Source: an uncultured Clostridia bacterium
Lineage (GTDB): Bacteria > Bacillota > Clostridia > Christensenellales > Borkfalkiaceae
Direction of reading: 5' to 3'
DNA length: 64,000 bases
Assembly: GCA_944368925.1 (NCBI GenBank)
Contig: CALVXG010000006.1
Coordinates: 1-64,000 of the forward strand
How positions within the stretch are numbered: the stretch's first letter is position 1; every line of letters starts with the position of its first letter. Both the position numbers and the translations under genes were made by a program. Below, piece after piece: positions 1 through 64,000 of this stretch. The notes under the pieces were generated by a model. It saw only the letters and a list, made by a program, of their open reading frames with translations. It ran no database searches and was not told the DNA's origin.

Positions 1-304
1 TAGAAAATCTTTATTAGCAGATGTGTAAGCATGGTCTCAATTAGGGTGTTCAGTTCAGGTTTGACATACTCCACCATGTTTAGTGGATAAAAATGCTGTC
101 CACTGTAAAAACCCTGAAAAACGATGAGTTTTTCAGGGTTTTTGCTATTTTTTTGGCAAAAACAGGGAATTTTTCCTATGGAAAGAAAGATTTTAATTTT
201 ATGCTGTCTTTTTGCCATTTTCGAGCAAAAACAGGACTTGAACCTTTATGTTATTTATATTCAATCATAATCAAATGAATAAGGGTGGCATATCCTAACA
301 AGAC
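1..304. other. AT-rich edge region without a convincing gene
   Basis: No reading frame here has both a ribosome site and recognisable content. A 61-codon open frame at 93-278 runs through a perfect hairpin and is not credible as a gene. The stretch holds the hairpin at 107-143 and an isolated tRNA T-arm-like word at 234-244 on the minus strand. Confidence 0.5.
107..143. terminator. Perfect 16-bp hairpin, probable intrinsic terminator
   Basis: Bases 107-122 pair perfectly with 128-143 around a GATGA loop. A- and T-rich arms give a U-tract in either direction. It probably ends a gene lying left of the window. Confidence 0.7.
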
Positions 305-853
305 TTGCGCTTTTTTCTTTTAGGGTTTAATTATGGCTTCGGAATAGTCGAGGGTATTTGGGAAAGTGAAAAATTAAAAAAAGTATTTATTCCTTTTGAT
401 GTTTCTGTATTGGGTTATCTTTATCAACATTGTCCGAATATAGAAAAGGTTATTTTATTGGTTCATTCGCCCATTTTATATAAAGGGAACGAAAATGTTG
501 CTGTATACATTACAAGTTTCTGTTATTCCCCAGAGCGCGAGACAAATATTTTTGTTGGCGAAGGTTCAACTCCTAATTTTCATTTCAGCAATGTATCGTT
601 TCGATACAATTACGAAGGGGCGCCGAATGAGGGGTATTATTGGATCGATGATTATCATTACGGAACAAAGATAAAGTATATTCCTGAAGATCCGACGAGA
701 GAAGGTTATATTTTTGTCGGGTGGTATAAAGAGTCGGAATGCAAAAATCCGTGGAATTTTGACACGGATACTCTTCCGGAGGCGAAATATAACGAAGCGC
801 AAGAGGAGATTTATCAGGAAACGAAACTTTATGCGAAATGGGTAAAGGAATAA
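305..853 (+). pseudogene. Truncated surface repeat protein fragment (Listeria/Bacteroides-type repeat)
   Basis: The frame has only a TTG start, no ribosome site and no signal peptide, so it looks like the 3' end of a larger gene. The first half (residues 25-60) reads like part of a leucine-rich-repeat solenoid. Residues about 130-180 match the Listeria-Bacteroides repeat pattern (PTREGYIFVGWYK, then WNFDTD, then TKLYAKW). Such repeats occur in BspA/internalin-like cell-surface proteins. It is noticeably more AT-rich than the glycan loci. No anchor follows the last repeat. I infer a decayed or rearranged remnant; a short functional protein is less likely. Confidence 0.5.
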
Positions 854-972
854 ATCGATCAGAAGATATCTGCCGATGAAAGTGGTGGGCAGGGAATTTT
901 TTATAAATCAAAAATTATAATTGAATGGGAAATAAAGCCATAAAAGTTGGTCGAGGAGAATGAAAAAAACGT

Positions 973-1014
973 AAAAGGAGCGGACGGCTTTCTATAAGCC
1001 GTCCGCTCCTTTTT
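973..1014. terminator. Strong intrinsic terminator
   Basis: 18-bp stem (973-990 with 996-1013), loop TCTAT, with T-tracts possible in both directions. It separates the decayed repeat protein from the minus-strand AraC gene and can serve both. Confidence 0.85.
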
Positions 1015-1029
1015 GTTGCCCGACGATTT

Positions 1030-1860
1030 TCATGTGATGGGAACAGAGGGAGGCGTGTCAGCTGTCTGTGCCTGCCTGCGTATGCGGGCAGGGGAAGATC
1101 CGAAATATCGGCGTATCTGTTGCACGAAATGGCTGAAACTGGAAAATCCTACTTCGTTTGCGATTTCTTCAAAAGAGTCGCTGCCGTAGGCGATCATTTC
1201 GTATGCGTAGCGCATGCGGATATTGCGTATATATTCGGCAGGGGAAACATTCAGATATTTTTTTGTGAGTCTCCATAGCTGGGCGTGGCTGTACCCGGCG
1301 AGGCGGGCGAAGGCGTCGACCCCTTTGGCGGCGTTTTCGAGCTTGTTGATGTTTCCGATGGCGCGTTCAAAATCGGGAGGCATGTCGTGTGTGACCCTTG
1401 CGCGCGCCTGCATGATCTGCGTAAAAGCGATTCCCATGATGCACTTGTACAGGGAAGCCTTGCCGGGATCGAACATGGACAGATTTCCCAGTGTTTCCAA
1501 AGTCTGTCGCAAGTCCGGGAAAAAACGGAAGGGGCGGCAAAGATCGGTGTTCTGCAAGGCAAAGGCGGTTAAAAAATTCCGCATTTCTTCCGCTTTGACG
1601 GAAAGGGCGAGAACATTGGTGTTCTCCTTTTGTGAACGGAAAGAATGTACGTCCCCAGGTATCAGGACAAAGAAGGTGTCTTCGCTGCATGATTGCGGCA
1701 TGTCGTTGCGGACGTGGACGCATTCTCCGGACAATACAAAGATGAGTTCATAAAAATCATGGCTGTGGACGATGGGGCTGAGCGTTCTTCCTGCAGTGAT
1801 CTGCAGGTAATAAGCGCCGCGAAACTGAATATGATCGGCGTGAAGGCAGGTTGCTTCCAT
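1030..1860 (-). CDS. AraC family transcriptional regulator with cupin sensor domain
   Basis: About 276 residues. The N-terminal half looks like an AraC-type cupin sensor (HSHDFYELIFVLSGE, then LIPGDVHSF), the fold that binds sugars in this family. The C-terminal third carries the two helix-turn-helix motifs (SHAQLWRLTKKYLNVSPAEYI and IANEVGFSSFSHFVQQIRRYFG). The ATG at 1860 is preferred over a TTG eight codons upstream because AAAGGAG lies just before it. It is divergent from the EamA-type transporter, which it may control. It resembles the AraC protein at 19047 in overall layout. The ligand is unknown. It is the first of five AraC-type genes in the window. Confidence 0.9.
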   Translation of the reverse strand: MEATCLHADHIQFRGAYYLQITAGRTLSPIVHSHDFYELIFVLSGECVHVRNDMPQSCSEDTFFVLIPGDVHSFRSQKENTNVLALSVKAEEMRNFLTAFALQNTDLCRPFRFFPDLRQTLETLGNLSMFDPGKASLYKCIMGIAFTQIMQARARVTHDMPPDFERAIGNINKLENAAKGVDAFARLAGYSHAQLWRLTKKYLNVSPAEYIRNIRMRYAYEMIAYGSDSFEEIANEVGFSSFSHFVQQIRRYFGSSPARIRRQAQTADTPPSVPIT

Positions 1861-1940
1861 AGTAGGATCACTCCTTTCGTGCAATATACGGGCAAAGCCG
1901 TAAAATGAAACAAAACCGAAGTTTTATGAAACATGCCGTC

Positions 1941-1969
1941 TTGAAATGAAGAGGACAAAATGTTATACT
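1941..1969 (+). promoter_or_regulatory. Sigma-A promoter of the EamA-type transporter
   Basis: TTGAAA at 1941-1946, 17-bp spacer, TATACT at 1964-1969. It gives a leader of about 55 nt before the ATG at 2030. It lies in the divergent region shared with the AraC gene. Confidence 0.75.
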
Positions 1970-2029
1970 GAAACGGAGCTTGCAGGACGCCGAAAAGGAC
2001 GTTTTGCGTATAAAAAAGGAGAATGGGCA

Positions 2030-2938
2030 ATGGATTACGCGCTGCTTGTCCTGTCGATACTGTTTGCCGCACTCAACAATGTGTTCCTGCATAAGTACAA
2101 TGAGGGCGAGGGAAGGTGCAATATTTTCACATTCAATGCCTTTGTATCGGTACTGTGGGTCGGGATTCTTCTGATTGTGGGAGGTGGGTTTCACGGGGTT
2201 GCGCTCTCTACGGTCGGATACGGCGTTTTGTACGGGAGCATGATCGCCTTGTTTCTTTTGTTCAAGATGCTTGCGCTTGGGAGCGGCCCCGTTTCGGTCA
2301 CCGCGTTGATCGGCTGTTGTTCGCTGATCGTACCCACTTTGGCGGGGGTCATTGTCTGGAAAGAAAGGGTCGGCATTTTGCAAATCGCGGGACTGATTCT
2401 TCTTTTCGTTGCACTGTTTTTATGTGTCGACCCGAAATCGGACGTAAAAATAAGTAAACGCTGGATCGTGTATTGCCTGGTTTTTTTCCTCGCGGCAGGG
2501 GTGAACGGTGTTACCATGAAAGTGTTCAATCTTCATGGCGAAACGGCGCACATCAACGAAATGATGATCATCGCTTCCGTTACGGCATGCGTTTTCTTCT
2601 CATTGATCAGTGCGGTTTCGGGCGTGCGCAGGAAAATGCGCGGAGAGAGCTTTTGCTCGTTCAGACCCGATAAGAAGACCGTTTTGCGCTGTGCGGTGTA
2701 TATTTTGCTTTGCGGCGTTGTCAGCTGCGGATACCAGCGGCTGAATTTATACCTGACGGGGGCGCTCCCGAGCATCGTGTTTTTCCCTGTCTTTAACGGT
2801 GCGGTCATCTTTCTTTCCTGCATTTCGGGCGTTGTGCTGTTTCGGGAAAAGCTCAGCGCAAAACAGATCGCGGGGCTTGTCGCGGGTACGCTTTCGATCA
2901 TGCTTATAGGGAACGTCTTTTCCTTTCTGCCCGCGTGA
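2030..2938 (+). CDS. EamA/DMT-superfamily membrane transporter
   Basis: 302 residues with about ten hydrophobic helices arranged as two similar halves, as in drug/metabolite transporters. Sequences such as VPTLAGVIVWKERVGILQIAGLILL in the first half and FREKLSAKQIAGLVAGTLSIM in the second are the paired signatures of EamA repeats (helix, WKE/FRE, then a glycine-rich helix). The ATG at 2030 is chosen because AAGGAG sits 8 bases upstream and the promoter TSS is at about 1976; an upstream in-frame ATG would overlap the promoter. The substrate cannot be read from sequence. The divergent AraC regulator suggests an inducible exporter or importer linked to the sugar loci, but this is inference. Confidence 0.8.
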   Translation: MDYALLVLSILFAALNNVFLHKYNEGEGRCNIFTFNAFVSVLWVGILLIVGGGFHGVALSTVGYGVLYGSMIALFLLFKMLALGSGPVSVTALIGCCSLIVPTLAGVIVWKERVGILQIAGLILLFVALFLCVDPKSDVKISKRWIVYCLVFFLAAGVNGVTMKVFNLHGETAHINEMMIIASVTACVFFSLISAVSGVRRKMRGESFCSFRPDKKTVLRCAVYILLCGVVSCGYQRLNLYLTGALPSIVFFPVFNGAVIFLSCISGVVLFREKLSAKQIAGLVAGTLSIMLIGNVFSFLPA

Positions 2939-2990
2939 TTTGTGCAAAAAATGGGGATACGTCCCTAAAAAATGAGTAAAATGCTGTTGT

Positions 2991-3018
2991 GCCGCGCGCA
3001 GATTTATCTGCGCGCGGC
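2991..3018 (+). terminator. GC-rich hairpin between convergent genes
   Basis: GCCGCGCGCAGAT pairs with ATCTGCGCGCGGC. The T-rich stretch follows only about 20 bases later, so termination strength is uncertain. It lies between the converging transporter and fucosidase genes. Confidence 0.55.
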
Positions 3019-3064
3019 TCGTCGTAAAATCTTAAATTTAATTTTTTTCAGAGGATGCGGGAAG

Positions 3065-4378
3065 TTATTTCAGGAAAAGTTCGATAACGGGCACGATGAC
3101 GTCGGGCTTGACGGGCGGCAGGTTGATGACGAGCAGGTCGTCGCCTTCCGTTCTGCCTTCGCTGAAATGTTCCGATTGTTTTTCCGTAAAGAGCAATTCG
3201 CTTCCGTCGTGCAGGAATTGTGCGTAATCGACTTTTCCGGCCATTCCGTGCATTTCCAAAAATTCGAAAGGATATTCCATGAGATGCACATACAGACGTT
3301 TTCCGTCCGTGCTCTGTGTCAGACGGCAGCCGCGCGGCGCGATGAATTCGGGTTCGGCCATGGTGCAGCCGTAAATGGAGCGGCCGTTCAGTTTCATCCA
3401 GTTTTCGTATACGTGCAGAGCGTTTTCGGCGCGGCTGTCAAAATACCCGCGCGGGGTCGGCCCCACGTTCATCAGCAGGTTTCCGCCGATACATACGGTA
3501 TTGATCAGCATCTGAATGAGCATTTCGGGAGATTTCCAGGTGCTTTCGTCGCGATAATATCCCCACGATCCCGAAAAAGTCTGGCAGGCTTCCCATGTCA
3601 CGAGTTCGCCCGTCTTGGGGTGTTTCAGCCACGTCATGGGCTGGTACTGTTCGGGCGTCCAGATATCCTGTTCGATTTCGGTGCGGTTGTCGATGATGAT
3701 GTCGGGGCAGATGCTGCGCGCCGTTTTGATCAGTTCCTCCGCTTCCCACGCGTCTTTTCCTTTTCCCTGCATCCATTCTTTTGCCCAAGCGGGCTTTTCG
3801 GTGTACGAAAAATCGAACCAGAGAATGTCGATTTTTCCGTAGTTTGTTAAAAGTTCGCGGACCTGGTTTCGCATATATTCCGCATATACGTGCATGTTTT
3901 TATGCTTATTTTCCTCTTCCGCATTGGGGTCGTTTCTGCGGGGGTGGCGCCAGTCGATGGTAAAGTCGGGATGGTGCCAGTCGATGAGCGAATAGTACAG
4001 ACCGACGTGCAGGCCTTCGTCGCGGAAGGCGTCGGCGTATTCTTTTACGATGTCCTTTCCGTAGGGGGTGTTGGTAGATTTATAGTCGGTGTAGGCGGAA
4101 TCGAACAGACAGAAGCCTTCGTGGTGTTTAGCGGTGAGCACAGCGTATTTCATTCCGGCCGCCTTTGCGCTTTTCGCCCATTGGCGGGCGTCGAGGAGGT
4201 CGGGGTTGAACAACCGGAAATATTTATCGTATTTTTCGTCGCTGATCTGTTCGTTGGATTTTACCCATTCGTGGCGGGCGGCCATGGAATACAGGCCGAA
4301 ATGAATGAACATACCGAAGCGGTCGTGCGTGAACCATGCGGTGTTCCCCGGGGTTTTTCTGGTAACATAACTTGACAT
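3065..4378 (-). CDS. Alpha-L-fucosidase, GH29, cytoplasmic
   Basis: 437 residues without signal peptide. GH29 hallmarks are in order: FGMFIHFGLYS (residues 21-31), TAKHHEGFCLFDS (82-94), the strand KIDILWFDF with candidate nucleophile D189, NRTEIEQDIW (231-240), TWE with E263 as a possible acid/base position, and NLLMNVGPTPRG (300-311). Length fits a GH29 catalytic domain with a short beta domain. It would release alpha-linked fucose from imported oligosaccharides. GGAGG lies 8 bases before the ATG. It is divergent from an AraC gene with a 92-bp shared region carrying its own promoter. Family assignment is firm; linkage specificity (1,2 versus 1,3/1,4) is not readable. Confidence 0.92.
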   Translation of the reverse strand: MSSYVTRKTPGNTAWFTHDRFGMFIHFGLYSMAARHEWVKSNEQISDEKYDKYFRLFNPDLLDARQWAKSAKAAGMKYAVLTAKHHEGFCLFDSAYTDYKSTNTPYGKDIVKEYADAFRDEGLHVGLYYSLIDWHHPDFTIDWRHPRRNDPNAEEENKHKNMHVYAEYMRNQVRELLTNYGKIDILWFDFSYTEKPAWAKEWMQGKGKDAWEAEELIKTARSICPDIIIDNRTEIEQDIWTPEQYQPMTWLKHPKTGELVTWEACQTFSGSWGYYRDESTWKSPEMLIQMLINTVCIGGNLLMNVGPTPRGYFDSRAENALHVYENWMKLNGRSIYGCTMAEPEFIAPRGCRLTQSTDGKRLYVHLMEYPFEFLEMHGMAGKVDYAQFLHDGSELLFTEKQSEHFSEGRTEGDDLLVINLPPVKPDVIVPVIELFLK

Positions 4379-4408
4379 TTGCGTTCCTCCGTAATAAAAT
4401 TAAGATAA

Positions 4409-4436
4409 ATTATAGCGGCCGCGAGCAAAAATTCAA
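4409..4436 (-). promoter_or_regulatory. Promoter of the fucosidase gene
   Basis: On the minus strand TTGAAT (4431-4436), 16-bp spacer, TATAAT (4409-4414). It lies in the 92-bp gap shared with the divergent AraC gene, so regulator binding here could control both. Confidence 0.7.
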
Positions 4437-4470
4437 TGTGTTTTGCGGTTGAAAATATGAGGTTTTTGTC

Positions 4471-5283
4471 ATGGTTGAAACGGACGGTATGAGTCTGAAC
4501 GGCCTTTCGGTCAGCGTGAGCCTGCAAGGCTGTATCGTTTTGGGCGAAAAATGGAAAAAAGAGGGGGTAAACGATCCTTTTTCGCGGCTGTATTTTGTCA
4601 AAGAGGGGAGCGGGTATCTGCGCCCGTCGGAGGGGGAAGAGACAGCCATGCAGGGCGGGTATCTTTACTTTGTACCTGCGGGGCTGACATTTTCGTACGG
4701 ATGTACGCATCTTGAAAAGATTTATTTTCACGTGAACGTGGCGGCGGAAGACGGCAGCGATATTTTTACGCAGGCAAAGCGGATCGGGGTATTGCCGTTT
4801 TCCGCCGAGCGATATGAGGCTTTGCGGGGAAGGCTGTTCAGCACCGATTATGCGGGTATTTTGTATGTAAAGGGGGTGTTGGACTCCGTTTTAAGTGAAT
4901 TCGGGGAGATGTATTCGCTTAAAAGGGAAGTGCCGCGATACGGAAAACTTGTCCGTGCGGCGATGCAGATCATTTTGCAAAATCCGCGCATAGATTGGCA
5001 TGCGAAGAAACTTTCGGCCGAACTTTTTGTATCGGAGAGCAATTTGCGGAAAAGTTTCAAGCGCGAAACGGGGACGGGTCTGCACGAGTATGTGGAAAAG
5101 CAGGTATTTATAAAGGCAAAGAAGCTGCTCGCGGGAAACACTTTCACGATCGACGAGATCAGCGACGCACTCGGGTTTTGCGACAGGTTTTATTTTTCGA
5201 GGAGGTTTGCGGCCGTATTCGGCGTGACGCCCGTGTTGTACCGAAAGAACAGTTCCTATGGCGGAGAGAAAGAAGGTGTCTAA
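4471..5283 (+). CDS. AraC family transcriptional regulator
   Basis: 270 residues. The N-terminal part is a compact cupin-like sensor (RLYFVKEGSGYLRP, then GGYLYFVPAGLTFSYG). The C-terminal part has two helix-turn-helix units (LFVSESNLRKSFKRETGTGLHEYV and ISDALGFCDRFYFSRRFAAVFGVTPVLYR). It starts 92 bases from the oppositely oriented fucosidase gene, the classical layout for a local sugar-responsive activator. A weak TGAGG precedes the ATG. It probably senses a fucosylated ligand, but only its position supports that. Confidence 0.9.
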   Translation: MVETDGMSLNGLSVSVSLQGCIVLGEKWKKEGVNDPFSRLYFVKEGSGYLRPSEGEETAMQGGYLYFVPAGLTFSYGCTHLEKIYFHVNVAAEDGSDIFTQAKRIGVLPFSAERYEALRGRLFSTDYAGILYVKGVLDSVLSEFGEMYSLKREVPRYGKLVRAAMQIILQNPRIDWHAKKLSAELFVSESNLRKSFKRETGTGLHEYVEKQVFIKAKKLLAGNTFTIDEISDALGFCDRFYFSRRFAAVFGVTPVLYRKNSSYGGEKEGV

Positions 5284-5326
5284 AGACAAGATTATAAGTT
5301 TTATTTTTAATTGTTGCGCGCGGAAC

Positions 5327-5368
5327 GAAAGAAGCCGGCTTTGATGTTTTCAAAGCCAGTTTCTTTTT
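5327..5368 (+). terminator. Intrinsic terminator after the AraC gene
   Basis: 16-bp stem with one mismatch and one G-T pair, followed by TTTTT at 5364-5368. It separates the regulator from module A. The rest of 5284-5565 is non-coding. A TATACA at 5446-5451 may be the -10 of the module A promoter, but no good -35 is seen, which would suit activator dependence. Confidence 0.7.
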
Positions 5369-5565
5369 ATAAATGATGATAAGAAAACGCAAAAACGTGA
5401 GAAGAGGCGGACTTGATTTGTGGGGATTTATAGTTTAAAATTTATTATACAAAAAGAAAGTTTGGGGCGTTGGTATGCACTTTAGGGTGCAAATCCGAAC
5501 GTTTTTGCATAAATCGAGAAGATTTAATGTAAAAACAGGCAAGAAAAAAGATAGGAGGAAAAAGA

Positions 5566-8500
5566 ATGTTGGTAAAAGCACGAAAACTGTATGTTGTTAT
5601 TTTGGCATTCGTTTGTGCGGCGGCGCTTTGCCTATCGGCAGTGCTGTTTGTTTCGCCCGTTTCGGCGGAAGAAGGAACAACGAAACTGAGCGATTTTGGC
5701 GGGGACCTGGCTGCGGCGGCAAACGGCTGGATAGAAACAGAGGATGACTGGGATGGAAATTCCGAATCCAACTATTTCGGCAATTATGATTTTGCGTTAA
5801 ACGGTGATGTGCTCGATCTTTCGTTTGATTTAAAACTGACGAAATCCTATGGTCAGCTTTGGTTGGTTTTAAAGACGAAGGAAGATGTTGAAGACATCAC
5901 GGGTTTGCGGATCATACTCTTTACAGGGGCGAGCGGCGGAACCAATTTAGGCGCGACGGTTCAGACGGGAACCGGGGTAAGCCTGATCGGAAATCAATTG
6001 CAGGCGATTGCGGCAGAAGGGGACATATATACGGTCGCTATTTCCGTGAAATGGGAAAACGAATACAGCAAGTTCACGATGAGCATTTCCTTTACCAACC
6101 AGGAGACGAACGAAGTATTCAAGGCGTTGGATAATTTCAGCTATGATTTTACTCTGACCGATGCGGATCCTGATTTCGGGGCTACGGTCAAAGACAACGA
6201 TGTAGTACGATTCTTTGCGGCGGGAAATACGTCTGTGGGTATCAAAGACGTGGAAGCGGTGCAGGAACCTGCGATCGAGACAAAAAACTTGAGTGAACTG
6301 GGCGGTGATTTTGCAGCCGCGGCGAACGGTTGGATCGTGACAAAGCCGGCTGATAACTATTATGGTACATATGATTTTGCCGCGAACGACAACAGGATCG
6401 ATCTTTCGTTCGATCTGACGCTGACGGAAGCGAAGGGGCAGATCTGGCTGATTTTCAAGACGGGTGATTCGGGTAATCAGCAGGGCTTGCGGTTTTTGAT
6501 TCATTCGGGAGCGACGAACGGAAACCTGATCGGCGGCGTTATCTGGTCAAACGTACCGGAGGCGGCATTGAGTGAGCAGAAAACGTTCCCGACTCAGTCG
6601 GGAAAGACATACACCGTGTATGTCGGACTGGAATGGGGCGCGGACTATAACAGCTTTACGGCGAGTCTGTATTTTACCGATCAGGAAACAAATGAACTGT
6701 TCAAAGCGGTAGACAATTTCAGTTATGATTTTGCGCAGACGTCGGTAGATCCGGATTTTGGTGCGACGGTCAAAGACAATGATACTGTGCGTATGTTTGT
6801 TTCGGACGCAACGGTGACGCTCGGACTTAAAGATACGGGTGTGGAAGCGACGGATCCGGAAGAACCGGACGAGCCGGTGATCGAACCGGATGAAGCCTAT
6901 GCGGAAACCTCGACAGAAAAGCCTGCCGACATGAGCAATGTCAATGTGATGAATATTGAAGACTTCATGGAAACGGTGAGCATTTATACGATGACGACGG
7001 GAGCAACGGTTACGGATGACGGGAATTTCCTGTTGGATGCGACAATGTTTGATGACAGAAACCCGAACATATCCTTTAAAAATAAGGAAAATAACGGAAA
7101 GTATGCAGGGGATTATGCGATCAAATTCCGAACGGTAAATGACACACAGGATCCTGCTACGGCTGAAAGCATGCTTGACCCGACGTTCAACGTCGAGCAG
7201 AAAAAGGAAACGAATATAGACATATTCATTGAACTGGGGGCAACGACGCAGAGTTCGTATGTATCGCCGACCGGGTCGTATGTCATCCGGTTCTTCTGGG
7301 ATATGGCAGGCGGGTCACGTCTTGTGCAGTTCTATCCGAACGGATTGCAGAGTTCGAGCATGAAATCGGTAGACTTAAAAACGCTTGCGGGATACGATGC
7401 GGATTTCTTGCCCATGGGGAAAGAATTTACCATCGAAGCGGGGCGTTTCAGCACGCAGACCCAAGACGGAAAAGAGCTTTTGACTCTTTACATTGAAGTG
7501 AGCAACGAAGAAGGGGATGTGTTTTATTTGCAATGTACATTCGGGGGAAGCAATATTTATTCGCATGCGGAGACAGGCGGATATGTGCGTATTGCGTCGG
7601 CGTCGTATGTGCGTACGGCTTCCGTTCGTATTTTACCCATCGATGAAAGCACAAATGTTACGGCAAAATACGTACCTGATTATGTCGAGGCGGCAACGGT
7701 AGTGGATCACGACATTTCCGATTATCTGCCCATCGGACAGGACGGAAAGACCTATACTTCGACTTCCGATACAGAAGTTCTTGACATTATCAACTGCCGT
7801 AAATTTATCAACAATACCAAAAACGATATGTATCTTTCCTTTACGGGAGATTATACGCTGACGCTGGCGTTCTTTACCGATCGCTATGAAGACAACAACT
7901 GCAGCGCAGGATATCAGGTTGTATTTACGCCGGACGAGATCACCATTCAGTCGTATGCGGGTGCGGTTACGGCTTCCAAGTCCAAGGCATACAGTATGCC
8001 GGAAGGGACGAAATTTAAGGTAACGGTGCGTCTTGTGCAGCTGTTTGTAGACGGATTGACTTCCGGTGAACGCCTTACTCTTTATATAGACGATGAACTG
8101 ATCCTGGAAGAGAATTTCGGGTTGCAGGGTACGGGGACGCTTCCCACCTATTTTGACGGAACGTTGACGGGTAACGGTTCGGTGACCATTTATCCGTACA
8201 GCACGACGGTGACGGCGAGCAGCGGGCTGGTGCTGGATCTGGACGACGATTCCGTGGATGTAGGCAAGCAGATCCGTTTGCAGGCGACCAACACGAAGGA
8301 GATCATCGGCGAAACGATTTCGTTCAAGATCGTGGAAGGCGCGGATGTTGCGGAGATCGTTTACAATGAAGAGAGCGACCGTTATTATCTGAAAGGAGTG
8401 GCGGACGGCGTCGTGAAAGTGGCGGCGGTCGTGACCAACGAATTTGGTACGTTTGAAAGCGAAGCGGCTTCCGTTACGGTAGGAACGGGCGAGAGCCAGC

Positions 8501-8640
8501 AGCAACAGCAGCAAGGCGGCGAAGAGACGACGGGCGGCGGATGCAATTCTGCGATCGCGGTATCGTCCGTGCTTGTTTCGGCCATCGTGCTGGGAGCGGT
8601 TGTTGTGATGGCTGTCAGAAAGAAAAAGACGGAGAGATAA
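5566..8640 (+). CDS. Large secreted Cys-tail-anchored surface protein with duplicated glycan-binding-like domains
   Basis: 1024 residues. Signal peptide at 1-34. Two tandem copies of a domain of about 195 residues (about 40-235 and 240-425) share LDLSFDLKLT/IDLSFDLTLT, TNQETNEVFKALDNFSYDF and PDFGATVKDND; they look like beta-sandwich (concanavalin-like) modules. An acidic proline-rich linker (426-445) follows, then two further beta-rich modules (445-695 and 700-880) and an Ig-like BIG2-type domain (885-980). After a Gln run come TTGGGCNSAIAV, a hydrophobic helix and RKKK, the same tail type as four other proteins here. AGGAGG precedes the ATG. It heads module A, directly before an importer, so it probably binds glycan at the surface. 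No catalytic motif is seen. Confidence 0.75.
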   Translation: MLVKARKLYVVILAFVCAAALCLSAVLFVSPVSAEEGTTKLSDFGGDLAAAANGWIETEDDWDGNSESNYFGNYDFALNGDVLDLSFDLKLTKSYGQLWLVLKTKEDVEDITGLRIILFTGASGGTNLGATVQTGTGVSLIGNQLQAIAAEGDIYTVAISVKWENEYSKFTMSISFTNQETNEVFKALDNFSYDFTLTDADPDFGATVKDNDVVRFFAAGNTSVGIKDVEAVQEPAIETKNLSELGGDFAAAANGWIVTKPADNYYGTYDFAANDNRIDLSFDLTLTEAKGQIWLIFKTGDSGNQQGLRFLIHSGATNGNLIGGVIWSNVPEAALSEQKTFPTQSGKTYTVYVGLEWGADYNSFTASLYFTDQETNELFKAVDNFSYDFAQTSVDPDFGATVKDNDTVRMFVSDATVTLGLKDTGVEATDPEEPDEPVIEPDEAYAETSTEKPADMSNVNVMNIEDFMETVSIYTMTTGATVTDDGNFLLDATMFDDRNPNISFKNKENNGKYAGDYAIKFRTVNDTQDPATAESMLDPTFNVEQKKETNIDIFIELGATTQSSYVSPTGSYVIRFFWDMAGGSRLVQFYPNGLQSSSMKSVDLKTLAGYDADFLPMGKEFTIEAGRFSTQTQDGKELLTLYIEVSNEEGDVFYLQCTFGGSNIYSHAETGGYVRIASASYVRTASVRILPIDESTNVTAKYVPDYVEAATVVDHDISDYLPIGQDGKTYTSTSDTEVLDIINCRKFINNTKNDMYLSFTGDYTLTLAFFTDRYEDNNCSAGYQVVFTPDEITIQSYAGAVTASKSKAYSMPEGTKFKVTVRLVQLFVDGLTSGERLTLYIDDELILEENFGLQGTGTLPTYFDGTLTGNGSVTIYPYSTTVTASSGLVLDLDDDSVDVGKQIRLQATNTKEIIGETISFKIVEGADVAEIVYNEESDRYYLKGVADGVVKVAAVVTNEFGTFESEAASVTVGTGESQQQQQQGGEETTGGGCNSAIAVSSVLVSAIVLGAVVVMAVRKKKTER

Positions 8641-8657
8641 GAGAAAAGCGGATGCGA

Positions 8658-8676
8658 GCCGAAAAAGCGTTTCGGC
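8658..8676 (+). other. Intercistronic hairpin
   Basis: GCCGAAA pairs with TTTCGGC around AAGCG, without a T-tract. It sits between the surface protein and the binding-protein gene and could stabilise the downstream message or weaken read-through. Confidence 0.4.
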
Positions 8677-8705
8677 AAAAAATTAATCATAGGAGAAGCT
8701 AAAAA

Positions 8706-10136
8706 ATGAAAAAGACGGTTTGTATTTTACTCGGTTTGATTTTTGCCGTTCTGACTTTTTCGGCTTGCACCAGAAGTCCGGGCGGTACAGGCGGCGGTTC
8801 GAACGGAGACGGTATCTATGCAGGCAGGACGCTGCTGATCAGCATGCGTCTGAGCGGCTATGACCGCTGGCTGGACGATTATGCCATTGCGTTTGAAGAG
8901 GAGACGGGCTGTGACGTGCAGATCAACTGGAACCCTTCGCTGAACAGCGAGGTGCGCAGCATCTTCCTGTCCGAAAGTTACATACTGGACGATCTGTATT
9001 TTGCGACGACGTCCGATCTTTGGTACGATTGGGCAAAAGACGGGCTTTTGTATCCGCTCAGCGGATTGGAAGACCGCGTGAAAGACGACGTGGCGTCTTA
9101 CGGTATTTATGAAGACGAGCGCTATGTGCTCGCGCCGTTCATGCCTCCTACGGGGTTTGTGTATAACCAGGAATACCTGGACGCGATTCCTTCGTACGGT
9201 GCGTATACGCAGGGAGAATTCCCGGAAACGTGGCAGGGCCTTTTGGATCTTTGCGACAAGATCAACGAAATGGGAACGATCAACGGGCGCGCGGTCAAGC
9301 CGATGAGCTGGGGCGGCACGGTAGACGATCTGGACAGAATGTACCGCGGGCTTTGGGCGCAGGGCAACGGCGGGCAGGATTGGTACAATTATCTGAACCA
9401 GCAGGGTGACACGCCCGATCGCAATGCGTTTGTCAACGATTCTATTAAAAACGCGCTGACGGCGATGTGCAAGCTGATCAATTCGGACGGCGAATACAGC
9501 CGCAACTCTATTCTCGGCTGCGGTGAAAAGGACAATATTCAGCAACAGCAGAACTTCCTGAACGGGGATTGCGTGTTCTGTCCTTCGGGCGGCTGGTTTG
9601 AAACGGAGATGAAAGACAGTATCACGTCCGACACGTTCGAATACAACTTTGCGAACCTGCCGCAGGTGGATACGACGCAGACGGTGCGTACGGCATTTAT
9701 TGATATTCCCGCGGAAGTATTCTTTATCCCCGAAAAGGCGGAAGAAAAAGAACTCGCGCTCGAATTTCTGAAGTTTGTCTTTACCGAAGATAACTGCGTT
9801 TCGATGCACAAAGATCTGGGTACGCCGATGGCGTTCAACTATACCTTTACCGAAGAGGATATGGCGAAGCTCAATGATTTTTCGAAGACGGTCACCGATG
9901 TTGTGCTGAATAACAAGGTCGTCATGAAAGGTTCCAACAATATCATGTATCTCACGGGCGGCGTTCTGGGAACATTGTACAATGCGAAAGGGGATACGAT
10001 CAAAATGTTTTCGGATAAGATGCTTACCAACCAGGCGGGCTATACGATCAACGACATCGATAAGATGATGGAAAACAATTATCTCGGGTATTGTGCGCTT
10101 TGGGACAGTAAGCTGCGTGCGGCAGGTTTAAAATAA
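8706..10136 (+). CDS. ABC importer solute-binding lipoprotein (family 1, sugar type), module A
   Basis: 476 residues. Lipoprotein signal with lipobox Cys at residue 21 (TFSAC). The mature region has features of carbohydrate-binding proteins: an opening strand leading to DDYAIAFEEETGCDVQINWNP, YALAPFMPPTGFVYNQEYL in the middle, and a late helix EKELALEFLKFVFTEDNC. AGGAG lies upstream. Two permease genes follow within 3 bases and by overlap, forming a standard SBP-permease-permease set. It should hold the oligosaccharide on the outer membrane face for uptake. The ligand is not readable. Confidence 0.9.
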   Translation: MKKTVCILLGLIFAVLTFSACTRSPGGTGGGSNGDGIYAGRTLLISMRLSGYDRWLDDYAIAFEEETGCDVQINWNPSLNSEVRSIFLSESYILDDLYFATTSDLWYDWAKDGLLYPLSGLEDRVKDDVASYGIYEDERYVLAPFMPPTGFVYNQEYLDAIPSYGAYTQGEFPETWQGLLDLCDKINEMGTINGRAVKPMSWGGTVDDLDRMYRGLWAQGNGGQDWYNYLNQQGDTPDRNAFVNDSIKNALTAMCKLINSDGEYSRNSILGCGEKDNIQQQQNFLNGDCVFCPSGGWFETEMKDSITSDTFEYNFANLPQVDTTQTVRTAFIDIPAEVFFIPEKAEEKELALEFLKFVFTEDNCVSMHKDLGTPMAFNYTFTEEDMAKLNDFSKTVTDVVLNNKVVMKGSNNIMYLTGGVLGTLYNAKGDTIKMFSDKMLTNQAGYTINDIDKMMENNYLGYCALWDSKLRAAGLK

Positions 10137-10139
10137 GTT

Positions 10140-11069
10140 ATGGAAAAAGTGTCGTCGAAAAAATTTATGCGGGCGAAAATCCGCGATTCCTTGTTTGTAT
10201 ATCTCGTTCTGCTATGGCCGGTCATACACTTTTGTATATTTTCGATCGGCATGAACATCTCCATGATCATTAGCTCCTTTCAGGACGCGAGCGACAGGTT
10301 TTACGGATTCAACAATTACAGAAGCGTAATCACTACGTTTTTGGGGCTGAGCGCCTCTTCCACGTTGGAAAATCCGAGGGCGATCCTCAATTCGCTGTCC
10401 ATTTTGCCGCTGTCGCTTTTGATCGACATGCCCATCTCGCTCTTATTTTCCTATGTCATCTATAAGAAATATTGCGCGAGCAAATTTTTCAGCGTCGTGT
10501 TGTTTATTCCGACCGTGATTTCCGCGGTGGTTCTCTGCCTTTGCTTTAAAATGGCGGTCAGCCGCGATTTCGGGTTTATCACGCAGATTCTCCAATCAAT
10601 CGGGTTGGGACATTTGGTACCCGCCAACGGCTTTTTGGGGGATCCGAAGACGGCGTGGTGGTTCATTCTGCTGTTCAGCATCTGGACGGGTATCAGCACG
10701 AACATGATTTATTTCAGCTCGGCGATGAGCAGGATTTCGGAGAGCGTCATCGAGAGCGCGCGGATCGACGGGGCGAGCGATCTGAGACAGTTTTTCACGA
10801 TGATTATCCCGATGATCTGGGGGACGATCACGACTGTTTCCATGACCTGTATTTCGGGCATGTTCGGCTGGTATCTGCCGGCGCTGCTGCTTACCAACGG
10901 TACGGCCAATACGAGCACCATCGGATTGGTCATCATTATCAATTCGCAGGCGAGGACGAATCTCAATTTTGTATCGGCGTTCGGTGTTCTGATCGCGATC
11001 ATAGGTTCTGTCATCACGCTGGGTTCGAAGCGGTTGATGGAAAGGTTCTGGAGGGACGTAGAATACTGA
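10140..11069 (+). CDS. ABC sugar permease, MalF/UgpA type
   Basis: 309 residues, about six membrane helices. The cytoplasmic EAA loop that contacts the ATPase is visible at about residues 203-220 (SARIDGASDLRQFFTMIIPM). It starts 3 bases after the binding-protein stop, and its stop overlaps the next permease start (TGATG), so the genes are translationally coupled. No ATPase gene is nearby. Confidence 0.92.
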   Translation: MEKVSSKKFMRAKIRDSLFVYLVLLWPVIHFCIFSIGMNISMIISSFQDASDRFYGFNNYRSVITTFLGLSASSTLENPRAILNSLSILPLSLLIDMPISLLFSYVIYKKYCASKFFSVVLFIPTVISAVVLCLCFKMAVSRDFGFITQILQSIGLGHLVPANGFLGDPKTAWWFILLFSIWTGISTNMIYFSSAMSRISESVIESARIDGASDLRQFFTMIIPMIWGTITTVSMTCISGMFGWYLPALLLTNGTANTSTIGLVIIINSQARTNLNFVSAFGVLIAIIGSVITLGSKRLMERFWRDVEY

Positions 11070-11992
11070 TGAAAATTGCGAAACCTCAATACAAGATCAA
11101 AAAGCTGACGCGCGGCGATATTGCGTTTGCCGCGATTGTACTGACCCTGATGATCCTATTTGCGGCGAGTTATCTTTTTATGTTCATCTGGGTCATTCTG
11201 AACTCGTTCCGCGTCATAGCCAATTACAATGCCGAACCGATGGCGATCTTCAATTTTGAAGGCGTGTCGTTATCCAATCTGTTCGATAATTACAAGCAGG
11301 TTTTTGAATATACGGTCAAATTTACGGCATACGTGGGCGGGAAACGCCAGCACGTTACGATCGGACTCATCGATATGTTCGGAAACTCGCTTACGCAGAT
11401 CGTCATTGCGGTTGCCTGCGGGCTGGTATTCCCGCCCGCGGTGGGATATGTGATCTCCAAGTACAACTTTAAAGGCAAGCGGCTGATCGAGCTGGCGGTG
11501 GTCATGACGATGTGCATACCCACCATCGGCACGACGGCATCGGTGCTGACGTTTTACGACAAGCTGGGCATTATGAACACGTGGTGGACGGTCGTTCTGA
11601 GCCGTTCGGGCGGACTCGGTTTCGGTGTTCTGCTGTACGGAAACTATTTCGCATCCATACCGAAAGAGTACGTGGAATCGGCAAAGCTGGACGGCGCGGG
11701 CAATCTGTGCGCCTATCTGAGCATCATGCTGCCGCAGGCTCTGCCCATACTGACCGCGCAGGGGATTCTGACGGTGATCACCAACTGGAACGATTACATG
11801 ACTTCGTTCCTGTACCTGAAAAATAACCCGACCGTCGCTTACGGGATCAATGCGCTGTCCAACCAGTTTTCCAATGCTTATCCCGTCGTATTTGCGGCGC
11901 TGTTCATGACTTCGGCGGTCACGCTTTTGCTGTTTGCTTGCTTTAACAAGAAAATTATGAGCAGTATGTCTGCGGGGGGAATCAAAGGATGA
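11069..11992 (+). CDS. ABC sugar permease, MalG/UgpE type
   Basis: 307 residues with six predicted helices. The EAA loop EYVESAKLDGAGNLCAYL is at about residue 198, and the C-terminus MSSMSAGGIKG is typical of MalG-type permeases. The ATG overlaps the stop of the first permease; upstream in-frame codons lie inside that gene and are rejected. The 3' end overlaps the next gene by 4 bases. Confidence 0.92.
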   Translation: MKIAKPQYKIKKLTRGDIAFAAIVLTLMILFAASYLFMFIWVILNSFRVIANYNAEPMAIFNFEGVSLSNLFDNYKQVFEYTVKFTAYVGGKRQHVTIGLIDMFGNSLTQIVIAVACGLVFPPAVGYVISKYNFKGKRLIELAVVMTMCIPTIGTTASVLTFYDKLGIMNTWWTVVLSRSGGLGFGVLLYGNYFASIPKEYVESAKLDGAGNLCAYLSIMLPQALPILTAQGILTVITNWNDYMTSFLYLKNNPTVAYGINALSNQFSNAYPVVFAALFMTSAVTLLLFACFNKKIMSSMSAGGIKG

Positions 11993-13452
11993 AAAAGGGA
12001 GTAAAGAGGATATCTGCCCTTTTGCTCGGGCTTTTGATGGGCGGCGTTGCCATGTTTGCGTTTGCGGGGTGCGTGGATCCGAAGGATACGCCGCCGGACG
12101 ATGATACCGTGCAGGAGCAAGAGAAGGCGCAGATCGATTACGAACAATACAAAGACAGTTATTATATAGACATAGCGGCGTGGGGGTTCCCGACGCTGGA
12201 ATACGACGCGCAGAACGGTTACGATACGCAGGCGAATAACGCGTTCGCGCAGGACATGAAGGAGGCGGGTTTTACCATAGTCAATCATGCGGGGCGCAGC
12301 AATCTGCGGCCGGGGGCGCACGGTTCGGCGGAAGAGGTAGAGGATCTGATCTCGCAGAGGATAGAGCTCTTTGAAAAGAACGGTCTGAAATCGGTTGTGT
12401 ACACTTCCAACTACACGAAAGGCGGTGCGGACGGCAAAGGCGCGATGTGGTGGGATTTCGACGTGGTGGGTATGCCCGATTTTTCCGATTCGGAAGGTTT
12501 TTACGGGCTTCTCGTGTGGGATGAACCGTATCCGGAGGTCATGACGAAACTTGCATCTTATGCGGAGACGTTCAATGAGACGTACCGCGGGACGGATGCG
12601 GTGTTCATGGTGAATTTGTATCCTTCGTATGCGGATCTGTTCCGCAGCGGCGGGTATTCGGACTATCTGAAAAATTATTGCGAGACGGTGCTTTCGCAAG
12701 TGGAGGGGAAGAAATATCTGTCCGTAGATTCGTACGCGATCCGTGCGGACAAACAGCTGGAAACCTATCTTCTGTACGATATCGCGATGGTGAAAAAGTA
12801 TTCCCTCGAGTATGATACGCTTTCGCACATTTGTCTGCAAAGTTCGATGACGTCCGTCAAAAATCGTATTCCCGAACAGAGCGAGTATGCCGTACAGGCG
12901 TATGCGGCGCTGGCGCTCGGGATGGATTCGATCTCGTGGTACACCTATATAACGCCCGAAGAAGACGGGTACGGCGACGGATCGGCGCCCGTAAACCAGA
13001 ACGGCACGAAAAATGCGGCGTACGAGGCGCTGAAAAAAGTCAACAACGACATTGCGGCGTTCGGGTATGCGTATAAGTGCTTTGACTGGAAGGGCGTGGT
13101 ATTGAATCCCGTGACGCAGACTTCGGCGATGAATCTGATTCTGAAAAACCGCGAACTGATCGATTATGTATATACGGCAGAAGATCTGAACACCGTTTCT
13201 TCCATTGAAAGCGATCAGGATTACATGATGGGCGTCATGGAGGATGAAAACGGGGACGAGGGCTTTATGCTCGTGAACTACTGTTCTTTGGCGGACGCGC
13301 AGGACGCGGTGATCGACATTGCGTTTACCGAAGCGGATTTGCTGATGATCTGGAGAGACGGCGAAAAGCAGACCGTTTCGCTTGATAACAATTCCATTAC
13401 GCTTACCCTTAAACAGGGGGAGGGCGTGTTCATGGTGCCTGTCAGGGATTAA
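11989..13452 (+). CDS. Lipoprotein of the DEP family, TIM-barrel hydrolase-like
   Basis: 487 residues. Lipobox Cys at residue 28 (AFAGC). I do not recognise a named family. It shares ordered motifs with three other genes here (13456, 42714, 44006): GLLVWDEP with D178-E179-P180, MVNLYPSYA, SVDSYA, CLQSS, a QAYAALALG helix, then AAYEALKKVNNDI. Alternating strands and helices suggest a (beta/alpha)8 barrel, and DEP recalls the NEP acid/base motif of clan GH-A glycosidases, so a secreted glycosidase is plausible. The second catalytic carboxylate is not evident (Gln in LQSS). It overlaps the permease by 4 bases (ATGA) and belongs to the module A operon. Confidence 0.7.
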   Translation: MKKGVKRISALLLGLLMGGVAMFAFAGCVDPKDTPPDDDTVQEQEKAQIDYEQYKDSYYIDIAAWGFPTLEYDAQNGYDTQANNAFAQDMKEAGFTIVNHAGRSNLRPGAHGSAEEVEDLISQRIELFEKNGLKSVVYTSNYTKGGADGKGAMWWDFDVVGMPDFSDSEGFYGLLVWDEPYPEVMTKLASYAETFNETYRGTDAVFMVNLYPSYADLFRSGGYSDYLKNYCETVLSQVEGKKYLSVDSYAIRADKQLETYLLYDIAMVKKYSLEYDTLSHICLQSSMTSVKNRIPEQSEYAVQAYAALALGMDSISWYTYITPEEDGYGDGSAPVNQNGTKNAAYEALKKVNNDIAAFGYAYKCFDWKGVVLNPVTQTSAMNLILKNRELIDYVYTAEDLNTVSSIESDQDYMMGVMEDENGDEGFMLVNYCSLADAQDAVIDIAFTEADLLMIWRDGEKQTVSLDNNSITLTLKQGEGVFMVPVRD

Positions 13453-13455
13453 CGC

Positions 13456-14814
13456 ATGAAAAGCTGGAAACGGATCGTCTGCGCGCTGCTTTGCGCTTCC
13501 TGGTTTGTGGCAAGCGGGTGTGCGGACGCGAAAACGGAGATACGTCTCCCTGTTTTTGAGGAGAAATCGTTTACGATCTGCGGTTTTTGGGCGCCGTACG
13601 AGATCTCGCGGGAAAGTTATGAAACGTATCGCGGCTGCGGAATGAATACGCTGCTTTTGGTCAATCATTCCGCATCGCCGCGCACGTCGGAAAACCAGTA
13701 TTATCTGGGATCGGCGGCGACAAAGCGCGCGCTGGAAGTCTGTGCGGAAATGGATCTGGACGTCATTCTGAATTACGGAGATTATCTTTCGGGTTCGGTG
13801 GGGTTCACTTTTTCGGAAAAGCCGTTTTCCGAGTACGACGTTTATGGAGATTACGCGCATCTGATCAAAGGGGTGCACATAGCGGACGAGCCGGACAAGG
13901 AAGAAATTTCCCGCTACGGCAGCGAGACGCTGACGTCCGATTTTCGGAGCGTATATCCCGATCAGAAATACTTTATCAACCTGCTTCCGACCTATGCGCA
14001 GCCGTCGCAGACGGGGTTTTCCGATTATTCCGAATACCTGAATTGGTATGCGCAAGAGGTGCTGGCAGATTTTTCGGACAACAAGCTGATTTCGGTAGAT
14101 TTTTATCCTTTCCGTGCGGAAGGTCCGATGCGCACGGACTGGCTGTATTGTTACGACACGGTCGCGCGCCTTGCGAAAGAGGCGGGGGCGGAGGTCAACT
14201 ATTACATTCAGTCTGCGGCGGGCAAGGAATTCCGCCCGGAGCTTACGGAAGCGGAGATCCGCATGCAGGCGTATATGGCGCTGTGTTTTTCGGGAAGCTG
14301 GCTCAGTTATTATTGTTATGCCAATCCCCTGGAAGGGGACGGGGCGATGTACGACATGTGCATCGTGGACGCGGACGGAACCCCGACAAAACTGTACGAT
14401 GCGGTAAAGAACGTCAACGAAGAGATTTCCTCTTTTTCGGACGCGATCCTGTCTTTTTCCTGGCAGGAGGCGATCGGAATCGCGGCGGAAGGCACGCGGG
14501 GCGGAACGGCGGTGCGGATGCTGGGAAACACGGGAGATTTTTCCCGTTTCCGTTATCTGAATGCGGTCACCTGCGGGCAGGATGCCGTGGTCGGGCGCTT
14601 TGCGCGCGGGACGGAGGAAGAGGGGTATTTGGTTTTGCCCTGGACGGATCCCGCGGAGGGGATAAGCGTTGACGTGACGCTGCAATTTTCCGGTTGTGAA
14701 GCCGTGGCGGTATACGGCGGCGGCACAACGGAGGCCGAAATCGTGCGGTTGCAGAACGGGACAATGACCAGAGAACTGAATGAGGGAGAGGGCATTTTTG
14801 TCGTGCCGCTGTAA
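13456..14814 (+). CDS. Second lipoprotein of the DEP family
   Basis: 452 residues. Lipobox Cys at residue 22 (VASGC). Family motifs are KGVHIADEP (D144, E145), INLLPTYA, ISVDFYPF, YYIQS, RMQAYMALCFSG and KLYDAVKNVNEEI. It is 3 codon-lengths or less from the preceding paralogue, clearly a tandem duplication that has diverged strongly. It would sit on the outer membrane face beside the binding protein. I infer it acts on, or presents, the glycan imported by this system; enzymatic activity is unproven. Confidence 0.7.
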   Translation: MKSWKRIVCALLCASWFVASGCADAKTEIRLPVFEEKSFTICGFWAPYEISRESYETYRGCGMNTLLLVNHSASPRTSENQYYLGSAATKRALEVCAEMDLDVILNYGDYLSGSVGFTFSEKPFSEYDVYGDYAHLIKGVHIADEPDKEEISRYGSETLTSDFRSVYPDQKYFINLLPTYAQPSQTGFSDYSEYLNWYAQEVLADFSDNKLISVDFYPFRAEGPMRTDWLYCYDTVARLAKEAGAEVNYYIQSAAGKEFRPELTEAEIRMQAYMALCFSGSWLSYYCYANPLEGDGAMYDMCIVDADGTPTKLYDAVKNVNEEISSFSDAILSFSWQEAIGIAAEGTRGGTAVRMLGNTGDFSRFRYLNAVTCGQDAVVGRFARGTEEEGYLVLPWTDPAEGISVDVTLQFSGCEAVAVYGGGTTEAEIVRLQNGTMTRELNEGEGIFVVPL

Positions 14815-14847
14815 TCCATCGTAGAATATTGAAGAAGAGGCAAAAAC

Positions 14848-16842
14848 GTGACTGTATTGAAACAAGAAAAGAAGATCATGCCTTCGGCAAACTGGAACGG
14901 GGAGAGTTCGTTGCCGCCCATATCCGTAAAACTCAGTCTTGCGGACATAAAAGATAAATTTTTACTGGATGAAGACGACGGTCTGTTCATCAATTACGGC
15001 ATCATGGAGAGCGCGTATCCGTATCGTTATCAGGATCTGTACGACAGAACGCTGACTCCCAGGGAATACGATGCGGTGGTGCTGGAAAACGATTTTCTGC
15101 GCGCGGAGTTTTTCCCCTGTTTCGGGGGGAAACTTTGGTCGCTCTTTGACAAGAAGAAGGGAAAGGAGCTGCTATTCAGCAACAGCGTGGTGCGACCTTG
15201 CAATCTGGGGGTACGCAACGCCTGGCTTTCGGGCGGGATCGAATGGAACAGTTGTTTCAAGGGGCACGGCCCGTTTACCTGTTCTCTGATCAACACCGCC
15301 GAGACGAAGCTGGACGACGGCACGCCCGTGCTTCGTTTTTACTATTTCGAACGCATACGCTGTGCGCTCGTGCAGATGGATTTTTTCCTGCCCGAAAATT
15401 CGGCGTTTCTTCACGTGCGCGTGCGGCTGGAAAACCCGAATCCGCACGTGATTCCCATGTACTGGTGGAGCAACGTGGCGGTCAGCGAAAAGGAAGGGGA
15501 CCGCGTGATCGTGCCTGCGGAACAGTCGTATTCCGCGCCCGATGCGGAAGTGGTCAAGATCGACATTCCCGTGCACAACGGGATCGACGTATCATATCCG
15601 GCGGACAATATCATGTCCAACGACTATTTTTGGAAAACGCTGGAAAATAAGCGTCGTTATATTTGTCAGCTGGACGCGACGGGGTACGGCCTGTGCCAGA
15701 CGTCTACCCGCCGTCTTGCCGGCAGGAAGCTGTTTGTGTGGGGGAATTCGCAGGGCGGAAGGCACTGGCAGAATTTTCTCACGGCGGACGACGAGAGCGG
15801 GCGTTACGACGAAATCCAGTGCGGCCTGGCAAAGACGCAGTACGAGTGTCTGCCCATGCCTCCGCACACGGTATGGGAATGGCTGGAAGTGTACGGGCCG
15901 ATGACGGCGGATCCCGAAAAGATTCACGGGGACTGGAAAGGCGCGCGGCAGGAAGCGGAAGCGATCCTGGATAAGGAAATGCCTGCCGAAACGCTGGAAA
16001 GCATATTGGAAAGGACGAGGCGCATGGCGAAAACGCCTGCGGAAAAGATTTTATTTTTGCAGGACGGCTGGGGAGCGCTGGAAAACGAACGCCGCAAAAA
16101 AAGCGGGGAGCCGCTTTTGGCGGAGCATCTTGTCTTTGCCCCGACGGGCGAGGAGCAGCGGGAATGGCTGCGTCTTCTGAACGAAGGGACGCTCGGGGAG
16201 CACGATCCCGCGGCGGTTCCGCTCTCGTATCAGTCGCAGGAGGAGTGGCAGAAGCTTCTCGCAAAGGCGCTGCGCGAAAAGGACAAGGAGAACTGGTACG
16301 CCTATTACCAGGCGGGTACGGCCATGATCGCGAAGGAAGACTATGACAGGGCGGAAAAGTTACTGCTCCGCTCGCGCAGGCTCGCGGACACGGCGTGGAC
16401 GCATTATGCGCTCGCCGTACTGTACAGGAAAACGGGGCGGCATGAGGCGGAAGTGCGGTCGATGCTGGCGGCGTACGCGCTTCGAAGGGAGGACGTGTGC
16501 CTTGTGAAGGAAGTGCTCCGCTGTCTGCACGAACAGAACCGTCCGAAGCGGCTGATCCGCTTGTACGAAGAGTTGCCCGAAAGTATACGTGAAAACGCGC
16601 GCTGTAAGATTTATTATGCGTATGCGCTTGCGCGGACGGGTAAACGGAAACGGGCGGAAGAGATCTTGTGCGGGAAAAAAGGGATCCTCATCGTGCCGGA
16701 TATCCGCGAGTGTGAGAATATCACGTCGGAGCTTTGGTTTTTGCTGCAATCGAAAAAGCGGGGCGCGGGGGAAACGGGAGATTTGCCCGAACCGCCCGAT
16801 GCGCTGGATTTCAGAATGTTTACGAGAAGAGACTGGTTTTAA
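14848..16842 (+). CDS. DUF5107 domain protein with C-terminal TPR repeats
   Basis: 664 residues, no signal peptide. The N-terminal 360 residues form a galactose-mutarotase-like beta-sandwich of the DUF5107 kind (LRAEFFPCFGGKLWSLFDKKKGKELLFSN, GGIEWN, then PMYWWSNVAVSEKEGDRVIVP). The C-terminal 250 residues are helical TPR-like repeats (AYYQAGTAMIAKEDYDRAEKLLL and HYALAVLYRKTGRH). DUF5107 proteins are found with sugar-processing genes, but their reaction is not established. GTG at 14848 is chosen because GAAGAGG precedes it; an ATG ten codons in is possible. It lies within the module A operon. Confidence 0.75.
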   Translation: MTVLKQEKKIMPSANWNGESSLPPISVKLSLADIKDKFLLDEDDGLFINYGIMESAYPYRYQDLYDRTLTPREYDAVVLENDFLRAEFFPCFGGKLWSLFDKKKGKELLFSNSVVRPCNLGVRNAWLSGGIEWNSCFKGHGPFTCSLINTAETKLDDGTPVLRFYYFERIRCALVQMDFFLPENSAFLHVRVRLENPNPHVIPMYWWSNVAVSEKEGDRVIVPAEQSYSAPDAEVVKIDIPVHNGIDVSYPADNIMSNDYFWKTLENKRRYICQLDATGYGLCQTSTRRLAGRKLFVWGNSQGGRHWQNFLTADDESGRYDEIQCGLAKTQYECLPMPPHTVWEWLEVYGPMTADPEKIHGDWKGARQEAEAILDKEMPAETLESILERTRRMAKTPAEKILFLQDGWGALENERRKKSGEPLLAEHLVFAPTGEEQREWLRLLNEGTLGEHDPAAVPLSYQSQEEWQKLLAKALREKDKENWYAYYQAGTAMIAKEDYDRAEKLLLRSRRLADTAWTHYALAVLYRKTGRHEAEVRSMLAAYALRREDVCLVKEVLRCLHEQNRPKRLIRLYEELPESIRENARCKIYYAYALARTGKRKRAEEILCGKKGILIVPDIRECENITSELWFLLQSKKRGAGETGDLPEPPDALDFRMFTRRDWF

Positions 16843-16844
16843 TT

Positions 16845-17447
16845 ATGCAGACGGAAAAAATCGTCGCGATGGTTTTGAGCATCGCGGGTATGCTGGTTAC
16901 GGTCATATCCTTTCAGGCGCGGAAAAAGCATACGCTGCTGTTGTTTCAGACGGGCGGCACGGCGCTGTATCTTGTATCCTACTTTTTTTCGGAAGGGGGG
17001 ATCGCGGTCGCGCTGAATGTTGTTTATCTTGTGCGGAATGTTCTCTTTATGGCATTTCAAGACAAAAGCAAGGCGCTGTTGCGTGGAACGGCAGTGTGTT
17101 TGTGTGTAAGTTATGTGGGGATATATGCCGTCTATGCCGCAGTGATCGAAACACAGGTGAGCGTGATTCTTTGGTATCTTCTTCCCGTGGCGGGGGCGCT
17201 GTTTGGTACGTGTGCCGTCGTGTGCGGGAACGTAAATGCACTTCGGGGCTGGAAGATGGGAGATTCCGTTTGCTGGCTCGCGTACAATATCCATATCGGG
17301 CTGGGTGCGCTGGGCGGCATTGTGGGCGAGGTTCTCAATCTTATTTCCCAGACCGTGGGGATTCTGCGTTTCCGCAGGACGGGGAAATTGGCAAAGGAAG
17401 AACAAAATATGGCAGGTGAGTCAAAAGAGCATGAAGAAAATAAATGA
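16845..17447 (+). CDS. YgjV-like inner-membrane protein
   Basis: 200 residues with about six membrane segments. Sequence blocks such as MVLSIAGMLVTVISFQARKKHTLLLFQ and the late segment GDSVCWLAYNIHIGLGALGGIVGEVLNLIS match the YgjV style of small membrane proteins of unknown function. It begins 2 bases after the DUF5107 stop and overlaps the next gene by 17 bases, so it is translated with the sugar operon. No role in glycan use is known for the family. Upstream in-frame starts lie inside DUF5107 and are rejected. Confidence 0.7.
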   Translation: MQTEKIVAMVLSIAGMLVTVISFQARKKHTLLLFQTGGTALYLVSYFFSEGGIAVALNVVYLVRNVLFMAFQDKSKALLRGTAVCLCVSYVGIYAVYAAVIETQVSVILWYLLPVAGALFGTCAVVCGNVNALRGWKMGDSVCWLAYNIHIGLGALGGIVGEVLNLISQTVGILRFRRTGKLAKEEQNMAGESKEHEENK

Positions 17448-19026
17448 ACTGGCAGTACTGATCGAATGCTCGGGCGGAAGCACGCCGACCGTCGATACTT
17501 TGAAAAAGTATATAAGAATACTTTCGCAAACGGGATACAATCAGCTGTATCTCGGGTGTACGGATGCATTCAAGATGGAGAATGAGCCATACTTTAATTA
17601 TAAACGGGGCGGGTATGATACCGCCTCTTTGCGCGAACTGGACGAATACGCGGCAAAGCACGGGATCGAGCTGATCGCTTCGATACAGACGCTGGCGCAT
17701 CTGCATTATCTGAAAAAGTACAACGTGTACACGCCGCTTTTTGATACGGACAACGTGCTGTTGGTCGGGGATGAACGCGTCTATACGCTCATCGATCATA
17801 TGTTTGCGACGATATCTGCGGGAATCAGGTCCAGGCGCATACATATCGGGTTTGACGAGGCATTCGGCATCGGTACGGGCAGGTATCTGAAACTGCACGG
17901 GTATCGGCCGAAGCGCGAGCTGATGGCGCAGCATCTGCGGGAAGTAACGAAGATCGCAGCAAAGTACGGTTATACCTGCGAGATCTGGGGGGATATGTTT
18001 ACCGAGGAAAAAAACGGTAAAAAATACATACCAGAAGAGGTAAAAAATGTCATACCCGAGGGAGTGCGGCTGATTCTTTGGGATTACAACGAATGCGACC
18101 GCACGAAATTGCGGGAGCTGCTGCGCGAAGGTAAGAGGGCATGCGGCAAACTTTCGTATGCGGGCGCGGCCTATAAGATCTGCGGGTTTGCGCCGTCCAA
18201 CGGGTACAGTATTTCGCGCATTCTGCCGCAGATGGATGCCTGTGCGGAAAGCGGCGTCGGGCAGTATATCGTGACGTTGTGGGCGGACGGAGGCGGGCTG
18301 TGCAGTATATTTTCGGTATTGCCCGCGGTGTTTGCGGCGGCGGAATATGCGCTCGGGAACTGGGACGGCACGGGCATGCCCGACAGGGAGAAATTTCTGC
18401 GCATTGCGGGTGCGGAATACGAAACGATGTTTTCGTTGGATTATCTGAACGATCCTTTCCGCAAGAATCTGACGACTTTGAATTCGCGCAGTTACTGGAT
18501 TCTTTACAATGACATTCTGCTCGGAAATTACGATTCGTATCTTTCGGAAGGGACAGGGAAGGCGTATGCGCGGCTTGCGGAATTTTACCGCGGGCAGCGT
18601 GCGGGAGGATACAGGTATCTGTTTGAGACGGCCGCGGCGCTGGCGCAGGTATTATCCGTCAAAGCGGAATTGGGGCTTTGCGTCCGCGACGCGTACGCAA
18701 AGGGAGACAAACAGCGTTTGCAGTCTTTGCTGGACAAAGAATTTCCCGCGCTTGAAAAGGCGCTGAAAAAATTTGAAAAGGTGTACGAAAAGCAATGGCT
18801 GGCCGAAAATGAATGTTTCGGGCTGGAAGTCGTACAGTTATTTATCGGCGGGCAGATGCTGCGCTATCGGTATGTAAAAGGCCGCATACGCGCGTATGTA
18901 AGGGACGGCAAAAAGATCGGAGAGCTGGAAGGGAAATGGCTGCCGCCGTGCATCATTCCGCCGATCGATGAAGATTCGTGCCTCGAAATGAATTACCGCA
19001 ATCTGATTTCCTATTGCGGCATTTGA
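17431..19026 (+). CDS. GH20-type beta-N-acetylhexosaminidase, cytoplasmic
   Basis: 531 residues, no signal peptide. The strand RRIHIGFDEAFGIGTG carries the H-x-G-x-D-E signature of GH20 (D142, E143), where Glu is the acid/base and Asp orients the substrate N-acetyl group. SIQTLAHLHYL (84-94), EIWGDMF and VTLWADGG also fit a GH20-like (beta/alpha)8 barrel. The usual N-terminal GH20b domain is missing and the C-terminal 200 residues are helical, as in the shorter intracellular hexosaminidases. The ATG at 17431 overlaps the previous gene by 17 bases. It would remove terminal GlcNAc or GalNAc from imported glycans. Confidence 0.82.
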   Translation: MKKINELAVLIECSGGSTPTVDTLKKYIRILSQTGYNQLYLGCTDAFKMENEPYFNYKRGGYDTASLRELDEYAAKHGIELIASIQTLAHLHYLKKYNVYTPLFDTDNVLLVGDERVYTLIDHMFATISAGIRSRRIHIGFDEAFGIGTGRYLKLHGYRPKRELMAQHLREVTKIAAKYGYTCEIWGDMFTEEKNGKKYIPEEVKNVIPEGVRLILWDYNECDRTKLRELLREGKRACGKLSYAGAAYKICGFAPSNGYSISRILPQMDACAESGVGQYIVTLWADGGGLCSIFSVLPAVFAAAEYALGNWDGTGMPDREKFLRIAGAEYETMFSLDYLNDPFRKNLTTLNSRSYWILYNDILLGNYDSYLSEGTGKAYARLAEFYRGQRAGGYRYLFETAAALAQVLSVKAELGLCVRDAYAKGDKQRLQSLLDKEFPALEKALKKFEKVYEKQWLAENECFGLEVVQLFIGGQMLRYRYVKGRIRAYVRDGKKIGELEGKWLPPCIIPPIDEDSCLEMNYRNLISYCGI

Positions 19027-19046
19027 AAACGTGATCATACAGAACA

Positions 19047-19874
19047 ATGAAAGAGACAAAACAGAAAGAAAAAAAACAGCCGAACGATTATTTTTATTGC
19101 ATACAGAAAGGGTTTGTATCGACGGAACAGCAGTACAGCGAGCATTACTATACGCTCATTTATATGGTTTCGGGAGAGGCCCGCATCGAGGTGAAGGGCG
19201 AAGTTTTCGTATTGCTCGAATTTGATTATGTGATGCTGCGCCGCAAAGAGGCGTGGCGGTTTGTGCAATCGGAAGCGAACACGGAACTGATCGTAATCTG
19301 CATGTCCGAGTCGGAAATGGAAAAGTTTTACGGGCTTTACGGGGCAAGGGTACGCGATTATATCGAAACGGAGAAAGGGATCCATAAGATATCCGGCGAT
19401 TTCAATGTGAAATTCAAATTGGATGAAATTTACGGACGGCTCACGAAATACGGAGACGTAAGCAGTATTTTGTGTCGGCTGATGACGACGGAGATCTTGA
19501 CGGGGCTGGTCCGCAAAATGCACAGGAAGCTGAAATCGGACGAAATTCCCGCGGAGTTTGTGGATGCGCTCAACGAGATGCGCAAGTATAAAAATCTCAG
19601 GGAAGGCGTATCAGCCCTGGAGAGGCTGACCCGATACAGCAGGGCACAGCTTTGCAGGCTGGTCAGAAAATACTATAACATGACGCCGCAGGAATATATC
19701 GCGGAGATACGTCTGAATTTTGCGTACAACATGATCAAGTTTTCCAACATGGATTACGAGAGCATTGCGGAGACGGTCGGTTACAGTTCGATCAGCCATT
19801 TTTATAAAAAATTCAGGGACAGGTACCAGATCACGCCCGCGGAACTGCGGAAGAAAGAAGGTATTCAGCTTTAA
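19047..19874 (+). CDS. AraC family transcriptional regulator
   Basis: 275 residues. The N-terminal cupin-like sensor is recognisable (HYYTLIYMVSGEARIEVKG). The C-terminal DNA-binding domain has SRAQLCRLVRKYYNMTPQEYIAEIRLNFA and IAETVGYSSISHFYKKFRDRYQITPAEL. It is closest in layout to the regulator at 1030. It sits in line with module A, 20 bases after the hexosaminidase, so it is probably co-transcribed and could autoregulate the module. Confidence 0.9.
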   Translation: MKETKQKEKKQPNDYFYCIQKGFVSTEQQYSEHYYTLIYMVSGEARIEVKGEVFVLLEFDYVMLRRKEAWRFVQSEANTELIVICMSESEMEKFYGLYGARVRDYIETEKGIHKISGDFNVKFKLDEIYGRLTKYGDVSSILCRLMTTEILTGLVRKMHRKLKSDEIPAEFVDALNEMRKYKNLREGVSALERLTRYSRAQLCRLVRKYYNMTPQEYIAEIRLNFAYNMIKFSNMDYESIAETVGYSSISHFYKKFRDRYQITPAELRKKEGIQL

Positions 19875-19896
19875 CGGAAGCATAAGGAGATTTTGA

Positions 19897-21519
19897 ATGA
19901 TAGAGTTTGAACATCGTCTGCCGGCTATGAACATCGAGGGGAGAAACAACGGGACGTACAACAACGAAGAAATGGTGCTGCCGTGTATTCTTACGACAAA
20001 AGACAGCCGTCTCGGGCAGTTTTTGCACAGGCTGCATAATTCGATACGCGACGACAGACGGTTGGTTTTTATAGACGGCCGTACGCTCGTATGCAGCAAT
20101 AACTGGATCCGTGATTTCGTTCACGAACTCAAAGCACTGAAACATTTTGAATACGATCTTCGATCTTTTTTGCAGTTTATTCTGGACACGCAGTCGGAAG
20201 ATGGGTTTTATTTCGAACTTATCAAGCAGCTGGACGACGAGCATTGGAAATTTGTAAACGAAGATTGCCGCCGCATTTACGTAGAGGATAACGTCGCGCT
20301 CGTGCGGCTGGAGATCGAGGCGGACATCGAATATCTGATCGTGGAAGGCGCCATGCAAGTCTATCGCGCCACGGGAGATCTTGCCTGGCTGCTTGCACAG
20401 CTTCCGAAGCTGGAAAAGGGGATCGAATATTGCACGTCTTCGCCCAAGCGGTGGGATAAAGAACACGGCCTTGTAAAGCGGGCTTATACGATCGACACAT
20501 GGGATATTACGTACGATCCGAATTCCGTACACGACCGCCGCATTCACGAAAACGAAAGAATGTGTGCCATGCACGGGGATAATTCGGGCGTGTACAGGGC
20601 GATGCTTTTGCTGGCGCAGATCAACGATCTGGCGGTAAAACCCGAAAAGGCGGAATATTGGCGCAAAAAGGCACAGACGTTGCGCGAAAATATCTTCCGA
20701 TACCTTTGGAACGGGAAATTTTTTGTGCATCAGTTTCCGCTGAATTGCGAGCCTTTGGACGAGAAGGAGAACGAGCGTCTGTCTCTTTCGAATGCCTACG
20801 ACATCAACCGCGGGTTGACGGATTTTGCGCAATCGGGCTCGATCATCGAAGAATATATGGCGCGGCGGGAAAAGACTTCCGCCTTTGCGGAATGGTTTAC
20901 GATCGACCCGTGGTATGAAAAGTTCTGCAAAGAGAAGCCGGGAACATACGTAAACGGCGCAATTTCGCCGTTTACGGCAGGGGAACTGGCGAAAGCGGCG
21001 TTGCGAAACGGCTACGAAGAGTATGGCTGGGATATCATTAAGCGCGTGACGGAGCTGGCGGAAAGGGACGGAACGGTGTATTTTCTCTATTCCCCGCAGG
21101 ATTCGAAGCCGCAGGGCGGCGGCCCGAGCGGATGGGGCGCGGCGGCGTTTATTTCCGCCGTGGACGAGGCGTTGGCAGGGGTGGAAGATACATCCTGCCT
21201 GTACGAAACGATACGTTTTTCGCCGCGTTTTGCCGTCACCGAATATACGGAGCTGCGCTATATAACGGGATACGAACCGAAAGGAAAATACGTAGACGTA
21301 CGTTACATTTGCACGCAAAAGGGGATGCGTTACGACGTTCGTTCGCAGACGCGCAAGCTGCAAGCGCATATATTGCTGCCGCGCGGAAAAACGTGTGCAA
21401 AAGTTTTTGTGAACGGGCAGGAAATTGCTTTTGAAAGCGTTTCCGTCAGAGATTCTATGTATGTCGATTTTATAACGGAAGGAAAGCCGTTGATTTCTGT
21501 CGAGATCCTGTTTGCGTGA
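19897..21519 (+). CDS. (alpha/alpha)6-barrel glycosidase-like protein, cytoplasmic
   Basis: 540 residues without signal peptide. The helical pattern and motifs IDTWDITYDPN, MCAMHGDNSGVYRAMLLLAQI, FSPFTAGELAKAALRNGYEEYGWDIIKRV and GPSGWGAAAFISAVDEALAGV are typical of six-hairpin glycosidases (GH63/GH78/GH37-like fold), ending with a small beta-domain. Candidate acids are in DITYD and GPSGWG-adjacent positions, but I cannot assign a numbered family. AAGGAG precedes the ATG. It is the last intact gene of module A. Confidence 0.65.
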   Translation: MIEFEHRLPAMNIEGRNNGTYNNEEMVLPCILTTKDSRLGQFLHRLHNSIRDDRRLVFIDGRTLVCSNNWIRDFVHELKALKHFEYDLRSFLQFILDTQSEDGFYFELIKQLDDEHWKFVNEDCRRIYVEDNVALVRLEIEADIEYLIVEGAMQVYRATGDLAWLLAQLPKLEKGIEYCTSSPKRWDKEHGLVKRAYTIDTWDITYDPNSVHDRRIHENERMCAMHGDNSGVYRAMLLLAQINDLAVKPEKAEYWRKKAQTLRENIFRYLWNGKFFVHQFPLNCEPLDEKENERLSLSNAYDINRGLTDFAQSGSIIEEYMARREKTSAFAEWFTIDPWYEKFCKEKPGTYVNGAISPFTAGELAKAALRNGYEEYGWDIIKRVTELAERDGTVYFLYSPQDSKPQGGGPSGWGAAAFISAVDEALAGVEDTSCLYETIRFSPRFAVTEYTELRYITGYEPKGKYVDVRYICTQKGMRYDVRSQTRKLQAHILLPRGKTCAKVFVNGQEIAFESVSVRDSMYVDFITEGKPLISVEILFA

Positions 21520-21634
21520 AAATCGGAGCAAACGGGAAAGGCGGCAAGGCGCCGTCGGCGTAATGCTGCGCCTTTGTCGGAAAATCGGGGCGATCGGCGA
21601 GCGGAAAGTGTCGGAAAGGAGATTTAGATTTGCT

Positions 21635-21727
21635 ATGGAAACGATCAGAGAAGAGTTAAATACGCAGGTTTGCGACAGCTGCCGGGTACTGGTTGCGGGC
21701 GGCGGCGGAAGCGGGAAAGATGTTTGA
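21635..21727 (+). pseudogene. N-terminal stub of an FAD-dependent oxidoreductase
   Basis: Thirty codons reading METIREELNTQVCDSC then RVLVAGGGGSGKDV and a stop. The first part is the opening of FAD-dependent oxidoreductases, where the beta-alpha-beta GGG turn should continue into GxAG and a helix. The frame breaks exactly inside the nucleotide-binding loop, at a GCGGCGGCGGAAGCGGG tract. The remainder of the gene is absent, and another gene's 3' end follows directly. Confidence 0.6.
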
Positions 21728-22172
21728 GCGCGGGTTTATCGGTTGGGCGCCTACCTATAGTGAAGAAAAATTTGCCGTCGTTCAATGCGACGTGTCCTGT
21801 ATGATGAGTCCCGAGATGGTGCGAACGTTTGCAATTCCCGCAATCGAATATGAGGTCAATCATTTAAAGCATTGCGTATACCATTATGACGGCAAAGAGG
21901 CGCTGGGGCATTTGGACGATATTCTCGCGATCAAGGGTATCGACGTCATTCAATGGGTACCGGGAAGCGGGAATCCGCGCAGTATAGAATGGATGGATCT
22001 GCTCAAGCGCATACAGAAAGCCGGCAAGGGTTTATGGATTTACGATTGGTCTGCGGAAGAAATAAAGCAGCATTTCAAGGAATTGAAGCCGGAAGGGCTT
22101 TTGCTCCAGGTTGCGGCGGGGAGTGCGGAAGAAGCGGACGACTTGATCGGATACGTCAAAAAAAATATGTGA
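21693..22172 (+). pseudogene. C-terminal half of a UROD-like methyltransferase
   Basis: The frame has only a TTG start and no ribosome site. Sequence from about residue 10 is the C-terminal half of uroporphyrinogen-decarboxylase-like proteins (FAVVQCDVSCMMSPEMVRTFAIPAIEYE, YHYDGKEALGHLDDILAI, IDVIQWVPGSGNP). Intact family members run about 340-370 residues; here about 150 remain. It overlaps the FAD-oxidoreductase stub in another frame, so an internal deletion apparently fused two neighbouring genes. Confidence 0.7.
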
Positions 22173-22190
22173 CGGTACGCGAGAATCGCG

Positions 22191-22220
22191 GCGGGCAAAA
22201 CGATGGTTTTGCCCGCTTTT
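22191..22220 (+). terminator. Intrinsic terminator after the UROD-like remnant
   Basis: GCGGGCAAAAC pairs with GTTTTGCCCGC around GATG, followed by TTTT. It is the natural end of the truncated gene. Confidence 0.85.
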
Positions 22221-22239
22221 ACTTTATTTTGTAAAACGC

Positions 22240-22476
22240 GCGGGGGCTGTTGTTGCTTATGCTTATAAGCAAGAGGCCGGAGGCGTTGAAGATGCCGATT
22301 CTCTGGCCGGTAAAGCTATCGGGTATTTCGGCAACAATACCACAGCCACGTTTACGGGGTTGGATGTTACTGCAGTGACGTCTGAAAACGAATACGACGT
22401 TGCAGGGTATTATTATCGCAGAGAGACCCTTCGTGCAACGGTGATCGGAGCGACGGCTCCCGATTACAGTGCATAA
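22240..22476 (+). pseudogene. Orphan C-terminal fragment of an unrecognised, probably exported protein
   Basis: An open frame with no start codon or ribosome site encodes about 78 residues (AVVAYAYKQEAGGVEDADSL, later GYYYRRETLRATVIGATAPD) and ends at a TAA, followed by a strong terminator. It begins just after the terminator of the UROD-like remnant, so its 5' end has been lost. Thr/Ala-rich composition suggests an exported protein. I cannot name it. Confidence 0.45.
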
Positions 22477-22494
22477 TTACAATCGACCAAAGAG

Positions 22495-22527
22495 AAAAAG
22501 CGGTTCGAAATTTTCGAACCGCTTTTT
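22495..22527 (+). terminator. Near-perfect palindromic terminator
   Basis: 16-bp arms (22495-22510 with 22512-22527) ending in CGCTTTTT. It follows the orphan fragment. The next 200 bases to 22752 are AT-rich and hold no gene. Confidence 0.85.
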
Positions 22528-22673
22528 CCATTCGGATTTGATTTCAAACACTTATTCAAAGGGTATCCGTAAAAATAAGCTGCGATTGTAAAGACGTATT
22601 TTGTCAAAAAGGATAATATTGAGAGAACAGCAGGGAGATTTTAATTATACAAATGAGCGGGTCAATAAATACA

Positions 22674-22703
22674 GGAGGTATTGCGAAATTCTGCAATACC
22701 TCC
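22674..22703 (-). terminator. Hairpin, possible terminator of the minus-strand lipoprotein
   Basis: GGAGGTATTGC pairs with GCAATACCTCC, loop of 8. It lies about 50 bases past the lipoprotein stop. Read on the minus strand it is followed only by a weak T-rich stretch. Confidence 0.5.
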
Positions 22704-22752
22704 CGATAAAAATAAATTCGGATTGTATAATTTAAACAGGGTTTTTTCTGCC

Positions 22753-23178
22753 TTAACTTTTATAGATATCATAAGGTGCTTCTGCCTTTGCGATAGCAAG
22801 CAGATCGCGGTGCGTGATAATTCCCTCCTCATAGGCAGCTTTCAGATATAAATAATTTTTTTCGCTTATATACACTAAATAATCATATGACGGATCGGGG
22901 CGTGTCTGAATATATACATCGTCAACAAAATATTCTGATATCACGGCAGAAACATCAGCATCGGAATATGTTACCATAACATAATCGACACGAAATCCGG
23001 AGAATGTGCCCACATTGCGGATGGTGTAAATTTTCTCGTCGTCATTGTCGATCGTTTGAATCTTATTCTTGTCGATATTTTCAATTGTTTTATTGCTATT
23101 TTCTGTACATCCGAACAGAGATATACCGAAAATGAATAGTACGATAGCGATAATAACGACAGACAGTCTTTTTTTCAT
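22753..23178 (-). CDS. Small lipoprotein of unknown function
   Basis: 141 residues. Lipobox Cys at residue 24 (SLFGC). The mature part is short and acidic, with an ending of YDYLVYISEKNYLYLKAAYE and HRDLLAIA. I do not recognise a named family. The ATG at 23178 has GGGGGAG upstream; a longer frame to 23292 lacks a ribosome site and a signal peptide at its start. The gene is about 37% GC in sampled lines, well below its neighbours, and lies inside a cluster of gene remnants, which suggests acquisition by transfer. Confidence 0.7.
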   Translation of the reverse strand: MKKRLSVVIIAIVLFIFGISLFGCTENSNKTIENIDKNKIQTIDNDDEKIYTIRNVGTFSGFRVDYVMVTYSDADVSAVISEYFVDDVYIQTRPDPSYDYLVYISEKNYLYLKAAYEEGIITHRDLLAIAKAEAPYDIYKS

Positions 23179-23282
23179 CGTAATACTCCCCCTTGCTTTG
23201 ATACAAAATCTTGCGTTTGAATTCATATTCCTAAAGCAGCCATTTTTGCAGCACATAAAGATCTGTTTTTTGTTCTGTATAA

Positions 23283-23311
23283 AGAGTATCACATGTTACT
23301 GTATTTGTCAA
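23283..23311 (-). promoter_or_regulatory. Promoter of the small lipoprotein
   Basis: Perfect -35 TTGACA (23306-23311) with 17-bp spacer to TACTCT (23283-23288) on the minus strand. The -10 is poor. Confidence 0.45.
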
Positions 23312-23398
23312 TATTTTATTGATAAAACAGCAAGCTGCGGCGCGCTATTTTGCGCGCCGCGGCTTTCCGTATCTTTTGTGGCTGACTATTTTACGGTC

Positions 23399-23530
23399 CT
23401 ACAAGCTATTCTTTGAGTGATACACGATCCCGAGGACTATCGTCCCCGGGATCGTAGCTTTTGTCTGTGCCATTGTAAAAATCTCGATTTTGTCGTTATA
23501 GAGGATCACTTCTCTGAGCAAAAGAGCGAT
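23399..23530 (-). pseudogene. 43-residue open remnant, possibly a serine recombinase C-terminus
   Basis: Between an in-frame stop and a TAG, the minus strand reads LLLREVILYNDKIEIFTM and continues to a short tail. The pattern of a basic start, ILYNDKIEI strand and short tail resembles the end of serine recombinases (for example LYDDKILITF). There is no start codon with a ribosome site. Two palindromes overlap its 3' half. The identification is weak. The remaining part of 23179-23605 holds only the lipoprotein promoter and palindromic, otherwise featureless DNA. Confidence 0.3.
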
Positions 23531-23605
23531 CTATAAATTCGGACGTTTTTTAAGACTTTATAAAAATAATCGACTTATGTACGGGGCAAAAGAGGCCGCG
23601 GGTTT

Positions 23606-24484
23606 TTACGATTCATGTCTGACCGAACGGCGATAATCGAGCGGGCTTATTAGGCGATACCGTTTGAAGACTTTGCTGAAATAGAGCGGGTCGGCGTAAC
23701 CGACGGATTCGGCGATCTCTTTGATAATGAGGTCGGTCGTTTCCAAAAGTTCCGTCGCTTTTTTTATGCGTTCGTAGTTGACGTATTCTTTAAAGGATGT
23801 GTTGACGTTTTTTTTGAAGAGGATAGAAAAGTAGGTATCGGAGATAAAGAAGTGTTCGGCGACGTTTTTGGCGCTCAAAGTCGGGTCGTAGAGGTGAACG
23901 CGGAGGTAGTCGAAGATTTTGTCGAAGCTGAACTGGCTGGTCTGATAGGGTGCGGCGGCGGGGGGATATTGTTTGGCGATGATCGTAAAGATGGCAAAGA
24001 GGCTGTACGTTACGGTGAGGGCCTGGGACAATTTATTGGAAGATTCGTAAAGTGCGTGGCGGAAGAGGGGGACGGGGGCGTTGTCGGCGAAGGGGAGTTT
24101 GAAGTTTGAATCGGTGATGCCCAATTCCGCGAGGATATTTTTTACGGCGGTGCCGTTGAAATTGATCCAATAGTATTCCCAATTCGGGCGCGGGTAGTAG
24201 GTGATGGTTTTGTCGGGCGGGAGGACGAAGAGGGTATTTTTGGGCAATTCGGTGCAAACGCCGTCGAATTCGATGCTTCCCTTACCGCTTTTGACGAAAT
24301 GCAGGAGGTAGTAGGGGTATTTGTTGGAGAAAGGGGTTTTGGAAGTATGTTTTTCGTAACCGATGTCGATGGGATAAATATCTTTGAGCAAGGTGGTATT
24401 GATGTGGTGGTAGAAGAGGTTATCCCCTTTTTGTTTTTCGTAAAATTGTTTGGATCCCTGGGCGGGAGAGGAAGAATGGTTCAT
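23606..24484 (-). CDS. AraC family transcriptional regulator, apparently leaderless
   Basis: 292 residues. Sensor half is cupin-like (YYLLHFVKSGKGSIEFDG, TLFVLPPDKTITYYP). The DNA-binding half shows FISDTYFSILFKKNVNTSFKEYVNYERI and IAESVGYADPLYFSKVFKRYRLISPLDYR. The first ATG after the promoter is at 24484 and lacks any Shine-Dalgarno; the -10 ends only 6 bases upstream, so transcription should begin at the start codon. It is divergent from the Gfo/Idh/MocA gene, which it probably controls. It has little relation to the regulators at 1030 and 19047 beyond the shared domain plan. Confidence 0.88.
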   Translation of the reverse strand: MNHSSSPAQGSKQFYEKQKGDNLFYHHINTTLLKDIYPIDIGYEKHTSKTPFSNKYPYYLLHFVKSGKGSIEFDGVCTELPKNTLFVLPPDKTITYYPRPNWEYYWINFNGTAVKNILAELGITDSNFKLPFADNAPVPLFRHALYESSNKLSQALTVTYSLFAIFTIIAKQYPPAAAPYQTSQFSFDKIFDYLRVHLYDPTLSAKNVAEHFFISDTYFSILFKKNVNTSFKEYVNYERIKKATELLETTDLIIKEIAESVGYADPLYFSKVFKRYRLISPLDYRRSVRHES

Positions 24485-24490
24485 ACATAC

Positions 24491-24519
24491 AGTATAGCAA
24501 ACCAAAAGAGGGAAGTAAA
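24491..24519 (-). promoter_or_regulatory. Promoter abutting the AraC start codon
   Basis: Minus strand TTTACT (24514-24519), 17-bp spacer, TATACT (24491-24496). The predicted start of transcription coincides with the A of the ATG at 24484. Confidence 0.6.
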
Positions 24520-24562
24520 GGATATACAATAAAAAATTCCATGATATGTTAAAGTTTTTCCA

Positions 24563-24591
24563 TTCAACAATGGCGATGTTTGCTGTATAAT
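24563..24591 (+). promoter_or_regulatory. Promoter of the Gfo/Idh/MocA gene
   Basis: TTCAAC (24563-24568), 17-bp spacer, perfect TATAAT (24586-24591). It stands back to back with the AraC promoter, about 45 bp apart. Confidence 0.65.
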
Positions 24592-24634
24592 GGATACAAA
24601 GGAAAGACATACAAGCAAGAAGAGGGATAATTTT

Positions 24635-25915
24635 ATGGCGACATTGAAGGCGGTGCTGGTCGGATGCGGAGACCGTGCGTGCGTATATGCGGAGGAAGGC
24701 GTGCACAATCTGGGGCTTATGGAGGTTGTGGCGGCGGTAGATCCGGACGAAGTGCGGCTTGCGTATGTGCGGGAGCATTTCGGGGTGAAGAAGGAGATGT
24801 GTTTCCGTGATCAGCGGGAGCTGTTGGCGCTGGGGAAAGTCGGCGACTGTGTGATCAACGGGACGATGGATAAGCTGCATTTGGAGACGTCGCTGCCGTT
24901 TTTGGAGCAGGGGTACGACATGCTGCTGGAGAAGCCGATCGTGAACAACAAGGCGGATCTTATGAAGATCTACGAAACGGCGAAGGCGCACGGGTGCAAG
25001 CTGATGACCTGTCACGTATTGCGGTATGCGCCGTTTTACCGAAAGATCAAGGAGCTGATCCTGGAGGGAGAGCTGGGGGAGATCGTGAATATCCGTACGG
25101 ACGAGCGCGTGGGGGTATTTCATTCATCTGTGTCGTACATCCGCGGGAAGTGGAAGAGCGAGAAGGAATGCGGGTCTTCGTTTTTGTTGGCGAAGTGTTG
25201 TCATGACATCGATCTTCTGTGCTGGCTGAATGCGGGGACGGAGCCGAAGCAGGTATTCAGTTACGGGGGGCGGGATTTTATCGTACCCGAGAAAGCGCCG
25301 AAGGGCGCGGGGACGCGGTGTCTGGTGGACTGTCCGCAGGAAGTGCGGCGGGAATGTATTTACGACGTGCAGTCCATGTATCTGGATAATTGTTTGTTGC
25401 CGTGGTATCCCTGGCAATGTACGGGGAAGAATTACACGGACGTGACGATGGAAGAGAAGATCGAATCGCTCAAAACGTACAATCCGCACGGGGTATGTGC
25501 GTACAAGGCGGGGGGAGACATTGCCGATCATCAGAACGTTTTGGTGAAGTTCAAAAACGGGAGCACGGCGGTGCATTCTTTGATGCTCGGGTGCATGAAA
25601 GCGGGACGGAGCATTTTCATAACGGGTACGCGCGGGGAGATCGAAGGGGACGTGGAGAACGGGTACTTTTATCTTCGCAAATACGACAAAAAGACGTCGA
25701 CGTACACCGAGCGGCAGTTTGATTTTCATGACAGGCAGGGGGAGACGGGCGGACATTTCGGCGGTGACCGCGGGCTTGTGCTTGATTTTTGTGAGATCAT
25801 GCGGGGTGCGGAACCGTCCGTTTCGTACACGTCGATCGAAAATTCGGTGACGGGGCATCTGCTTGTGTATGCGGCGGACGAATCGATGAAGGAAGCCAGG
25901 CCCGTCGATCTTTGA
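24635..25915 (+). CDS. Gfo/Idh/MocA family NAD(P)-dependent sugar oxidoreductase
   Basis: 426 residues. N-terminal Rossmann fold with AVLVGCGDRACVYAEE. The family EKP motif is in DMLLEKPIVNNKADL, and the CCHDIDLLCWL segment carries the conserved His and Asp of the active site. The larger C-terminal half is the typical alpha/beta substrate-binding domain. The family oxidises or reduces sugar and sugar-acid hydroxyls with NAD(P). AGAGGG precedes the ATG at 24635; an ATG 15 codons upstream lies near the transcription start and lacks a ribosome site. An extra Cys-rich stretch (RCLVDCPQEVRRECIYDV) is present as in a subset of the family. Confidence 0.9.
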   Translation: MATLKAVLVGCGDRACVYAEEGVHNLGLMEVVAAVDPDEVRLAYVREHFGVKKEMCFRDQRELLALGKVGDCVINGTMDKLHLETSLPFLEQGYDMLLEKPIVNNKADLMKIYETAKAHGCKLMTCHVLRYAPFYRKIKELILEGELGEIVNIRTDERVGVFHSSVSYIRGKWKSEKECGSSFLLAKCCHDIDLLCWLNAGTEPKQVFSYGGRDFIVPEKAPKGAGTRCLVDCPQEVRRECIYDVQSMYLDNCLLPWYPWQCTGKNYTDVTMEEKIESLKTYNPHGVCAYKAGGDIADHQNVLVKFKNGSTAVHSLMLGCMKAGRSIFITGTRGEIEGDVENGYFYLRKYDKKTSTYTERQFDFHDRQGETGGHFGGDRGLVLDFCEIMRGAEPSVSYTSIENSVTGHLLVYAADESMKEARPVDL

Positions 25916-25960
25916 GGGCGTGTTTCAGGGAAACCTTAAAATTTGAAAAAGGAGGAAGGT

Positions 25961-27325
25961 ATGACTCGAAGGAAGGGCAGATTTCTTTTTGTAAGTTTTC
26001 TGATGCTGGCCGTGTTGTCGGCGTTTACGCTGACGGCGTATGCGGAGGACGGGGAGACGGCGGTGAAGACGGAAGAGATCGGATTTTCGCTGATGGAGAA
26101 CTGGGCGGACGGCGGAGACGCGCAGGAGCTGAAGGTATGCGACCTGTATTTTTCGCGGGATGTGCTTATGAAAGATGACGGCAGCAGCATAGGGTACTGG
26201 TTCCTGGACGGAGCGGATTTTACATATTTGCAGAAATATTTTGCGATCAACGGCAGGACGATGGAGGAGATCAACAAGAACACGGACACTTCGGACTACG
26301 TATTTTCGACCTTTCCGAGCACGGAAGGCGGGGTCTATGCGGTGCCTGTGGCGGTGTACAGTGCGGAGCCGAACCACATGCAGATCCGCATACACGAGAA
26401 GTATGTCGAAGACAATCTGAAAGGGAAAGAAATAACCGTTTCGGTGCTGGAAGGGTTTTACGCGACGGCGCGCACGACCAACGAAGACGCGTCCGGGTAC
26501 GAAACGGTGCGGTACGAACTTTCGAAGACGGTGACGTTTACGAAGGACGCGCAGGACAAGTGGACGTGCGATGCGGAGCTGGTGCCGTACGAAGCGCCCG
26601 AAGAGGTCATCGACCGTGCGGACATTGATTTTTCCGCGATCGAATACAAGCCGCTCTATGTGAGCGGGGTTTCGGAGATCGTGGTATACGACCAGGCGTC
26701 GCAGGCGGAATACATGGTACTGTATTTTGACAAGGCGGTATCCAACCAATATATACCGTACGCGTCGGCGGGCAAGCAGACGCTCACGAATCTTGCGAAA
26801 GCGGGGCTGGGCGTGACGCTCACGCAGGCGCAGATCGACAGCCTGTACGATTACCGTCTGGACATTTCGCTGAACGATTTTATCCGTATCGACGGGAAGA
26901 CGGTACGGGAAATGAAGAAAGAGGAGAAGATCAATCCCGATCAGAAGCTGTATCTATGCTGGTCGGGGAGCAGTTCCGATCCGCGGAGCGTGACCTTTTA
27001 TTTTGCGGGGGACGGGGAATCGTGGCTGGATCCTGCGCAGCGGCACACGCTGGAAGTTTTGGAAGGGTTCACGACGCCGCTGTTCGGGAAGGTGACAAAG
27101 ACGCAGACGTATTATTTCGATCCCGAAACGCGGGCGTGGAGCGAGACGGATTACGCGTCTTTGGACGCGCCTGTATATGACTGGTCTTTGCAGGAAGCGG
27201 AAGTGACGGCGTCCTGTTCGTCGGTGATCGGCGTAAGCGGAGCGGCATTTGCGGGAGCGCTGCTTGCGGGCGCGGCGGCGGGCGCGGTTTTGCTGCGCAA
27301 GAGAAAAGGAGGGGACAGGGCATGA
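25961..27325 (+). CDS. Secreted Cys-tail-anchored protein with two repeated domains
   Basis: 454 residues. Signal peptide ending around AYAED. Two domains of about 170 residues each share LYFSRDVL/LYFDKAVS, an AINGRTMEEI/RIDGKTVREM helix and a VLEGF strand, indicating duplication. The C-terminus is VTASCSSVIGV, a hydrophobic helix and RKRK, the Cys tail seen in five proteins here. AAGGAGG precedes the ATG at 25961, and the stop overlaps the next gene (ATGA). It probably displays binding domains at the cell surface at the head of module B. Function not recognised; similar domain pieces occur at the start of the protein at 32962. Confidence 0.7.
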   Translation: MTRRKGRFLFVSFLMLAVLSAFTLTAYAEDGETAVKTEEIGFSLMENWADGGDAQELKVCDLYFSRDVLMKDDGSSIGYWFLDGADFTYLQKYFAINGRTMEEINKNTDTSDYVFSTFPSTEGGVYAVPVAVYSAEPNHMQIRIHEKYVEDNLKGKEITVSVLEGFYATARTTNEDASGYETVRYELSKTVTFTKDAQDKWTCDAELVPYEAPEEVIDRADIDFSAIEYKPLYVSGVSEIVVYDQASQAEYMVLYFDKAVSNQYIPYASAGKQTLTNLAKAGLGVTLTQAQIDSLYDYRLDISLNDFIRIDGKTVREMKKEEKINPDQKLYLCWSGSSSDPRSVTFYFAGDGESWLDPAQRHTLEVLEGFTTPLFGKVTKTQTYYFDPETRAWSETDYASLDAPVYDWSLQEAEVTASCSSVIGVSGAAFAGALLAGAAAGAVLLRKRKGGDRA

Positions 27326-29727
27326 AGAAAAAACTGATCCGTGCGGGAGCGGCGCTGATGGGGCTTGTTCTGAGCGGGACGATGCTGTTCGGGTGCAGCG
27401 GGGGCACGGTTTTTCCCGAATACAACGGGGACACGGTGCATTATGCCGCGTCCGACGCGGAATTTGCCGATTTTCTGAACGATTTCACGCACAGGAACCT
27501 GCGTTTTGACGAAGAGAGCGTGGCGGATCCCGCGATGTCGCTGGGGACGGGCACGGGTTTTGCCAAAAACTGGGAGACGATGAGCCTGGTATGGAACAAC
27601 AGCCGCGGCAACGTTCTGGGGAACGACAAGCTGGAATCTATCCGTGATTTTCTGCGCACGATCACGCAGGACGGGTACGGAATGATCTACAACACGCACA
27701 ACACGTTCATGTCGGGGATGTCGAACCCCGGGGAGGGGGTATCGCAGGGCTGGCCCTTCCCGAACGCGACGAACAGTGCGGGGAACTGCACGACGTTCGA
27801 ATTCAATTATGCGACGGAAGCGCAGAACTGGAAAGCGAGTACGGGCGGCGGATTTTCGGTGCCGGGCAACGGATATGCGACGTTTGCGTTTACGGCGCCT
27901 TCGGCGGATACGCCCTTCCGTTTTTACAACGAAAACGTGACGACGAGCGCGGAGTCCGAAGGGATCGTGGCAAAGCACGCGCCGATCGTGGAGATCGAGT
28001 TGAGCTATACGGACGCGAACGGCGCTATCGGCGCGGAGACGGACGTGGCGGACGTAGCGGTGATATGGCAGACGGAAGCGGGCGGCGATACGTGGTACAG
28101 CGCGCCGCAGAGCCTGTATGCGACGACGGAGCAGACGATCGGGTATTCTTTTTCGTCGCGCATGTTCTTTTCCATGTATCTGAACGAGAACTGGGACGGG
28201 CAGGTCATCACATCGCTGGGGATCGAGATCACGCCCAAAGAGGGCAAGCGTCTGCGTCTGGCGGACGGGAAGATCAATTATATACGGCCCGGGTACGATA
28301 CGCGCCAGTCGAACGCGACCTATCAGTTTTTGCTTGCGCTCAACAATTATATTTCCTATACGAACGACACGCAGTTTCTGCAAGAGATGCTGACCAAAGC
28401 GCGGCGGGCGACGCTGTTTCTGACCTACGTATTGCAGGGAGAAGAGGGGCTATTGGACATATCCTATCTGTACGGGCATAACGGGATCGGTTCTTCCGCG
28501 GAAAACGGGACGCTGATCCGCCATGCGGGCGACGGGCTCGGCAACGGGTATTGGGACATACTTCCCTCGGCGGCGAAAGACGTGGAAGCGAACACGTATT
28601 TTTACCAGGCGCTGGGAGCGATGGCGTCTTTGGAGCGGCGTGCCGCGGCGGCGGGGATCACGGCGCCGAACGGCGCGGTGAAGAACCGTACTCCGGGCGG
28701 CGAAGAAGTGGGGTACGCTTACACGGCCGAAGCGCTGGACGCGCTGCGGGAAGAAGTGAAAGCGAACATGGAAAAGGACATTGAACCCATGCTTCAGAGC
28801 GACGGGAGCTACGCGAATGCGGGCGGGTTCTGGAACGCCGAAACGGGGCGTTTTGCGCGCGGCGTGCGCGCGGATACGGGCGCGATTCTCGATTACGGTT
28901 ACATATATCTGAACGAAGAGGCGGTTGCCGCGGGGATCGGGACGCAGGAGCAGCGGGAGCAGATCCTTTCCTGGATCGCGGGCGAGCGGATCGTGGAAGG
29001 GGACACGAGCACGGGCGAAGATATTTATTTTTATCGGTTTGCGCCCCGCTCCTCGACGGTGCACAACGCGTTGGATTATATCTGGACGTACAACGAGACG
29101 ACGGATTTCAGCAAATCGGTGCAAAACGGCGGGGCGGTGATCTGCTGGAGCTATTACGACATTCTCTCGCGCATTGCGGTGAGGGGAGCGGACGACGCGT
29201 TTGAGCGGTTCAAGCAGATCCAGGCTTGGTACAACGACGTGCAGGCGACGGGCGGCACGGGCACGAATTTTTACAACGATTACTATATGTATCTGGAAAC
29301 GGGTACGGGCATTTATGTATTGCAGCAGTCGGGTGCGCAGAACGGAGCGATGGGGCTGGACACGGAATTTCTGGAGAGCATTCTGCTGCACGCGGCGGTG
29401 CCGTTCGGATTTTTCGGAATGGACGCGGGCACGCTCGACACGGTATCCTTTACGAACAGGCTGCCCTCGCAGCTGAAGTGGTGGCAGATCGACAACATGC
29501 TTTACGGCGGGGTGACGTACTCGGTGCGCATGGAGCGTGACGCGCTGACGATCACGGACGTTTCGGGCGAGGTGCCGCAGGGGTACAAGATCGTTTTGCG
29601 GTTTACGGAACCCGAAAAGGGGTACAAAGTGACGGTAGACGGAAAGGAGACTTCGGACTATACGGCGGAGGGCGGGATCGTCTCGGTGACGGTGCCGTTC
29701 GGGAACGTTACGGTGCGGGTAGGATAA
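27322..29727 (+). CDS. Large lipoprotein with (alpha/alpha)6-barrel hydrolase-like region
   Basis: 801 residues. Lipobox Cys at residue 25 (MLFGC). An N-terminal helical part is followed by a beta-sandwich (about 150-320), then a long helical region with SYLYGHNGIGS, HAGDGLGNGYWDILPSAAKD, FARGVRADTGAILDYGYIYLNEEAV and NGGAVICWSYYDILSRI, as in six-hairpin glycosidases, and a short beta-domain at the end. The NGYWDILP motif has an Asp at a typical catalytic spot. I infer an extracellular glycosidase, family unassigned. It is translationally coupled to the preceding surface protein. Confidence 0.65.
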   Translation: MKKKLIRAGAALMGLVLSGTMLFGCSGGTVFPEYNGDTVHYAASDAEFADFLNDFTHRNLRFDEESVADPAMSLGTGTGFAKNWETMSLVWNNSRGNVLGNDKLESIRDFLRTITQDGYGMIYNTHNTFMSGMSNPGEGVSQGWPFPNATNSAGNCTTFEFNYATEAQNWKASTGGGFSVPGNGYATFAFTAPSADTPFRFYNENVTTSAESEGIVAKHAPIVEIELSYTDANGAIGAETDVADVAVIWQTEAGGDTWYSAPQSLYATTEQTIGYSFSSRMFFSMYLNENWDGQVITSLGIEITPKEGKRLRLADGKINYIRPGYDTRQSNATYQFLLALNNYISYTNDTQFLQEMLTKARRATLFLTYVLQGEEGLLDISYLYGHNGIGSSAENGTLIRHAGDGLGNGYWDILPSAAKDVEANTYFYQALGAMASLERRAAAAGITAPNGAVKNRTPGGEEVGYAYTAEALDALREEVKANMEKDIEPMLQSDGSYANAGGFWNAETGRFARGVRADTGAILDYGYIYLNEEAVAAGIGTQEQREQILSWIAGERIVEGDTSTGEDIYFYRFAPRSSTVHNALDYIWTYNETTDFSKSVQNGGAVICWSYYDILSRIAVRGADDAFERFKQIQAWYNDVQATGGTGTNFYNDYYMYLETGTGIYVLQQSGAQNGAMGLDTEFLESILLHAAVPFGFFGMDAGTLDTVSFTNRLPSQLKWWQIDNMLYGGVTYSVRMERDALTITDVSGEVPQGYKIVLRFTEPEKGYKVTVDGKETSDYTAEGGIVSVTVPFGNVTVRVG

Positions 29728-29739
29728 AAAAGGGAGAGC

Positions 29740-29760
29740 GGCGGCGCGGAACGCGCCGCC
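29740..29760 (+). other. Intercistronic GC hairpin
   Basis: GGCGGCGCG pairs with CGCGCCGCC around GAA, no T-tract, just upstream of the GGAGG that serves the binding-protein gene. It could be a message-stability element raising expression of the binding protein relative to upstream genes. Confidence 0.5.
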
Positions 29761-29773
29761 ACACGGAGGAAAT

Positions 29774-31123
29774 ATGAGATCGGTAAAAAGAATAGTTTCA
29801 TTTTTGGCGGCGGTTTGTCTGCTGTTGACGGCGGTCGGGTTTGCAGGGTGCCGCTCTTCGAAGGAAGACGCGGCCGACACGCTGACCATCGGCGTATCGA
29901 ACAATACGAGCGAGATCAACAACATCAACACCTTCCGCAAGGCGTACCTGCTCAAAAACCCGGGCGCGAAGATCGAGATCGTGCGGATCAGCGGGTCGTT
30001 TGACAACACGCTGGTGCGGCTGATCAATTCGGAAGATCTGCCCGACATCGTGCAGGTGTATGATTTTTCCGCGCAGTATTGGACGGATGCGGGGCTTTAC
30101 TATCCGATCAGCGGGTATATGGAGCGGGACGGCATAGCGGAAGAGGATTATTTTGATTCGATCGTATCCATGGCGAAGAGCGGGACGGACGGGCAAATGT
30201 ACTGGGCGCCGCGCGATTACAACAAGGTAGTGGTCTGTTTCAACACAGCCATATTCGAAGCGGCGGGGATCGGGCCGGACGACGAGCTTTATCCGAGCGA
30301 CGATTGGACGTGGTCGGAGTTTGAAGCGACCTGCCGTGCGCTGAAAGCGAAGACGACGGAGATCTTGCAAACGACGTCGCAGCAGATCTTTTATCCTGCG
30401 GACATGAATCTGAACTGGGAGGCGGTGTATTATCCCGCCATGCGCACCTACGGCGGCGATTTTTACGACGTGACGGACAGCGGCGTGACGGCTCTGAAAG
30501 ATTTGGGCGCGATCAAGCAAGCGATGAACACGATCCTTGCGCCCGCGGACGAAGGATTGGCGGTAGAGCCGACGCAGACGGGTTCGCCGTTTGCATCCCG
30601 CCAGTGCGCGATGATGTTTGCGGTGCGGCCGAACGTGGTTTCGTACGCGAATTCGCTCAAAGACGCGAACGGAAACGCCACGATCGACTTTGTATCGCTC
30701 CCTGCTTTGGAAGGGGCGGAAACTTCGTATATCGGCATGGGGTGTACGGGATACGCGATCTCGAAGCAATGCCCCGAGGAAAAGCGCGAGCTTGCCTGGG
30801 ATTTTCTGAAATTCGTGATGACCGAAGAGGGGCAGACGGCGTTCGGGGAATCGGGGGCGGGCGTGCCCGTACTCAAATCGATGGCGCAGGATCCGCAGGC
30901 GGCGTTCCGTCAGTATCTTCCTGGCAAAAATCACGAGGCGTTCATTCAGTTTGACGAGAGAGATCTGCCGATGACGGAATATCTGAACGGGGTAGACCCG
31001 TCCAAGCACCTGGCGGTGCGCGCCGTTCTTGTCGACAATCTCACCAAAAATCTCTTTTCCGCGGGCGACCGCGACGGCTATTACGCGGAGCTGAAAGAGA
31101 GATTGGAAAACGCCCTGCGCTGA
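29774..31123 (+). CDS. ABC importer solute-binding lipoprotein (family 1), module B
   Basis: 449 residues. Lipobox Cys at residue 26 (GFAGC). The mature chain shows NNINTFRKAYLLKNPGAKIEIV, a DIVQVYDFS strand, WAPRDYNKVVVCFNTAIFEAAG in the hinge area and EEKRELAWDFLKFVMTEEGQ near the end, all typical of sugar-binding components. GGAGG precedes the ATG. Followed by two permeases (9 and 1 bases spacing). Confidence 0.9.
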   Translation: MRSVKRIVSFLAAVCLLLTAVGFAGCRSSKEDAADTLTIGVSNNTSEINNINTFRKAYLLKNPGAKIEIVRISGSFDNTLVRLINSEDLPDIVQVYDFSAQYWTDAGLYYPISGYMERDGIAEEDYFDSIVSMAKSGTDGQMYWAPRDYNKVVVCFNTAIFEAAGIGPDDELYPSDDWTWSEFEATCRALKAKTTEILQTTSQQIFYPADMNLNWEAVYYPAMRTYGGDFYDVTDSGVTALKDLGAIKQAMNTILAPADEGLAVEPTQTGSPFASRQCAMMFAVRPNVVSYANSLKDANGNATIDFVSLPALEGAETSYIGMGCTGYAISKQCPEEKRELAWDFLKFVMTEEGQTAFGESGAGVPVLKSMAQDPQAAFRQYLPGKNHEAFIQFDERDLPMTEYLNGVDPSKHLAVRAVLVDNLTKNLFSAGDRDGYYAELKERLENALR

Positions 31124-31132
31124 GGAAAGAGG

Positions 31133-32053
31133 ATGAATAAAATTTCTGCGAAAGTCAAAAAGCGGATCGCGGCGAACGTGACGGGGTACCTGCTCATTCT
31201 TCCGCTGCTGATCGGGCTCGTGATTTTTACCGTCTATCCGCTGCTTGTTTCGCTTTTTAACAGTTTTTTCTACAATTACGACGGGTTCAGTCCCTATTCG
31301 GAGTTTGAGTTCGGGTTCGGGAATTACGCGCGCGCCTTTACGGGGTACGAGAGCAAAGTGTTCTGGAAATCGGTCGGGATCACCTTTTCGTATGCGGCGG
31401 TGATGGTGCCGCTGGGACTGGTGCTTTCGTTTTTGCTGGCCCTCTTTTTAAACCAGAAGACAAAGGGCGTCGGGGTCTTCCGCCTTATTTACTACATTCC
31501 CTGTCTGATCCCGTCCATCGTCTCTTCGATGATCTATCTGTACATTTTCAACCCGTATTACGGACTTATGAACGACATTTTTGCGGCCGTCGGTCTGCCG
31601 AAGAGTCAATTTTTCAATTCGGACGATTACGTCGCGGTGGTCACGTATATGTTCATGAGCCTGTTCGGGATCGGCGGGGGAATGCTGATCTGGCTTGCGG
31701 GACTCAAATCCATTCCCTCCACCTATTACGAAGCGGCGAAGATCGAGGGCGGCGGCTATTTTTACTCGCTTGTCAGAATCACGGTGCCGCTTTGTTCGCC
31801 GTACATATTTTACCAGCTCATCACGAACGTGATCGCCACGCTGCAGATCTGCAGTGCGGCGTACATGATCTCCTCGTCGGGCGGGGTGGACGACAACCTG
31901 CTCTTTTTCGGGCTGTACATTTACCGTAACTTCATGAACAACAATTTCGGGTATTCTTCGGCGCTGGCGTACCTGCTGTTCGTGGTGGTGGCGGTGCTTT
32001 CGGGCATTTTGTTCCGTTTCAACAAGTACGTGTACTACGAGGGGGACAACTGA
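31133..32053 (+). CDS. ABC sugar permease, MalF/UgpA type, module B
   Basis: 306 residues with six helices. Opens with GYLLILPLLIGLVIFTVYPLLVSL, standard for the first helix. EAA loop YYEAAKIEGGGYFYSLVRIT at about residue 197. Ends one base before the next permease. Confidence 0.93.
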   Translation: MNKISAKVKKRIAANVTGYLLILPLLIGLVIFTVYPLLVSLFNSFFYNYDGFSPYSEFEFGFGNYARAFTGYESKVFWKSVGITFSYAAVMVPLGLVLSFLLALFLNQKTKGVGVFRLIYYIPCLIPSIVSSMIYLYIFNPYYGLMNDIFAAVGLPKSQFFNSDDYVAVVTYMFMSLFGIGGGMLIWLAGLKSIPSTYYEAAKIEGGGYFYSLVRITVPLCSPYIFYQLITNVIATLQICSAAYMISSSGGVDDNLLFFGLYIYRNFMNNNFGYSSALAYLLFVVVAVLSGILFRFNKYVYYEGDN

Positions 32054-32054
32054 G

Positions 32055-32912
32055 ATGGAAAGGTCACGGGCCGTAAAAAAAGTGCTTCGCAAAGCGGTTG
32101 TTTATTTCTTTTTTGTACTTATTTCCGCGTTTTTTCTGTTTCCGCTCATCGTCATGTTTTTCCGCAGTTTTTTCACGACGGCGGAAAGCCTGCGTATCGG
32201 CGCGGGATTGTTCCCTTCGGGGGAGTGGAACTGGGGATCGTACGCGCAGGCGATCGACAGCGATTTTTTAAAATATTTCGGCAATACGCTGATCGTGATC
32301 CTTGCCAACGTGATCGGACAGCCGCTTACGGCGGGATTGGCGGCGTACGCGTTCACGAAAGTGAAGTTTGACGGCAGGAAGATCATTTTCACCGTCGCCA
32401 TGGGTACGATCATGCTGCCGAGCATTCTCACGATGATCCCCGTATACAAGATATTCGTGGATATCGGCTGGACGAACACGCTCCTGCCGATCACGGTTCC
32501 CGCGTTTTTCGGGGGTGGGTTTCTGAATATCTTTCTGATCATGCAATTTATCCGCAGTCTTCCCAAGGAGATGGAAGAAGCGGCGGTCATGGACGGCGCG
32601 AACGTTCTGCATCTGATGTTCCGCATCACCTTTCCGCTCGTGTTTCCCGTCATCGCGCTGGTTGCGGTACAGTCGTTTTTCTTCGCGTGGAACGATTTCA
32701 TGGGCCCGTTGATGTATATTACGGACGACGATCTGTTTACGCTGTCGGTCGGCATTTACAACAAATTCTTTACGGCGATAACGCCCGAAGAATCCATGCC
32801 CAACGTACAGATGGCGACGGGTGTTCTGATTCTGATTCCGCCGATGATCGTATTCATGCTGTTTCAGAAACAGCTGGTGGAGGGTGTCACGCTTACGGGC
32901 CTGAAAGCATAA
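32055..32912 (+). CDS. ABC sugar permease, MalG type, module B
   Basis: 285 residues. EAA loop MEEAAVMDGANVLHLMFRIT at about residue 173 and C-terminus FQKQLVEGVTLTGLKA, standard for MalG-type proteins. About 50 bases separate it from the next gene. Confidence 0.93.
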   Translation: MERSRAVKKVLRKAVVYFFFVLISAFFLFPLIVMFFRSFFTTAESLRIGAGLFPSGEWNWGSYAQAIDSDFLKYFGNTLIVILANVIGQPLTAGLAAYAFTKVKFDGRKIIFTVAMGTIMLPSILTMIPVYKIFVDIGWTNTLLPITVPAFFGGGFLNIFLIMQFIRSLPKEMEEAAVMDGANVLHLMFRITFPLVFPVIALVAVQSFFFAWNDFMGPLMYITDDDLFTLSVGIYNKFFTAITPEESMPNVQMATGVLILIPPMIVFMLFQKQLVEGVTLTGLKA

Positions 32913-32961
32913 AAAACGGCGTTGCACCGAGGATAGAAAAAATTTTTTAAGGGGTAAAATT

Positions 32962-35229
32962 ATGAAAACGGTTTCAAAACACAGGGCTTTCATGTTGGCC
33001 GTACTGTTTGCGCTCTGTCTTGCCTGCCTGGCGGCGGGGATGGGAATGCGCTATGCGGTACGCGCCGCGGGCACGGCGGTCGAAACGGAAGTGAAGTCCG
33101 TAGAGGTAAACACCGATGCGAGCGGCATGACCTGGTTTACGCTGAGCGTAAACGATTACGAGGGGCAGAGCAACTATAACGGCGGAGACGGGCGCGACGC
33201 GGTGGTGGAGCGGCTGAACGCGCTGAATACGCTCTCGCACATTTATTTTGACGGGACGTCCCTTTCGGAACTGACGGACGGTTCGTTTGCGGGAGTGGAT
33301 ATGTATATCAATCTGTGGGGCAGGAACGGCGCTTTTTCGGTGAACAAGATCGCGCAGACGAGCATCGAGGTCAAGGCAGGCTGCGAATTTCCCTCTTTTG
33401 CGTACGCATCCGGTGCGGGCGATACCGTCTATGTGACGGAGAAGGACGTCGTGTTTCAGAATACGGACGGGCATTGGGACGTGCAGCGCCCCGTGGAAAC
33501 CATGCCCGCTCTGACCGTTGCCGATTGGAAGACGACGTGGAGCGATGACACGACGCAGATCATGATCATGCCGGGGCTCGGCAATTTGGATGCGGGCGGA
33601 TATGTCAACGATAATGCGGGTACGTACCCCGTAGATCTGGCGCAATACATCGTGATCGGGGATGCGATGACCGAAAACGGCGTAACGGAAAACGGCAGGA
33701 CGGTACGCGAGATCGTCGCGCAAAACCAAAGCGAGAACACATATTCCGGTGTCAAATTCCCCATGACGGTAGGGGACGTTTACAGTCCCGTACTCATTTA
33801 CGGCGGCGGCGATCACATCGAAGTGTATATTTTGGACGAATACAAAGCGCAGGGCAACTTTACGCTGACGATCAAAAAGGGATTTACGCTGACGATCGGA
33901 GGGGTGAATTATGTCACGGCGGAAGATCTTGTGTACGGGTATGTGACGGCGTTTGACGGGTCGGCGATGGTCAATGCGTGGACGCGTTTTTACGAGATCA
34001 CCTGGAACGTGAACGGGACGGAAACGAAGCAATTCGTGGCGGACGGCACGGTCCCCTCGTTCGGCGGAAGCACGGACAAGGCGAGCACGGAATCCACCGA
34101 TTTCACGTTTGCGGGGTGGGATACGGAGCCCGTCGAGGCGGAAGCGAATGCGACGTACACGGCAACGTACACCGAAAGCGCGCGCAAATACAACGTCACG
34201 TTCATGAACAGGTCGGAGCAATTCGAGCAGGTGTCGGCGGCGTACGGCACGATTCCCGCGCCTGCGGGAACGCCCGAAAAGGCGTCCGACGTGCAGTACG
34301 ATTACACGTTTTCGGGCTGGTCGGCGACGGACGGCGGCGAAAAGCTGGACGAACTTCCCGCGGTTTCGGGCGAGGCGACGTATTATGCGGTATTCACGCA
34401 GAGCGTGCGCAAATACACCGTGACGTACAAGAACGGCGAGGACGTGCTTGCGTCATACCAAGCGGAATACGGCGCGGTGACGCCCGCGTACGAGGGCGAA
34501 ACGCCCGTGAAAGCCGCGGATGCGCAGTATACGTACACGTTCAAAGATTGGGGAACCGTGGCGGCGACGGTGGAAAGCGACGCGGTCTACGAAGCGCAGT
34601 ACACGCAGACGGTCAACAAATATACGGTTGTCTTTATGAACGGCACGGAAAAGCTGGCGGAAACGGAATACGAGTACGGCGCGGTTCCCGCGTACGACGG
34701 GGCGGCGCCCGAAAAGGCGGCGGACGTGCAGTATACCTATACGTTCGGCGGCTGGAGCGAGGAAGAGGGCGGCGCGCTTTTGGATCAGCTTCCCGCGGTG
34801 ACGGGCGCGGCGACGTACTATGCGGCGTTCAGACAGACGGTGAACAAATACGTGATCACGGTGACGTTCGAAGGGGTGGAAAAGGCACCTGCCGAGCTGA
34901 CGCTCGAATACGGCGCAGCGCTTGATTTTGCACAATTTTCGCAAGACGGTTACGAATTTGTGGTCTATGACGGAGAAAGCGAAGTGGATTCGTACACGGT
35001 GACGGGAGACGGAGCACTCACCGTAAAGTATACAAAAGCACCCGACAGCGGAGAGGATCAGACGCCGGGCGGTGACGATCAGATACCCGGCGGAAACGAT
35101 CAGAACCCCTCGGACGGCGAACCGACTGGCTGCAGCGGCGCATTGGCGGCGTCCGGCATTGCGGGCGCGGCGGCTGCCGCATTGCTGCTCGGCGCGGGGC
35201 TTATCCTGCGCAGGAGAAAGCAGGACTAA
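32962..35229 (+). CDS. Secreted Cys-tail-anchored protein with InlB-type repeats
   Basis: 755 residues. Signal peptide at 1-36. The N-terminal 340 residues form beta-rich domains related to those of the protein at 25961. From about 345 to 690 there are four to five repeats of about 65 residues with the pattern RKYNVTFMN, an aromatic-rich middle, FSGW, then ATYYAVFTQ, as in Listeria-Bacteroides repeats. An acidic Gly/Pro linker leads to PTGCSGALAAS, a hydrophobic helix and RRRK. It probably projects a binding head away from the wall. AAGGGG precedes the ATG. It closes module B and is followed by strong terminators. Confidence 0.75.
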   Translation: MKTVSKHRAFMLAVLFALCLACLAAGMGMRYAVRAAGTAVETEVKSVEVNTDASGMTWFTLSVNDYEGQSNYNGGDGRDAVVERLNALNTLSHIYFDGTSLSELTDGSFAGVDMYINLWGRNGAFSVNKIAQTSIEVKAGCEFPSFAYASGAGDTVYVTEKDVVFQNTDGHWDVQRPVETMPALTVADWKTTWSDDTTQIMIMPGLGNLDAGGYVNDNAGTYPVDLAQYIVIGDAMTENGVTENGRTVREIVAQNQSENTYSGVKFPMTVGDVYSPVLIYGGGDHIEVYILDEYKAQGNFTLTIKKGFTLTIGGVNYVTAEDLVYGYVTAFDGSAMVNAWTRFYEITWNVNGTETKQFVADGTVPSFGGSTDKASTESTDFTFAGWDTEPVEAEANATYTATYTESARKYNVTFMNRSEQFEQVSAAYGTIPAPAGTPEKASDVQYDYTFSGWSATDGGEKLDELPAVSGEATYYAVFTQSVRKYTVTYKNGEDVLASYQAEYGAVTPAYEGETPVKAADAQYTYTFKDWGTVAATVESDAVYEAQYTQTVNKYTVVFMNGTEKLAETEYEYGAVPAYDGAAPEKAADVQYTYTFGGWSEEEGGALLDQLPAVTGAATYYAAFRQTVNKYVITVTFEGVEKAPAELTLEYGAALDFAQFSQDGYEFVVYDGESEVDSYTVTGDGALTVKYTKAPDSGEDQTPGGDDQIPGGNDQNPSDGEPTGCSGALAASGIAGAAAAALLLGAGLILRRRKQD

Positions 35230-35286
35230 AAAAGATTTCTTTCGCGTGTAATGCGTAAGATATAAATTTATTTGCCTGTTAAAGTG

Positions 35287-35333
35287 AAAAGGCCCGATCG
35301 CGCGAGCATATGCTCTTGCGATCGGGCCTTTTT
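35287..35333 (+). terminator. Strong intrinsic terminator ending module B
   Basis: AAAAGGCCCGATCGC pairs with GCGATCGGGCCTTTT around a loop with a further GAGCATATGCTC palindrome; TTTTT follows. Confidence 0.88.
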
Positions 35334-35340
35334 CTGCAGG

Positions 35341-35372
35341 AAAAAACAGCCGCCTTTTGACGGCTGTTTTTT
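35341..35372. terminator. Bidirectional terminator between convergent genes
   Basis: AAAAAACAGCCG pairs with CGGCTGTTTTTT, loop of 8. It can serve both module B and the minus-strand mannosidase. Confidence 0.85.
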
Positions 35373-35484
35373 AATTGTTTTAACCGTAAGAAACTCTTTG
35401 ATCGCGGGAGGTGCCGCAAGTCTTTTCTGCCCGAAATACAGACCGTATTCGGGTATTTGGCGCGTATAAGTTTGCCCCAAAAAG

Positions 35485-38025
35485 TTATTCGGGGGAAGAT
35501 ACGATCAAACGGAAAGTGACAATTTCAAAAGGTTTCATCGTATAGCGGAATTCGTTGTTTTGCGGCAAAACGTCGCGTTGTTTCTGACCGGAGAGCAAAA
35601 TGCTTTCGCAGGATTCAAAGACGCTTTTCGGGAAAGAAATATCCTGTTGCACGCCACGTGTTTCGACAAGGCGCAGGTAAACGGCGTTGCCGGTTTTGCG
35701 AAGGGAAGTCAGCAAGACGTTTTCTCCCTGCAAGGAAAAGAGCGACGCAAAGGGCGGCAGCTTTTTGGCAAGCGGCGGGTTCGGACGGGCGCAGTCGGAG
35801 GAAAACGGGACGGCAAAGGCGGGGGCAACATTTTCTTCGGTAGGGGCGTCGAAGAGGACGGTATACCGTACGGAATGCTTGCCGACCGCTTCGACGTCGG
35901 CATTGACGTCTTCTTCCCAGGTATTTTTTGTGCGGATGATGGAATTTAAGAGAATGATCCCCAAATTTTTCTTATCGATATCGCAATGGAAGTAGCGGTC
36001 GCCGTTTCCGCGCAGGAGGGCAACGCTCATGCCGTTGCATTTGGCGGAAATGAACCGTTTTGCCGTGATGACCCCTTTGCGCTTGCGGTGAAGGATACAT
36101 TTTGGATAAATTTCGTCCGAATATTCTTTTTCGACGTCGACGGTTCTGGTTCCGAAGGGCATATCGCAAAAGACGTCGGAGCAGCTGTCGCAGGGGATGC
36201 TGGCGGTAAGCCAGGCGTTGGCGGGTTTCCAGTCGAAAGAGACGGTGAAATCCAGGCGGCCCTCACAGGTTCGTATGTCCTGTTCGACAAGGATATCCTT
36301 CAGAGATCCTTGCACGACGATGTGCAGATATTTTTCGTCGGCTTGGAGCACGCGGACAGATTTCCATACGGCAGATTCGTTGTAATCGGAATAATCTTCT
36401 GCCCATGAACCGTAAAAAGGATAACCATAATATGTGAGTTTGTTGAAAGAATTGTCCGCCTTCGCAGAGAAACCGTTGATTTTTATAAGATTTCCGCCTT
36501 CAAAAGTAAGGCGGAAGCTTCCTCCGCACACGGTATACGTATCGCTAAGAGGAATTTCGGGCGGGAGAGGTTTCGGGACGGCCTTTACGCCCGTAAGGGA
36601 GCGTATATCGCCCGATTTTGCGCGGACGGTGTTGTAACCGTAGGAGGGCAGGAAAAGGCGGGCGAGCAGGATGACTTCCCACGTGTTGTTGTAATCGTGC
36701 GTGCCGATGATCTCGTAGGCGACGGGATCGCCTCTGCCGTCTTCCAGTTTAAGTTCGCACGCGTCGGCGCAGGGGAAAGTCAGTTTCACCGTGCGGTATC
36801 GGGAATGCGGGCTGTCGTTGAAAAAAACGGCAACGGTATCCGTTTTTGCGTCGATATGCTTGGAAATTTCGTCGTAAACGGATGCAAGATACGAGCGCGT
36901 GTCCCAGACGGTGGATTCGAGCAGGCCGCGCACTTTCCGATAATCTTCTTCGAACAGCCACTGCGTTGCGTGACAGCAGGCGGTAAGAAGCCTTTTCCAA
37001 TGCGTATCGAAATCAAAATCCGATCGGATGCCGAGCGTTTCCGCCAGAACCTGCCAACGCTCCGCCTGGGTCAGCAGCTGATCGGCGAGCAGTCGCAAAG
37101 GCACAAACCCTTTTTCGCCGTTGATGGCGATGTTATAGGATACGTCGGCGCAATCCAGGTCGTTTTCGAAGGTGCGCAAATCGTTTTTGTAATTTTCAAG
37201 TTCGCGGCAGAATTCGGAAGGAGCGGAAAGCCGTACGGAATTTCCTTTATTGCCGTTGAACAGGGCGAGGACTTTCGGTATGTCGGCTTTGTAGACGGCG
37301 CCCTCGTTGTTTGCCTGGTTTGTGAGGAACGGTAGGGTATCGTCGCAGCCGCAGTTGACCCAGACGAGGTCTATGTCCGATTTTTCGATGCACTCGCGGG
37401 CATTTTCGTACAGGTAGTTTTCCGCGTCGGCAAAAGTGCGGACGTTTTCGGTGCCTTTTTTGTCGAAGGCGCTGTAATCGGAGCGTATGACGAAGACGTC
37501 GCTTCCGTCGGCGCCCTTCCAAATGAAGGAGGAGGGGACGCCTTTGGCGTCGAGGACGTCGTTCGGGCGGAAGACCTTATAAAAAGAGTAGCCGAACTGG
37601 CGCAGGATCTGCGGGATCTGCGCATGGCCGAGCGCGACGTCGACTTCTTCTCCGTACACGTCGGAGAGGGCGTGCGGCAGAATTTCGCGGATCATGAAAA
37701 AATTGCGCAGATACGTTTCTTCGCCCACCATATTCGGGCGGATGTTGGCATAGGCGCCGATGAATTCTACTTTTCCGGAGCGCAGAAGGCGTTCGAACAG
37801 GTCTTTTTTTTCGGGGTATTTATCGAACAGGAATTCCAGCTGGGAACGATAGCAATCGAAATACCAGCGGAAATCGGGCATTTTTTCCGCAAGCTCTGCC
37901 ACGGTGTCGAAGATCTGTTGGTAGCGGGCTTTGTGCCACGCCCGCGTGTGCAGGGCGGCGAGGTCGCAATGTGCATACGGCAGAATGCGCAGCCGTATTC
38001 TGTCCGGAAGATGATTTTTTTCCAT
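35485..38025 (-). CDS. GH38 alpha-mannosidase-like protein, cytoplasmic
   Basis: 846 residues, no signal peptide. The N-terminal barrel holds the first metal ligands in AHCDLAALHTRAW (H19, D21) and the candidate nucleophile D129 in VDVALGHAQIPQIL, nine residues before the conserved Pro, as in canonical GH38. A His in TACCHATQW fits the last metal ligand. The long beta-rich C-terminal half matches GH38 C-terminal domains. The HCD and DVALGH versions depart from the common HWD and DVFGH, so specificity may differ. ATG at 38025 is favoured by AAAGGAG; a GTG seven codons upstream lies within that site. It is downstream of an AraC gene on the same strand. Confidence 0.83.
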   Translation of the reverse strand: MEKNHLPDRIRLRILPYAHCDLAALHTRAWHKARYQQIFDTVAELAEKMPDFRWYFDCYRSQLEFLFDKYPEKKDLFERLLRSGKVEFIGAYANIRPNMVGEETYLRNFFMIREILPHALSDVYGEEVDVALGHAQIPQILRQFGYSFYKVFRPNDVLDAKGVPSSFIWKGADGSDVFVIRSDYSAFDKKGTENVRTFADAENYLYENARECIEKSDIDLVWVNCGCDDTLPFLTNQANNEGAVYKADIPKVLALFNGNKGNSVRLSAPSEFCRELENYKNDLRTFENDLDCADVSYNIAINGEKGFVPLRLLADQLLTQAERWQVLAETLGIRSDFDFDTHWKRLLTACCHATQWLFEEDYRKVRGLLESTVWDTRSYLASVYDEISKHIDAKTDTVAVFFNDSPHSRYRTVKLTFPCADACELKLEDGRGDPVAYEIIGTHDYNNTWEVILLARLFLPSYGYNTVRAKSGDIRSLTGVKAVPKPLPPEIPLSDTYTVCGGSFRLTFEGGNLIKINGFSAKADNSFNKLTYYGYPFYGSWAEDYSDYNESAVWKSVRVLQADEKYLHIVVQGSLKDILVEQDIRTCEGRLDFTVSFDWKPANAWLTASIPCDSCSDVFCDMPFGTRTVDVEKEYSDEIYPKCILHRKRKGVITAKRFISAKCNGMSVALLRGNGDRYFHCDIDKKNLGIILLNSIIRTKNTWEEDVNADVEAVGKHSVRYTVLFDAPTEENVAPAFAVPFSSDCARPNPPLAKKLPPFASLFSLQGENVLLTSLRKTGNAVYLRLVETRGVQQDISFPKSVFESCESILLSGQKQRDVLPQNNEFRYTMKPFEIVTFRLIVSSPE

Positions 38026-38057
38026 TTTCTCTCCTTTTGTCCTCACGAAAGAGGGCG

Positions 38058-38903
38058 TCAGTCTTGTTGCGGTTCGTGTTTCGCCTTGATCTGGGCGGGG
38101 GTGGCGTGATAACGTTTATAGAATTCTTTATAAAAATAGGTCTTGTTGCTGATGCCCACCGAAGCGATGATGTCGCTGATCGTGCGGTCGGTTGAGCGGA
38201 GCAGGCTGTAAGCGGAAGTAAATCTGAGGTCGTTGACATAATCGGTCAGCGTGCGATTCATATATTTTTTGAATGCGCGGCTGATATAACTGCGGTTGTA
38301 TGCGAGAGAATCGAGCATGTCATACAGTTCTTTTTTTGTCTTGGTAAAAGAACTCGAGGAATTGAGCAGGGAAATGAGCTGTCTCAGCCAAAGAGGGAGG
38401 GCGTTGTTGGGAGCGGGCGAGACCTTTTTGATGATCAGGCAAAGCAGGTTGCACACGAAAGAAAAGGTCAGTGCGGAGAGGTTGGGTTTGCCCGAGCCTT
38501 CGATCGTGCGGATCTCCTCTTCCAAAAACGAGATCTCGTGGGAATTGAGGTGGAGTTTGTAAGGTTCGCTGGCGAGCAAAAAATCGCGCAGAAGAGGGGA
38601 ATCCAATGCCGTGACGGCTTTTTGGAACAGACTGTTTTTAATAAGGATATCCGTATGGATGAAGTCGTCGGAATGTTTGTCTTCGAATTTGTGCGCGTCG
38701 CCCGGCCGCAGAAAGACGATGTCTCCCGAGACCAATCGTTCCGTGCGGTCGTTGACGGTATGCAGGATCTCGCCGCTGAGAACGTAAAAGATCTCGAAAA
38801 AGGAATGTTCGTGGTAGATGGTTTCGATATAGTCGAGGGTCTGTACGAAAAACTCCTGCTCCGGGAGAAAAAATGTTTCGTCTATGTTATGATAACCGGA
38901 CAT
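38058..38903 (-). CDS. AraC family transcriptional regulator
   Basis: 281 residues. Sensor: HEHSFFEIFYVLSGEILHTVN and DIVFLRPGDAHKFEDK, a cupin with His-rich ends. DNA-binding half: AYNRSYISRAFKKYMNRTLTDYV and IIASVGISNKTYFYKEFYKRYHATPAQIKA. Start at 38903 (GAGAGG upstream) is preferred over a TTG at 38939 that overlaps the promoter -10. It shares a 170-bp divergent region with module C and precedes the mannosidase by about 30 bases, so it probably controls both. Confidence 0.9.
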   Translation of the reverse strand: MSGYHNIDETFFLPEQEFFVQTLDYIETIYHEHSFFEIFYVLSGEILHTVNDRTERLVSGDIVFLRPGDAHKFEDKHSDDFIHTDILIKNSLFQKAVTALDSPLLRDFLLASEPYKLHLNSHEISFLEEEIRTIEGSGKPNLSALTFSFVCNLLCLIIKKVSPAPNNALPLWLRQLISLLNSSSSFTKTKKELYDMLDSLAYNRSYISRAFKKYMNRTLTDYVNDLRFTSAYSLLRSTDRTISDIIASVGISNKTYFYKEFYKRYHATPAQIKAKHEPQQD

Positions 38904-38938
38904 GCTGAACCTCTCAAAAAAAGAACTCTTTTTCCACA

Positions 38939-38966
38939 ATTATACCCCAAAGAGCGAGAAAGTCAA
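38939..38966 (-). promoter_or_regulatory. Promoter of the AraC-mannosidase unit
   Basis: Minus strand TTGACT (38961-38966), 16-bp spacer, TATAAT (38939-38944). Confidence 0.75.
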
Positions 38967-39019
38967 TAATCGTGAAAAAAATAGGTAAAAAAATGATACA
39001 ATCACGTAAATACACGATA

Positions 39020-39047
39020 TTGAAAAGTGAATTCGAAAGATTATAAT
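39020..39047 (+). promoter_or_regulatory. Promoter of module C
   Basis: TTGAAA (39020-39025), 16-bp spacer, TATAAT (39042-39047). It is 53 bp from the opposing promoter; the space between contains CGTG/CACG half-sites that could be AraC operators. Confidence 0.75.
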
Positions 39048-39076
39048 TAATGCTATAAATCAAAGGAGGGAACAAG

Positions 39077-40084
39077 ATGACGCATATGACAGAAGAACCG
39101 AACGATGTGATGGCGGAAGCGGATTTATTGCAATCGGGCGTTCCTGCGGGCGGTGAGAATCATGTGATGCGGAAGAAAAAGAAGGTAGATCCGCTGCACG
39201 TGATCTTTATCCTGGCGTTCACCATACCGTCGGTCGTATATTTTTGTGTTTTTTACGTCTATGTGAATTTTAACTCGTTTATCATGGCGTTTCAGACAAG
39301 GCGGCAGGGCACTTTGTACTGGACGCTGGAACATTTCGCCCGGTTTTTCAAGGAGATCGTGCAGTCGGAAAGTGAAATCCAGACGGCGTTCCGAAACACG
39401 TTTCTCACCTTTCTGATCGGGCAGGTCATGTTTGTGGTAGGATTTTTCGTCTCCTATTTTCTGTACAAGAAAGTGCCGATGAGTAAATTTTTCCGCATTT
39501 GTTTCTTTTTGCCGGGGCTGATTTCCGGAACGATCGTCAGTTCGATCTTTATGCGCATCGTGGGCGTAGGCGGGCCGATCGCGCCCATCTACCAGCAGCT
39601 GTTTCATCTGGAATACGAGCCGACGCTTTTGACCGATCCGCGTTTTGCGAATTCGGTCATCTGGGGGAACATGATCTGGCTGGGCTTTCCGGGAAACATG
39701 ATCCTGTTCGGAGGGACGCTGAGCCGTCTGCCCGAATCTGTTCTGGAGCAGGCGAAGCTGGACGGCGTGAGCTGGGTTCAGGAGGCGTTCAGGATCATTA
39801 TTCCCATTATCTGGCCCATGATTTCGCTGCTTCTGGTGCTGAACATAGCGGGCGTATTCGGGGCGTCGGGCAACGTCTTCCTGCTGACGAAGGGCGATGC
39901 GGGGACGCAGACCGTATCCAACTGGATGTTCATGCAGGTTTACAACACGGTCGGGAATCCGGACGTTTCCAACGCGTACAATTATCTGTCGGCGGTAGGT
40001 ATGATCCTGACGATTGTGTCTGTCGGCATCGCGCTGAGCGTGCGCAAGATCGCAGGCACCTATTTTGAAGGTGTGACGTATTGA
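39077..40084 (+). CDS. ABC sugar permease, MalF/UgpA type, module C
   Basis: 335 residues with a longer cytoplasmic N-terminus (about 45 residues) and six helices. EAA loop VLEQAKLDGVSWVQEAFRII at about residue 222. GGAGG lies upstream. In this module the permeases come first and the binding protein third, unlike the other importers. Confidence 0.92.
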   Translation: MTHMTEEPNDVMAEADLLQSGVPAGGENHVMRKKKKVDPLHVIFILAFTIPSVVYFCVFYVYVNFNSFIMAFQTRRQGTLYWTLEHFARFFKEIVQSESEIQTAFRNTFLTFLIGQVMFVVGFFVSYFLYKKVPMSKFFRICFFLPGLISGTIVSSIFMRIVGVGGPIAPIYQQLFHLEYEPTLLTDPRFANSVIWGNMIWLGFPGNMILFGGTLSRLPESVLEQAKLDGVSWVQEAFRIIIPIIWPMISLLLVLNIAGVFGASGNVFLLTKGDAGTQTVSNWMFMQVYNTVGNPDVSNAYNYLSAVGMILTIVSVGIALSVRKIAGTYFEGVTY

Positions 40085-40092
40085 GGTGGAAT

Positions 40093-41130
40093 ATGCAGAT
40101 GCTATCGGCTTTGAATAAAAACATTGGTTTTCAGAGGTGGTCAAAAAGGGCCGCATATATTCTTCTTGCGGTATGGTCGGCAGCGTTTATAGTGTGCTGT
40201 CTGATGAGCAACGGGAATGCAGCCAAGACCGTGCTGTACATCGGCCTGGCTTTCTGGGCGGTGATCGGGATCTATCGCAGTTACCTGAACAAATCGATCG
40301 GGGAAGGGACGCTGCATCTGATCGTGTACGCGGTGTTTACGGTGTTTGCTCTTTCCTATCTGTACATATTTTTCTGGGGTGTGACGTCGGGATTCAAAAC
40401 GCAGACGGAAATCGCGGTATACCCGTTCGATTTGCCCACCGAATGGCATTTCCGTAACTATATCGACGTATTCAGTCATCTGGAAGTTTCGGGATTCGGC
40501 TTTTTCGGGATGCTCGGCAACAGCCTGTACTTTTCGCTGTTGGGAAGTTTCTGTCTCTGCATGATTTCCAGCATGCTGGCGTACGTGACGAACAAATTCC
40601 GTTTCCCGGGCTCGCGGCTGTTCATGCCGATCCTGCTGTTTACGATGATGTTCCCCATCTACGGAAGCGGCGGCAGTATGTACGAACTGCTTCTGAAACT
40701 CGGGTTTGTCAACTCGCGCCTGCAGATCCTGCTCTCGTTCAACGGAATGAACGTCTATTACATTTACTTTCATGCGACGTATTCCAATCTTTCCTGGAGC
40801 TATGCGGAAGCGGCTTACATTGACGGGGCGAACGATTTTACCGTTTATTTCCGCGTCATGTTCCCGCAGATCATCAATTTGTTCGGCGCATTGTATCTGA
40901 TCACGTGGGTGGGCGACTGGAACAACTATTCTTCGGCGCTCATCTATCTGACGAAACTGCCTACGTTGGCAGGCGGTATCTATATGTTCGAGCTGAACAT
41001 GGTACAGCACGCGCGCAGAGATCTTTTGTACGCGGCGTATATGATCACGGCGATCCCGCCGCTGCTGCTGTTCATCTTCTTCAACAAGGTGCTGACCAGC
41101 AACATTTCGATCGGCGGAATCAAAGAATAA
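40093..41130 (+). CDS. ABC sugar permease, MalG type, module C
   Basis: 345 residues. Two extra N-terminal helices (AAYILLAVWSAAFIVCCLM and VLYIGLAFWAVIGIY) precede the usual six. EAA loop YAEAAYIDGANDFTVYFRVM at about residue 237; C-terminus SNISIGGIKE. ATG at 40093 is preceded by GAGGTGG; a TTG at 40081 overlaps the previous stop and is rejected. Confidence 0.9.
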   Translation: MQMLSALNKNIGFQRWSKRAAYILLAVWSAAFIVCCLMSNGNAAKTVLYIGLAFWAVIGIYRSYLNKSIGEGTLHLIVYAVFTVFALSYLYIFFWGVTSGFKTQTEIAVYPFDLPTEWHFRNYIDVFSHLEVSGFGFFGMLGNSLYFSLLGSFCLCMISSMLAYVTNKFRFPGSRLFMPILLFTMMFPIYGSGGSMYELLLKLGFVNSRLQILLSFNGMNVYYIYFHATYSNLSWSYAEAAYIDGANDFTVYFRVMFPQIINLFGALYLITWVGDWNNYSSALIYLTKLPTLAGGIYMFELNMVQHARRDLLYAAYMITAIPPLLLFIFFNKVLTSNISIGGIKE

Positions 41131-41145
41131 AAAAGGAGAAAAGCG

Positions 41146-42693
41146 ATGAAAAAAACAGTCAAATTATTGTGCGGAATACTTGCCGGGACGCTTGCGATGG
41201 CATCGCTGGGCGGCTGCGGGCCGAAGTTGGCGCCGGATACGGCGGAAGTGATCGAGCTTTCCTACTGGACGAGCGGTCTGGGCGAGGACATCATCAAGGA
41301 AACGATTGCGGGGTTCGAGGCGAAATATCCCGAATACAAGGTATATTACGATCCCAACGCGAGCGGTTCTGCCATTCTGAATACGTTCGGGTACGGCCCG
41401 AACTACGATACGGTCGACCTGTACATGTATGCGATCAACGGTCTGGCCGAGGAGGACATCATCGAATACGCGGAGCCGTTGGACGATCTTGTAAATTCCC
41501 GTTATGAAGACGAAGCGCTGACGCTGGGTGAGAAGATCATGCCCAAATTCCGCGACGCTCTGAAATCTTCGGACGGCAAATATCATGCGCTGACGTACGG
41601 CGGCGGCTGGACGGGTATCGCGTACAATCAGAACGTCATTGACGGCGAGAAATTCGAAGTGCCGAACACGACGGACGAACTGATCGAGCTTGCGGGCGAT
41701 CTGGACGATGCGAACCTGAAGCCGTTCATTCATTACCAGACGGGCGGATACTGGATGACGGTCGTCAACGTATGGCAGCTGCAGTACGACGGGCTGGACT
41801 ATTACATGAATACGTTTTTGCCGCTGGACGACGGCACGACGGCGCCAAGCCTGAACGTGCTCATGGCGGAAGACGGCAGAAAGAAAGCGATGGACGTGAT
41901 GGAAAAGATCATCACGCCGGGCTATGTATACAACGGATCCAACGCTCTGGTATTCACGGACGCGCAGACGCTTTTCCTCAACGATGCGGCCGTCATGATG
42001 GTCAACGGTTCGTGGATGATCAACGAAATGAAGCAGCATCTTTCCGAAGAGCAGAGTTTTTCGATGATGGCAACGCCTGTGATCAGCAGTATCGTGGATA
42101 AGTGCGATTCGATCCGCGGGGAAGCGGGGAAGAGTGCAGACGAAGAACTGAGTGCGCTGATCGACGCGATCGATGCGGCGGACAGTGTGGAAGACGTGCC
42201 TTTGCAGGGAACGGGTTACAATGTGAGAAAAGAAGATCTGGAAAGGGTATACGAAGCGCGGAACACGATGCACAGCAACTTTGACCAGCACGGCATTCTG
42301 ATCCCCACATACAGTACGGCGAAAGAGGCGGCGAAGCTGTTTATTCAGTATTTCTATTCGGACGAAAACATTCGCAAATACCGTGAAGTTTCGCATATGC
42401 CGATCCCCGTTCAGTACAGCGACGGGTCGGCGGTGGACATGGACGGCTGGCTGGATTGGGAGATCCAGCAGGCGCGGTTTACGGAGCGCTGCACGACCGT
42501 ATTCGAAGAGAGCAACAAAGCGAGCAAGATCTTTACGGCGGGCGGATGTACGCCGTATGCGAACATCGATTTTGTGACGGCGTTCTGCAATACCAACCCG
42601 CAGGCACGGCTTTCTTCCGATGCAGTCTGGTCGCAGATGCTGCAGACGTTTGAGAGAGACTGGGATACATATGTTTCCAATGCGCAGTTGTAA
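41146..42693 (+). CDS. ABC importer solute-binding lipoprotein (family 1), module C
   Basis: 515 residues. Lipobox Cys at residue 24 (SLGGC). IKETIAGFEAKYPEYKVYYDP opens lobe 1; NDAAVMMVNGSWMINEM and AKEAAKLFIQYFYSDENIRKY are typical of the family. Slightly longer than usual, with an inserted acidic segment around residue 330. AAAAGGAG precedes the ATG. It is followed by two DEP-family genes and two surface proteins in the same orientation. Confidence 0.9.
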   Translation: MKKTVKLLCGILAGTLAMASLGGCGPKLAPDTAEVIELSYWTSGLGEDIIKETIAGFEAKYPEYKVYYDPNASGSAILNTFGYGPNYDTVDLYMYAINGLAEEDIIEYAEPLDDLVNSRYEDEALTLGEKIMPKFRDALKSSDGKYHALTYGGGWTGIAYNQNVIDGEKFEVPNTTDELIELAGDLDDANLKPFIHYQTGGYWMTVVNVWQLQYDGLDYYMNTFLPLDDGTTAPSLNVLMAEDGRKKAMDVMEKIITPGYVYNGSNALVFTDAQTLFLNDAAVMMVNGSWMINEMKQHLSEEQSFSMMATPVISSIVDKCDSIRGEAGKSADEELSALIDAIDAADSVEDVPLQGTGYNVRKEDLERVYEARNTMHSNFDQHGILIPTYSTAKEAAKLFIQYFYSDENIRKYREVSHMPIPVQYSDGSAVDMDGWLDWEIQQARFTERCTTVFEESNKASKIFTAGGCTPYANIDFVTAFCNTNPQARLSSDAVWSQMLQTFERDWDTYVSNAQL

Positions 42694-42713
42694 AGAATGA
42701 GACGGGAGGAGAT

Positions 42714-43991
42714 ATGAAGGATATATTGCGTGTCGTAATGGGGGAAGACGGAAGAAAGAAGAGCCGAGGGGTAATGCCCATTATCGGATGGGTCAATCCT
42801 TCCGTCAATACATATATGACGGCTGCCGCAGACAGGAAACGGGTTTCGCACGAAGAACTGTACCGGCGGTATGAAGAATACCGCGGTGCGGGATTCAATA
42901 TGGTATTTTGCATGGGGACGGCCGTGGGGGCGTCGGACGATGGTCTGGTCGAAGAGATACTGGAGATCTGCGATAAGCTGGAGCTGGGGTGTCTTCTGAT
43001 CGATGCGCAGACGTATTCCAGGCCGTTTACCGAAAAAAGGCTGCAGGAGCTTTACGATTTTGCTTCCAAATATGCTTCGTTCAAAGGCCTTATGGTGTAT
43101 GACGAGCCGAATGTTTCCGCGTTTCCGACGCTGGCGCAAAATTACGTCATGTTCCGCAAATATTTCCCCGACAAATTGTTCTATGTCAATTTACTGCCGA
43201 ATTACGCGACGGACGAACAGCTGGGAACGGATAATTATGCGAAGTATGTTGCGGAATATGCGAAGATGGTCAAACAGGGATATTTGTCGTACGATCATTA
43301 TCCGTTTATTCACTTTGAGATCGGTATCGTAAACAACGACAAATATTTCAAGAACTTGTCCGTAATTCGCCGTCAGTCGCTTCAGAGCCGCGTACCGTTC
43401 ATGGTATTTGTGGAAGTGACCGCGTTTGTGAGTCACGCGCACATACCGAACAGGGAGGAAATTTTTTGGCAGGTGAACACGGCGCTCGCCTACGGTGCGC
43501 GGGGGATCCAATATTTTACGTACGGAATGCCCGAAGATACGAGCGAAACTTTTTCGGGCGCGGTGATCGCGCGGGACGGAACGCGCACGGCTTCTTACGA
43601 TGCGGTGCGCGAGATCAACGCGCATCTTGCGGAGGTATCGGGCATTCTGGCGAGATGCAGGAATACCGGGGTAATTTTTACGGGGATCGCGCCGATGAAC
43701 GAATTCGGCAAGACGATCACCATACCGCGGGAAGATCTGATCACTTCTTACGGACGGCTCAGCTATGTGCGGAGCGGGAACGTTCTGACGGGGTGTTTCG
43801 ACTGTGAAGGAAGCGAAGTGTATTATGTGGCGAACAACGATTTTTGTAACTATTCGGAAGTGGAGCTGGAATTTTCGCAGTCGGTGGTTCTGCGGATGAT
43901 ACGCGGCGGGAAGAAACGGGAAGTGATCGTGGACAGGATATTCCGTCTGATCCTGAATGCGGGAGAGGGAGTATTGCTGCAAATCAAGTAA
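42714..43991 (+). CDS. DEP-family TIM-barrel hydrolase-like protein, no export signal
   Basis: 425 residues. Unlike its three paralogues it has no signal peptide, so it should be cytoplasmic. Motifs are GLMVYDEP (D130, E131), YVNLLPNYA, LSYDHYPF, VFVEVTAF, QVNTALAYGARGIQYFTYG and SYDAVREINAHL. Here the position equivalent to Gln in the other three is Glu (FVEV), which would supply a second carboxylate as in clan GH-A. It is therefore the member most likely to be an active glycosidase. GGAGG precedes the ATG. Family name not recognised. Confidence 0.7.
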   Translation: MKDILRVVMGEDGRKKSRGVMPIIGWVNPSVNTYMTAAADRKRVSHEELYRRYEEYRGAGFNMVFCMGTAVGASDDGLVEEILEICDKLELGCLLIDAQTYSRPFTEKRLQELYDFASKYASFKGLMVYDEPNVSAFPTLAQNYVMFRKYFPDKLFYVNLLPNYATDEQLGTDNYAKYVAEYAKMVKQGYLSYDHYPFIHFEIGIVNNDKYFKNLSVIRRQSLQSRVPFMVFVEVTAFVSHAHIPNREEIFWQVNTALAYGARGIQYFTYGMPEDTSETFSGAVIARDGTRTASYDAVREINAHLAEVSGILARCRNTGVIFTGIAPMNEFGKTITIPREDLITSYGRLSYVRSGNVLTGCFDCEGSEVYYVANNDFCNYSEVELEFSQSVVLRMIRGGKKREVIVDRIFRLILNAGEGVLLQIK

Positions 43992-44005
43992 ACGGGGGTA
44001 AACAG

Positions 44006-45280
44006 ATGGCAAAATTTTTCAAAAAGACGGCGGCGGTCGCCATGGCGGGAATGCTGACGCTTGCGATGCTGTCGACGGCGGCGGGTTGTGCGAAAGAGGC
44101 GCCCGTGTACGATGAATTTGCGGACTCGCGCGTGCTGAACATAGGCGCGTGGGTCGGGCCGCCCAGCAACGAGACGACGCAGGAACGTTACGACGAGATT
44201 GCGGAGAGCGGTTTGAACTTTATTATCGATATTTATTCGGGCGCGGTGGAGCAGAAGCTGAATTATTCGCAGCAGGCGGGAATCAAGTATATTATGAACG
44301 GCATTTATTTCCCGACGTACGAGGGGCTGGCGGAGTACATGGATCATCCCGCGCTGATGGGCATAATCGGGCGGGACGAACCGGGCGTTTCGGCGTTTGA
44401 GGAGCTGGCGGCGAAAAAAGAGAGTTTCAAGGCGCTGTATCCGGACAAACTGTTCTTTGTGAACCTGCTTCCTTCCTATGCGACGGAAGCGCAGCTGGGG
44501 ACGAAATTCTATACGGATTATGTCAGGATGTATGCGGAGACGGTGGCGCCCGAGCTGTATGTGTTTGACGGGTACTCATTGCTGAAGAGTTCGACGGGTG
44601 CGACGAGCATCGAATCGGGAATGCTGTTCAATCTTGAGACGGTGGCCATGGAAGCGCAGGAGCAGGGAAAACCGTACTGGGCGTTTTTGCAGACGATGGG
44701 GTACGGCGGAGACCGCCGCAACGTGACCGAAGCGGATATCCGTTTCCAGTATTACACATATCTTTCCTATGGATACAGCGGGCTTTTGCATTTCTGTTAT
44801 TGGACGCCGGGCGGGGCGGAATTTCCGGAAAGCGTGTACGCCATGATCGAGCGCGACGGGTCCAGGACGCCTACGTACGACGCCGTGAAAAACGTCAATG
44901 CGGAGATCCTGAATTTCGACCACGTCCTGCTCTCTTACGAATGGACGGGCACGATGACGGTACTGGGAGAAAACGAGCTGATGTGCAAGGCATTCCAGCG
45001 TCTTTCGTCTCCGTTGAAGGAGCATGAAGCGATCGAAAGGGCGACCGCTTCGGAGAACGCCATTATCGGCACGTTCAAGGACGGGGAATACAACGGCTTT
45101 ATGGCGGTCAACTTTACCGACCCTGCGTTAGAAAAGACAAACCATATCGAAATAAAATTCCGCGACGCGAAGAAGGCACTGGTGTATGTGGACGGTCAGC
45201 CGCAGACGGTAAATCTGAAAGGCGGCGTCTATTCGGCGGATCTTGATCCGGGCGAAGGACGGTTTATTATTCCGTTGTAA
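44006..45280 (+). CDS. Lipoprotein of the DEP family, module C
   Basis: 424 residues. Lipobox Cys at residue 28 (TAAGC). Motifs are GIIGRDEP (D124, E125), FVNLLPSYATEAQLG, VFDGYS, AFLQTMG, QYYTYLSYGYSGLLHFCYW and TYDAVKNVNAEI. It resembles the cytoplasmic paralogue just upstream most closely (KLFFVNLLPSYAT versus KLFYVNLLPNYAT), suggesting one gave rise to the other by duplication and change of location. The probable role is extracellular partner of the intracellular enzyme. Activity unproven. Confidence 0.7.
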   Translation: MAKFFKKTAAVAMAGMLTLAMLSTAAGCAKEAPVYDEFADSRVLNIGAWVGPPSNETTQERYDEIAESGLNFIIDIYSGAVEQKLNYSQQAGIKYIMNGIYFPTYEGLAEYMDHPALMGIIGRDEPGVSAFEELAAKKESFKALYPDKLFFVNLLPSYATEAQLGTKFYTDYVRMYAETVAPELYVFDGYSLLKSSTGATSIESGMLFNLETVAMEAQEQGKPYWAFLQTMGYGGDRRNVTEADIRFQYYTYLSYGYSGLLHFCYWTPGGAEFPESVYAMIERDGSRTPTYDAVKNVNAEILNFDHVLLSYEWTGTMTVLGENELMCKAFQRLSSPLKEHEAIERATASENAIIGTFKDGEYNGFMAVNFTDPALEKTNHIEIKFRDAKKALVYVDGQPQTVNLKGGVYSADLDPGEGRFIIPL

Positions 45281-45301
45281 TAAAAAAATAAGGAGAGGAA
45301 A

Positions 45302-47698
45302 ATGGTAAAATCCATCAAGATCAGGTTCATGTTCGTCCTGTCGGTTGCGCTGTGCTGCTGTCTTTTGGCTGGATTGCAGCCGTTCAAAGCGAGCGCCTCC
45401 AAATTTGTCGGGGTGATCATGGAAGAAAACTTTACTACCGAAGAATTTTCGACGGACAACTGGCGCCTTGCCGAGCCGGAGGACGGGGAAAGTTCTGTCT
45501 ATGTAAGCCCGAGCGAACCGTATTTGCTGCTGATGGGCCCGACGTACGATTCCGGCACGGCCGTATACATTGACGCGCCTGCGGAAGTCACTCCGGATAC
45601 GGGCAAGCTGATCGTCGAGTTCGATCTGATCGGCGAATCGGCGCACAACAGCATGTTTTCCGTGGTGACGGGGATCGGAAAGGCGGAATCGGGAGCAGCC
45701 GATTTCACGACGGAACGCCGTTCGCAGATGATCATGTGCGGAGCGGGCGGCAACGCATTTACCGTACAGGCGTACGGGTTGCCCGAATTTGCGGGACAGC
45801 CCGCCACGTTTAACATATACAACAACGGCACCAATTACGGCGGAGCTTCTACGGTCGGCGGATACGGGGTGAAGGGGAACCGCTACAGGCTCGTTTACGG
45901 GCAGGACGGTTCGTTCTATTCCTATGCTTCCCCGATCCTGGACGACGGGACGTACGGGGCGGAAGTCGCGGGATGCTACGTGACGGACGGCATGATCGAG
46001 AATGGGCACAGCGGATGCGTCGGGTTCTTTTTCTGGTTTGAAACGGCGGGCATCTCTTTAAGGAACGTAAAAATTTCCACGCAGTCTGCGGAAGGGGCGC
46101 CTTCGCTGACCGTGTTTGAGGATGCGCAGGAAAACGATTCGCTCAAGAGCGAATGGAAAACGGTCAACGGGAATACGCGGGTTTCCATGAGCAGGACGCC
46201 CGGCAGCGCGGTGTTTGACAATCCGTCCGACGAGAATTATTTGGTCAGCGCGGGTTCCAAGAACATCGAATACGACGCAATGTACGACGCGTATATCACG
46301 ATGGAATTTTCATTGACCTTCCGCGAACTGAACGGAGCGCGCAAATTCGGTTTGGCGTTCGGTCTGAACACCAGCGAGGACAACACGCAGACGGAAGGGG
46401 TGGCGTACCTGCATTTTAACCGAAACGCGCAGAACGAGCAGCTGATCGACCTTTCGTGGACGCTGAAGGGGGCCGATCAGGATCTTACTTCCAACGTGGT
46501 GACGCTGAACGCGTCGGACGTGATCGGAAAGACGCTGGATATCGTGATCAGCCCGTACGTAAACGGGAAAGCGGACGTGAAGATCGGAGATACGACGTAT
46601 ACGTTTATCGTCGAGGGAGAAAAGATCATTCTCAGCAAACGTCTTGCCTTTATCGCGCACGGCGGCGATCCCGAAGGCGGCGACACGGTCGTGGCGGAGC
46701 TGGGGCCCGTGACCATCACCAACCGTTACGATTCCGTTCCCGACGACATTGTCGATCTTTCGCAGGGTTTTGACGGGGTGGACGAAAACGGAAATCCCTG
46801 GTATGACAGAGACCTGTATTCTTTCGGCGGCGGGCTCGGATATACGTACGGCGATCTGAATGCGGGCGTATTCATGGAAGACGGGCAGCTTGTTTTCCGC
46901 AATGCGGGGCACAACTCCTATTTTTCGCCGTTGAAGGCGTTCGGCGATTTCCTGATGCAGTTTGACATCACGGATATCGCAAGGGAAGACGAGTATTCGC
47001 AGGACGGCATGCTGTATCGTCCGTTCATGCGCAGCTGGCTGGGCATAGCGTTCGGGCTTCCTTCGGCGGGCAGCCCGTATACGTCGGGATATTTGTTCTA
47101 TATCACGTCGCCTTATGAAGAGGACGCGGAAAATCCGGGCAAATACAAGGCTTCGGAGGCTCCTTCGACGTATACCATCATCAACGCGAGCGGCGCGGGA
47201 CTCGTGAGCGGTACGCTTCGGCACAACTTCCTCGATCCCGAACTGGACGGAAAGTCCATCGTCGTCCGGCTGAAAGCGGACGGGGGGATCCTTTCGTTCT
47301 CCTATTACGTCAAGGGAGAGGAGAGCATGGAAATGCTCGACGAACCGCTGTTCGAATACGACAACAACGGGTTGGGATTCGGCCACAACGGATATTTCGG
47401 GATCACCTGCACATCGGCAGGGGAACAGCCCGTGGCGGGAGATTTCAGCATCGATAACTTTGTGCTCAGAAGCCTGGACCGCAACGTGAATATAACCAAC
47501 GATCCCGATAAGCCGGTCGAGGAAGCGCCTCCCGTGCAGGAAGAGCCGGAGACAGAGGAGCCTGCGGGTTCGGAAGGCGGATGCTCGTCGTCCGTATTCG
47601 GAAAAGCGATGCCGGTTGCGGCGGTGCTTGCGGCGGCGTGCGGTGCGGTGCTTTGCCTGACGAAAAGAAATAAAACGGTAAAAAACAAAAAAGAATAA
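45302..47698 (+). CDS. Secreted Cys-tail-anchored protein with concanavalin-like modules
   Basis: 798 residues. Signal peptide at 1-33. Three beta-sandwich modules follow (about 40-265, 270-480, 490-725) with repeated GKLIVEFDLIG, EFSLTFREL and DFLMQFDIT strands as in LamG/laminarin-binding folds. A Glu/Pro linker precedes SEGGCSSSVFG, a hydrophobic helix and a Lys-rich end. The module plan matches the next protein (45302 versus 47717), e.g. the third module opens DGQLVFRN/DGTLFFEG. No catalytic residues recognised; glycan binding is inferred. Confidence 0.72.
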   Translation: MVKSIKIRFMFVLSVALCCCLLAGLQPFKASASKFVGVIMEENFTTEEFSTDNWRLAEPEDGESSVYVSPSEPYLLLMGPTYDSGTAVYIDAPAEVTPDTGKLIVEFDLIGESAHNSMFSVVTGIGKAESGAADFTTERRSQMIMCGAGGNAFTVQAYGLPEFAGQPATFNIYNNGTNYGGASTVGGYGVKGNRYRLVYGQDGSFYSYASPILDDGTYGAEVAGCYVTDGMIENGHSGCVGFFFWFETAGISLRNVKISTQSAEGAPSLTVFEDAQENDSLKSEWKTVNGNTRVSMSRTPGSAVFDNPSDENYLVSAGSKNIEYDAMYDAYITMEFSLTFRELNGARKFGLAFGLNTSEDNTQTEGVAYLHFNRNAQNEQLIDLSWTLKGADQDLTSNVVTLNASDVIGKTLDIVISPYVNGKADVKIGDTTYTFIVEGEKIILSKRLAFIAHGGDPEGGDTVVAELGPVTITNRYDSVPDDIVDLSQGFDGVDENGNPWYDRDLYSFGGGLGYTYGDLNAGVFMEDGQLVFRNAGHNSYFSPLKAFGDFLMQFDITDIAREDEYSQDGMLYRPFMRSWLGIAFGLPSAGSPYTSGYLFYITSPYEEDAENPGKYKASEAPSTYTIINASGAGLVSGTLRHNFLDPELDGKSIVVRLKADGGILSFSYYVKGEESMEMLDEPLFEYDNNGLGFGHNGYFGITCTSAGEQPVAGDFSIDNFVLRSLDRNVNITNDPDKPVEEAPPVQEEPETEEPAGSEGGCSSSVFGKAMPVAAVLAAACGAVLCLTKRNKTVKNKKE

Positions 47699-47716
47699 AT
47701 AAAAAGGGAGGATAGG

Positions 47717-50700
47717 ATGAGTAAAAAATTTACGGTTTTGCTGTGTGTTTTGGCTTTGGCACTGACCTTGTCGGGCGTTTTTGCGCAGAATGTCCGCGTG
47801 AATGCGTACGAACAGGCGGATGTGCTGTCCACGTCTTTGACGACGGTTACGGAGGAAGGGGAAAAGACGATCGATCCCGCCTGGGACGCGACCGCTTTGG
47901 GCGACACGAGCGTCGAATATGCGAACGGCGTGAGCGAGAATTACCTGTATCTGACGGGCGAACCCATGCAAATGCAGTTTGCCACGCCGATCACGCAGCA
48001 TAAGGACGTGGTGCTGGAATTTGACTACATGGCGGAGAGCAATGCAAACAGTTACATGGGTTATATGCAGTTCGGGCCTTTTGCGGGGCGCAATTCTGCG
48101 AACATGTCGGAAGGCACATGGCCGATGTTCAACTATATGAGCCAGCAGGTGATCGATTCTACGATCAGCGGCGGCGCATATGTCATGAAAATACAGGATC
48201 TTCGCGAAGGGGCGGATGCACCCGTTCAGGACACGGCGACGTTCAATTACGGTTTTGTTCCGGGAAACCGTATCCGCATGACGTTTGAAGTGGAATCGGG
48301 GGATGCGTACATTGCGCAAAAGCCGATCGGAAGCGCTGCGGAATTTACGGACGATGTGCGCATCGTAGAGTTCATGCAGGGGCCTACCGATCATCAGATC
48401 TCCGAATCTGCGCCCTGCTATTTTATGTGGTGTACATACCGTCAGGTCATGGTCGGCGATCTTGTTCTCCGTTACAGGGACGGCGAGATCATTCACGACG
48501 TAAACTTCGACACGGATCTGCGCCTGTATTGGGGAAATTTTGCGAACGGATATCACATGATCAACGTTGACAGACCCACCTGGCAGGTAGTCAGCCCGAT
48601 CTTTGACGGGATGAATACGGGCGAGCGCCTGGTTCTGAAAGAAGAGATCGTGAAAACGGAAGCCTGGGCTTCGACGAAGAAAACGGTATTTGAGATCAAC
48701 ACCGCGATCCGTATGATCGACATGACGGCAGCGGATCAGTCTTTCGGGTTCCTGTTGGGAATGCAGAATGCAAACGATGCGTGGGATGCGGAAGGCGTCG
48801 TGTATGTGAAATTCTGGAGAGATTCGAATTTTACGGGCTATATGGACGTCTTGCGCGGAGGTGTGCCTGTTTATACAAATCCTGTACCTTTGGATAATCT
48901 TTTGCGAAACAATTATGCTTTGAGAATTGTCGGGTATTCGGACGGTCAGCTGGAGATTTATATCAACGGTGTTGTTCGCGGCGGATACAGTGCCGGGGAT
49001 ATGTACGGAAAGATGGCGATCGTATCCGAAGGGGAGGGAGAGTCCCGTTTCGGATTTGGTTCGGAATTTACGGTGACACGCTATGCGGACGTCGTCTATG
49101 AAGGGGCAGATCAGGAGATCAACTTCAACGCATTGCAGGGAAGCGAAGAACCCGCATACGTGGACGAAGCCAAGTGGTACATGAATTCGACGACGGCGGC
49201 ATTCTTTGCGGACGAAGAAGCGGCGAAGGGGCTGCACGTTGCACAAGACGGTACGCTGTTCTTCGAAGGGACGACGGACGGTTCCATGTTTGCGCCCAAA
49301 GGGAAGTACGGAAACTTTATCCTCGAATTTGATTTCTATAACTATGCAACGGCAGACAAACCTGCGCAGAAAACGGATGAATGGCCGCACGGGTACAGTT
49401 CGCTGGGCGTATCGTTCGGAAAATCTTCGTATGATGCCAACTGGGCGTCTGCAAAAATTCTCATGTTCGATTCGGAAACGCTTGTTTTCCAGGCATTGAA
49501 CGACAATCCCGTAACGACGGGGACCGCGGCAATCTCAACGGCGGGAAAATGGAACAGATTCAAGATCGTGGCGCAGAACAACACGGTGACCGTGTATGCC
49601 TGTGAGCTGACGGAAGGCAAAGAAGATTATACTTCCGAAGATTATGTACAGGTCGGACAGTTCACGTGCCAGAATCAGGATGGATACATTTCTTTCGGTT
49701 CTACGGAAGGCGGGTATTTTAAATTAGACAACATCCGCATCACGAATATCGACGAAGGCATGGACGGGTATGTCGATTTTGCGCCGATCGCAGACGATTA
49801 CGGCCCCGCGAACGTGACCGCAGTTTCTGTCAACGAAGCATACGGCACGGTGACGGGCGGCGGTGCCTGCACGTTGGGCGATTCGGTTACGGTAACTGCG
49901 GCGGCGCAACCGCACTATGCGTTTGTGGAGTGGCAGGATGCAAGCGGTGCCACGGTATCCGAAGAAGCGTCTTATACGTTTACGGTGCTCAGCCGTGAAG
50001 TATCGCTCAAAGCGGTGTTTGAGGCGGTTTCTTACAATGTGACCGTTGCGGCAAACGATGATTCTATGGGCACGGTTTCGGGTGCGACGTCGGCCGTATT
50101 CGGTACGGAAGTGACGGTGAGCGCGACGGCGAACAAATACCACAGCTTTGTTGCGTGGAAGGATGCGGAAGGTACGACGGTATCCGAAAGTGCCGAATAC
50201 ACATTCAGCGTGGCGGGAAATACTTCTCTGACGGCAGAATTTGCGAGAGATTCTTATACCGTTACGGCGACGGCGAACGATGCGGCGTACGGAACGGTCG
50301 GCGGCGGAGCGACGGTGCAGGGCGGCGATTCGGTTACCTTGACGGCAACGGCGAACAGCGGGTACACGTTTGTGCGCTGGGAAGATGAGTCGGGGAACAG
50401 TTTGTCGACGTCGGCAGAGTACACTTTTGTACCCGAAAGCGATGTGATGGTTGTTGCGGTTTTCAGCGAAACTCCCGTGACGATCACGGTGACGGTATCC
50501 GACGAAGCGCATGGCACGGTGACGGGCGGCGGAACGTACGTCAAAGGGGACAGTGTGACGCTTACGGCGACGGCGAAGACGGGTTATAAATTTGTGCGCT
50601 GGGAAGATGCGGACGGCACGAGCGTATCGACGGACGCGGAATATACATTCACGGCGAGCGCAGACGCAACGTACAAAGCGGTGTTCGAAGTGAAAAACGT

Positions 50701-51064
50701 GACGATCACGGCGACGGTATCCGACGAAGCGCATGGCACGGTGACGGGCGGCGGAACGTATGCCGAAGGGGCAAGCGTGACGCTTACGGCAACGGCGAAG
50801 TCGGGTTATAAATTTGTGCGCTGGGAAGATGCGGACGGCACGAGCGTATCGACGGACGCGGAATACACGTTTACGGCGAGTGCAGACGCTACGTACAAAG
50901 CGGTGTTCGAAGCGGAGGAAACGGATTCCGATCCTGCAGACCCGGGTACGGACGATAAGGATGAACCCGCGGAGACGGGATGCGGAAGCGCGGTTGCGGG
51001 CGGATATCTTGCTCTCGGAGCGATCTGCGTATTGGCGGCGTGCGTACTTTTCCGCAAGCGTTGA
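47717..51064 (+). CDS. Giant secreted Cys-tail-anchored protein: concanavalin-like modules plus five divergent InlB repeats
   Basis: 1115 residues. Signal peptide at 1-32. Three beta-sandwich modules (about 35-255, 260-465, 470-690) as in its neighbour. From about 698 to 1072 come five repeats of about 74 residues with the pattern AYGTVTGGG, GDSVTLTATA, GYKFVRWEDADG, AEYTF, KAVFE, typical of divergent InlB (Flg_new-like) repeats. Then PAETGCGSAVAGG, a hydrophobic helix and RKR as final residues. The last two repeats are nearly identical in DNA. GGGAGG precedes the ATG. It probably acts as a stalked glycan-binding adhesin. Confidence 0.75.
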   Translation: MSKKFTVLLCVLALALTLSGVFAQNVRVNAYEQADVLSTSLTTVTEEGEKTIDPAWDATALGDTSVEYANGVSENYLYLTGEPMQMQFATPITQHKDVVLEFDYMAESNANSYMGYMQFGPFAGRNSANMSEGTWPMFNYMSQQVIDSTISGGAYVMKIQDLREGADAPVQDTATFNYGFVPGNRIRMTFEVESGDAYIAQKPIGSAAEFTDDVRIVEFMQGPTDHQISESAPCYFMWCTYRQVMVGDLVLRYRDGEIIHDVNFDTDLRLYWGNFANGYHMINVDRPTWQVVSPIFDGMNTGERLVLKEEIVKTEAWASTKKTVFEINTAIRMIDMTAADQSFGFLLGMQNANDAWDAEGVVYVKFWRDSNFTGYMDVLRGGVPVYTNPVPLDNLLRNNYALRIVGYSDGQLEIYINGVVRGGYSAGDMYGKMAIVSEGEGESRFGFGSEFTVTRYADVVYEGADQEINFNALQGSEEPAYVDEAKWYMNSTTAAFFADEEAAKGLHVAQDGTLFFEGTTDGSMFAPKGKYGNFILEFDFYNYATADKPAQKTDEWPHGYSSLGVSFGKSSYDANWASAKILMFDSETLVFQALNDNPVTTGTAAISTAGKWNRFKIVAQNNTVTVYACELTEGKEDYTSEDYVQVGQFTCQNQDGYISFGSTEGGYFKLDNIRITNIDEGMDGYVDFAPIADDYGPANVTAVSVNEAYGTVTGGGACTLGDSVTVTAAAQPHYAFVEWQDASGATVSEEASYTFTVLSREVSLKAVFEAVSYNVTVAANDDSMGTVSGATSAVFGTEVTVSATANKYHSFVAWKDAEGTTVSESAEYTFSVAGNTSLTAEFARDSYTVTATANDAAYGTVGGGATVQGGDSVTLTATANSGYTFVRWEDESGNSLSTSAEYTFVPESDVMVVAVFSETPVTITVTVSDEAHGTVTGGGTYVKGDSVTLTATAKTGYKFVRWEDADGTSVSTDAEYTFTASADATYKAVFEVKNVTITATVSDEAHGTVTGGGTYAEGASVTLTATAKSGYKFVRWEDADGTSVSTDAEYTFTASADATYKAVFEAEETDSDPADPGTDDKDEPAETGCGSAVAGGYLALGAICVLAACVLFRKR
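50477..50920 (+). repeat. 222-bp near-identical tandem repeat inside the surface-protein gene
   Basis: Unit 1 starts at 50477 and unit 2 at 50699, period 222 bp (74 codons). Only scattered differences separate the two, while the three upstream repeats have diverged. It points to recent duplication or gene conversion, and to possible length variation of the stalk. Confidence 0.85.
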
Positions 51065-51084
51065 CGAAGAAACAGAAATAAGAC

Positions 51085-51124
51085 AAGTCAGGCCGTATGC
51101 GCGAGTATGCGGCTTGACTTTTAT
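51085..51124 (+). terminator. Intrinsic terminator ending module C
   Basis: AAGTCA and following bases pair with the TGACTT side over about 16 bp, with G-T pairs, loop GCGA, then TTTT. It divides module C from the mannosidase unit. Confidence 0.7.
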
Positions 51125-51168
51125 GAGGAGCAAAAAGACGGAAATTTGTCGCTGAGCGGGAGGCAATC

Positions 51169-53874
51169 ATGAAAGAAAAAACAAAGATCTATATTTTACC
51201 CAGCACGCATTGGGATCGGGAATGGGTATTGCCGTTTGAAAAATTTCGCTATAAACTTGTCCGAATGACGGATCGGCTGTTGGATATATTGGAGAACAAC
51301 CCCGACTACAAATGTTTTCACATGGACGGGCAGACAATATTGGTGGACGACTATTTGCAGATACGACCCGAAAACAGGGAGCGGTTGGCGGCTTTGCTAC
51401 GTTCGGGGCGCATCATGATCGGGCCTTTCCGCGACATGCTGGACTGCCTGATTCCGAGCGGCGAGGCGATCACGCGCAATTTGCAGATGGGGTTTTCGGA
51501 CTGCAGGCGCTGGGGGACGGAGCCGCACCGCTGCGGGTATACCTGCGACGTATTCGGGCATAACGCGCAGATGCCGCAGATCTACCGCAATTTCGGGATC
51601 GATAATTGTCTTCTGTTCCGCGGCAGGAAAGGGTATGAAGACAATAAGTTTATCTGGGAAGGCGCGGACGGTTCGCGCGTGACGGTGCATAAAGCGGATC
51701 CGGACTATACGTATGCCGATTTTTTCCTGGTTGCGCGTTGGCCGCAGCAGGAAAAAGCGGAGCCCGATCTTGCAAAGATGGCGGAAGACGTAAAAAAGCA
51801 TCTGGACGGCATCAGAACGTATATCAAAGGGAATTGTCATTTTATGATCGACGGGGCGGACAATCTGGAGCCGGACGAACGTCTGCCGTGGTATATCGAT
51901 TATCTGAACAGGCATTTGCCCGAATACGAATTTATTTTATCCGATCTGAACGATTACAATGCCGAATGCAGGGAGCATCTCGGGGAGTATAAGCAGGAAA
52001 AGGGGATGTTGTACCGTTCCGCGAAGGAAGGACTGAGCAGTTTTGTGATGAAAAACGTCCTTTCGTCCATGGTGCAGCTCAAGCAGGAAAACATGTTCTG
52101 CGAAAACCTTCTTACATATGCGGCGGAACCTTTGGATCTTTTTTCCGAGCAGGCGGCGGGCGTGATCGCGGCGGATAACGGTTATTATGCGCCCCATCCG
52201 CGGGCGGGATTTTTCGATTACGCATGGAGCAAAATCGTGACAAACCAGCCGCACGATTCGTTGGGCGGCACGTGCTGTACGGCGACGCATCTGGACAATG
52301 AAAACGATTACAAGCGGGCGCGGGAGAACATTGAAGCGGCGCTGGCCGATACGATGGCGGAAATCGCGCGGCATGTCGATACGGAAGGCAGGGGCAAAGA
52401 CGGGGCCTTTCTTCTTTACAATCCTTCGCAATGCGATATAGATGAAGTTTGCACCGTCGATTTCAAGATTCGCAGCGGGACGCATTTTTCCGACTTTTTC
52501 TTTTACGATCCGCAGGGCAGGTTATTGCCGCATACGATGCTCTCATCGTATACGGTCACCGAGCAGATCGCCGAATTCCGTCAGCTGGCGGATTATGCGG
52601 ACTACGATCATTTCCGCATGGCGCTGCCCGTAAAGATTCCCGCGTTTTCCTGTCAGGTCATCACGTATGACATTCCGAAAACGGAGCGGCACATGGAAAA
52701 CAAGGAATGGAAATGTTCGCGCATGGATGCCGTACGCAGAGATTATACGACCATGCGGACGGGGACGCATACTTTTGCGAACGGGAAACTGGTCGTGGAG
52801 TTTCTTGCAAACGGCGCACTTTCCGTGACGGATTCGGAGACGGGGAAAAAATACGGAGAATTATTTTTGTTTGAAGACGATTCGGAGTGCGGCGAAGGGT
52901 GGAATCACAGGAGTGCTGTTTATGACGAAAACGTGGGTACGTATGGCGGAAATGCGCGTATTTCCATATTGACGGACAACGAAAATATAGCGTGCGTGCG
53001 CGTTCGGCACACGCTGCTTCTGCCGCAGGAAGCGGAGAAAAACGTCCGCCGCAGCGAGCGGGAAAAAGAATTCGTCATCGACGCCGTCTATACGATCACC
53101 CGCAACAGCAAGCGCATCGACTGCCGCGTCAGGATATGCAACAACGTGCACGATCACAGATTGCGCGTCGTGTTCCCCACCTATATGGAAACGGAAGAAT
53201 ATTATACAGCAATGCCGTACGGCTTGCAGAAATGGACGGAGGACAAGGAAGATCATTCGTATGATTTTGAACCGTATTCGCCCGTCGTTCCGGGACACGG
53301 GTGTCTCGTGATGGATGATGGCAAGGATATGTTTTCGGTGTACGCGAAGGGTTTGTATGAATTTGAAGTCGCAAAGAGGAAAGACAGGGCGGTCAGTCTG
53401 ACTTTGTTCCGCGCGATCCCGAAGGAAACGTTTATGCTCAAGAGCGACATGGGACAGTTGCAGAGGGAAATGCAGTTTGAATTTGCCGTCGATCTGGAGC
53501 GCCGCCCGATGGCGGAAGGACTGCGGCGATCGAAGGCGTACCAGCTGGGGCTTCTCACCTGTCCCGCGGCGGCCGCAGGGCGGGAGCTTCCCAAAGAATT
53601 CGGTATCCTTTCGGTAACGGGGAACGCCGTATTCTCTTCGCTGCGCGCGCGGGGATTGCTTTCGGGCAAGCCCGAGCTGCGATTGTACGATGCGGCGGGC
53701 GGCAGCAAGGGCGAAGTACGTTTTTACAAGCCGCTGAAGAGGGCGGTGCGCGTGCGGATGGACGGAACGGTGCTGGGTGAAGCAAACGTGCGCGAAGGCA
53801 GATTGCAATATGAGTTGTCCGATCATGAGATCGGGTCGTGGGTCTTGGAATTTCAGGCGGTGAAAGATGAGTGA
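51169..53874 (+). CDS. GH38 alpha-mannosidase, canonical, cytoplasmic
   Basis: 901 residues, no signal peptide. STHWDREW holds H14 and D16 (metal ligands); CGYTCDVFGHNAQMPQI carries nucleophile D127; TNQPHDSLGGTC has H362 as a further metal ligand. The region from about 500 on is the long beta-rich GH38 C-terminal part. All the expected residues of an active Zn/Co-dependent retaining alpha-mannosidase are present. GGGAGG precedes the ATG. The 3' end overlaps the next gene by 8 bases, in a three-gene unit. It would release mannose from imported N-glycan-like oligosaccharides; linkage preference cannot be read. Confidence 0.92.
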   Translation: MKEKTKIYILPSTHWDREWVLPFEKFRYKLVRMTDRLLDILENNPDYKCFHMDGQTILVDDYLQIRPENRERLAALLRSGRIMIGPFRDMLDCLIPSGEAITRNLQMGFSDCRRWGTEPHRCGYTCDVFGHNAQMPQIYRNFGIDNCLLFRGRKGYEDNKFIWEGADGSRVTVHKADPDYTYADFFLVARWPQQEKAEPDLAKMAEDVKKHLDGIRTYIKGNCHFMIDGADNLEPDERLPWYIDYLNRHLPEYEFILSDLNDYNAECREHLGEYKQEKGMLYRSAKEGLSSFVMKNVLSSMVQLKQENMFCENLLTYAAEPLDLFSEQAAGVIAADNGYYAPHPRAGFFDYAWSKIVTNQPHDSLGGTCCTATHLDNENDYKRARENIEAALADTMAEIARHVDTEGRGKDGAFLLYNPSQCDIDEVCTVDFKIRSGTHFSDFFFYDPQGRLLPHTMLSSYTVTEQIAEFRQLADYADYDHFRMALPVKIPAFSCQVITYDIPKTERHMENKEWKCSRMDAVRRDYTTMRTGTHTFANGKLVVEFLANGALSVTDSETGKKYGELFLFEDDSECGEGWNHRSAVYDENVGTYGGNARISILTDNENIACVRVRHTLLLPQEAEKNVRRSEREKEFVIDAVYTITRNSKRIDCRVRICNNVHDHRLRVVFPTYMETEEYYTAMPYGLQKWTEDKEDHSYDFEPYSPVVPGHGCLVMDDGKDMFSVYAKGLYEFEVAKRKDRAVSLTLFRAIPKETFMLKSDMGQLQREMQFEFAVDLERRPMAEGLRRSKAYQLGLLTCPAAAAGRELPKEFGILSVTGNAVFSSLRARGLLSGKPELRLYDAAGGSKGEVRFYKPLKRAVRVRMDGTVLGEANVREGRLQYELSDHEIGSWVLEFQAVKDE

Positions 53875-55894
53875 GACTGTTTTTAATTCTGACGGTTTGC
53901 GCGTAACCGTAGATACGCCGAGCGGCCGTTTGTCGGAAATTGCATATAACGTAGGCGGGAAAGACGTCGTTTTGCTGACGTCAGACAAAGAATTTTGCAC
54001 GTCGGCAGGATCGTGCGACGGTACGGCGGAAATCGGAAAAGCGGGCGCGGCGATCCGTGCGGAAACGGAATATTTTTCGGCGGAAAGCAAAATCAGGGTC
54101 GATGACGGCTGTCTGGAACGGGTACAGGTCTACACCATAAAAAAAGAATTTGACGGGTTTATCTGTCCCGGTTTTGTCCTGGAGGACAAACAAGCGCGTT
54201 ACAGTTATTCGCTGCGGGTGTACGATCGGCAGGTCATGGAAGTTTCTCCGCAGAGGAACGATTATCTTTGGGCGCTGCCGCTGCCTGCGCATCTGTGGCA
54301 CGGCAAAGGGTATGCGGCGGCGTACTGTCTGGATCGGGAAGAGGGAGCGGGGACGTGCGATTTCGAAGTAAAAGACGGAAAACCGCATCTGCGCGTCTAT
54401 TATCCCGACAGTACCTGTCAGGAAACGGAGATCATGCCGTTCAGCGATACGAACACGCCCAAAACGCGGGTATTTCGTGCAGGGGAACAGATCCGGTTTA
54501 CCGAGCGCATAGCGTTTGCGCCGCTCGGCGGTTCGGAAAACGCCTTGCTGAAATCGGAAAAATTGGCGGCGTCTTTGTTGTTGCGTAAAAAAATGGCGGA
54601 ACCCGATTATGCGGCGACGGCAGAGAAAATCGCCCGCTATTATCAAGAGAACGGACTTTTTTCTCCCGATGCTTTGGGGAAAGGCAAGGGATGGTATCGC
54701 AATATGTGGAAGCATACGGACGGCGGCACTCCCGAAAGAGATTTTTATTACGATTTAGGTTGGGGGGAAGGATACGGCGTGCTGACGCTGTCGGCGCTTG
54801 TGCGTTACAGCGTGCGGACGGGCAGCGAGACGTTTCGCGAACAGATCGGGCAGATAACCCGCAACATGCATTTATTTTTGCGCAATGCGTCCGAACCGGG
54901 CGCGTATTACGATCGGTTTGTGCCGAGAGGGAAGCCGACGCTGCTCGGAAAGTTCAACGATTACGAATGCTGTGATTTTCTGGGGATCCGCAGGATCTGG
55001 ACGCACAGCCTTGCGATGATCGGGTATCAGCTGGTCGCGCTGTACGAAGATATCGCGGATTATGACGAAGAACTGCGCGGTATCTGGCTCGATACGGCAA
55101 GCGCGATCGGCGGTTTTCTGCTGAAAAAGCAGAAAGAAGACGGCGATCTCAACGACGGATTCGACGAACAGGACAAAGAATGCAACAAAAAGCGCCATCG
55201 CATTCCCGCGCGCGCGATCGCGTGTGCATTGTTTGCGGGTCTGTACCGCGTGAAAAGGGATAAAAAGTATCTGGATGCGGCGGTAAAACTTGCGTATGCC
55301 GTCGCGCCCGAGATCGTGCGGTACGAGTTTTACAATCAGATGTTGGACGCGCACGTCGACGTGATCGGCGGGGAGATCGTGGAATCGGGGCAGGACGACG
55401 CAGCGGAAGTTTACGATGCGGAAAATGCCTGCTATGCGTTTGCGGGGCTTGCGCAAGTGTATGCGGCGACGAAAGACGAAAAGATCCTGAAGCTGTGCGA
55501 AAACTGTGCGGCATATTTTATCAGCTGGATGTATTTTTACGACATCAAGACGGGTGTCAACGGCAGGGCGCGCGGGGCGACGACGTGCAGAATGCCCGAT
55601 TTTCCTCTGGTGTATCTGGGGGCGGGGAATTTTGCCTGGCAGGCGCTTAAAACGCTGGCGGCTCTCACGGGGGAGGCGTTTTATGAGCAGATTGCCGAAG
55701 AGATGTTCCGCTGTGCGGCGGATTATCAGCTGAAAGCGCCGGGAAAACCGTGGGACGGCGGCATCGTCCACGCGGTTTACCAGGTAAACGGAAAGCATTG
55801 GGGCCCGCAGATCGAGGGGCAGATGGATACGGGCATGACCAGCGGAAGTACTCTTATGAACATAGAAAAATATTTAAGCGGGGACGGGAAATGA
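53867..55894 (+). CDS. Beta-sandwich plus (alpha/alpha)6-barrel protein, glycosidase-like
   Basis: 675 residues, no signal peptide. Residues 1-230 are a beta-sandwich resembling N-terminal domains of family 63/78-type enzymes. Residues 250-660 form an (alpha/alpha)6-type toroid with FYYDLGWGEGYGVLTLSALV, LNDGFDEQDKECNKKRH, RAIACALFAGLYRV and AGNFAWQALKTLAALTG. Acidic residues in DLGWGEG and DGFDEQD could be catalytic. No numbered family assigned. It overlaps both neighbours and is therefore co-translated with two GH38-type proteins, suggesting it acts on the same oligosaccharide. Confidence 0.65.
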   Translation: MSETVFNSDGLRVTVDTPSGRLSEIAYNVGGKDVVLLTSDKEFCTSAGSCDGTAEIGKAGAAIRAETEYFSAESKIRVDDGCLERVQVYTIKKEFDGFICPGFVLEDKQARYSYSLRVYDRQVMEVSPQRNDYLWALPLPAHLWHGKGYAAAYCLDREEGAGTCDFEVKDGKPHLRVYYPDSTCQETEIMPFSDTNTPKTRVFRAGEQIRFTERIAFAPLGGSENALLKSEKLAASLLLRKKMAEPDYAATAEKIARYYQENGLFSPDALGKGKGWYRNMWKHTDGGTPERDFYYDLGWGEGYGVLTLSALVRYSVRTGSETFREQIGQITRNMHLFLRNASEPGAYYDRFVPRGKPTLLGKFNDYECCDFLGIRRIWTHSLAMIGYQLVALYEDIADYDEELRGIWLDTASAIGGFLLKKQKEDGDLNDGFDEQDKECNKKRHRIPARAIACALFAGLYRVKRDKKYLDAAVKLAYAVAPEIVRYEFYNQMLDAHVDVIGGEIVESGQDDAAEVYDAENACYAFAGLAQVYAATKDEKILKLCENCAAYFISWMYFYDIKTGVNGRARGATTCRMPDFPLVYLGAGNFAWQALKTLAALTGEAFYEQIAEEMFRCAADYQLKAPGKPWDGGIVHAVYQVNGKHWGPQIEGQMDTGMTSGSTLMNIEKYLSGDGK

Positions 55895-58467
55895 GCGAAA
55901 AGCGGTACGAATATTATTTGATGCTGGCGAATCATTGGAGCTATACGGGGATCGGGTGGCTGCTCGGGTTGGAGTCATGCAGAAATTCCATCGAAGACAG
56001 TCTGAACACGGCGGACGTATATCCGCATGTAAAGGTCTGCATCAATCTGGATGCGCGGGCGTACGAGGCGGTCAAAAAGTATTTTCCCGAGACGATCGAG
56101 CGGCTAAAAAAGTATCTGAAAGAGGGGAAGACGGAGATCATCGGCGGCACATACGGGCAGCCGATGGGGTCAATGATCGGCAACGAATCGGTGATCCGTC
56201 AGCTGACCGAAGGCCGCAAAGTGGTGGAAAAAGTACTGGATTTCGATATGCCTTCCTTTTTGGAGGAAGAGGAATTCACGTTTCCGCAGCTGCCGCAGTT
56301 GTTGTTGCAGAGCGGGTTCCGTTATGCGAGCCTGGCGCAATGCGATACCTGGGGGAAGGTCGGCGCGCCCGTGATGGATCACAGCCGTATTCGCTGGGAA
56401 GGCAAGGACGGAAGCTGCATTCCTGCGTTGCCGCGCACCAAGCTGTATTTTCATCCGCCCTGCGTGACGGCCGACGTGCAGGAGCTTTTATCGGATAAAA
56501 TGCGCGAAAACATATGCGAACTCACGGAAAACGGGGAGCCTCCCGTTGTGACGGTGTGGACGGAATTCGGTTGGGAACCGATCGGCGAGCATAACATAAA
56601 CAAATTTTACGTGGAAAATTATCAGGCTTTGGCGGAGCGGGACGACGTACATTTTGTCACGTTGGGGGAATACTTGTCCCGCCACGCATTGCCTGCGGAC
56701 AAAAAAGTTTACGTGGCGTACGATGATTTCAAAAAATTGCTGCCCTGGGGGATCGGGGCGGATCAGCTGCGCCGTTATGACAGGGTCATCGAAAAACTTT
56801 TGCTGACGGCGGAAAGGCTGGATGCGGTCTTGTATTTGCTGGGAGAAAAATCGAACGGCAAGAAGATCACGCAGGCGTGGAAAAATCTGATGATCAGCCA
56901 GAGTCACGACGTGAGCCTTTGCGAATATACGCGCTGGGGCGGCGGCGTGATCCCGCAGGAAGATCCCGTAGAAAATTACTACGGGATGCAATGGGGTGCG
57001 ATCGGGTATCGGTATCTGGACGAAGCGTTTCAAAGTGCAAAGAAGCAGGTGGCGGAACTGAGCGTCCGACTGGCAAGAGAAACAGACACAATTACCGAGC
57101 AGGATGCGCTGCGCGTGTTTACCGTTTTTAATCCGACTGAAATGCCGTTGCAGGCGGCAGTCAAAACGGAAAAGCTGTTTTTGAAGGGCAGGGAGCGCAA
57201 AGCGACGCAATTCTGTTTAAAGGATAAAGACGGTAAAAAAATTCCGCTGCAATGCGAGGAAGAAAAGAGAGATTCTTCGGGGCACAGGACGAGTGTGCGG
57301 CTTATTTGGGAGACGGATGAGATCGCGCCGATGGGATACGAAACGTATTATCTTTGTGAGGGAGAAAACGTTTCGGCCGCCGAAAAGATTCTGACGGAAG
57401 CGGAAGATTGCTTTTTGCTGGAAAACGAATGTATCAGGGCGCGAATCGACAAGAAGAGCGGAAAACTTACGCAGCTTGTATACAAGGAAACGGGCGAAAC
57501 AGTGCTGTGCGACAGTTTCCGTTTTCACGGGGAGCCGAGCAAAATATATCCGGAATGGGCAAAGAGTGCGAATTTGCCATACCAGGATTCGGATCTTGCG
57601 GAAGCGAAGGTGCGCGTAAAGCAGGACGGGACGGTGCGTGCGACGGTCGAGAGCGAGCTGACGAGCGGACAGTTTGTGTTTATGATCGATTATACCCTGG
57701 ACAGACACGCGGCGGGGCTGGAAGTTCGTTGTCGTCTGAAAATACACGTACCGCCCAAAGCGGCGGATGGAAAGATCAACGGCTGGCAGCTGCCGTTGGA
57801 TATTCCGGACGGGTATTGGCTGGATTTCGGGCTTGCGGACAAAGACGCGCGGTTTGTGCTGGATGCGCCGTTTGAAGTGACGTCGACCGAAAAAGACGCA
57901 TTCCATGCTCTCACGTTCCTCGACGTTGTGGGTGAAAAAACGAGCGTGATGATCGTAAACGGCGGCAATCAATATTTTAAAAAGACAGAAAAGGGCGTCA
58001 GCAATTTGTTGATGCGCGAATGGGAATCGCATTTTACGGCGCAGTGCGACTGGCCGACGTACAGCGGGTATTCCTATCTTCTGATCCCGCACAAGAGCGG
58101 GTGCAGCGATGCAGAACGCGTGCGCATGGGGCGGAGCAAAGACGAGAAGCTGATCGTAAGCGAAACGGGACTGCATGCAGGACGGCTGCAAAAGAGCGGG
58201 TCTTTCCTCAAAACGGATAAAAACAGCGCATTATTGTCCTCTTTCCGCGTGGCAGAAGATGCGTTGGAGATACGTCTTTTTAACTGTTCAGCAGAAGGTG
58301 TAAGCACGGAAATTCGGCTTCCGAAGGCATTCCGAGCGGTGGAAAAGACAGATTTTCTGCATCGGGAGCGGGAAAAGATTGCAGGAGCGGGAAATTCTTT
58401 CCTCGCCGAGCTGAACGCCTGGCAGGTCTGCACCTATCGGTTAAGTTTCGGGAAAGAGGAAGGGTAA
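55891..58467 (+). CDS. Divergent GH38-like protein lacking two key acidic residues
   Basis: 858 residues. The overall plan follows GH38 (barrel, helical part, long beta-rich C-terminus), with HW at 15-16 where canonical members have HWD, but Ser17 replaces the metal-ligand Asp. At the nucleophile position the sequence is EEEEFTFPQLPQLL; counting nine residues back from the conserved Pro gives E126 instead of Asp. The later His is kept (SQSHDVSLCEY). Either catalysis differs, or the protein is non-enzymatic. ATG at 55891 overlaps the previous stop; upstream starts lie inside that gene. Confidence 0.75.
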   Translation: MSEKRYEYYLMLANHWSYTGIGWLLGLESCRNSIEDSLNTADVYPHVKVCINLDARAYEAVKKYFPETIERLKKYLKEGKTEIIGGTYGQPMGSMIGNESVIRQLTEGRKVVEKVLDFDMPSFLEEEEFTFPQLPQLLLQSGFRYASLAQCDTWGKVGAPVMDHSRIRWEGKDGSCIPALPRTKLYFHPPCVTADVQELLSDKMRENICELTENGEPPVVTVWTEFGWEPIGEHNINKFYVENYQALAERDDVHFVTLGEYLSRHALPADKKVYVAYDDFKKLLPWGIGADQLRRYDRVIEKLLLTAERLDAVLYLLGEKSNGKKITQAWKNLMISQSHDVSLCEYTRWGGGVIPQEDPVENYYGMQWGAIGYRYLDEAFQSAKKQVAELSVRLARETDTITEQDALRVFTVFNPTEMPLQAAVKTEKLFLKGRERKATQFCLKDKDGKKIPLQCEEEKRDSSGHRTSVRLIWETDEIAPMGYETYYLCEGENVSAAEKILTEAEDCFLLENECIRARIDKKSGKLTQLVYKETGETVLCDSFRFHGEPSKIYPEWAKSANLPYQDSDLAEAKVRVKQDGTVRATVESELTSGQFVFMIDYTLDRHAAGLEVRCRLKIHVPPKAADGKINGWQLPLDIPDGYWLDFGLADKDARFVLDAPFEVTSTEKDAFHALTFLDVVGEKTSVMIVNGGNQYFKKTEKGVSNLLMREWESHFTAQCDWPTYSGYSYLLIPHKSGCSDAERVRMGRSKDEKLIVSETGLHAGRLQKSGSFLKTDKNSALLSSFRVAEDALEIRLFNCSAEGVSTEIRLPKAFRAVEKTDFLHREREKIAGAGNSFLAELNAWQVCTYRLSFGKEEG

Positions 58468-58542
58468 TGTTTTTGACAACGAAAAGAAGGGGAGCTGTGC
58501 GGTTATGATCCGTGTGTTTCGCTTTACGCTCAAGTGTATGGA

Positions 58543-58586
58543 GACGGGCAAGCGCCTTGCAAGCGCGATGCCCGTCTTTTCGTTTT
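58543..58586 (+). terminator. Intrinsic terminator of the mannosidase unit
   Basis: GACGGGCA pairs with TGCCCGTC, with an inner GCGC stem and small bulge, followed by TTTTCGTTTT. Confidence 0.75.
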
Positions 58587-58660
58587 AAATACCGAGAGCA
58601 TTTATCGATTTTTGCAAAGGAAAAAACAATTTTGATTCTTAAAATACGAAAGAATTCGAA

Positions 58661-58689
58661 AAAGCGGGCGCACCGTTGGGGTGCGCCCG
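58661..58689 (-). terminator. Terminator of the prepilin-like gene
   Basis: CGGGCGCACC pairs with GGTGCGCCCG around GTTGG. On the minus strand it is followed by CTTTTT. The remaining bases of 58468-58713 show no gene. Confidence 0.75.
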
Positions 58690-58713
58690 ATTTCTTGTCT
58701 TTTCGTTATTTCC

Positions 58714-60483
58714 TTATTTCGTTACAACCCACCAGGTTGCTCCGTCTTTTTCCGTCAATTCGCTCTTGCAGCCGCTTCCAAGATAACTGACCGCTGCTCC
58801 GTTTTCATCGGGATCCGTTTCAGGTGCGGCAGGGTTGAAGTTCTTGAATTCACCGCCGTTGACAACGATCAAGGAAGCGATTGCAGTTTCTGTTATCGTA
58901 TCGTCATCCGTTTTGTCCAGCCTGTTCAATACAAAATAGATTTCGTTAGACGATACAAGCGTCGAATACGTGCCGCCGTTGATAACGGCAGAAGCATTGC
59001 TTTGGGTTTGTACAACCGTCATGCCGCCTACAAATGTGCCGCCGTTGATCGTCAAAGAACTGTCTTTGAGTACCGCAAAGATATAGCCGACCGTTCCGTC
59101 CGTCGCATAAGTATTCGGGGTTACAATGCCGCCGCCGCCGACAGAATCTTCAATCGTAAGATGAGATCCTTTTTGGACAATAAACGCCGAAAGGAGTAGA
59201 TCAGTTTGCTTGGCTTTCAAAGTAATCGTGTGCCCAGCAAGGTCGAGAACCATCTTAGACAGCGGATTTGCTGGAGCGAATGAAGTTTCAAGAGTTATAT
59301 CGTTTGTGAGTTTGAAATAAGTTGTTTCAATGTGAGCAATATATTGGCCCCCATGAATATGTGTAAAAGAAGCACCATTGGAAAGTAAATAAGGAGCATT
59401 TTTTTGACCAATGCCTCCGGCATGAATATCTTTTTCAAGGCTTGGTATATTTGTATAAGATATTACTGTCGTAAGAGACGGTTCATTCTCATCAAATAAA
59501 ATCGCTCCTACATTCATATAAGTATACTCATTGCTGGAAGCAAGATAATTTAATTTTCCGCCATTTTTTACTTCAACTTTAAATTTGTCTGGATTATTTT
59601 GAACTGCTAATGTGGCAACTATATAGTTTACTTCTGCGCCATTTTCAATAACAACGTGCCCATTACCATAATATATTGCTTCAACTTTTCCGTATACGTG
59701 GAGCGAATCCATGCCGAATTGACCGCCAGTTATCGAGCCGTCCGCGTTTACAAAACCTACCGTTCCGGCCGTGCCGTACAGATTAACCGTCGCAGTATTT
59801 GCGGTAGTATCCGTGCCGACAGAGATTTTCACGTCTTCGCTGTTGGTCGTGAGGTTGACGACAGCGTCCGCTTCCGTCGTGGAAATGGTAACCGTCTTCA
59901 AATCGGTAAAGGCGCTCAGATTCAAGTTCGCCGACGAGGTGATCTCCATCGTTTCGGTCGTGCCGCCGTCGGAAGTGAGCGCGCCTTGGGTCAGATACCA
60001 GGAGAAGTTAGTGTCGGAAGCTTTGTTCTTATCGTCCGTGATCTTCCAGAAGGTTTGACCTTTGATGATATCGGGGGTCAGCGCGTCGCCGAACACTTTA
60101 TTGCCGTCGCCGTCGACAAGCGCGAAGCGGTTGTTCGTTGCATCCCAAACAATATCGTTCCCGTCGCTGGTAGGGGTGAGGTTTTCCACCTTATACCCGC
60201 CGTTCAGCGCCTGTTCGAGCGCTTCTTCGATGTTGTCCGCGCGGTTGCCGAGCGCTTCTTCCGAAGAAAGAATGGTGTTCAGATTTTTCACCGTCTGGAT
60301 ATCCGCAGATTCGTTGGCGCGGTTGATAAGACTGGTGAACGTAGGAATCAACACCGCCGCGAGAATCGCGATGACTGCGATCACGATCACAAGTTCGGTG
60401 ATCGTGAAGGCGCGCCCGAGTACTGTCTTCAGAGATTTTTTCCCTTCGGCAGGTGCGGACGCATTTGCTCTTTTGATAAACAT
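58714..60483 (-). CDS. Type IV prepilin-like adhesin with beta-helix region
   Basis: 589 residues. A type III (prepilin) signal lies at about residues 22-46: GRAFTITELVIVIA leading into a hydrophobic helix with AAVLIPTF. Glu is at +5 if cleavage precedes Phe, but the -1 residue is Ala instead of the usual Gly. After the stalk (NRANESADIQTVKNLNTI) come a pilin-like core and a long region with repeating GGTF/NGGTY turns typical of right-handed beta-helix folds. A type IV pilus or pseudopilus subunit with an adhesive tip is likely. Bases 59190-59690 are far more AT-rich than the rest. ATG at 60483 has GGAGGG upstream. No prepilin peptidase is in the window. Confidence 0.78.
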   Translation of the reverse strand: MFIKRANASAPAEGKKSLKTVLGRAFTITELVIVIAVIAILAAVLIPTFTSLINRANESADIQTVKNLNTILSSEEALGNRADNIEEALEQALNGGYKVENLTPTSDGNDIVWDATNNRFALVDGDGNKVFGDALTPDIIKGQTFWKITDDKNKASDTNFSWYLTQGALTSDGGTTETMEITSSANLNLSAFTDLKTVTISTTEADAVVNLTTNSEDVKISVGTDTTANTATVNLYGTAGTVGFVNADGSITGGQFGMDSLHVYGKVEAIYYGNGHVVIENGAEVNYIVATLAVQNNPDKFKVEVKNGGKLNYLASSNEYTYMNVGAILFDENEPSLTTVISYTNIPSLEKDIHAGGIGQKNAPYLLSNGASFTHIHGGQYIAHIETTYFKLTNDITLETSFAPANPLSKMVLDLAGHTITLKAKQTDLLLSAFIVQKGSHLTIEDSVGGGGIVTPNTYATDGTVGYIFAVLKDSSLTINGGTFVGGMTVVQTQSNASAVINGGTYSTLVSSNEIYFVLNRLDKTDDDTITETAIASLIVVNGGEFKNFNPAAPETDPDENGAAVSYLGSGCKSELTEKDGATWWVVTK

Positions 60484-60556
60484 TTTACATACCCTCCTAT
60501 TTTTTTTCAATCGTTTTAAACTGTAGCCGTTCGTTCAAAGGCTAATAAAGTGAATA

Positions 60557-60596
60557 TTTTTTTGCGAAGCAAAAAAATACAGCCGGCTGTATTTTT
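60557..60596 (-). promoter_or_regulatory. Two mutually exclusive hairpins in the prepilin leader
   Basis: TTTTTTTGC/GCAAAAAAA (60557-60577, loop GAA) overlaps a perfect 24-bp palindrome AAAAATACAGCC/GGCTGTATTTTT (60573-60596). Both lie in the predicted 160-nt 5' leader of the prepilin gene. Their shared A-run means only one can form, as in attenuators. Confidence 0.5.
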
Positions 60597-60608
60597 GAAC
60601 CGAATCCG

Positions 60609-60637
60609 TTGACCAGTCCGAACCGATTGTTTATTCT
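60609..60637 (+). promoter_or_regulatory. Plus-strand promoter of a candidate small RNA
   Basis: TTGACC (60609-60614), 17-bp spacer, TATTCT (60632-60637). Start expected near 60644. No coding gene follows before the terminator at 60730-60764. Confidence 0.5.
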
Positions 60638-60651
60638 TTTTTACGGAACAG

Positions 60652-60680
60652 ATTATATCACAATTATTCATGCGGTGCAA
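60652..60680 (-). promoter_or_regulatory. Promoter of the prepilin-like gene
   Basis: Minus strand TTGCAC (60675-60680), 17-bp spacer, perfect TATAAT (60652-60657). It predicts a leader of about 160 nt before the ATG at 60483. Confidence 0.65.
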
Positions 60681-60729
60681 CTGATTTATTGTATTTAAAA
60701 ATGCATTTTCAAAATTTTTGTCCCGATCG

Positions 60730-60764
60730 GGCGGGGTCTTCGGCGGAAAACCCCGTCTTTTTTT
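60730..60764 (+). terminator. Orphan intrinsic terminator
   Basis: GGCGGGGT pairs with ACCCCGTC (one G-T pair), loop of 12, then seven T. No plus-strand gene precedes it, which supports the small-RNA proposal. Confidence 0.7.
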
Positions 60765-60890
60765 ATGCCTTTTTCGCGCGCCGTAAATTTATTTCCCCGC
60801 GCGGCACAAACTGAAAAAGTACCGCCATGCCGCCGCTTTTGGCTTGCAGATCTTTCCAAAAAAATTTTTTAAAAAAGTTAAAAAAATATC

Positions 60891-60919
60891 TTGACAAAAT
60901 AAACCTCGCGTATTATAAT
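60891..60919 (+). promoter_or_regulatory. Consensus sigma-A promoter of the fourth importer
   Basis: Perfect TTGACA (60891-60896), 17-bp spacer, perfect TATAAT (60914-60919). Such strength normally requires repression, in line with the adjacent palindrome. Confidence 0.88.
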
Positions 60920-60945
60920 TTAGCCAAATTAATTAACTAAGTTAA
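60920..60945 (+). promoter_or_regulatory. Operator-like palindrome at the transcription start
   Basis: TTAACTAAGTTAA (60933-60945) is a perfect 6-bp inverted repeat around A, and a TTAG/CTAA pair spans 60920-60940. It lies at about +7 to +20, a repressor position. AT-rich TTAG/CTAA operators are typical of ROK/XylR-type repressors; the regulator itself is not in the window. Confidence 0.55.
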
Positions 60946-61055
60946 AAATTAAAAGACAAAGGTAACATTCTTTTTCGGGAGCGGGAAAAACCGTCCGAAA
61001 TTTTGAAATTTTAGCTGTCGGGAACCGACGGTAAGAAAAAGGAGGAAGGAAACGT

Positions 61056-62480
61056 ATGAAGGCAAAAACGATTGTCCGCATTTTCGTTTCGCTTATGGCA
61101 TTGGTGATGGTTCTGGTCTGTGCATTTTCCTTTGCGGCATGTTCCACGACGGACTGGGATCTGAAGATCGCGGTCGTACACAAGGAGTACGGACAGAAGT
61201 GGATCAACGCGCTGGCGCGCAAATTCGAGGAAGAGACGGGGCTTGTCGTGGAAGTGGAAGCGAACCCGAATTTGCAGTCGGAGATAGCCAACCGTTTGCA
61301 GAACGGAAGTGATGACGATATCTTTTTCAGCCATGGTATTTCGTGGGAGCTGTATGCGGCGCGCGGGTATCTGGAGCCTTTGGACGATCTTTATGAAACG
61401 GAAGTGAGCGACGGGGTGCTTTTCGGCGACAAAGTTCTGCCGCAGTTTGCGAGCGCATCGAAGTTCAACGGACATTATTATAAAGTGGCCTGGACGAACG
61501 GCACGGGCGGCCTGGTCTACAACAAAAAGATGTTTGAAGATCACGGCTGGGCGGTTCCTACGGTTTATTCCAACCCGAGCAATCCCGACTGTGATCCGCA
61601 GGCGGGCGAAGTAGGCCTTATGGAGCTTTGCGAAAAGATCCTGGCGGATACGGACGGGGAAGTCAAGCCGTTCGTATGGAGCAGCGAGACCTATTATTGG
61701 GACTATGTGGTCTTTGACTGGTGGGCGCAGCTTGCGGGGACGGACGCGATCGAAACCTATACGCAGCTTGCTTCGCTCGAGGTATTCAATCCCGAAACGC
61801 ATCCCGAGCAGATGCAGGCCTTGCAGGCATGGGTCGATCTGATCGCGAAGCATCCCGAATACAGTGTAGAGGACAGCGTGGGCAAGTCCTATACGGCGGC
61901 GCAGATGGAGTTCGTGACGGGCAACGCCGCGATGATCCCGTGCGCGCAATGGCTGGAATCGGGCATGCAGGGGAATTATGACGAATCGACCTGCGTGATG
62001 GATCTTATGCCCACGCCCTTTTTGGACGGCGCAAAGACGGATGAAAACGGTGACCCCATTCCCGTGAACTATTCGGTCGGCGCGACCAATTCGGGCGACA
62101 GCATTATTATCCCCAAGGCTTCCAAGCATAAGGACGCCGCAAAACAGTTCCTTGCCTTTATGCTGCGGGACGATAACCTCAAACTCTTCTCCGAGGAAAC
62201 CTACGGCGTGCAGCTCGCGGCCGATTACAGCAACGTCACCCTCGACGACAGCGCCACCGATTTTATGAAGAGCGTGTATCGCATCAATGCGACGAGCCAG
62301 AAGTTCGATCTTCTCTCTTCCGCTCTGCCCGTGTTGCAGGGGTATCTGAGCATCGACTGGCCTGTGGAGGGCGTCCAGCATTACGCTACGCTCATGAGCG
62401 ATCCGAATACGGATCTTTATGAGCTCTACGAAGAAAATTATCAGTCCATTCTCGCGGACTGGGATGAGTGGTTTGAATGA
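61056..62480 (+). CDS. ABC importer solute-binding lipoprotein (family 1), fourth importer
   Basis: 474 residues. Lipobox Cys at residue 29 (SFAAC). The mature part begins with DLKIAVVHKEYGQKWINALARKFEEETG, and continues with GTGGLVYNKKMFEDHGW, NAAMIPCAQWLESGM and HKDAAKQFLAFMLRDDN, characteristic of disaccharide/oligosaccharide binders such as N-acetylglucosamine or chitobiose systems, but the ligand is not certain. AAAGGAGGAAGG precedes the ATG. Base use changes from G-rich to C-rich wobble positions near 62040 within this gene. Confidence 0.9.
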   Translation: MKAKTIVRIFVSLMALVMVLVCAFSFAACSTTDWDLKIAVVHKEYGQKWINALARKFEEETGLVVEVEANPNLQSEIANRLQNGSDDDIFFSHGISWELYAARGYLEPLDDLYETEVSDGVLFGDKVLPQFASASKFNGHYYKVAWTNGTGGLVYNKKMFEDHGWAVPTVYSNPSNPDCDPQAGEVGLMELCEKILADTDGEVKPFVWSSETYYWDYVVFDWWAQLAGTDAIETYTQLASLEVFNPETHPEQMQALQAWVDLIAKHPEYSVEDSVGKSYTAAQMEFVTGNAAMIPCAQWLESGMQGNYDESTCVMDLMPTPFLDGAKTDENGDPIPVNYSVGATNSGDSIIIPKASKHKDAAKQFLAFMLRDDNLKLFSEETYGVQLAADYSNVTLDDSATDFMKSVYRINATSQKFDLLSSALPVLQGYLSIDWPVEGVQHYATLMSDPNTDLYELYEENYQSILADWDEWFE

Positions 62481-63466
62481 GTAAACTGATCGAAAAAGCG
62501 GTTCCCGTGCAGAATGCGGGGCGCGAAGTCTCGGAAAATAACTCCGGGCGCGCTCCCCGCGGGCACAGAATGAGCCGTAAAAAACAGAAGACGATTTTTA
62601 TCTGCGTCATGCTTGCGTTCCCGCTGATCCAGCTGTTTATTTTCTGGTTCCTCGTGAACGTAAACACCATCATCATGGCGTTCCAGGAATTCGACTGGCT
62701 CACGGGTAAGTATGTTTTCAACGGGTTCGATAACTTTATCCGCGTTTTCGAGGAGATCGGCGGCGATTCCGCCGTCACACAGCGCACGGTCATCAACTCC
62801 GTGCTCTATCTGCCCGTTACCTGTTTCATCAGCCTGCCCCTGTCCATCTTGTTTTCCTATTTTCTCTATAAACAGGTGCCGGGTTCCGCGGCCTATCGCG
62901 TTATCTTTTTCCTGCCGTCCATCATCCCCGTCGCGGTACTGACCATGGCTTTCTCGTTCTCCTTCGACGCCACCCTCGGGTTCGTCAACCCGATCCTGCG
63001 CGCCTTCGGGATCAAGAATATTCCCTCATGGTTCGGCCTGTATCCCACCAATCAGATCATGATCTTCGTCTATTGCATCTGGGCGGGCCTCGGCACCAAC
63101 ATCGTTCTCATCTCGGGCGCGATCAGCCGTATCCCCGTCGAAGTCATGGAATATTCCAAACTCGAAGGGGTCGGCAAAGCAAGAGAACTGTTCCAGATCG
63201 CCGTGCCGCTCGTCTGGCCGACCATCACGACGACCTTCATCCTCGGCTGTACCTCCGTCTTTACGGTCATGATGCAGCCCCTGATGCTCACGCCGAGCAG
63301 TTCCGATACGCTCACCATCGCCCTGATGATCTATAACGGCGTGCTCAACGGCCGCAACCTCCCGTACTATTCGGCGTTCGGCCTCGCGCTTTCCGTTATC
63401 GGCGTGCCCGTGATCCTCGTCATCAAATGGGTGCTCGGCAAAATCTTTGCCGACGTGGAATATTGA
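62477..63466 (+). CDS. ABC sugar permease, MalF/UgpA type, fourth importer
   Basis: 329 residues, cytoplasmic N-terminus of about 40 residues then six helices. EAA loop VMEYSKLEGVGKARELFQIA at about residue 223. It overlaps the binding protein by 4 bases (ATGA). Third codon positions are strongly C-rich, unlike permeases of modules A-C. Confidence 0.93.
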   Translation: MSKLIEKAVPVQNAGREVSENNSGRAPRGHRMSRKKQKTIFICVMLAFPLIQLFIFWFLVNVNTIIMAFQEFDWLTGKYVFNGFDNFIRVFEEIGGDSAVTQRTVINSVLYLPVTCFISLPLSILFSYFLYKQVPGSAAYRVIFFLPSIIPVAVLTMAFSFSFDATLGFVNPILRAFGIKNIPSWFGLYPTNQIMIFVYCIWAGLGTNIVLISGAISRIPVEVMEYSKLEGVGKARELFQIAVPLVWPTITTTFILGCTSVFTVMMQPLMLTPSSSDTLTIALMIYNGVLNGRNLPYYSAFGLALSVIGVPVILVIKWVLGKIFADVEY

Positions 63467-63478
63467 GGAGGCGCTTCC

Positions 63479-64000
63479 ATGAAAAATTCTTCGCTTTCTC
63501 AGACAAAATCTCTGCGCGGCGCCAACGTTTCCAAAGAGAAAAAAACGCACCGCAAACTCACAAAGGACTGGGCGCTTTGGGTCGTCTTCGCGGTCTTTCT
63601 GATCTACGCGGTCACCCTCGTGTTCCCGTTCGCCTGGATGCTGTTCAACTCCGTCAAATCAAACCAGGAGTACTTCCAGAATATCTGGGCTTTCCCGCAG
63701 AGCTTTCACATCGAAAATTACTATAACGTACTGTTCAATTACAACGTCCACAACGTTACCTTGCTCGGTATGTTCGGCATCAGCATCGTCATCACGCTCG
63801 CAGGCACCGCGCTTAGCCTCTTGATGTCTTCCATCGCCTCCTACGTGATCGCAAAATATAAGTTCTTCGGGCGCAACGCGCTGTACGCTCTGGCCGTCTT
63901 CGTGCTCGCCGTTCCCGTCGCGGGTACGCTGCCCGCGCAGTACAGCATCATGCAGTCCCTGCATCTGACAAATTCCTTCATCGGGGTGCTCATTCTCTAC
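63479..64000 (+). CDS. ABC sugar permease, MalG type, fourth importer (cut by window end)
   Basis: The first 174 codons are present: MKNSSLSQTKSLRGANVSK, a Lys/Arg-rich stretch, the first helix WALWVVFAVFLIYAVTLVFP, and VKSNQEYFQNIWAFPQSFHI, the usual MalG pattern. GAGGAGG precedes the ATG. The EAA loop and C-terminus lie beyond the window. C-rich codon use as in the preceding permease. Confidence 0.9.
   Translation, partial: MKNSSLSQTKSLRGANVSKEKKTHRKLTKDWALWVVFAVFLIYAVTLVFPFAWMLFNSVKSNQEYFQNIWAFPQSFHIENYYNVLFNYNVHNVTLLGMFGISIVITLAGTALSLLMSSIASYVIAKYKFFGRNALYALAVFVLAVPVAGTLPAQYSIMQSLHLTNSFIGVLILY

What the first reader, a model, noticed from the sequence alone, without database searches (positions are those of the whole stretch)
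5566..51064. A repeated capture-and-import module: importer + DEP-family lipoproteins + Cys-tail surface proteins
Modules A (5566-14814) and C (39077-51064) contain the same set in different order: ABC binding protein and two permeases, two DEP-family proteins, and one or two giant surface proteins with a Cys tail. Module B (25961-35229) keeps importer and surface proteins but replaces DEP proteins with an (alpha/alpha)6-like lipoprotein. Surface binder, surface hydrolase and importer in one operon would be a Gram-positive counterpart to Sus-type glycan uptake. I know of no named system with this composition.
Basis: partly seen in the sequence, partly recalled or inferred. Interest (0 to 1): 0.72.

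Follow-up and report, generated by a model that had tools for sequence, protein, structure and literature searches.

The report
Glycan-import operons with Cys-tailed surface proteins
A gut-type Clostridia genome carries many gene clusters that pair a sugar importer with large surface proteins ending in an unusual cysteine-containing anchor and, in some clusters, with an enzyme-like protein family that had no name in the libraries searched; the clusters are conserved in relatives, and the anchor tends to occur together with one kind of membrane protease, which could be the enzyme that sorts these proteins.

Summary
Modules A, B and C each contain a sugar-binding protein, two permeases and one or two Cys-tailed surface proteins; A and C also carry two DEP-family proteins each. 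Module C recurs gene for gene in a yak-rumen MAG, and DEP + importer + large secreted protein recurs in other families of the order and in a MAG labelled Haloplasma: not a chance assembly.

As a system this meets the definition of a Gram-positive polysaccharide utilization locus (gpPUL), so "no named system" is overstated. Three parts look new. (1) DEP proteins are predicted barrels resembling clan GH-A enzymes, with D-E-P, N and D-x-Y invariant in 59/59 aligned members but Glu at the usual beta-7 nucleophile position in 2/59. (2) The tail (consensus GGC[SGN][SG], TM helix, basic end) stays below the MYXO-CTERM cut-off in all 28 own proteins scanned. All 34 tail hits in the genome lie on the strand of the nearest permease, 32 within 10 kb. 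(3) Sortase was found in 1 of 41 family genomes, whereas one clade of CPBP proteases (myxosortase superfamily) tracks the tail: tails in 19/22 genomes with it, 5/19 without (Fisher p=1.3e-4).

Most likely: surface capture, DEP processing, import; tails sorted by that protease (inferred). In genus g14 tails are not near importers, so the tail is a general signal.

The parts
5566..8640 (+). Module A Cys-tail surface protein, 1024 aa, signal peptide; tail at 8524-8637 (GGGCNSA...TM...RKKK)
   Evidence: no Pfam hit
8706..10136 (+). Module A solute-binding lipoprotein, SBP_bac_1; part-length similarity to TIGR03850 and NgcE, far below cut-off
10140..11069 (+). Module A permease 1 (PF00528)
11069..11992 (+). 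Module A permease 2 (PF00528)
11989..13452 (+). DEP-family lipoprotein A1
   Evidence: no Pfam hit
13456..14814 (+). DEP-family lipoprotein A2
   Evidence: no Pfam hit
14848..16842 (+). DUF5107 protein with weak TPR hits, downstream of module A
17431..19026 (+). GH20C-type beta-hexosaminidase-like protein; homologues lie in DEP stretches of four relatives
25961..27325 (+). Module B Cys-tail protein 1 (tail 27206-27322)
27322..29727 (+). Module B large lipoprotein, weak GH65C and GDE_C hits; homologues at 34-35% identity beside importers in 3 other own operons and at 29% in G211 beside a DEP gene
29774..31123 (+). Module B SBP
31133..32053 (+). Module B permease 1
32055..32912 (+). Module B permease 2
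32962..35229 (+). Module B Cys-tail protein 2 (tail 35113-35226)
   Evidence: no Pfam hit
38058..38903 (-). AraC-type regulator (named by reading, no Pfam scan), divergent from module C; homologue at the same place in L083
39077..40084 (+). Module C permease 1 (PF00528, 24.9 bits, just below the cut-off)
40081..41130 (+). Module C permease 2
41146..42693 (+). Module C SBP
42714..43991 (+). DEP protein C1, no signal peptide; Glu at the beta-7 position; GH42 hit over part of its length (E 1.5e-6)
44006..45280 (+). DEP lipoprotein C2; structure modelled (pLDDT 97.1)
45302..47698 (+). Module C Cys-tail protein 1 (tail 47570-47680), all-beta; laminin-G-like domains suggested by a low-confidence model
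47717..51064 (+). Module C Cys-tail protein 2 (tail 50963-51061), Flg_new_2 repeats and a 3keto-disac_hyd-like domain
51169..53874 (+). GH38 alpha-mannosidase-like; homologue (55% identity) follows the module in L083
53867..55894 (+). GH127-like protein (hit below cut-off); homologue (55% identity) follows in L083
55891..58467 (+). second GH38-like protein

Best explanation
Each module is one glycan-capture-and-import operon, a gpPUL with two unusual parts. Shown by sequence: importer genes, DEP genes and large secreted proteins form conserved gene clusters; the surface proteins end in a Cys-TM-basic tail; sortase is nearly absent in the family sample while a CPBP protease clade co-occurs with the tail. 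Inferred: the surface proteins hold a glycan at the cell surface; the DEP proteins, mostly lipid-anchored beside them, cut or trim it with a barrel active site built on the invariant D-E pair at beta-4 and D-x-Y at beta-6 instead of a beta-7 nucleophile; the binding protein and two permeases import the product, powered by an ATPase encoded elsewhere; cytoplasmic glycosidases (GH38, GH20C, GH29 near modules A and C) finish the job. The tail is a C-terminal sorting signal: after export the tail helix sits in the membrane and a type-2 CPBP intramembrane protease, in the manner of myxosortase, removes it next to the possibly lipidated cysteine.
For: Conserved order: L083 (yak-rumen MAG RGIG10265) has AraC, permease, permease, SBP, DEP-C1, DEP-C2, Cys-tail, Cys-tail, GH38, GH127-like in the window's order. 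A second order, DEP-SBP-permease-surface-permease-DEP, recurs in G033 (L069), G131 (L116, L117), G275 (L119) and a Haloplasma-labelled MAG (L085). DEP genes scoring at least 150 bits in relatives: 33 of 49 have a permease within 10 kb, 30 an SBP, 17 a Cys tail, 40 a tail or large secreted protein in the same stretch (stretches chosen by me from the hits). DEP and tail are in one protein in L118. DEP model pLDDT 97.1; most of the best fold matches are clan GH-A-type enzymes (clan labels recalled). D94, E95, P96, N123, D158, Y160 invariant in 59 of 59. Own tails: 34 of 34 same strand as the nearest permease. Sortase hit in 1 of 41 family genomes, CPBP in 41 of 41. Type-2 CPBP clade: tails in 19 of 22 genomes with it, 5 of 19 without; Mann-Whitney p 1.4e-5; within-genus permutation p 0.026; another CPBP clade as control shows no link (p 0.74). 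Myxosortase precedent: PMC11980579, passages.
Against: No biochemistry. DEP may be non-catalytic. The tail is not essential to the module (large lipoproteins and no tail in G005 and G009; a Cys-less TM tail in the Haloplasma-labelled locus) and is used away from importers in G014 and G031; 22 of 44 permease groups of the own genome have no tail within 10 kb. 16 of 49 strong DEP genes have no permease in the stretch, some on short contigs, others not. Three own proteins with a C-terminal TM lack the Cys at the place scanned (two in L018, one in L028). The CPBP link is a correlation in 41 related genomes of varying completeness; tail counts come from an HMM trained on one genome, many genomes have a single weak tail hit, three type-2 genomes have none, and the clade was drawn by eye after I had suspected the link from hit lengths. 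By the coordinates no type-2 CPBP gene lies within 10 kb of a tail.
Confidence: 0.55

Rival explanations
1. Ordinary gpPULs whose surface proteins simply carry an unprocessed C-terminal membrane anchor; the cysteine is palmitoylated, structural or neutral, and CPBP is unrelated.
For: A Cys-less TM tail sits in the same operon slot in L085; lipoproteins and no tail in G005 and G009; by coordinates no type-2 CPBP gene lies within 10 kb of a tail.
Against: Cys in 16 of 18 lone-C-terminal-TM proteins in loci chosen by DEP; tail presence follows one CPBP clade and not another.
Confidence: 0.35
2. DEP proteins are N-acetylhexosaminidase-like enzymes using substrate-assisted catalysis through the adjacent D-E pair (pattern recalled for GH20, GH85, GH123), making modules A and C host N-glycan loci that work like the pneumococcal CPL plus ABC-NG.
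For: Adjacent D-E at the end of beta-4 with the beta-7 carboxylate mostly lost; GH20C, GH38 and GH29 in the window, all three in the pneumococcal CPL (PMC5215778, passages); GH20C in DEP stretches of G002, G035, G019 and G105; DUF4838 in L119 and L133.
Against: Five DEP stretches carry alpha-rhamnosidase-type proteins (L118, L119, L074; L083, L122) and two carry GH2 (L124, L125), so one amino-sugar substrate for the family is unlikely; the 50 fold matches listed show GH42, GH164, GH140 and the like and no GH20 entry.
Confidence: 0.2
3. DEP proteins are non-catalytic binders derived from a GH42-like barrel, working as a second glycan receptor next to the SBP.
For: No Glu at the end of beta-7 in 57 of 59; DEP domains inside giant proteins.
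Against: Strict conservation of D94, E95, D158 and Y160 in 59 of 59 looks like an active site.
Confidence: 0.25
4. The modules are chance neighbours.
For: The genome is rich in importers: 83 PF00528 hits.
Confidence: 0.02

Closest known systems
Gram-positive polysaccharide utilization loci (gpPULs), Sheridan et al. 2016, PMC5320581 (passages seen)
   Same: Importer, glycan enzymes and regulator in one locus
   Different: The passages returned for my terms mention neither DEP proteins nor a C-terminal sorting tail ('sortase' occurs once in the main text, 'cell wall anchor' never); the rest of the paper was not read
MYXO-CTERM / myxosortase, PMC11980579 (passages seen)
   Same: Invariant Cys, TM helix, basic end; CPBP-family partner
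   Different: Gram-negative Myxococcota with T2SS export there; here Clostridia (Gram-positive by inference), whole proteins below the MYXO-CTERM cut-off, partner only inferred
Streptococcus pneumoniae N-glycan CPL with ABC-NG and EndoD, PMC5215778 (passages seen)
   Same: GH20C, GH38 and GH29 with a binding protein and two permeases
   Different: DEP proteins and tailed surface proteins where EndoD would be; GH92, GH125 and GH85 were not sought genome-wide and did not appear among the 23 window proteins scanned
GH42 beta-galactosidases, clan GH-A
   Same: Barrel fold; 16 of 59 DEP members hit PF02449 at E up to 0.01
   Different: D-E-P at beta-4 and no beta-7 Glu in 57 of 59
Bacteroidetes Sus-type systems
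   Same: Surface capture, processing and import encoded together
   Different: No SusC or SusD family among the 23 window proteins scanned

Membership tests
[quoted passage not shown]
   Importers; GH20C, GH38 and GH29; AraC-type genes at 4471, 19047 and 38058 named by reading; by sequence only, that a polysaccharide is degraded is inferred
Sus-type PUL | SusC/SusD pair | tested here: not met
   No such family among 23 window proteins scanned with Pfam
LPXTG sortase substrates | LPXTG-like motif and score above the cut-off of TIGR01167 | tested here: not met
   27 of 28 own tail proteins stay below the 15.9-bit cut-off; one, a fragment at a contig edge (L028), scores 16.5 through positions 11-34 of the profile only. 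Tails alone match at E 0.0016 at best, 10 of 28 at E up to 0.1 (bits not shown there)
LPXTG sortase substrates | Sortase in the genome | tested here: not met
   PF04203 in 1 of 41 family genomes, the window's own; that gene lies beside a primase-like frame (my reading)
MYXO-CTERM | Tripartite tail with Cys, TM helix and basic end | tested here: met
   (sets and 28 picked by their Cys)
MYXO-CTERM | Whole-protein score above the cut-off of TIGR03901 (20 bits) | tested here: not met
   0 of 28 own proteins; best 16.1. Among 7 proteins of relatives the best is 17.1. Tails alone reach E 1.1e-4, where bits were not shown
MYXO-CTERM | CPBP protease that cleaves the tail | tested here: inconclusive
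   A CPBP clade co-occurs with tails; cleavage not testable here
GH42 / clan GH-A | (beta/alpha)8 fold with clan GH-A matches | tested here: met
GH42 / clan GH-A | Glu nucleophile at the end of beta-7 | tested here: not met
   Glu in 2 of 59 at that column, both of the C1 type
S. pneumoniae-type N-glycan locus | EndoD (GH85), GH92 and GH125 | not tested
   Not sought genome-wide

The most novel reading that the evidence does not exclude
A nearly sortase-less lineage of Clostridia uses a Cys-type C-terminal sorting signal processed by a dedicated CPBP intramembrane protease (a Gram-positive myxosortase pathway), and in the window's genome has devoted it almost wholly to glycan-import operons, where tailed binders work next to a new clan GH-A-like glycosidase family with a rebuilt D-E / D-x-Y active site.
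Probability: 0.3. Interest if true: 0.8.

Novelty: new variant of a known kind. Interest (0 to 1): 0.62.

Why it matters
How Gram-positive gut bacteria without sortase fix large proteins to the cell surface is, to my knowledge, open. The tail gives a defined signal, and the type-2 CPBP clade a single candidate enzyme that can be tested in E. coli, as was done for myxosortase. The DEP proteins are a high-confidence fold with an atypical active site, present in several families of the order, and no Pfam or NCBIfam model covers most of them. They sit at the surface step of glycan uptake, so their activity would tell what these uncultured rumen and gut Clostridia eat.

Tried and rejected
Rfam and tRNA scans of the window: nothing. 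LPXTG/sortase explanation: rejected. Genome-contig scan with DEP C2 alone: no relative; the second scan gave 4 loci. Structure of Cys-tail protein C1: mean pLDDT 55, so its fold matches (laminin-G and other jelly rolls, among them receptor-binding domains of toxins that share the fold; TM-score on the query 0.14-0.19) support no more than 'all-beta, binder-like' and say nothing about a toxin. A single N-glycan substrate for all DEP modules: weakened by rhamnosidase-type and GH2 neighbours. The permease list for six relatives was cut by the tool, so no background coverage was computed there. The 370-aa CPBP clade was used as a control and shows no link. A DEP-tail fusion in L135 appeared in the looser scan and not in the stricter one, so it is not counted.


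Full report
What is there. The window is contig C6:1-64000 of a 2.70 Mb, 44-contig genome, 93.7% complete. One correction matters: DEP C1 (42714-43991) lacks a signal peptide, so module C has one presumably cytoplasmic and one lipoprotein DEP. Nearby are GH29 (3065-4378), DUF5107 and GH20C after module A, and two GH38-like and one GH127-like protein after module C, with another GH38 at 35485-38025. 'CUT1', AraC-type and clan labels are my naming, from reading or recall.

Not chance, in this genome. PF00528 gives 83 permease hits. A tail model from 28 own tails (A6) finds 34 tails at E up to 0.01. All 34 are on the strand of their nearest permease; 32 lie within 10 kb and 28 within 8 kb; the two beyond 10 kb are one in module C itself (10.4 kb) and one at a contig start. 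All 19 tail clusters have a permease within 8 kb, where at most 25.7% of the genome lies. The converse is weaker: 22 of 44 permease groups have a tail within 10 kb. DEP: 10 hits in the genome, 9 of 10 within 10 kb of a permease; the two on C8, at 10.0 and 11.7 kb, stand beside a Cys-tail gene. The module B lipoprotein has homologues beside the same kind of importer and Cys-tail protein in three other own operons (L015, L024, L026). So the constant is importer plus tailed surface protein, and the accessory lipoprotein varies.

Not chance, across genomes. DEP is found in 14 of 41 family genomes (E up to 1e-3) and 25 of 297 order genomes (E up to 1e-10), the window's own counted in both. I fetched 20 stretches from the first search and 20 from the second, not all hits, preferring strong ones, plus three of the four named loci (L084 left out as a duplicate of L070). 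In one stretch (L130) no DEP gene was called. Of 58 DEP genes, 49 score at least 150 bits: 33 have a permease within 10 kb, 30 an SBP, 17 a Cys tail, and 40 have a tail or another large secreted protein in the stretch. Of the 9 weaker ones, 2 have a permease, 1 an SBP, 1 a tail and 8 a tail or large secreted protein, so the last measure discriminates little. L083, a yak-rumen MAG, repeats module C gene for gene from the AraC gene to the GH127-like gene; L070 (G033) repeats the part its 6.7 kb contig covers; L082 (G033) repeats the first five genes of module A, and its second DEP gene is not seen. The order DEP-SBP-permease-surface-permease-DEP occurs in G033 (L069, with one extra frame), G131 (L116, L117), G275 (L119) and a MAG labelled Haloplasma contractile (L085). 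In L118 a DEP domain and a Cys tail are in one protein. In G002, G035 and G019 DEP domains sit inside proteins of about 1,700-2,600 aa. Against a strict module: G005 and G009 have DEP and importer with large lipoproteins and no tail, and 16 of the 49 strong DEP genes have no permease in the stretch: two on the short contig L070, the rest in L063, L064, L066, L072, L076, L077, L078 (two), L081 (two), L086, L126, L131 and L135.

The DEP family. Pfam gives no hit for three of the four window copies and GH42 at E 1.5e-6 for C1; over 59 members, 16 hit GH42, and no NCBIfam model matches more than one member. AlphaFold2 on a 59-row alignment gives pLDDT 97.1 and pTM 0.95: a (beta/alpha)8 barrel plus a C-terminal beta-sandwich. 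The first 50 Foldseek matches in the PDB are mostly GH42, GH164, GH140, GH30 and GH2/GH35-type enzymes, with a few others such as an alpha-amylase and an alpha-1,3-glucanase; TM-score on the query 0.33-0.53 and identity 8-13%, so the kinship is distant. D94-E95-P96 stand at the end of beta-4, N123 near the end of beta-5, D158-x-Y160 directly after beta-6; all six are invariant in 59 of 59. The last residue of beta-7 is Gln in 48, Glu in 2 (both of the C1 type), and Ala, Leu, Trp or His in the other 9. In the sequence alignment to a GH42 chain whose entries include the E324A nucleophile mutant (4uoz), DEP has a hydrophobic residue at the nucleophile and Gln after it. Either way the canonical nucleophile is missing in nearly all. 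Invariance of two or three acids and a Tyr argues for an active site; which residues do the chemistry is open.

The Cys tail. In 28 tails read, Cys is the only invariant column; the common form is GGC[SGN][SG], a TM helix and a basic end. That set was picked by its Cys, so the fairer test is: among secreted proteins with a lone C-terminal TM and basic end, Cys was counted in 21 of 24, 31 of 35 and 16 of 18 in three sets. The first two were fetched mostly because of tail hits; the third was chosen by DEP, and its two misses are both in the Haloplasma-labelled locus. Against NCBIfam, 0 of 28 own tail proteins reach the MYXO-CTERM cut-off of 20 bits (best 16.1; best of 7 relatives 17.1), and of the sorting models only LPXTG_anchor is passed once, at 16.5 against 15.9, by a contig-edge fragment and through the membrane part of the profile (HMMER's filters hide weaker matches). 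Scanned as bare tails, MYXO-CTERM is the best match (E 1.1e-4; 6 of 28 at E up to 0.1), and LPXTG_anchor matches most often (10 of 28) (bits not shown, so single bare tails may pass a cut-off). The tail is not module-specific: in G010 (same genus) 9 of 12 tails are within 10 kb of a permease, but in G014 and G031 it is 1 of 18 and 0 of 15 (counted by hand).

Who processes the tail. Sortase (PF04203) is found in 1 of 41 family genomes, the window's own, beside a frame that reads like a mobile-element primase. The genomes are 57-99% complete, so single absences are weak and the pattern is what counts. CPBP proteases (PF02517) are in 41 of 41. I suspected from hit lengths that one kind tracks tails, fetched the sequences and built a tree of 81. 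One clade, type 2, with EExxFR, one HxxN and one HxxxN motif in the window genus, is in 22 genomes, 19 of them with tails (G001, G021 and G030 have none); of 19 genomes without it, 5 have tails: one each in G004, G022, G027 and G029, two in G015, which is 57% complete; G022 has a member of the sister clade. Fisher p 1.3e-4, or 2.6e-4 with the sister clade included; for two or more tails 13 of 22 against 1 of 19, p 2.9e-4; Mann-Whitney on counts p 1.4e-5; within-genus permutation p 0.026; the 370-aa clade as control p 0.74. The clade was drawn by eye, the genomes are related, and counts come from a model trained on one genome, so this is a lead. No type-2 gene lies within 10 kb of a tail (coordinates). 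The precedent is strong: myxosortase, a CPBP protease, cleaves a Cys-containing tail and works in E. coli (PMC11980579, passages).

Surface proteins. Cys-tail protein C1 is predicted all-beta at low overall confidence (pLDDT 55; about residues 310-410 of the model above 80 for the most part) with laminin-G-like matches of low TM-score; C2 has Flg_new_2 repeats and a 3keto-disac_hyd-like domain. Binding of glycans is inferred.

Substrate. Module A and C neighbours (GH38, GH20C, GH29) resemble the pneumococcal N-glycan locus (PMC5215778, passages), and GH20C stands in DEP stretches of four other genomes. But rhamnosidase-type enzymes stand in DEP stretches L118, L119, L074, L083 and L122, and GH2 in L124 and L125 (I scanned selected neighbours, not all). 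L083 is the locus that repeats module C. So the family probably serves several glycans, and N-glycans are a guess for the window's modules only.

Compared with what is known. As a system it meets the gpPUL definition (PMC5320581, passages) and no Sus protein was found among 23 window proteins. What the libraries I searched do not cover is the DEP family and the tail with its candidate protease. On print: the listings of paper searches, and passages of three papers, showed me no description of this tail or of the DEP proteins; the key paper on Cys-type signals (Haft 2024) is not held, so an earlier description there or in other papers not held cannot be excluded.

Verdict. A real, conserved glycan-import module; a new variant of a known kind. 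The sorting pathway is the part that would surprise a specialist, and one experiment in E. coli would test it.

Noticed in passing
G000:C39:2355-2846 (L030): The only sortase of the 41-genome family sample lies next to a frame that reads like a mobile-element DNA primase.
   Followed up: partly
L136-L139 (G014, G031): A small-genome genus (1.1-1.2 Mb) carries 15-18 tail hits, some in neighbouring genes with near-identical tails, nearly all away from ABC permeases; one tailed protein (L136 10451-12337) resembles an acetylxylan esterase over part of its length.
   Followed up: partly
L063, L064, L065, L066, L067, L068: DEP domains inside proteins of about 1,700-2,600 aa in G002, G019 and G035.
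   Followed up: partly
L123 (G211): DEP, Cys-tail protein, module B-type lipoprotein and B-type importer in one cluster, joining the two module kinds.
   Followed up: yes
L076 (G002:C8), DEP 3724-5028; CPBP at G002:C8:5487-5768: A DEP gene lies upstream of the type-2 CPBP gene on the same strand; single case.
   Followed up: no
58714-60483 (-): Prepilin-like N-terminus (AFTITELVIVI) on a 590-residue frame between module C and a fourth importer at 61056.
   Followed up: no
L085: A MAG labelled Haloplasma contractile holds the operon with TM tails that lack the cysteine, which may mark where the Cys signal arose.
   Followed up: partly
L124 15358-16908, L125 32-1597: ADP-ribosylglycohydrolase-family genes beside DEP modules in G211 and G233.
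   Followed up: no
L024 10044-11768 (own genome, C2): A Cys-tail protein with a glycerophosphodiester phosphodiesterase-like domain (62 bits, below the model's cut-off), so tailed proteins can be enzymes as well as binders.
   Followed up: no
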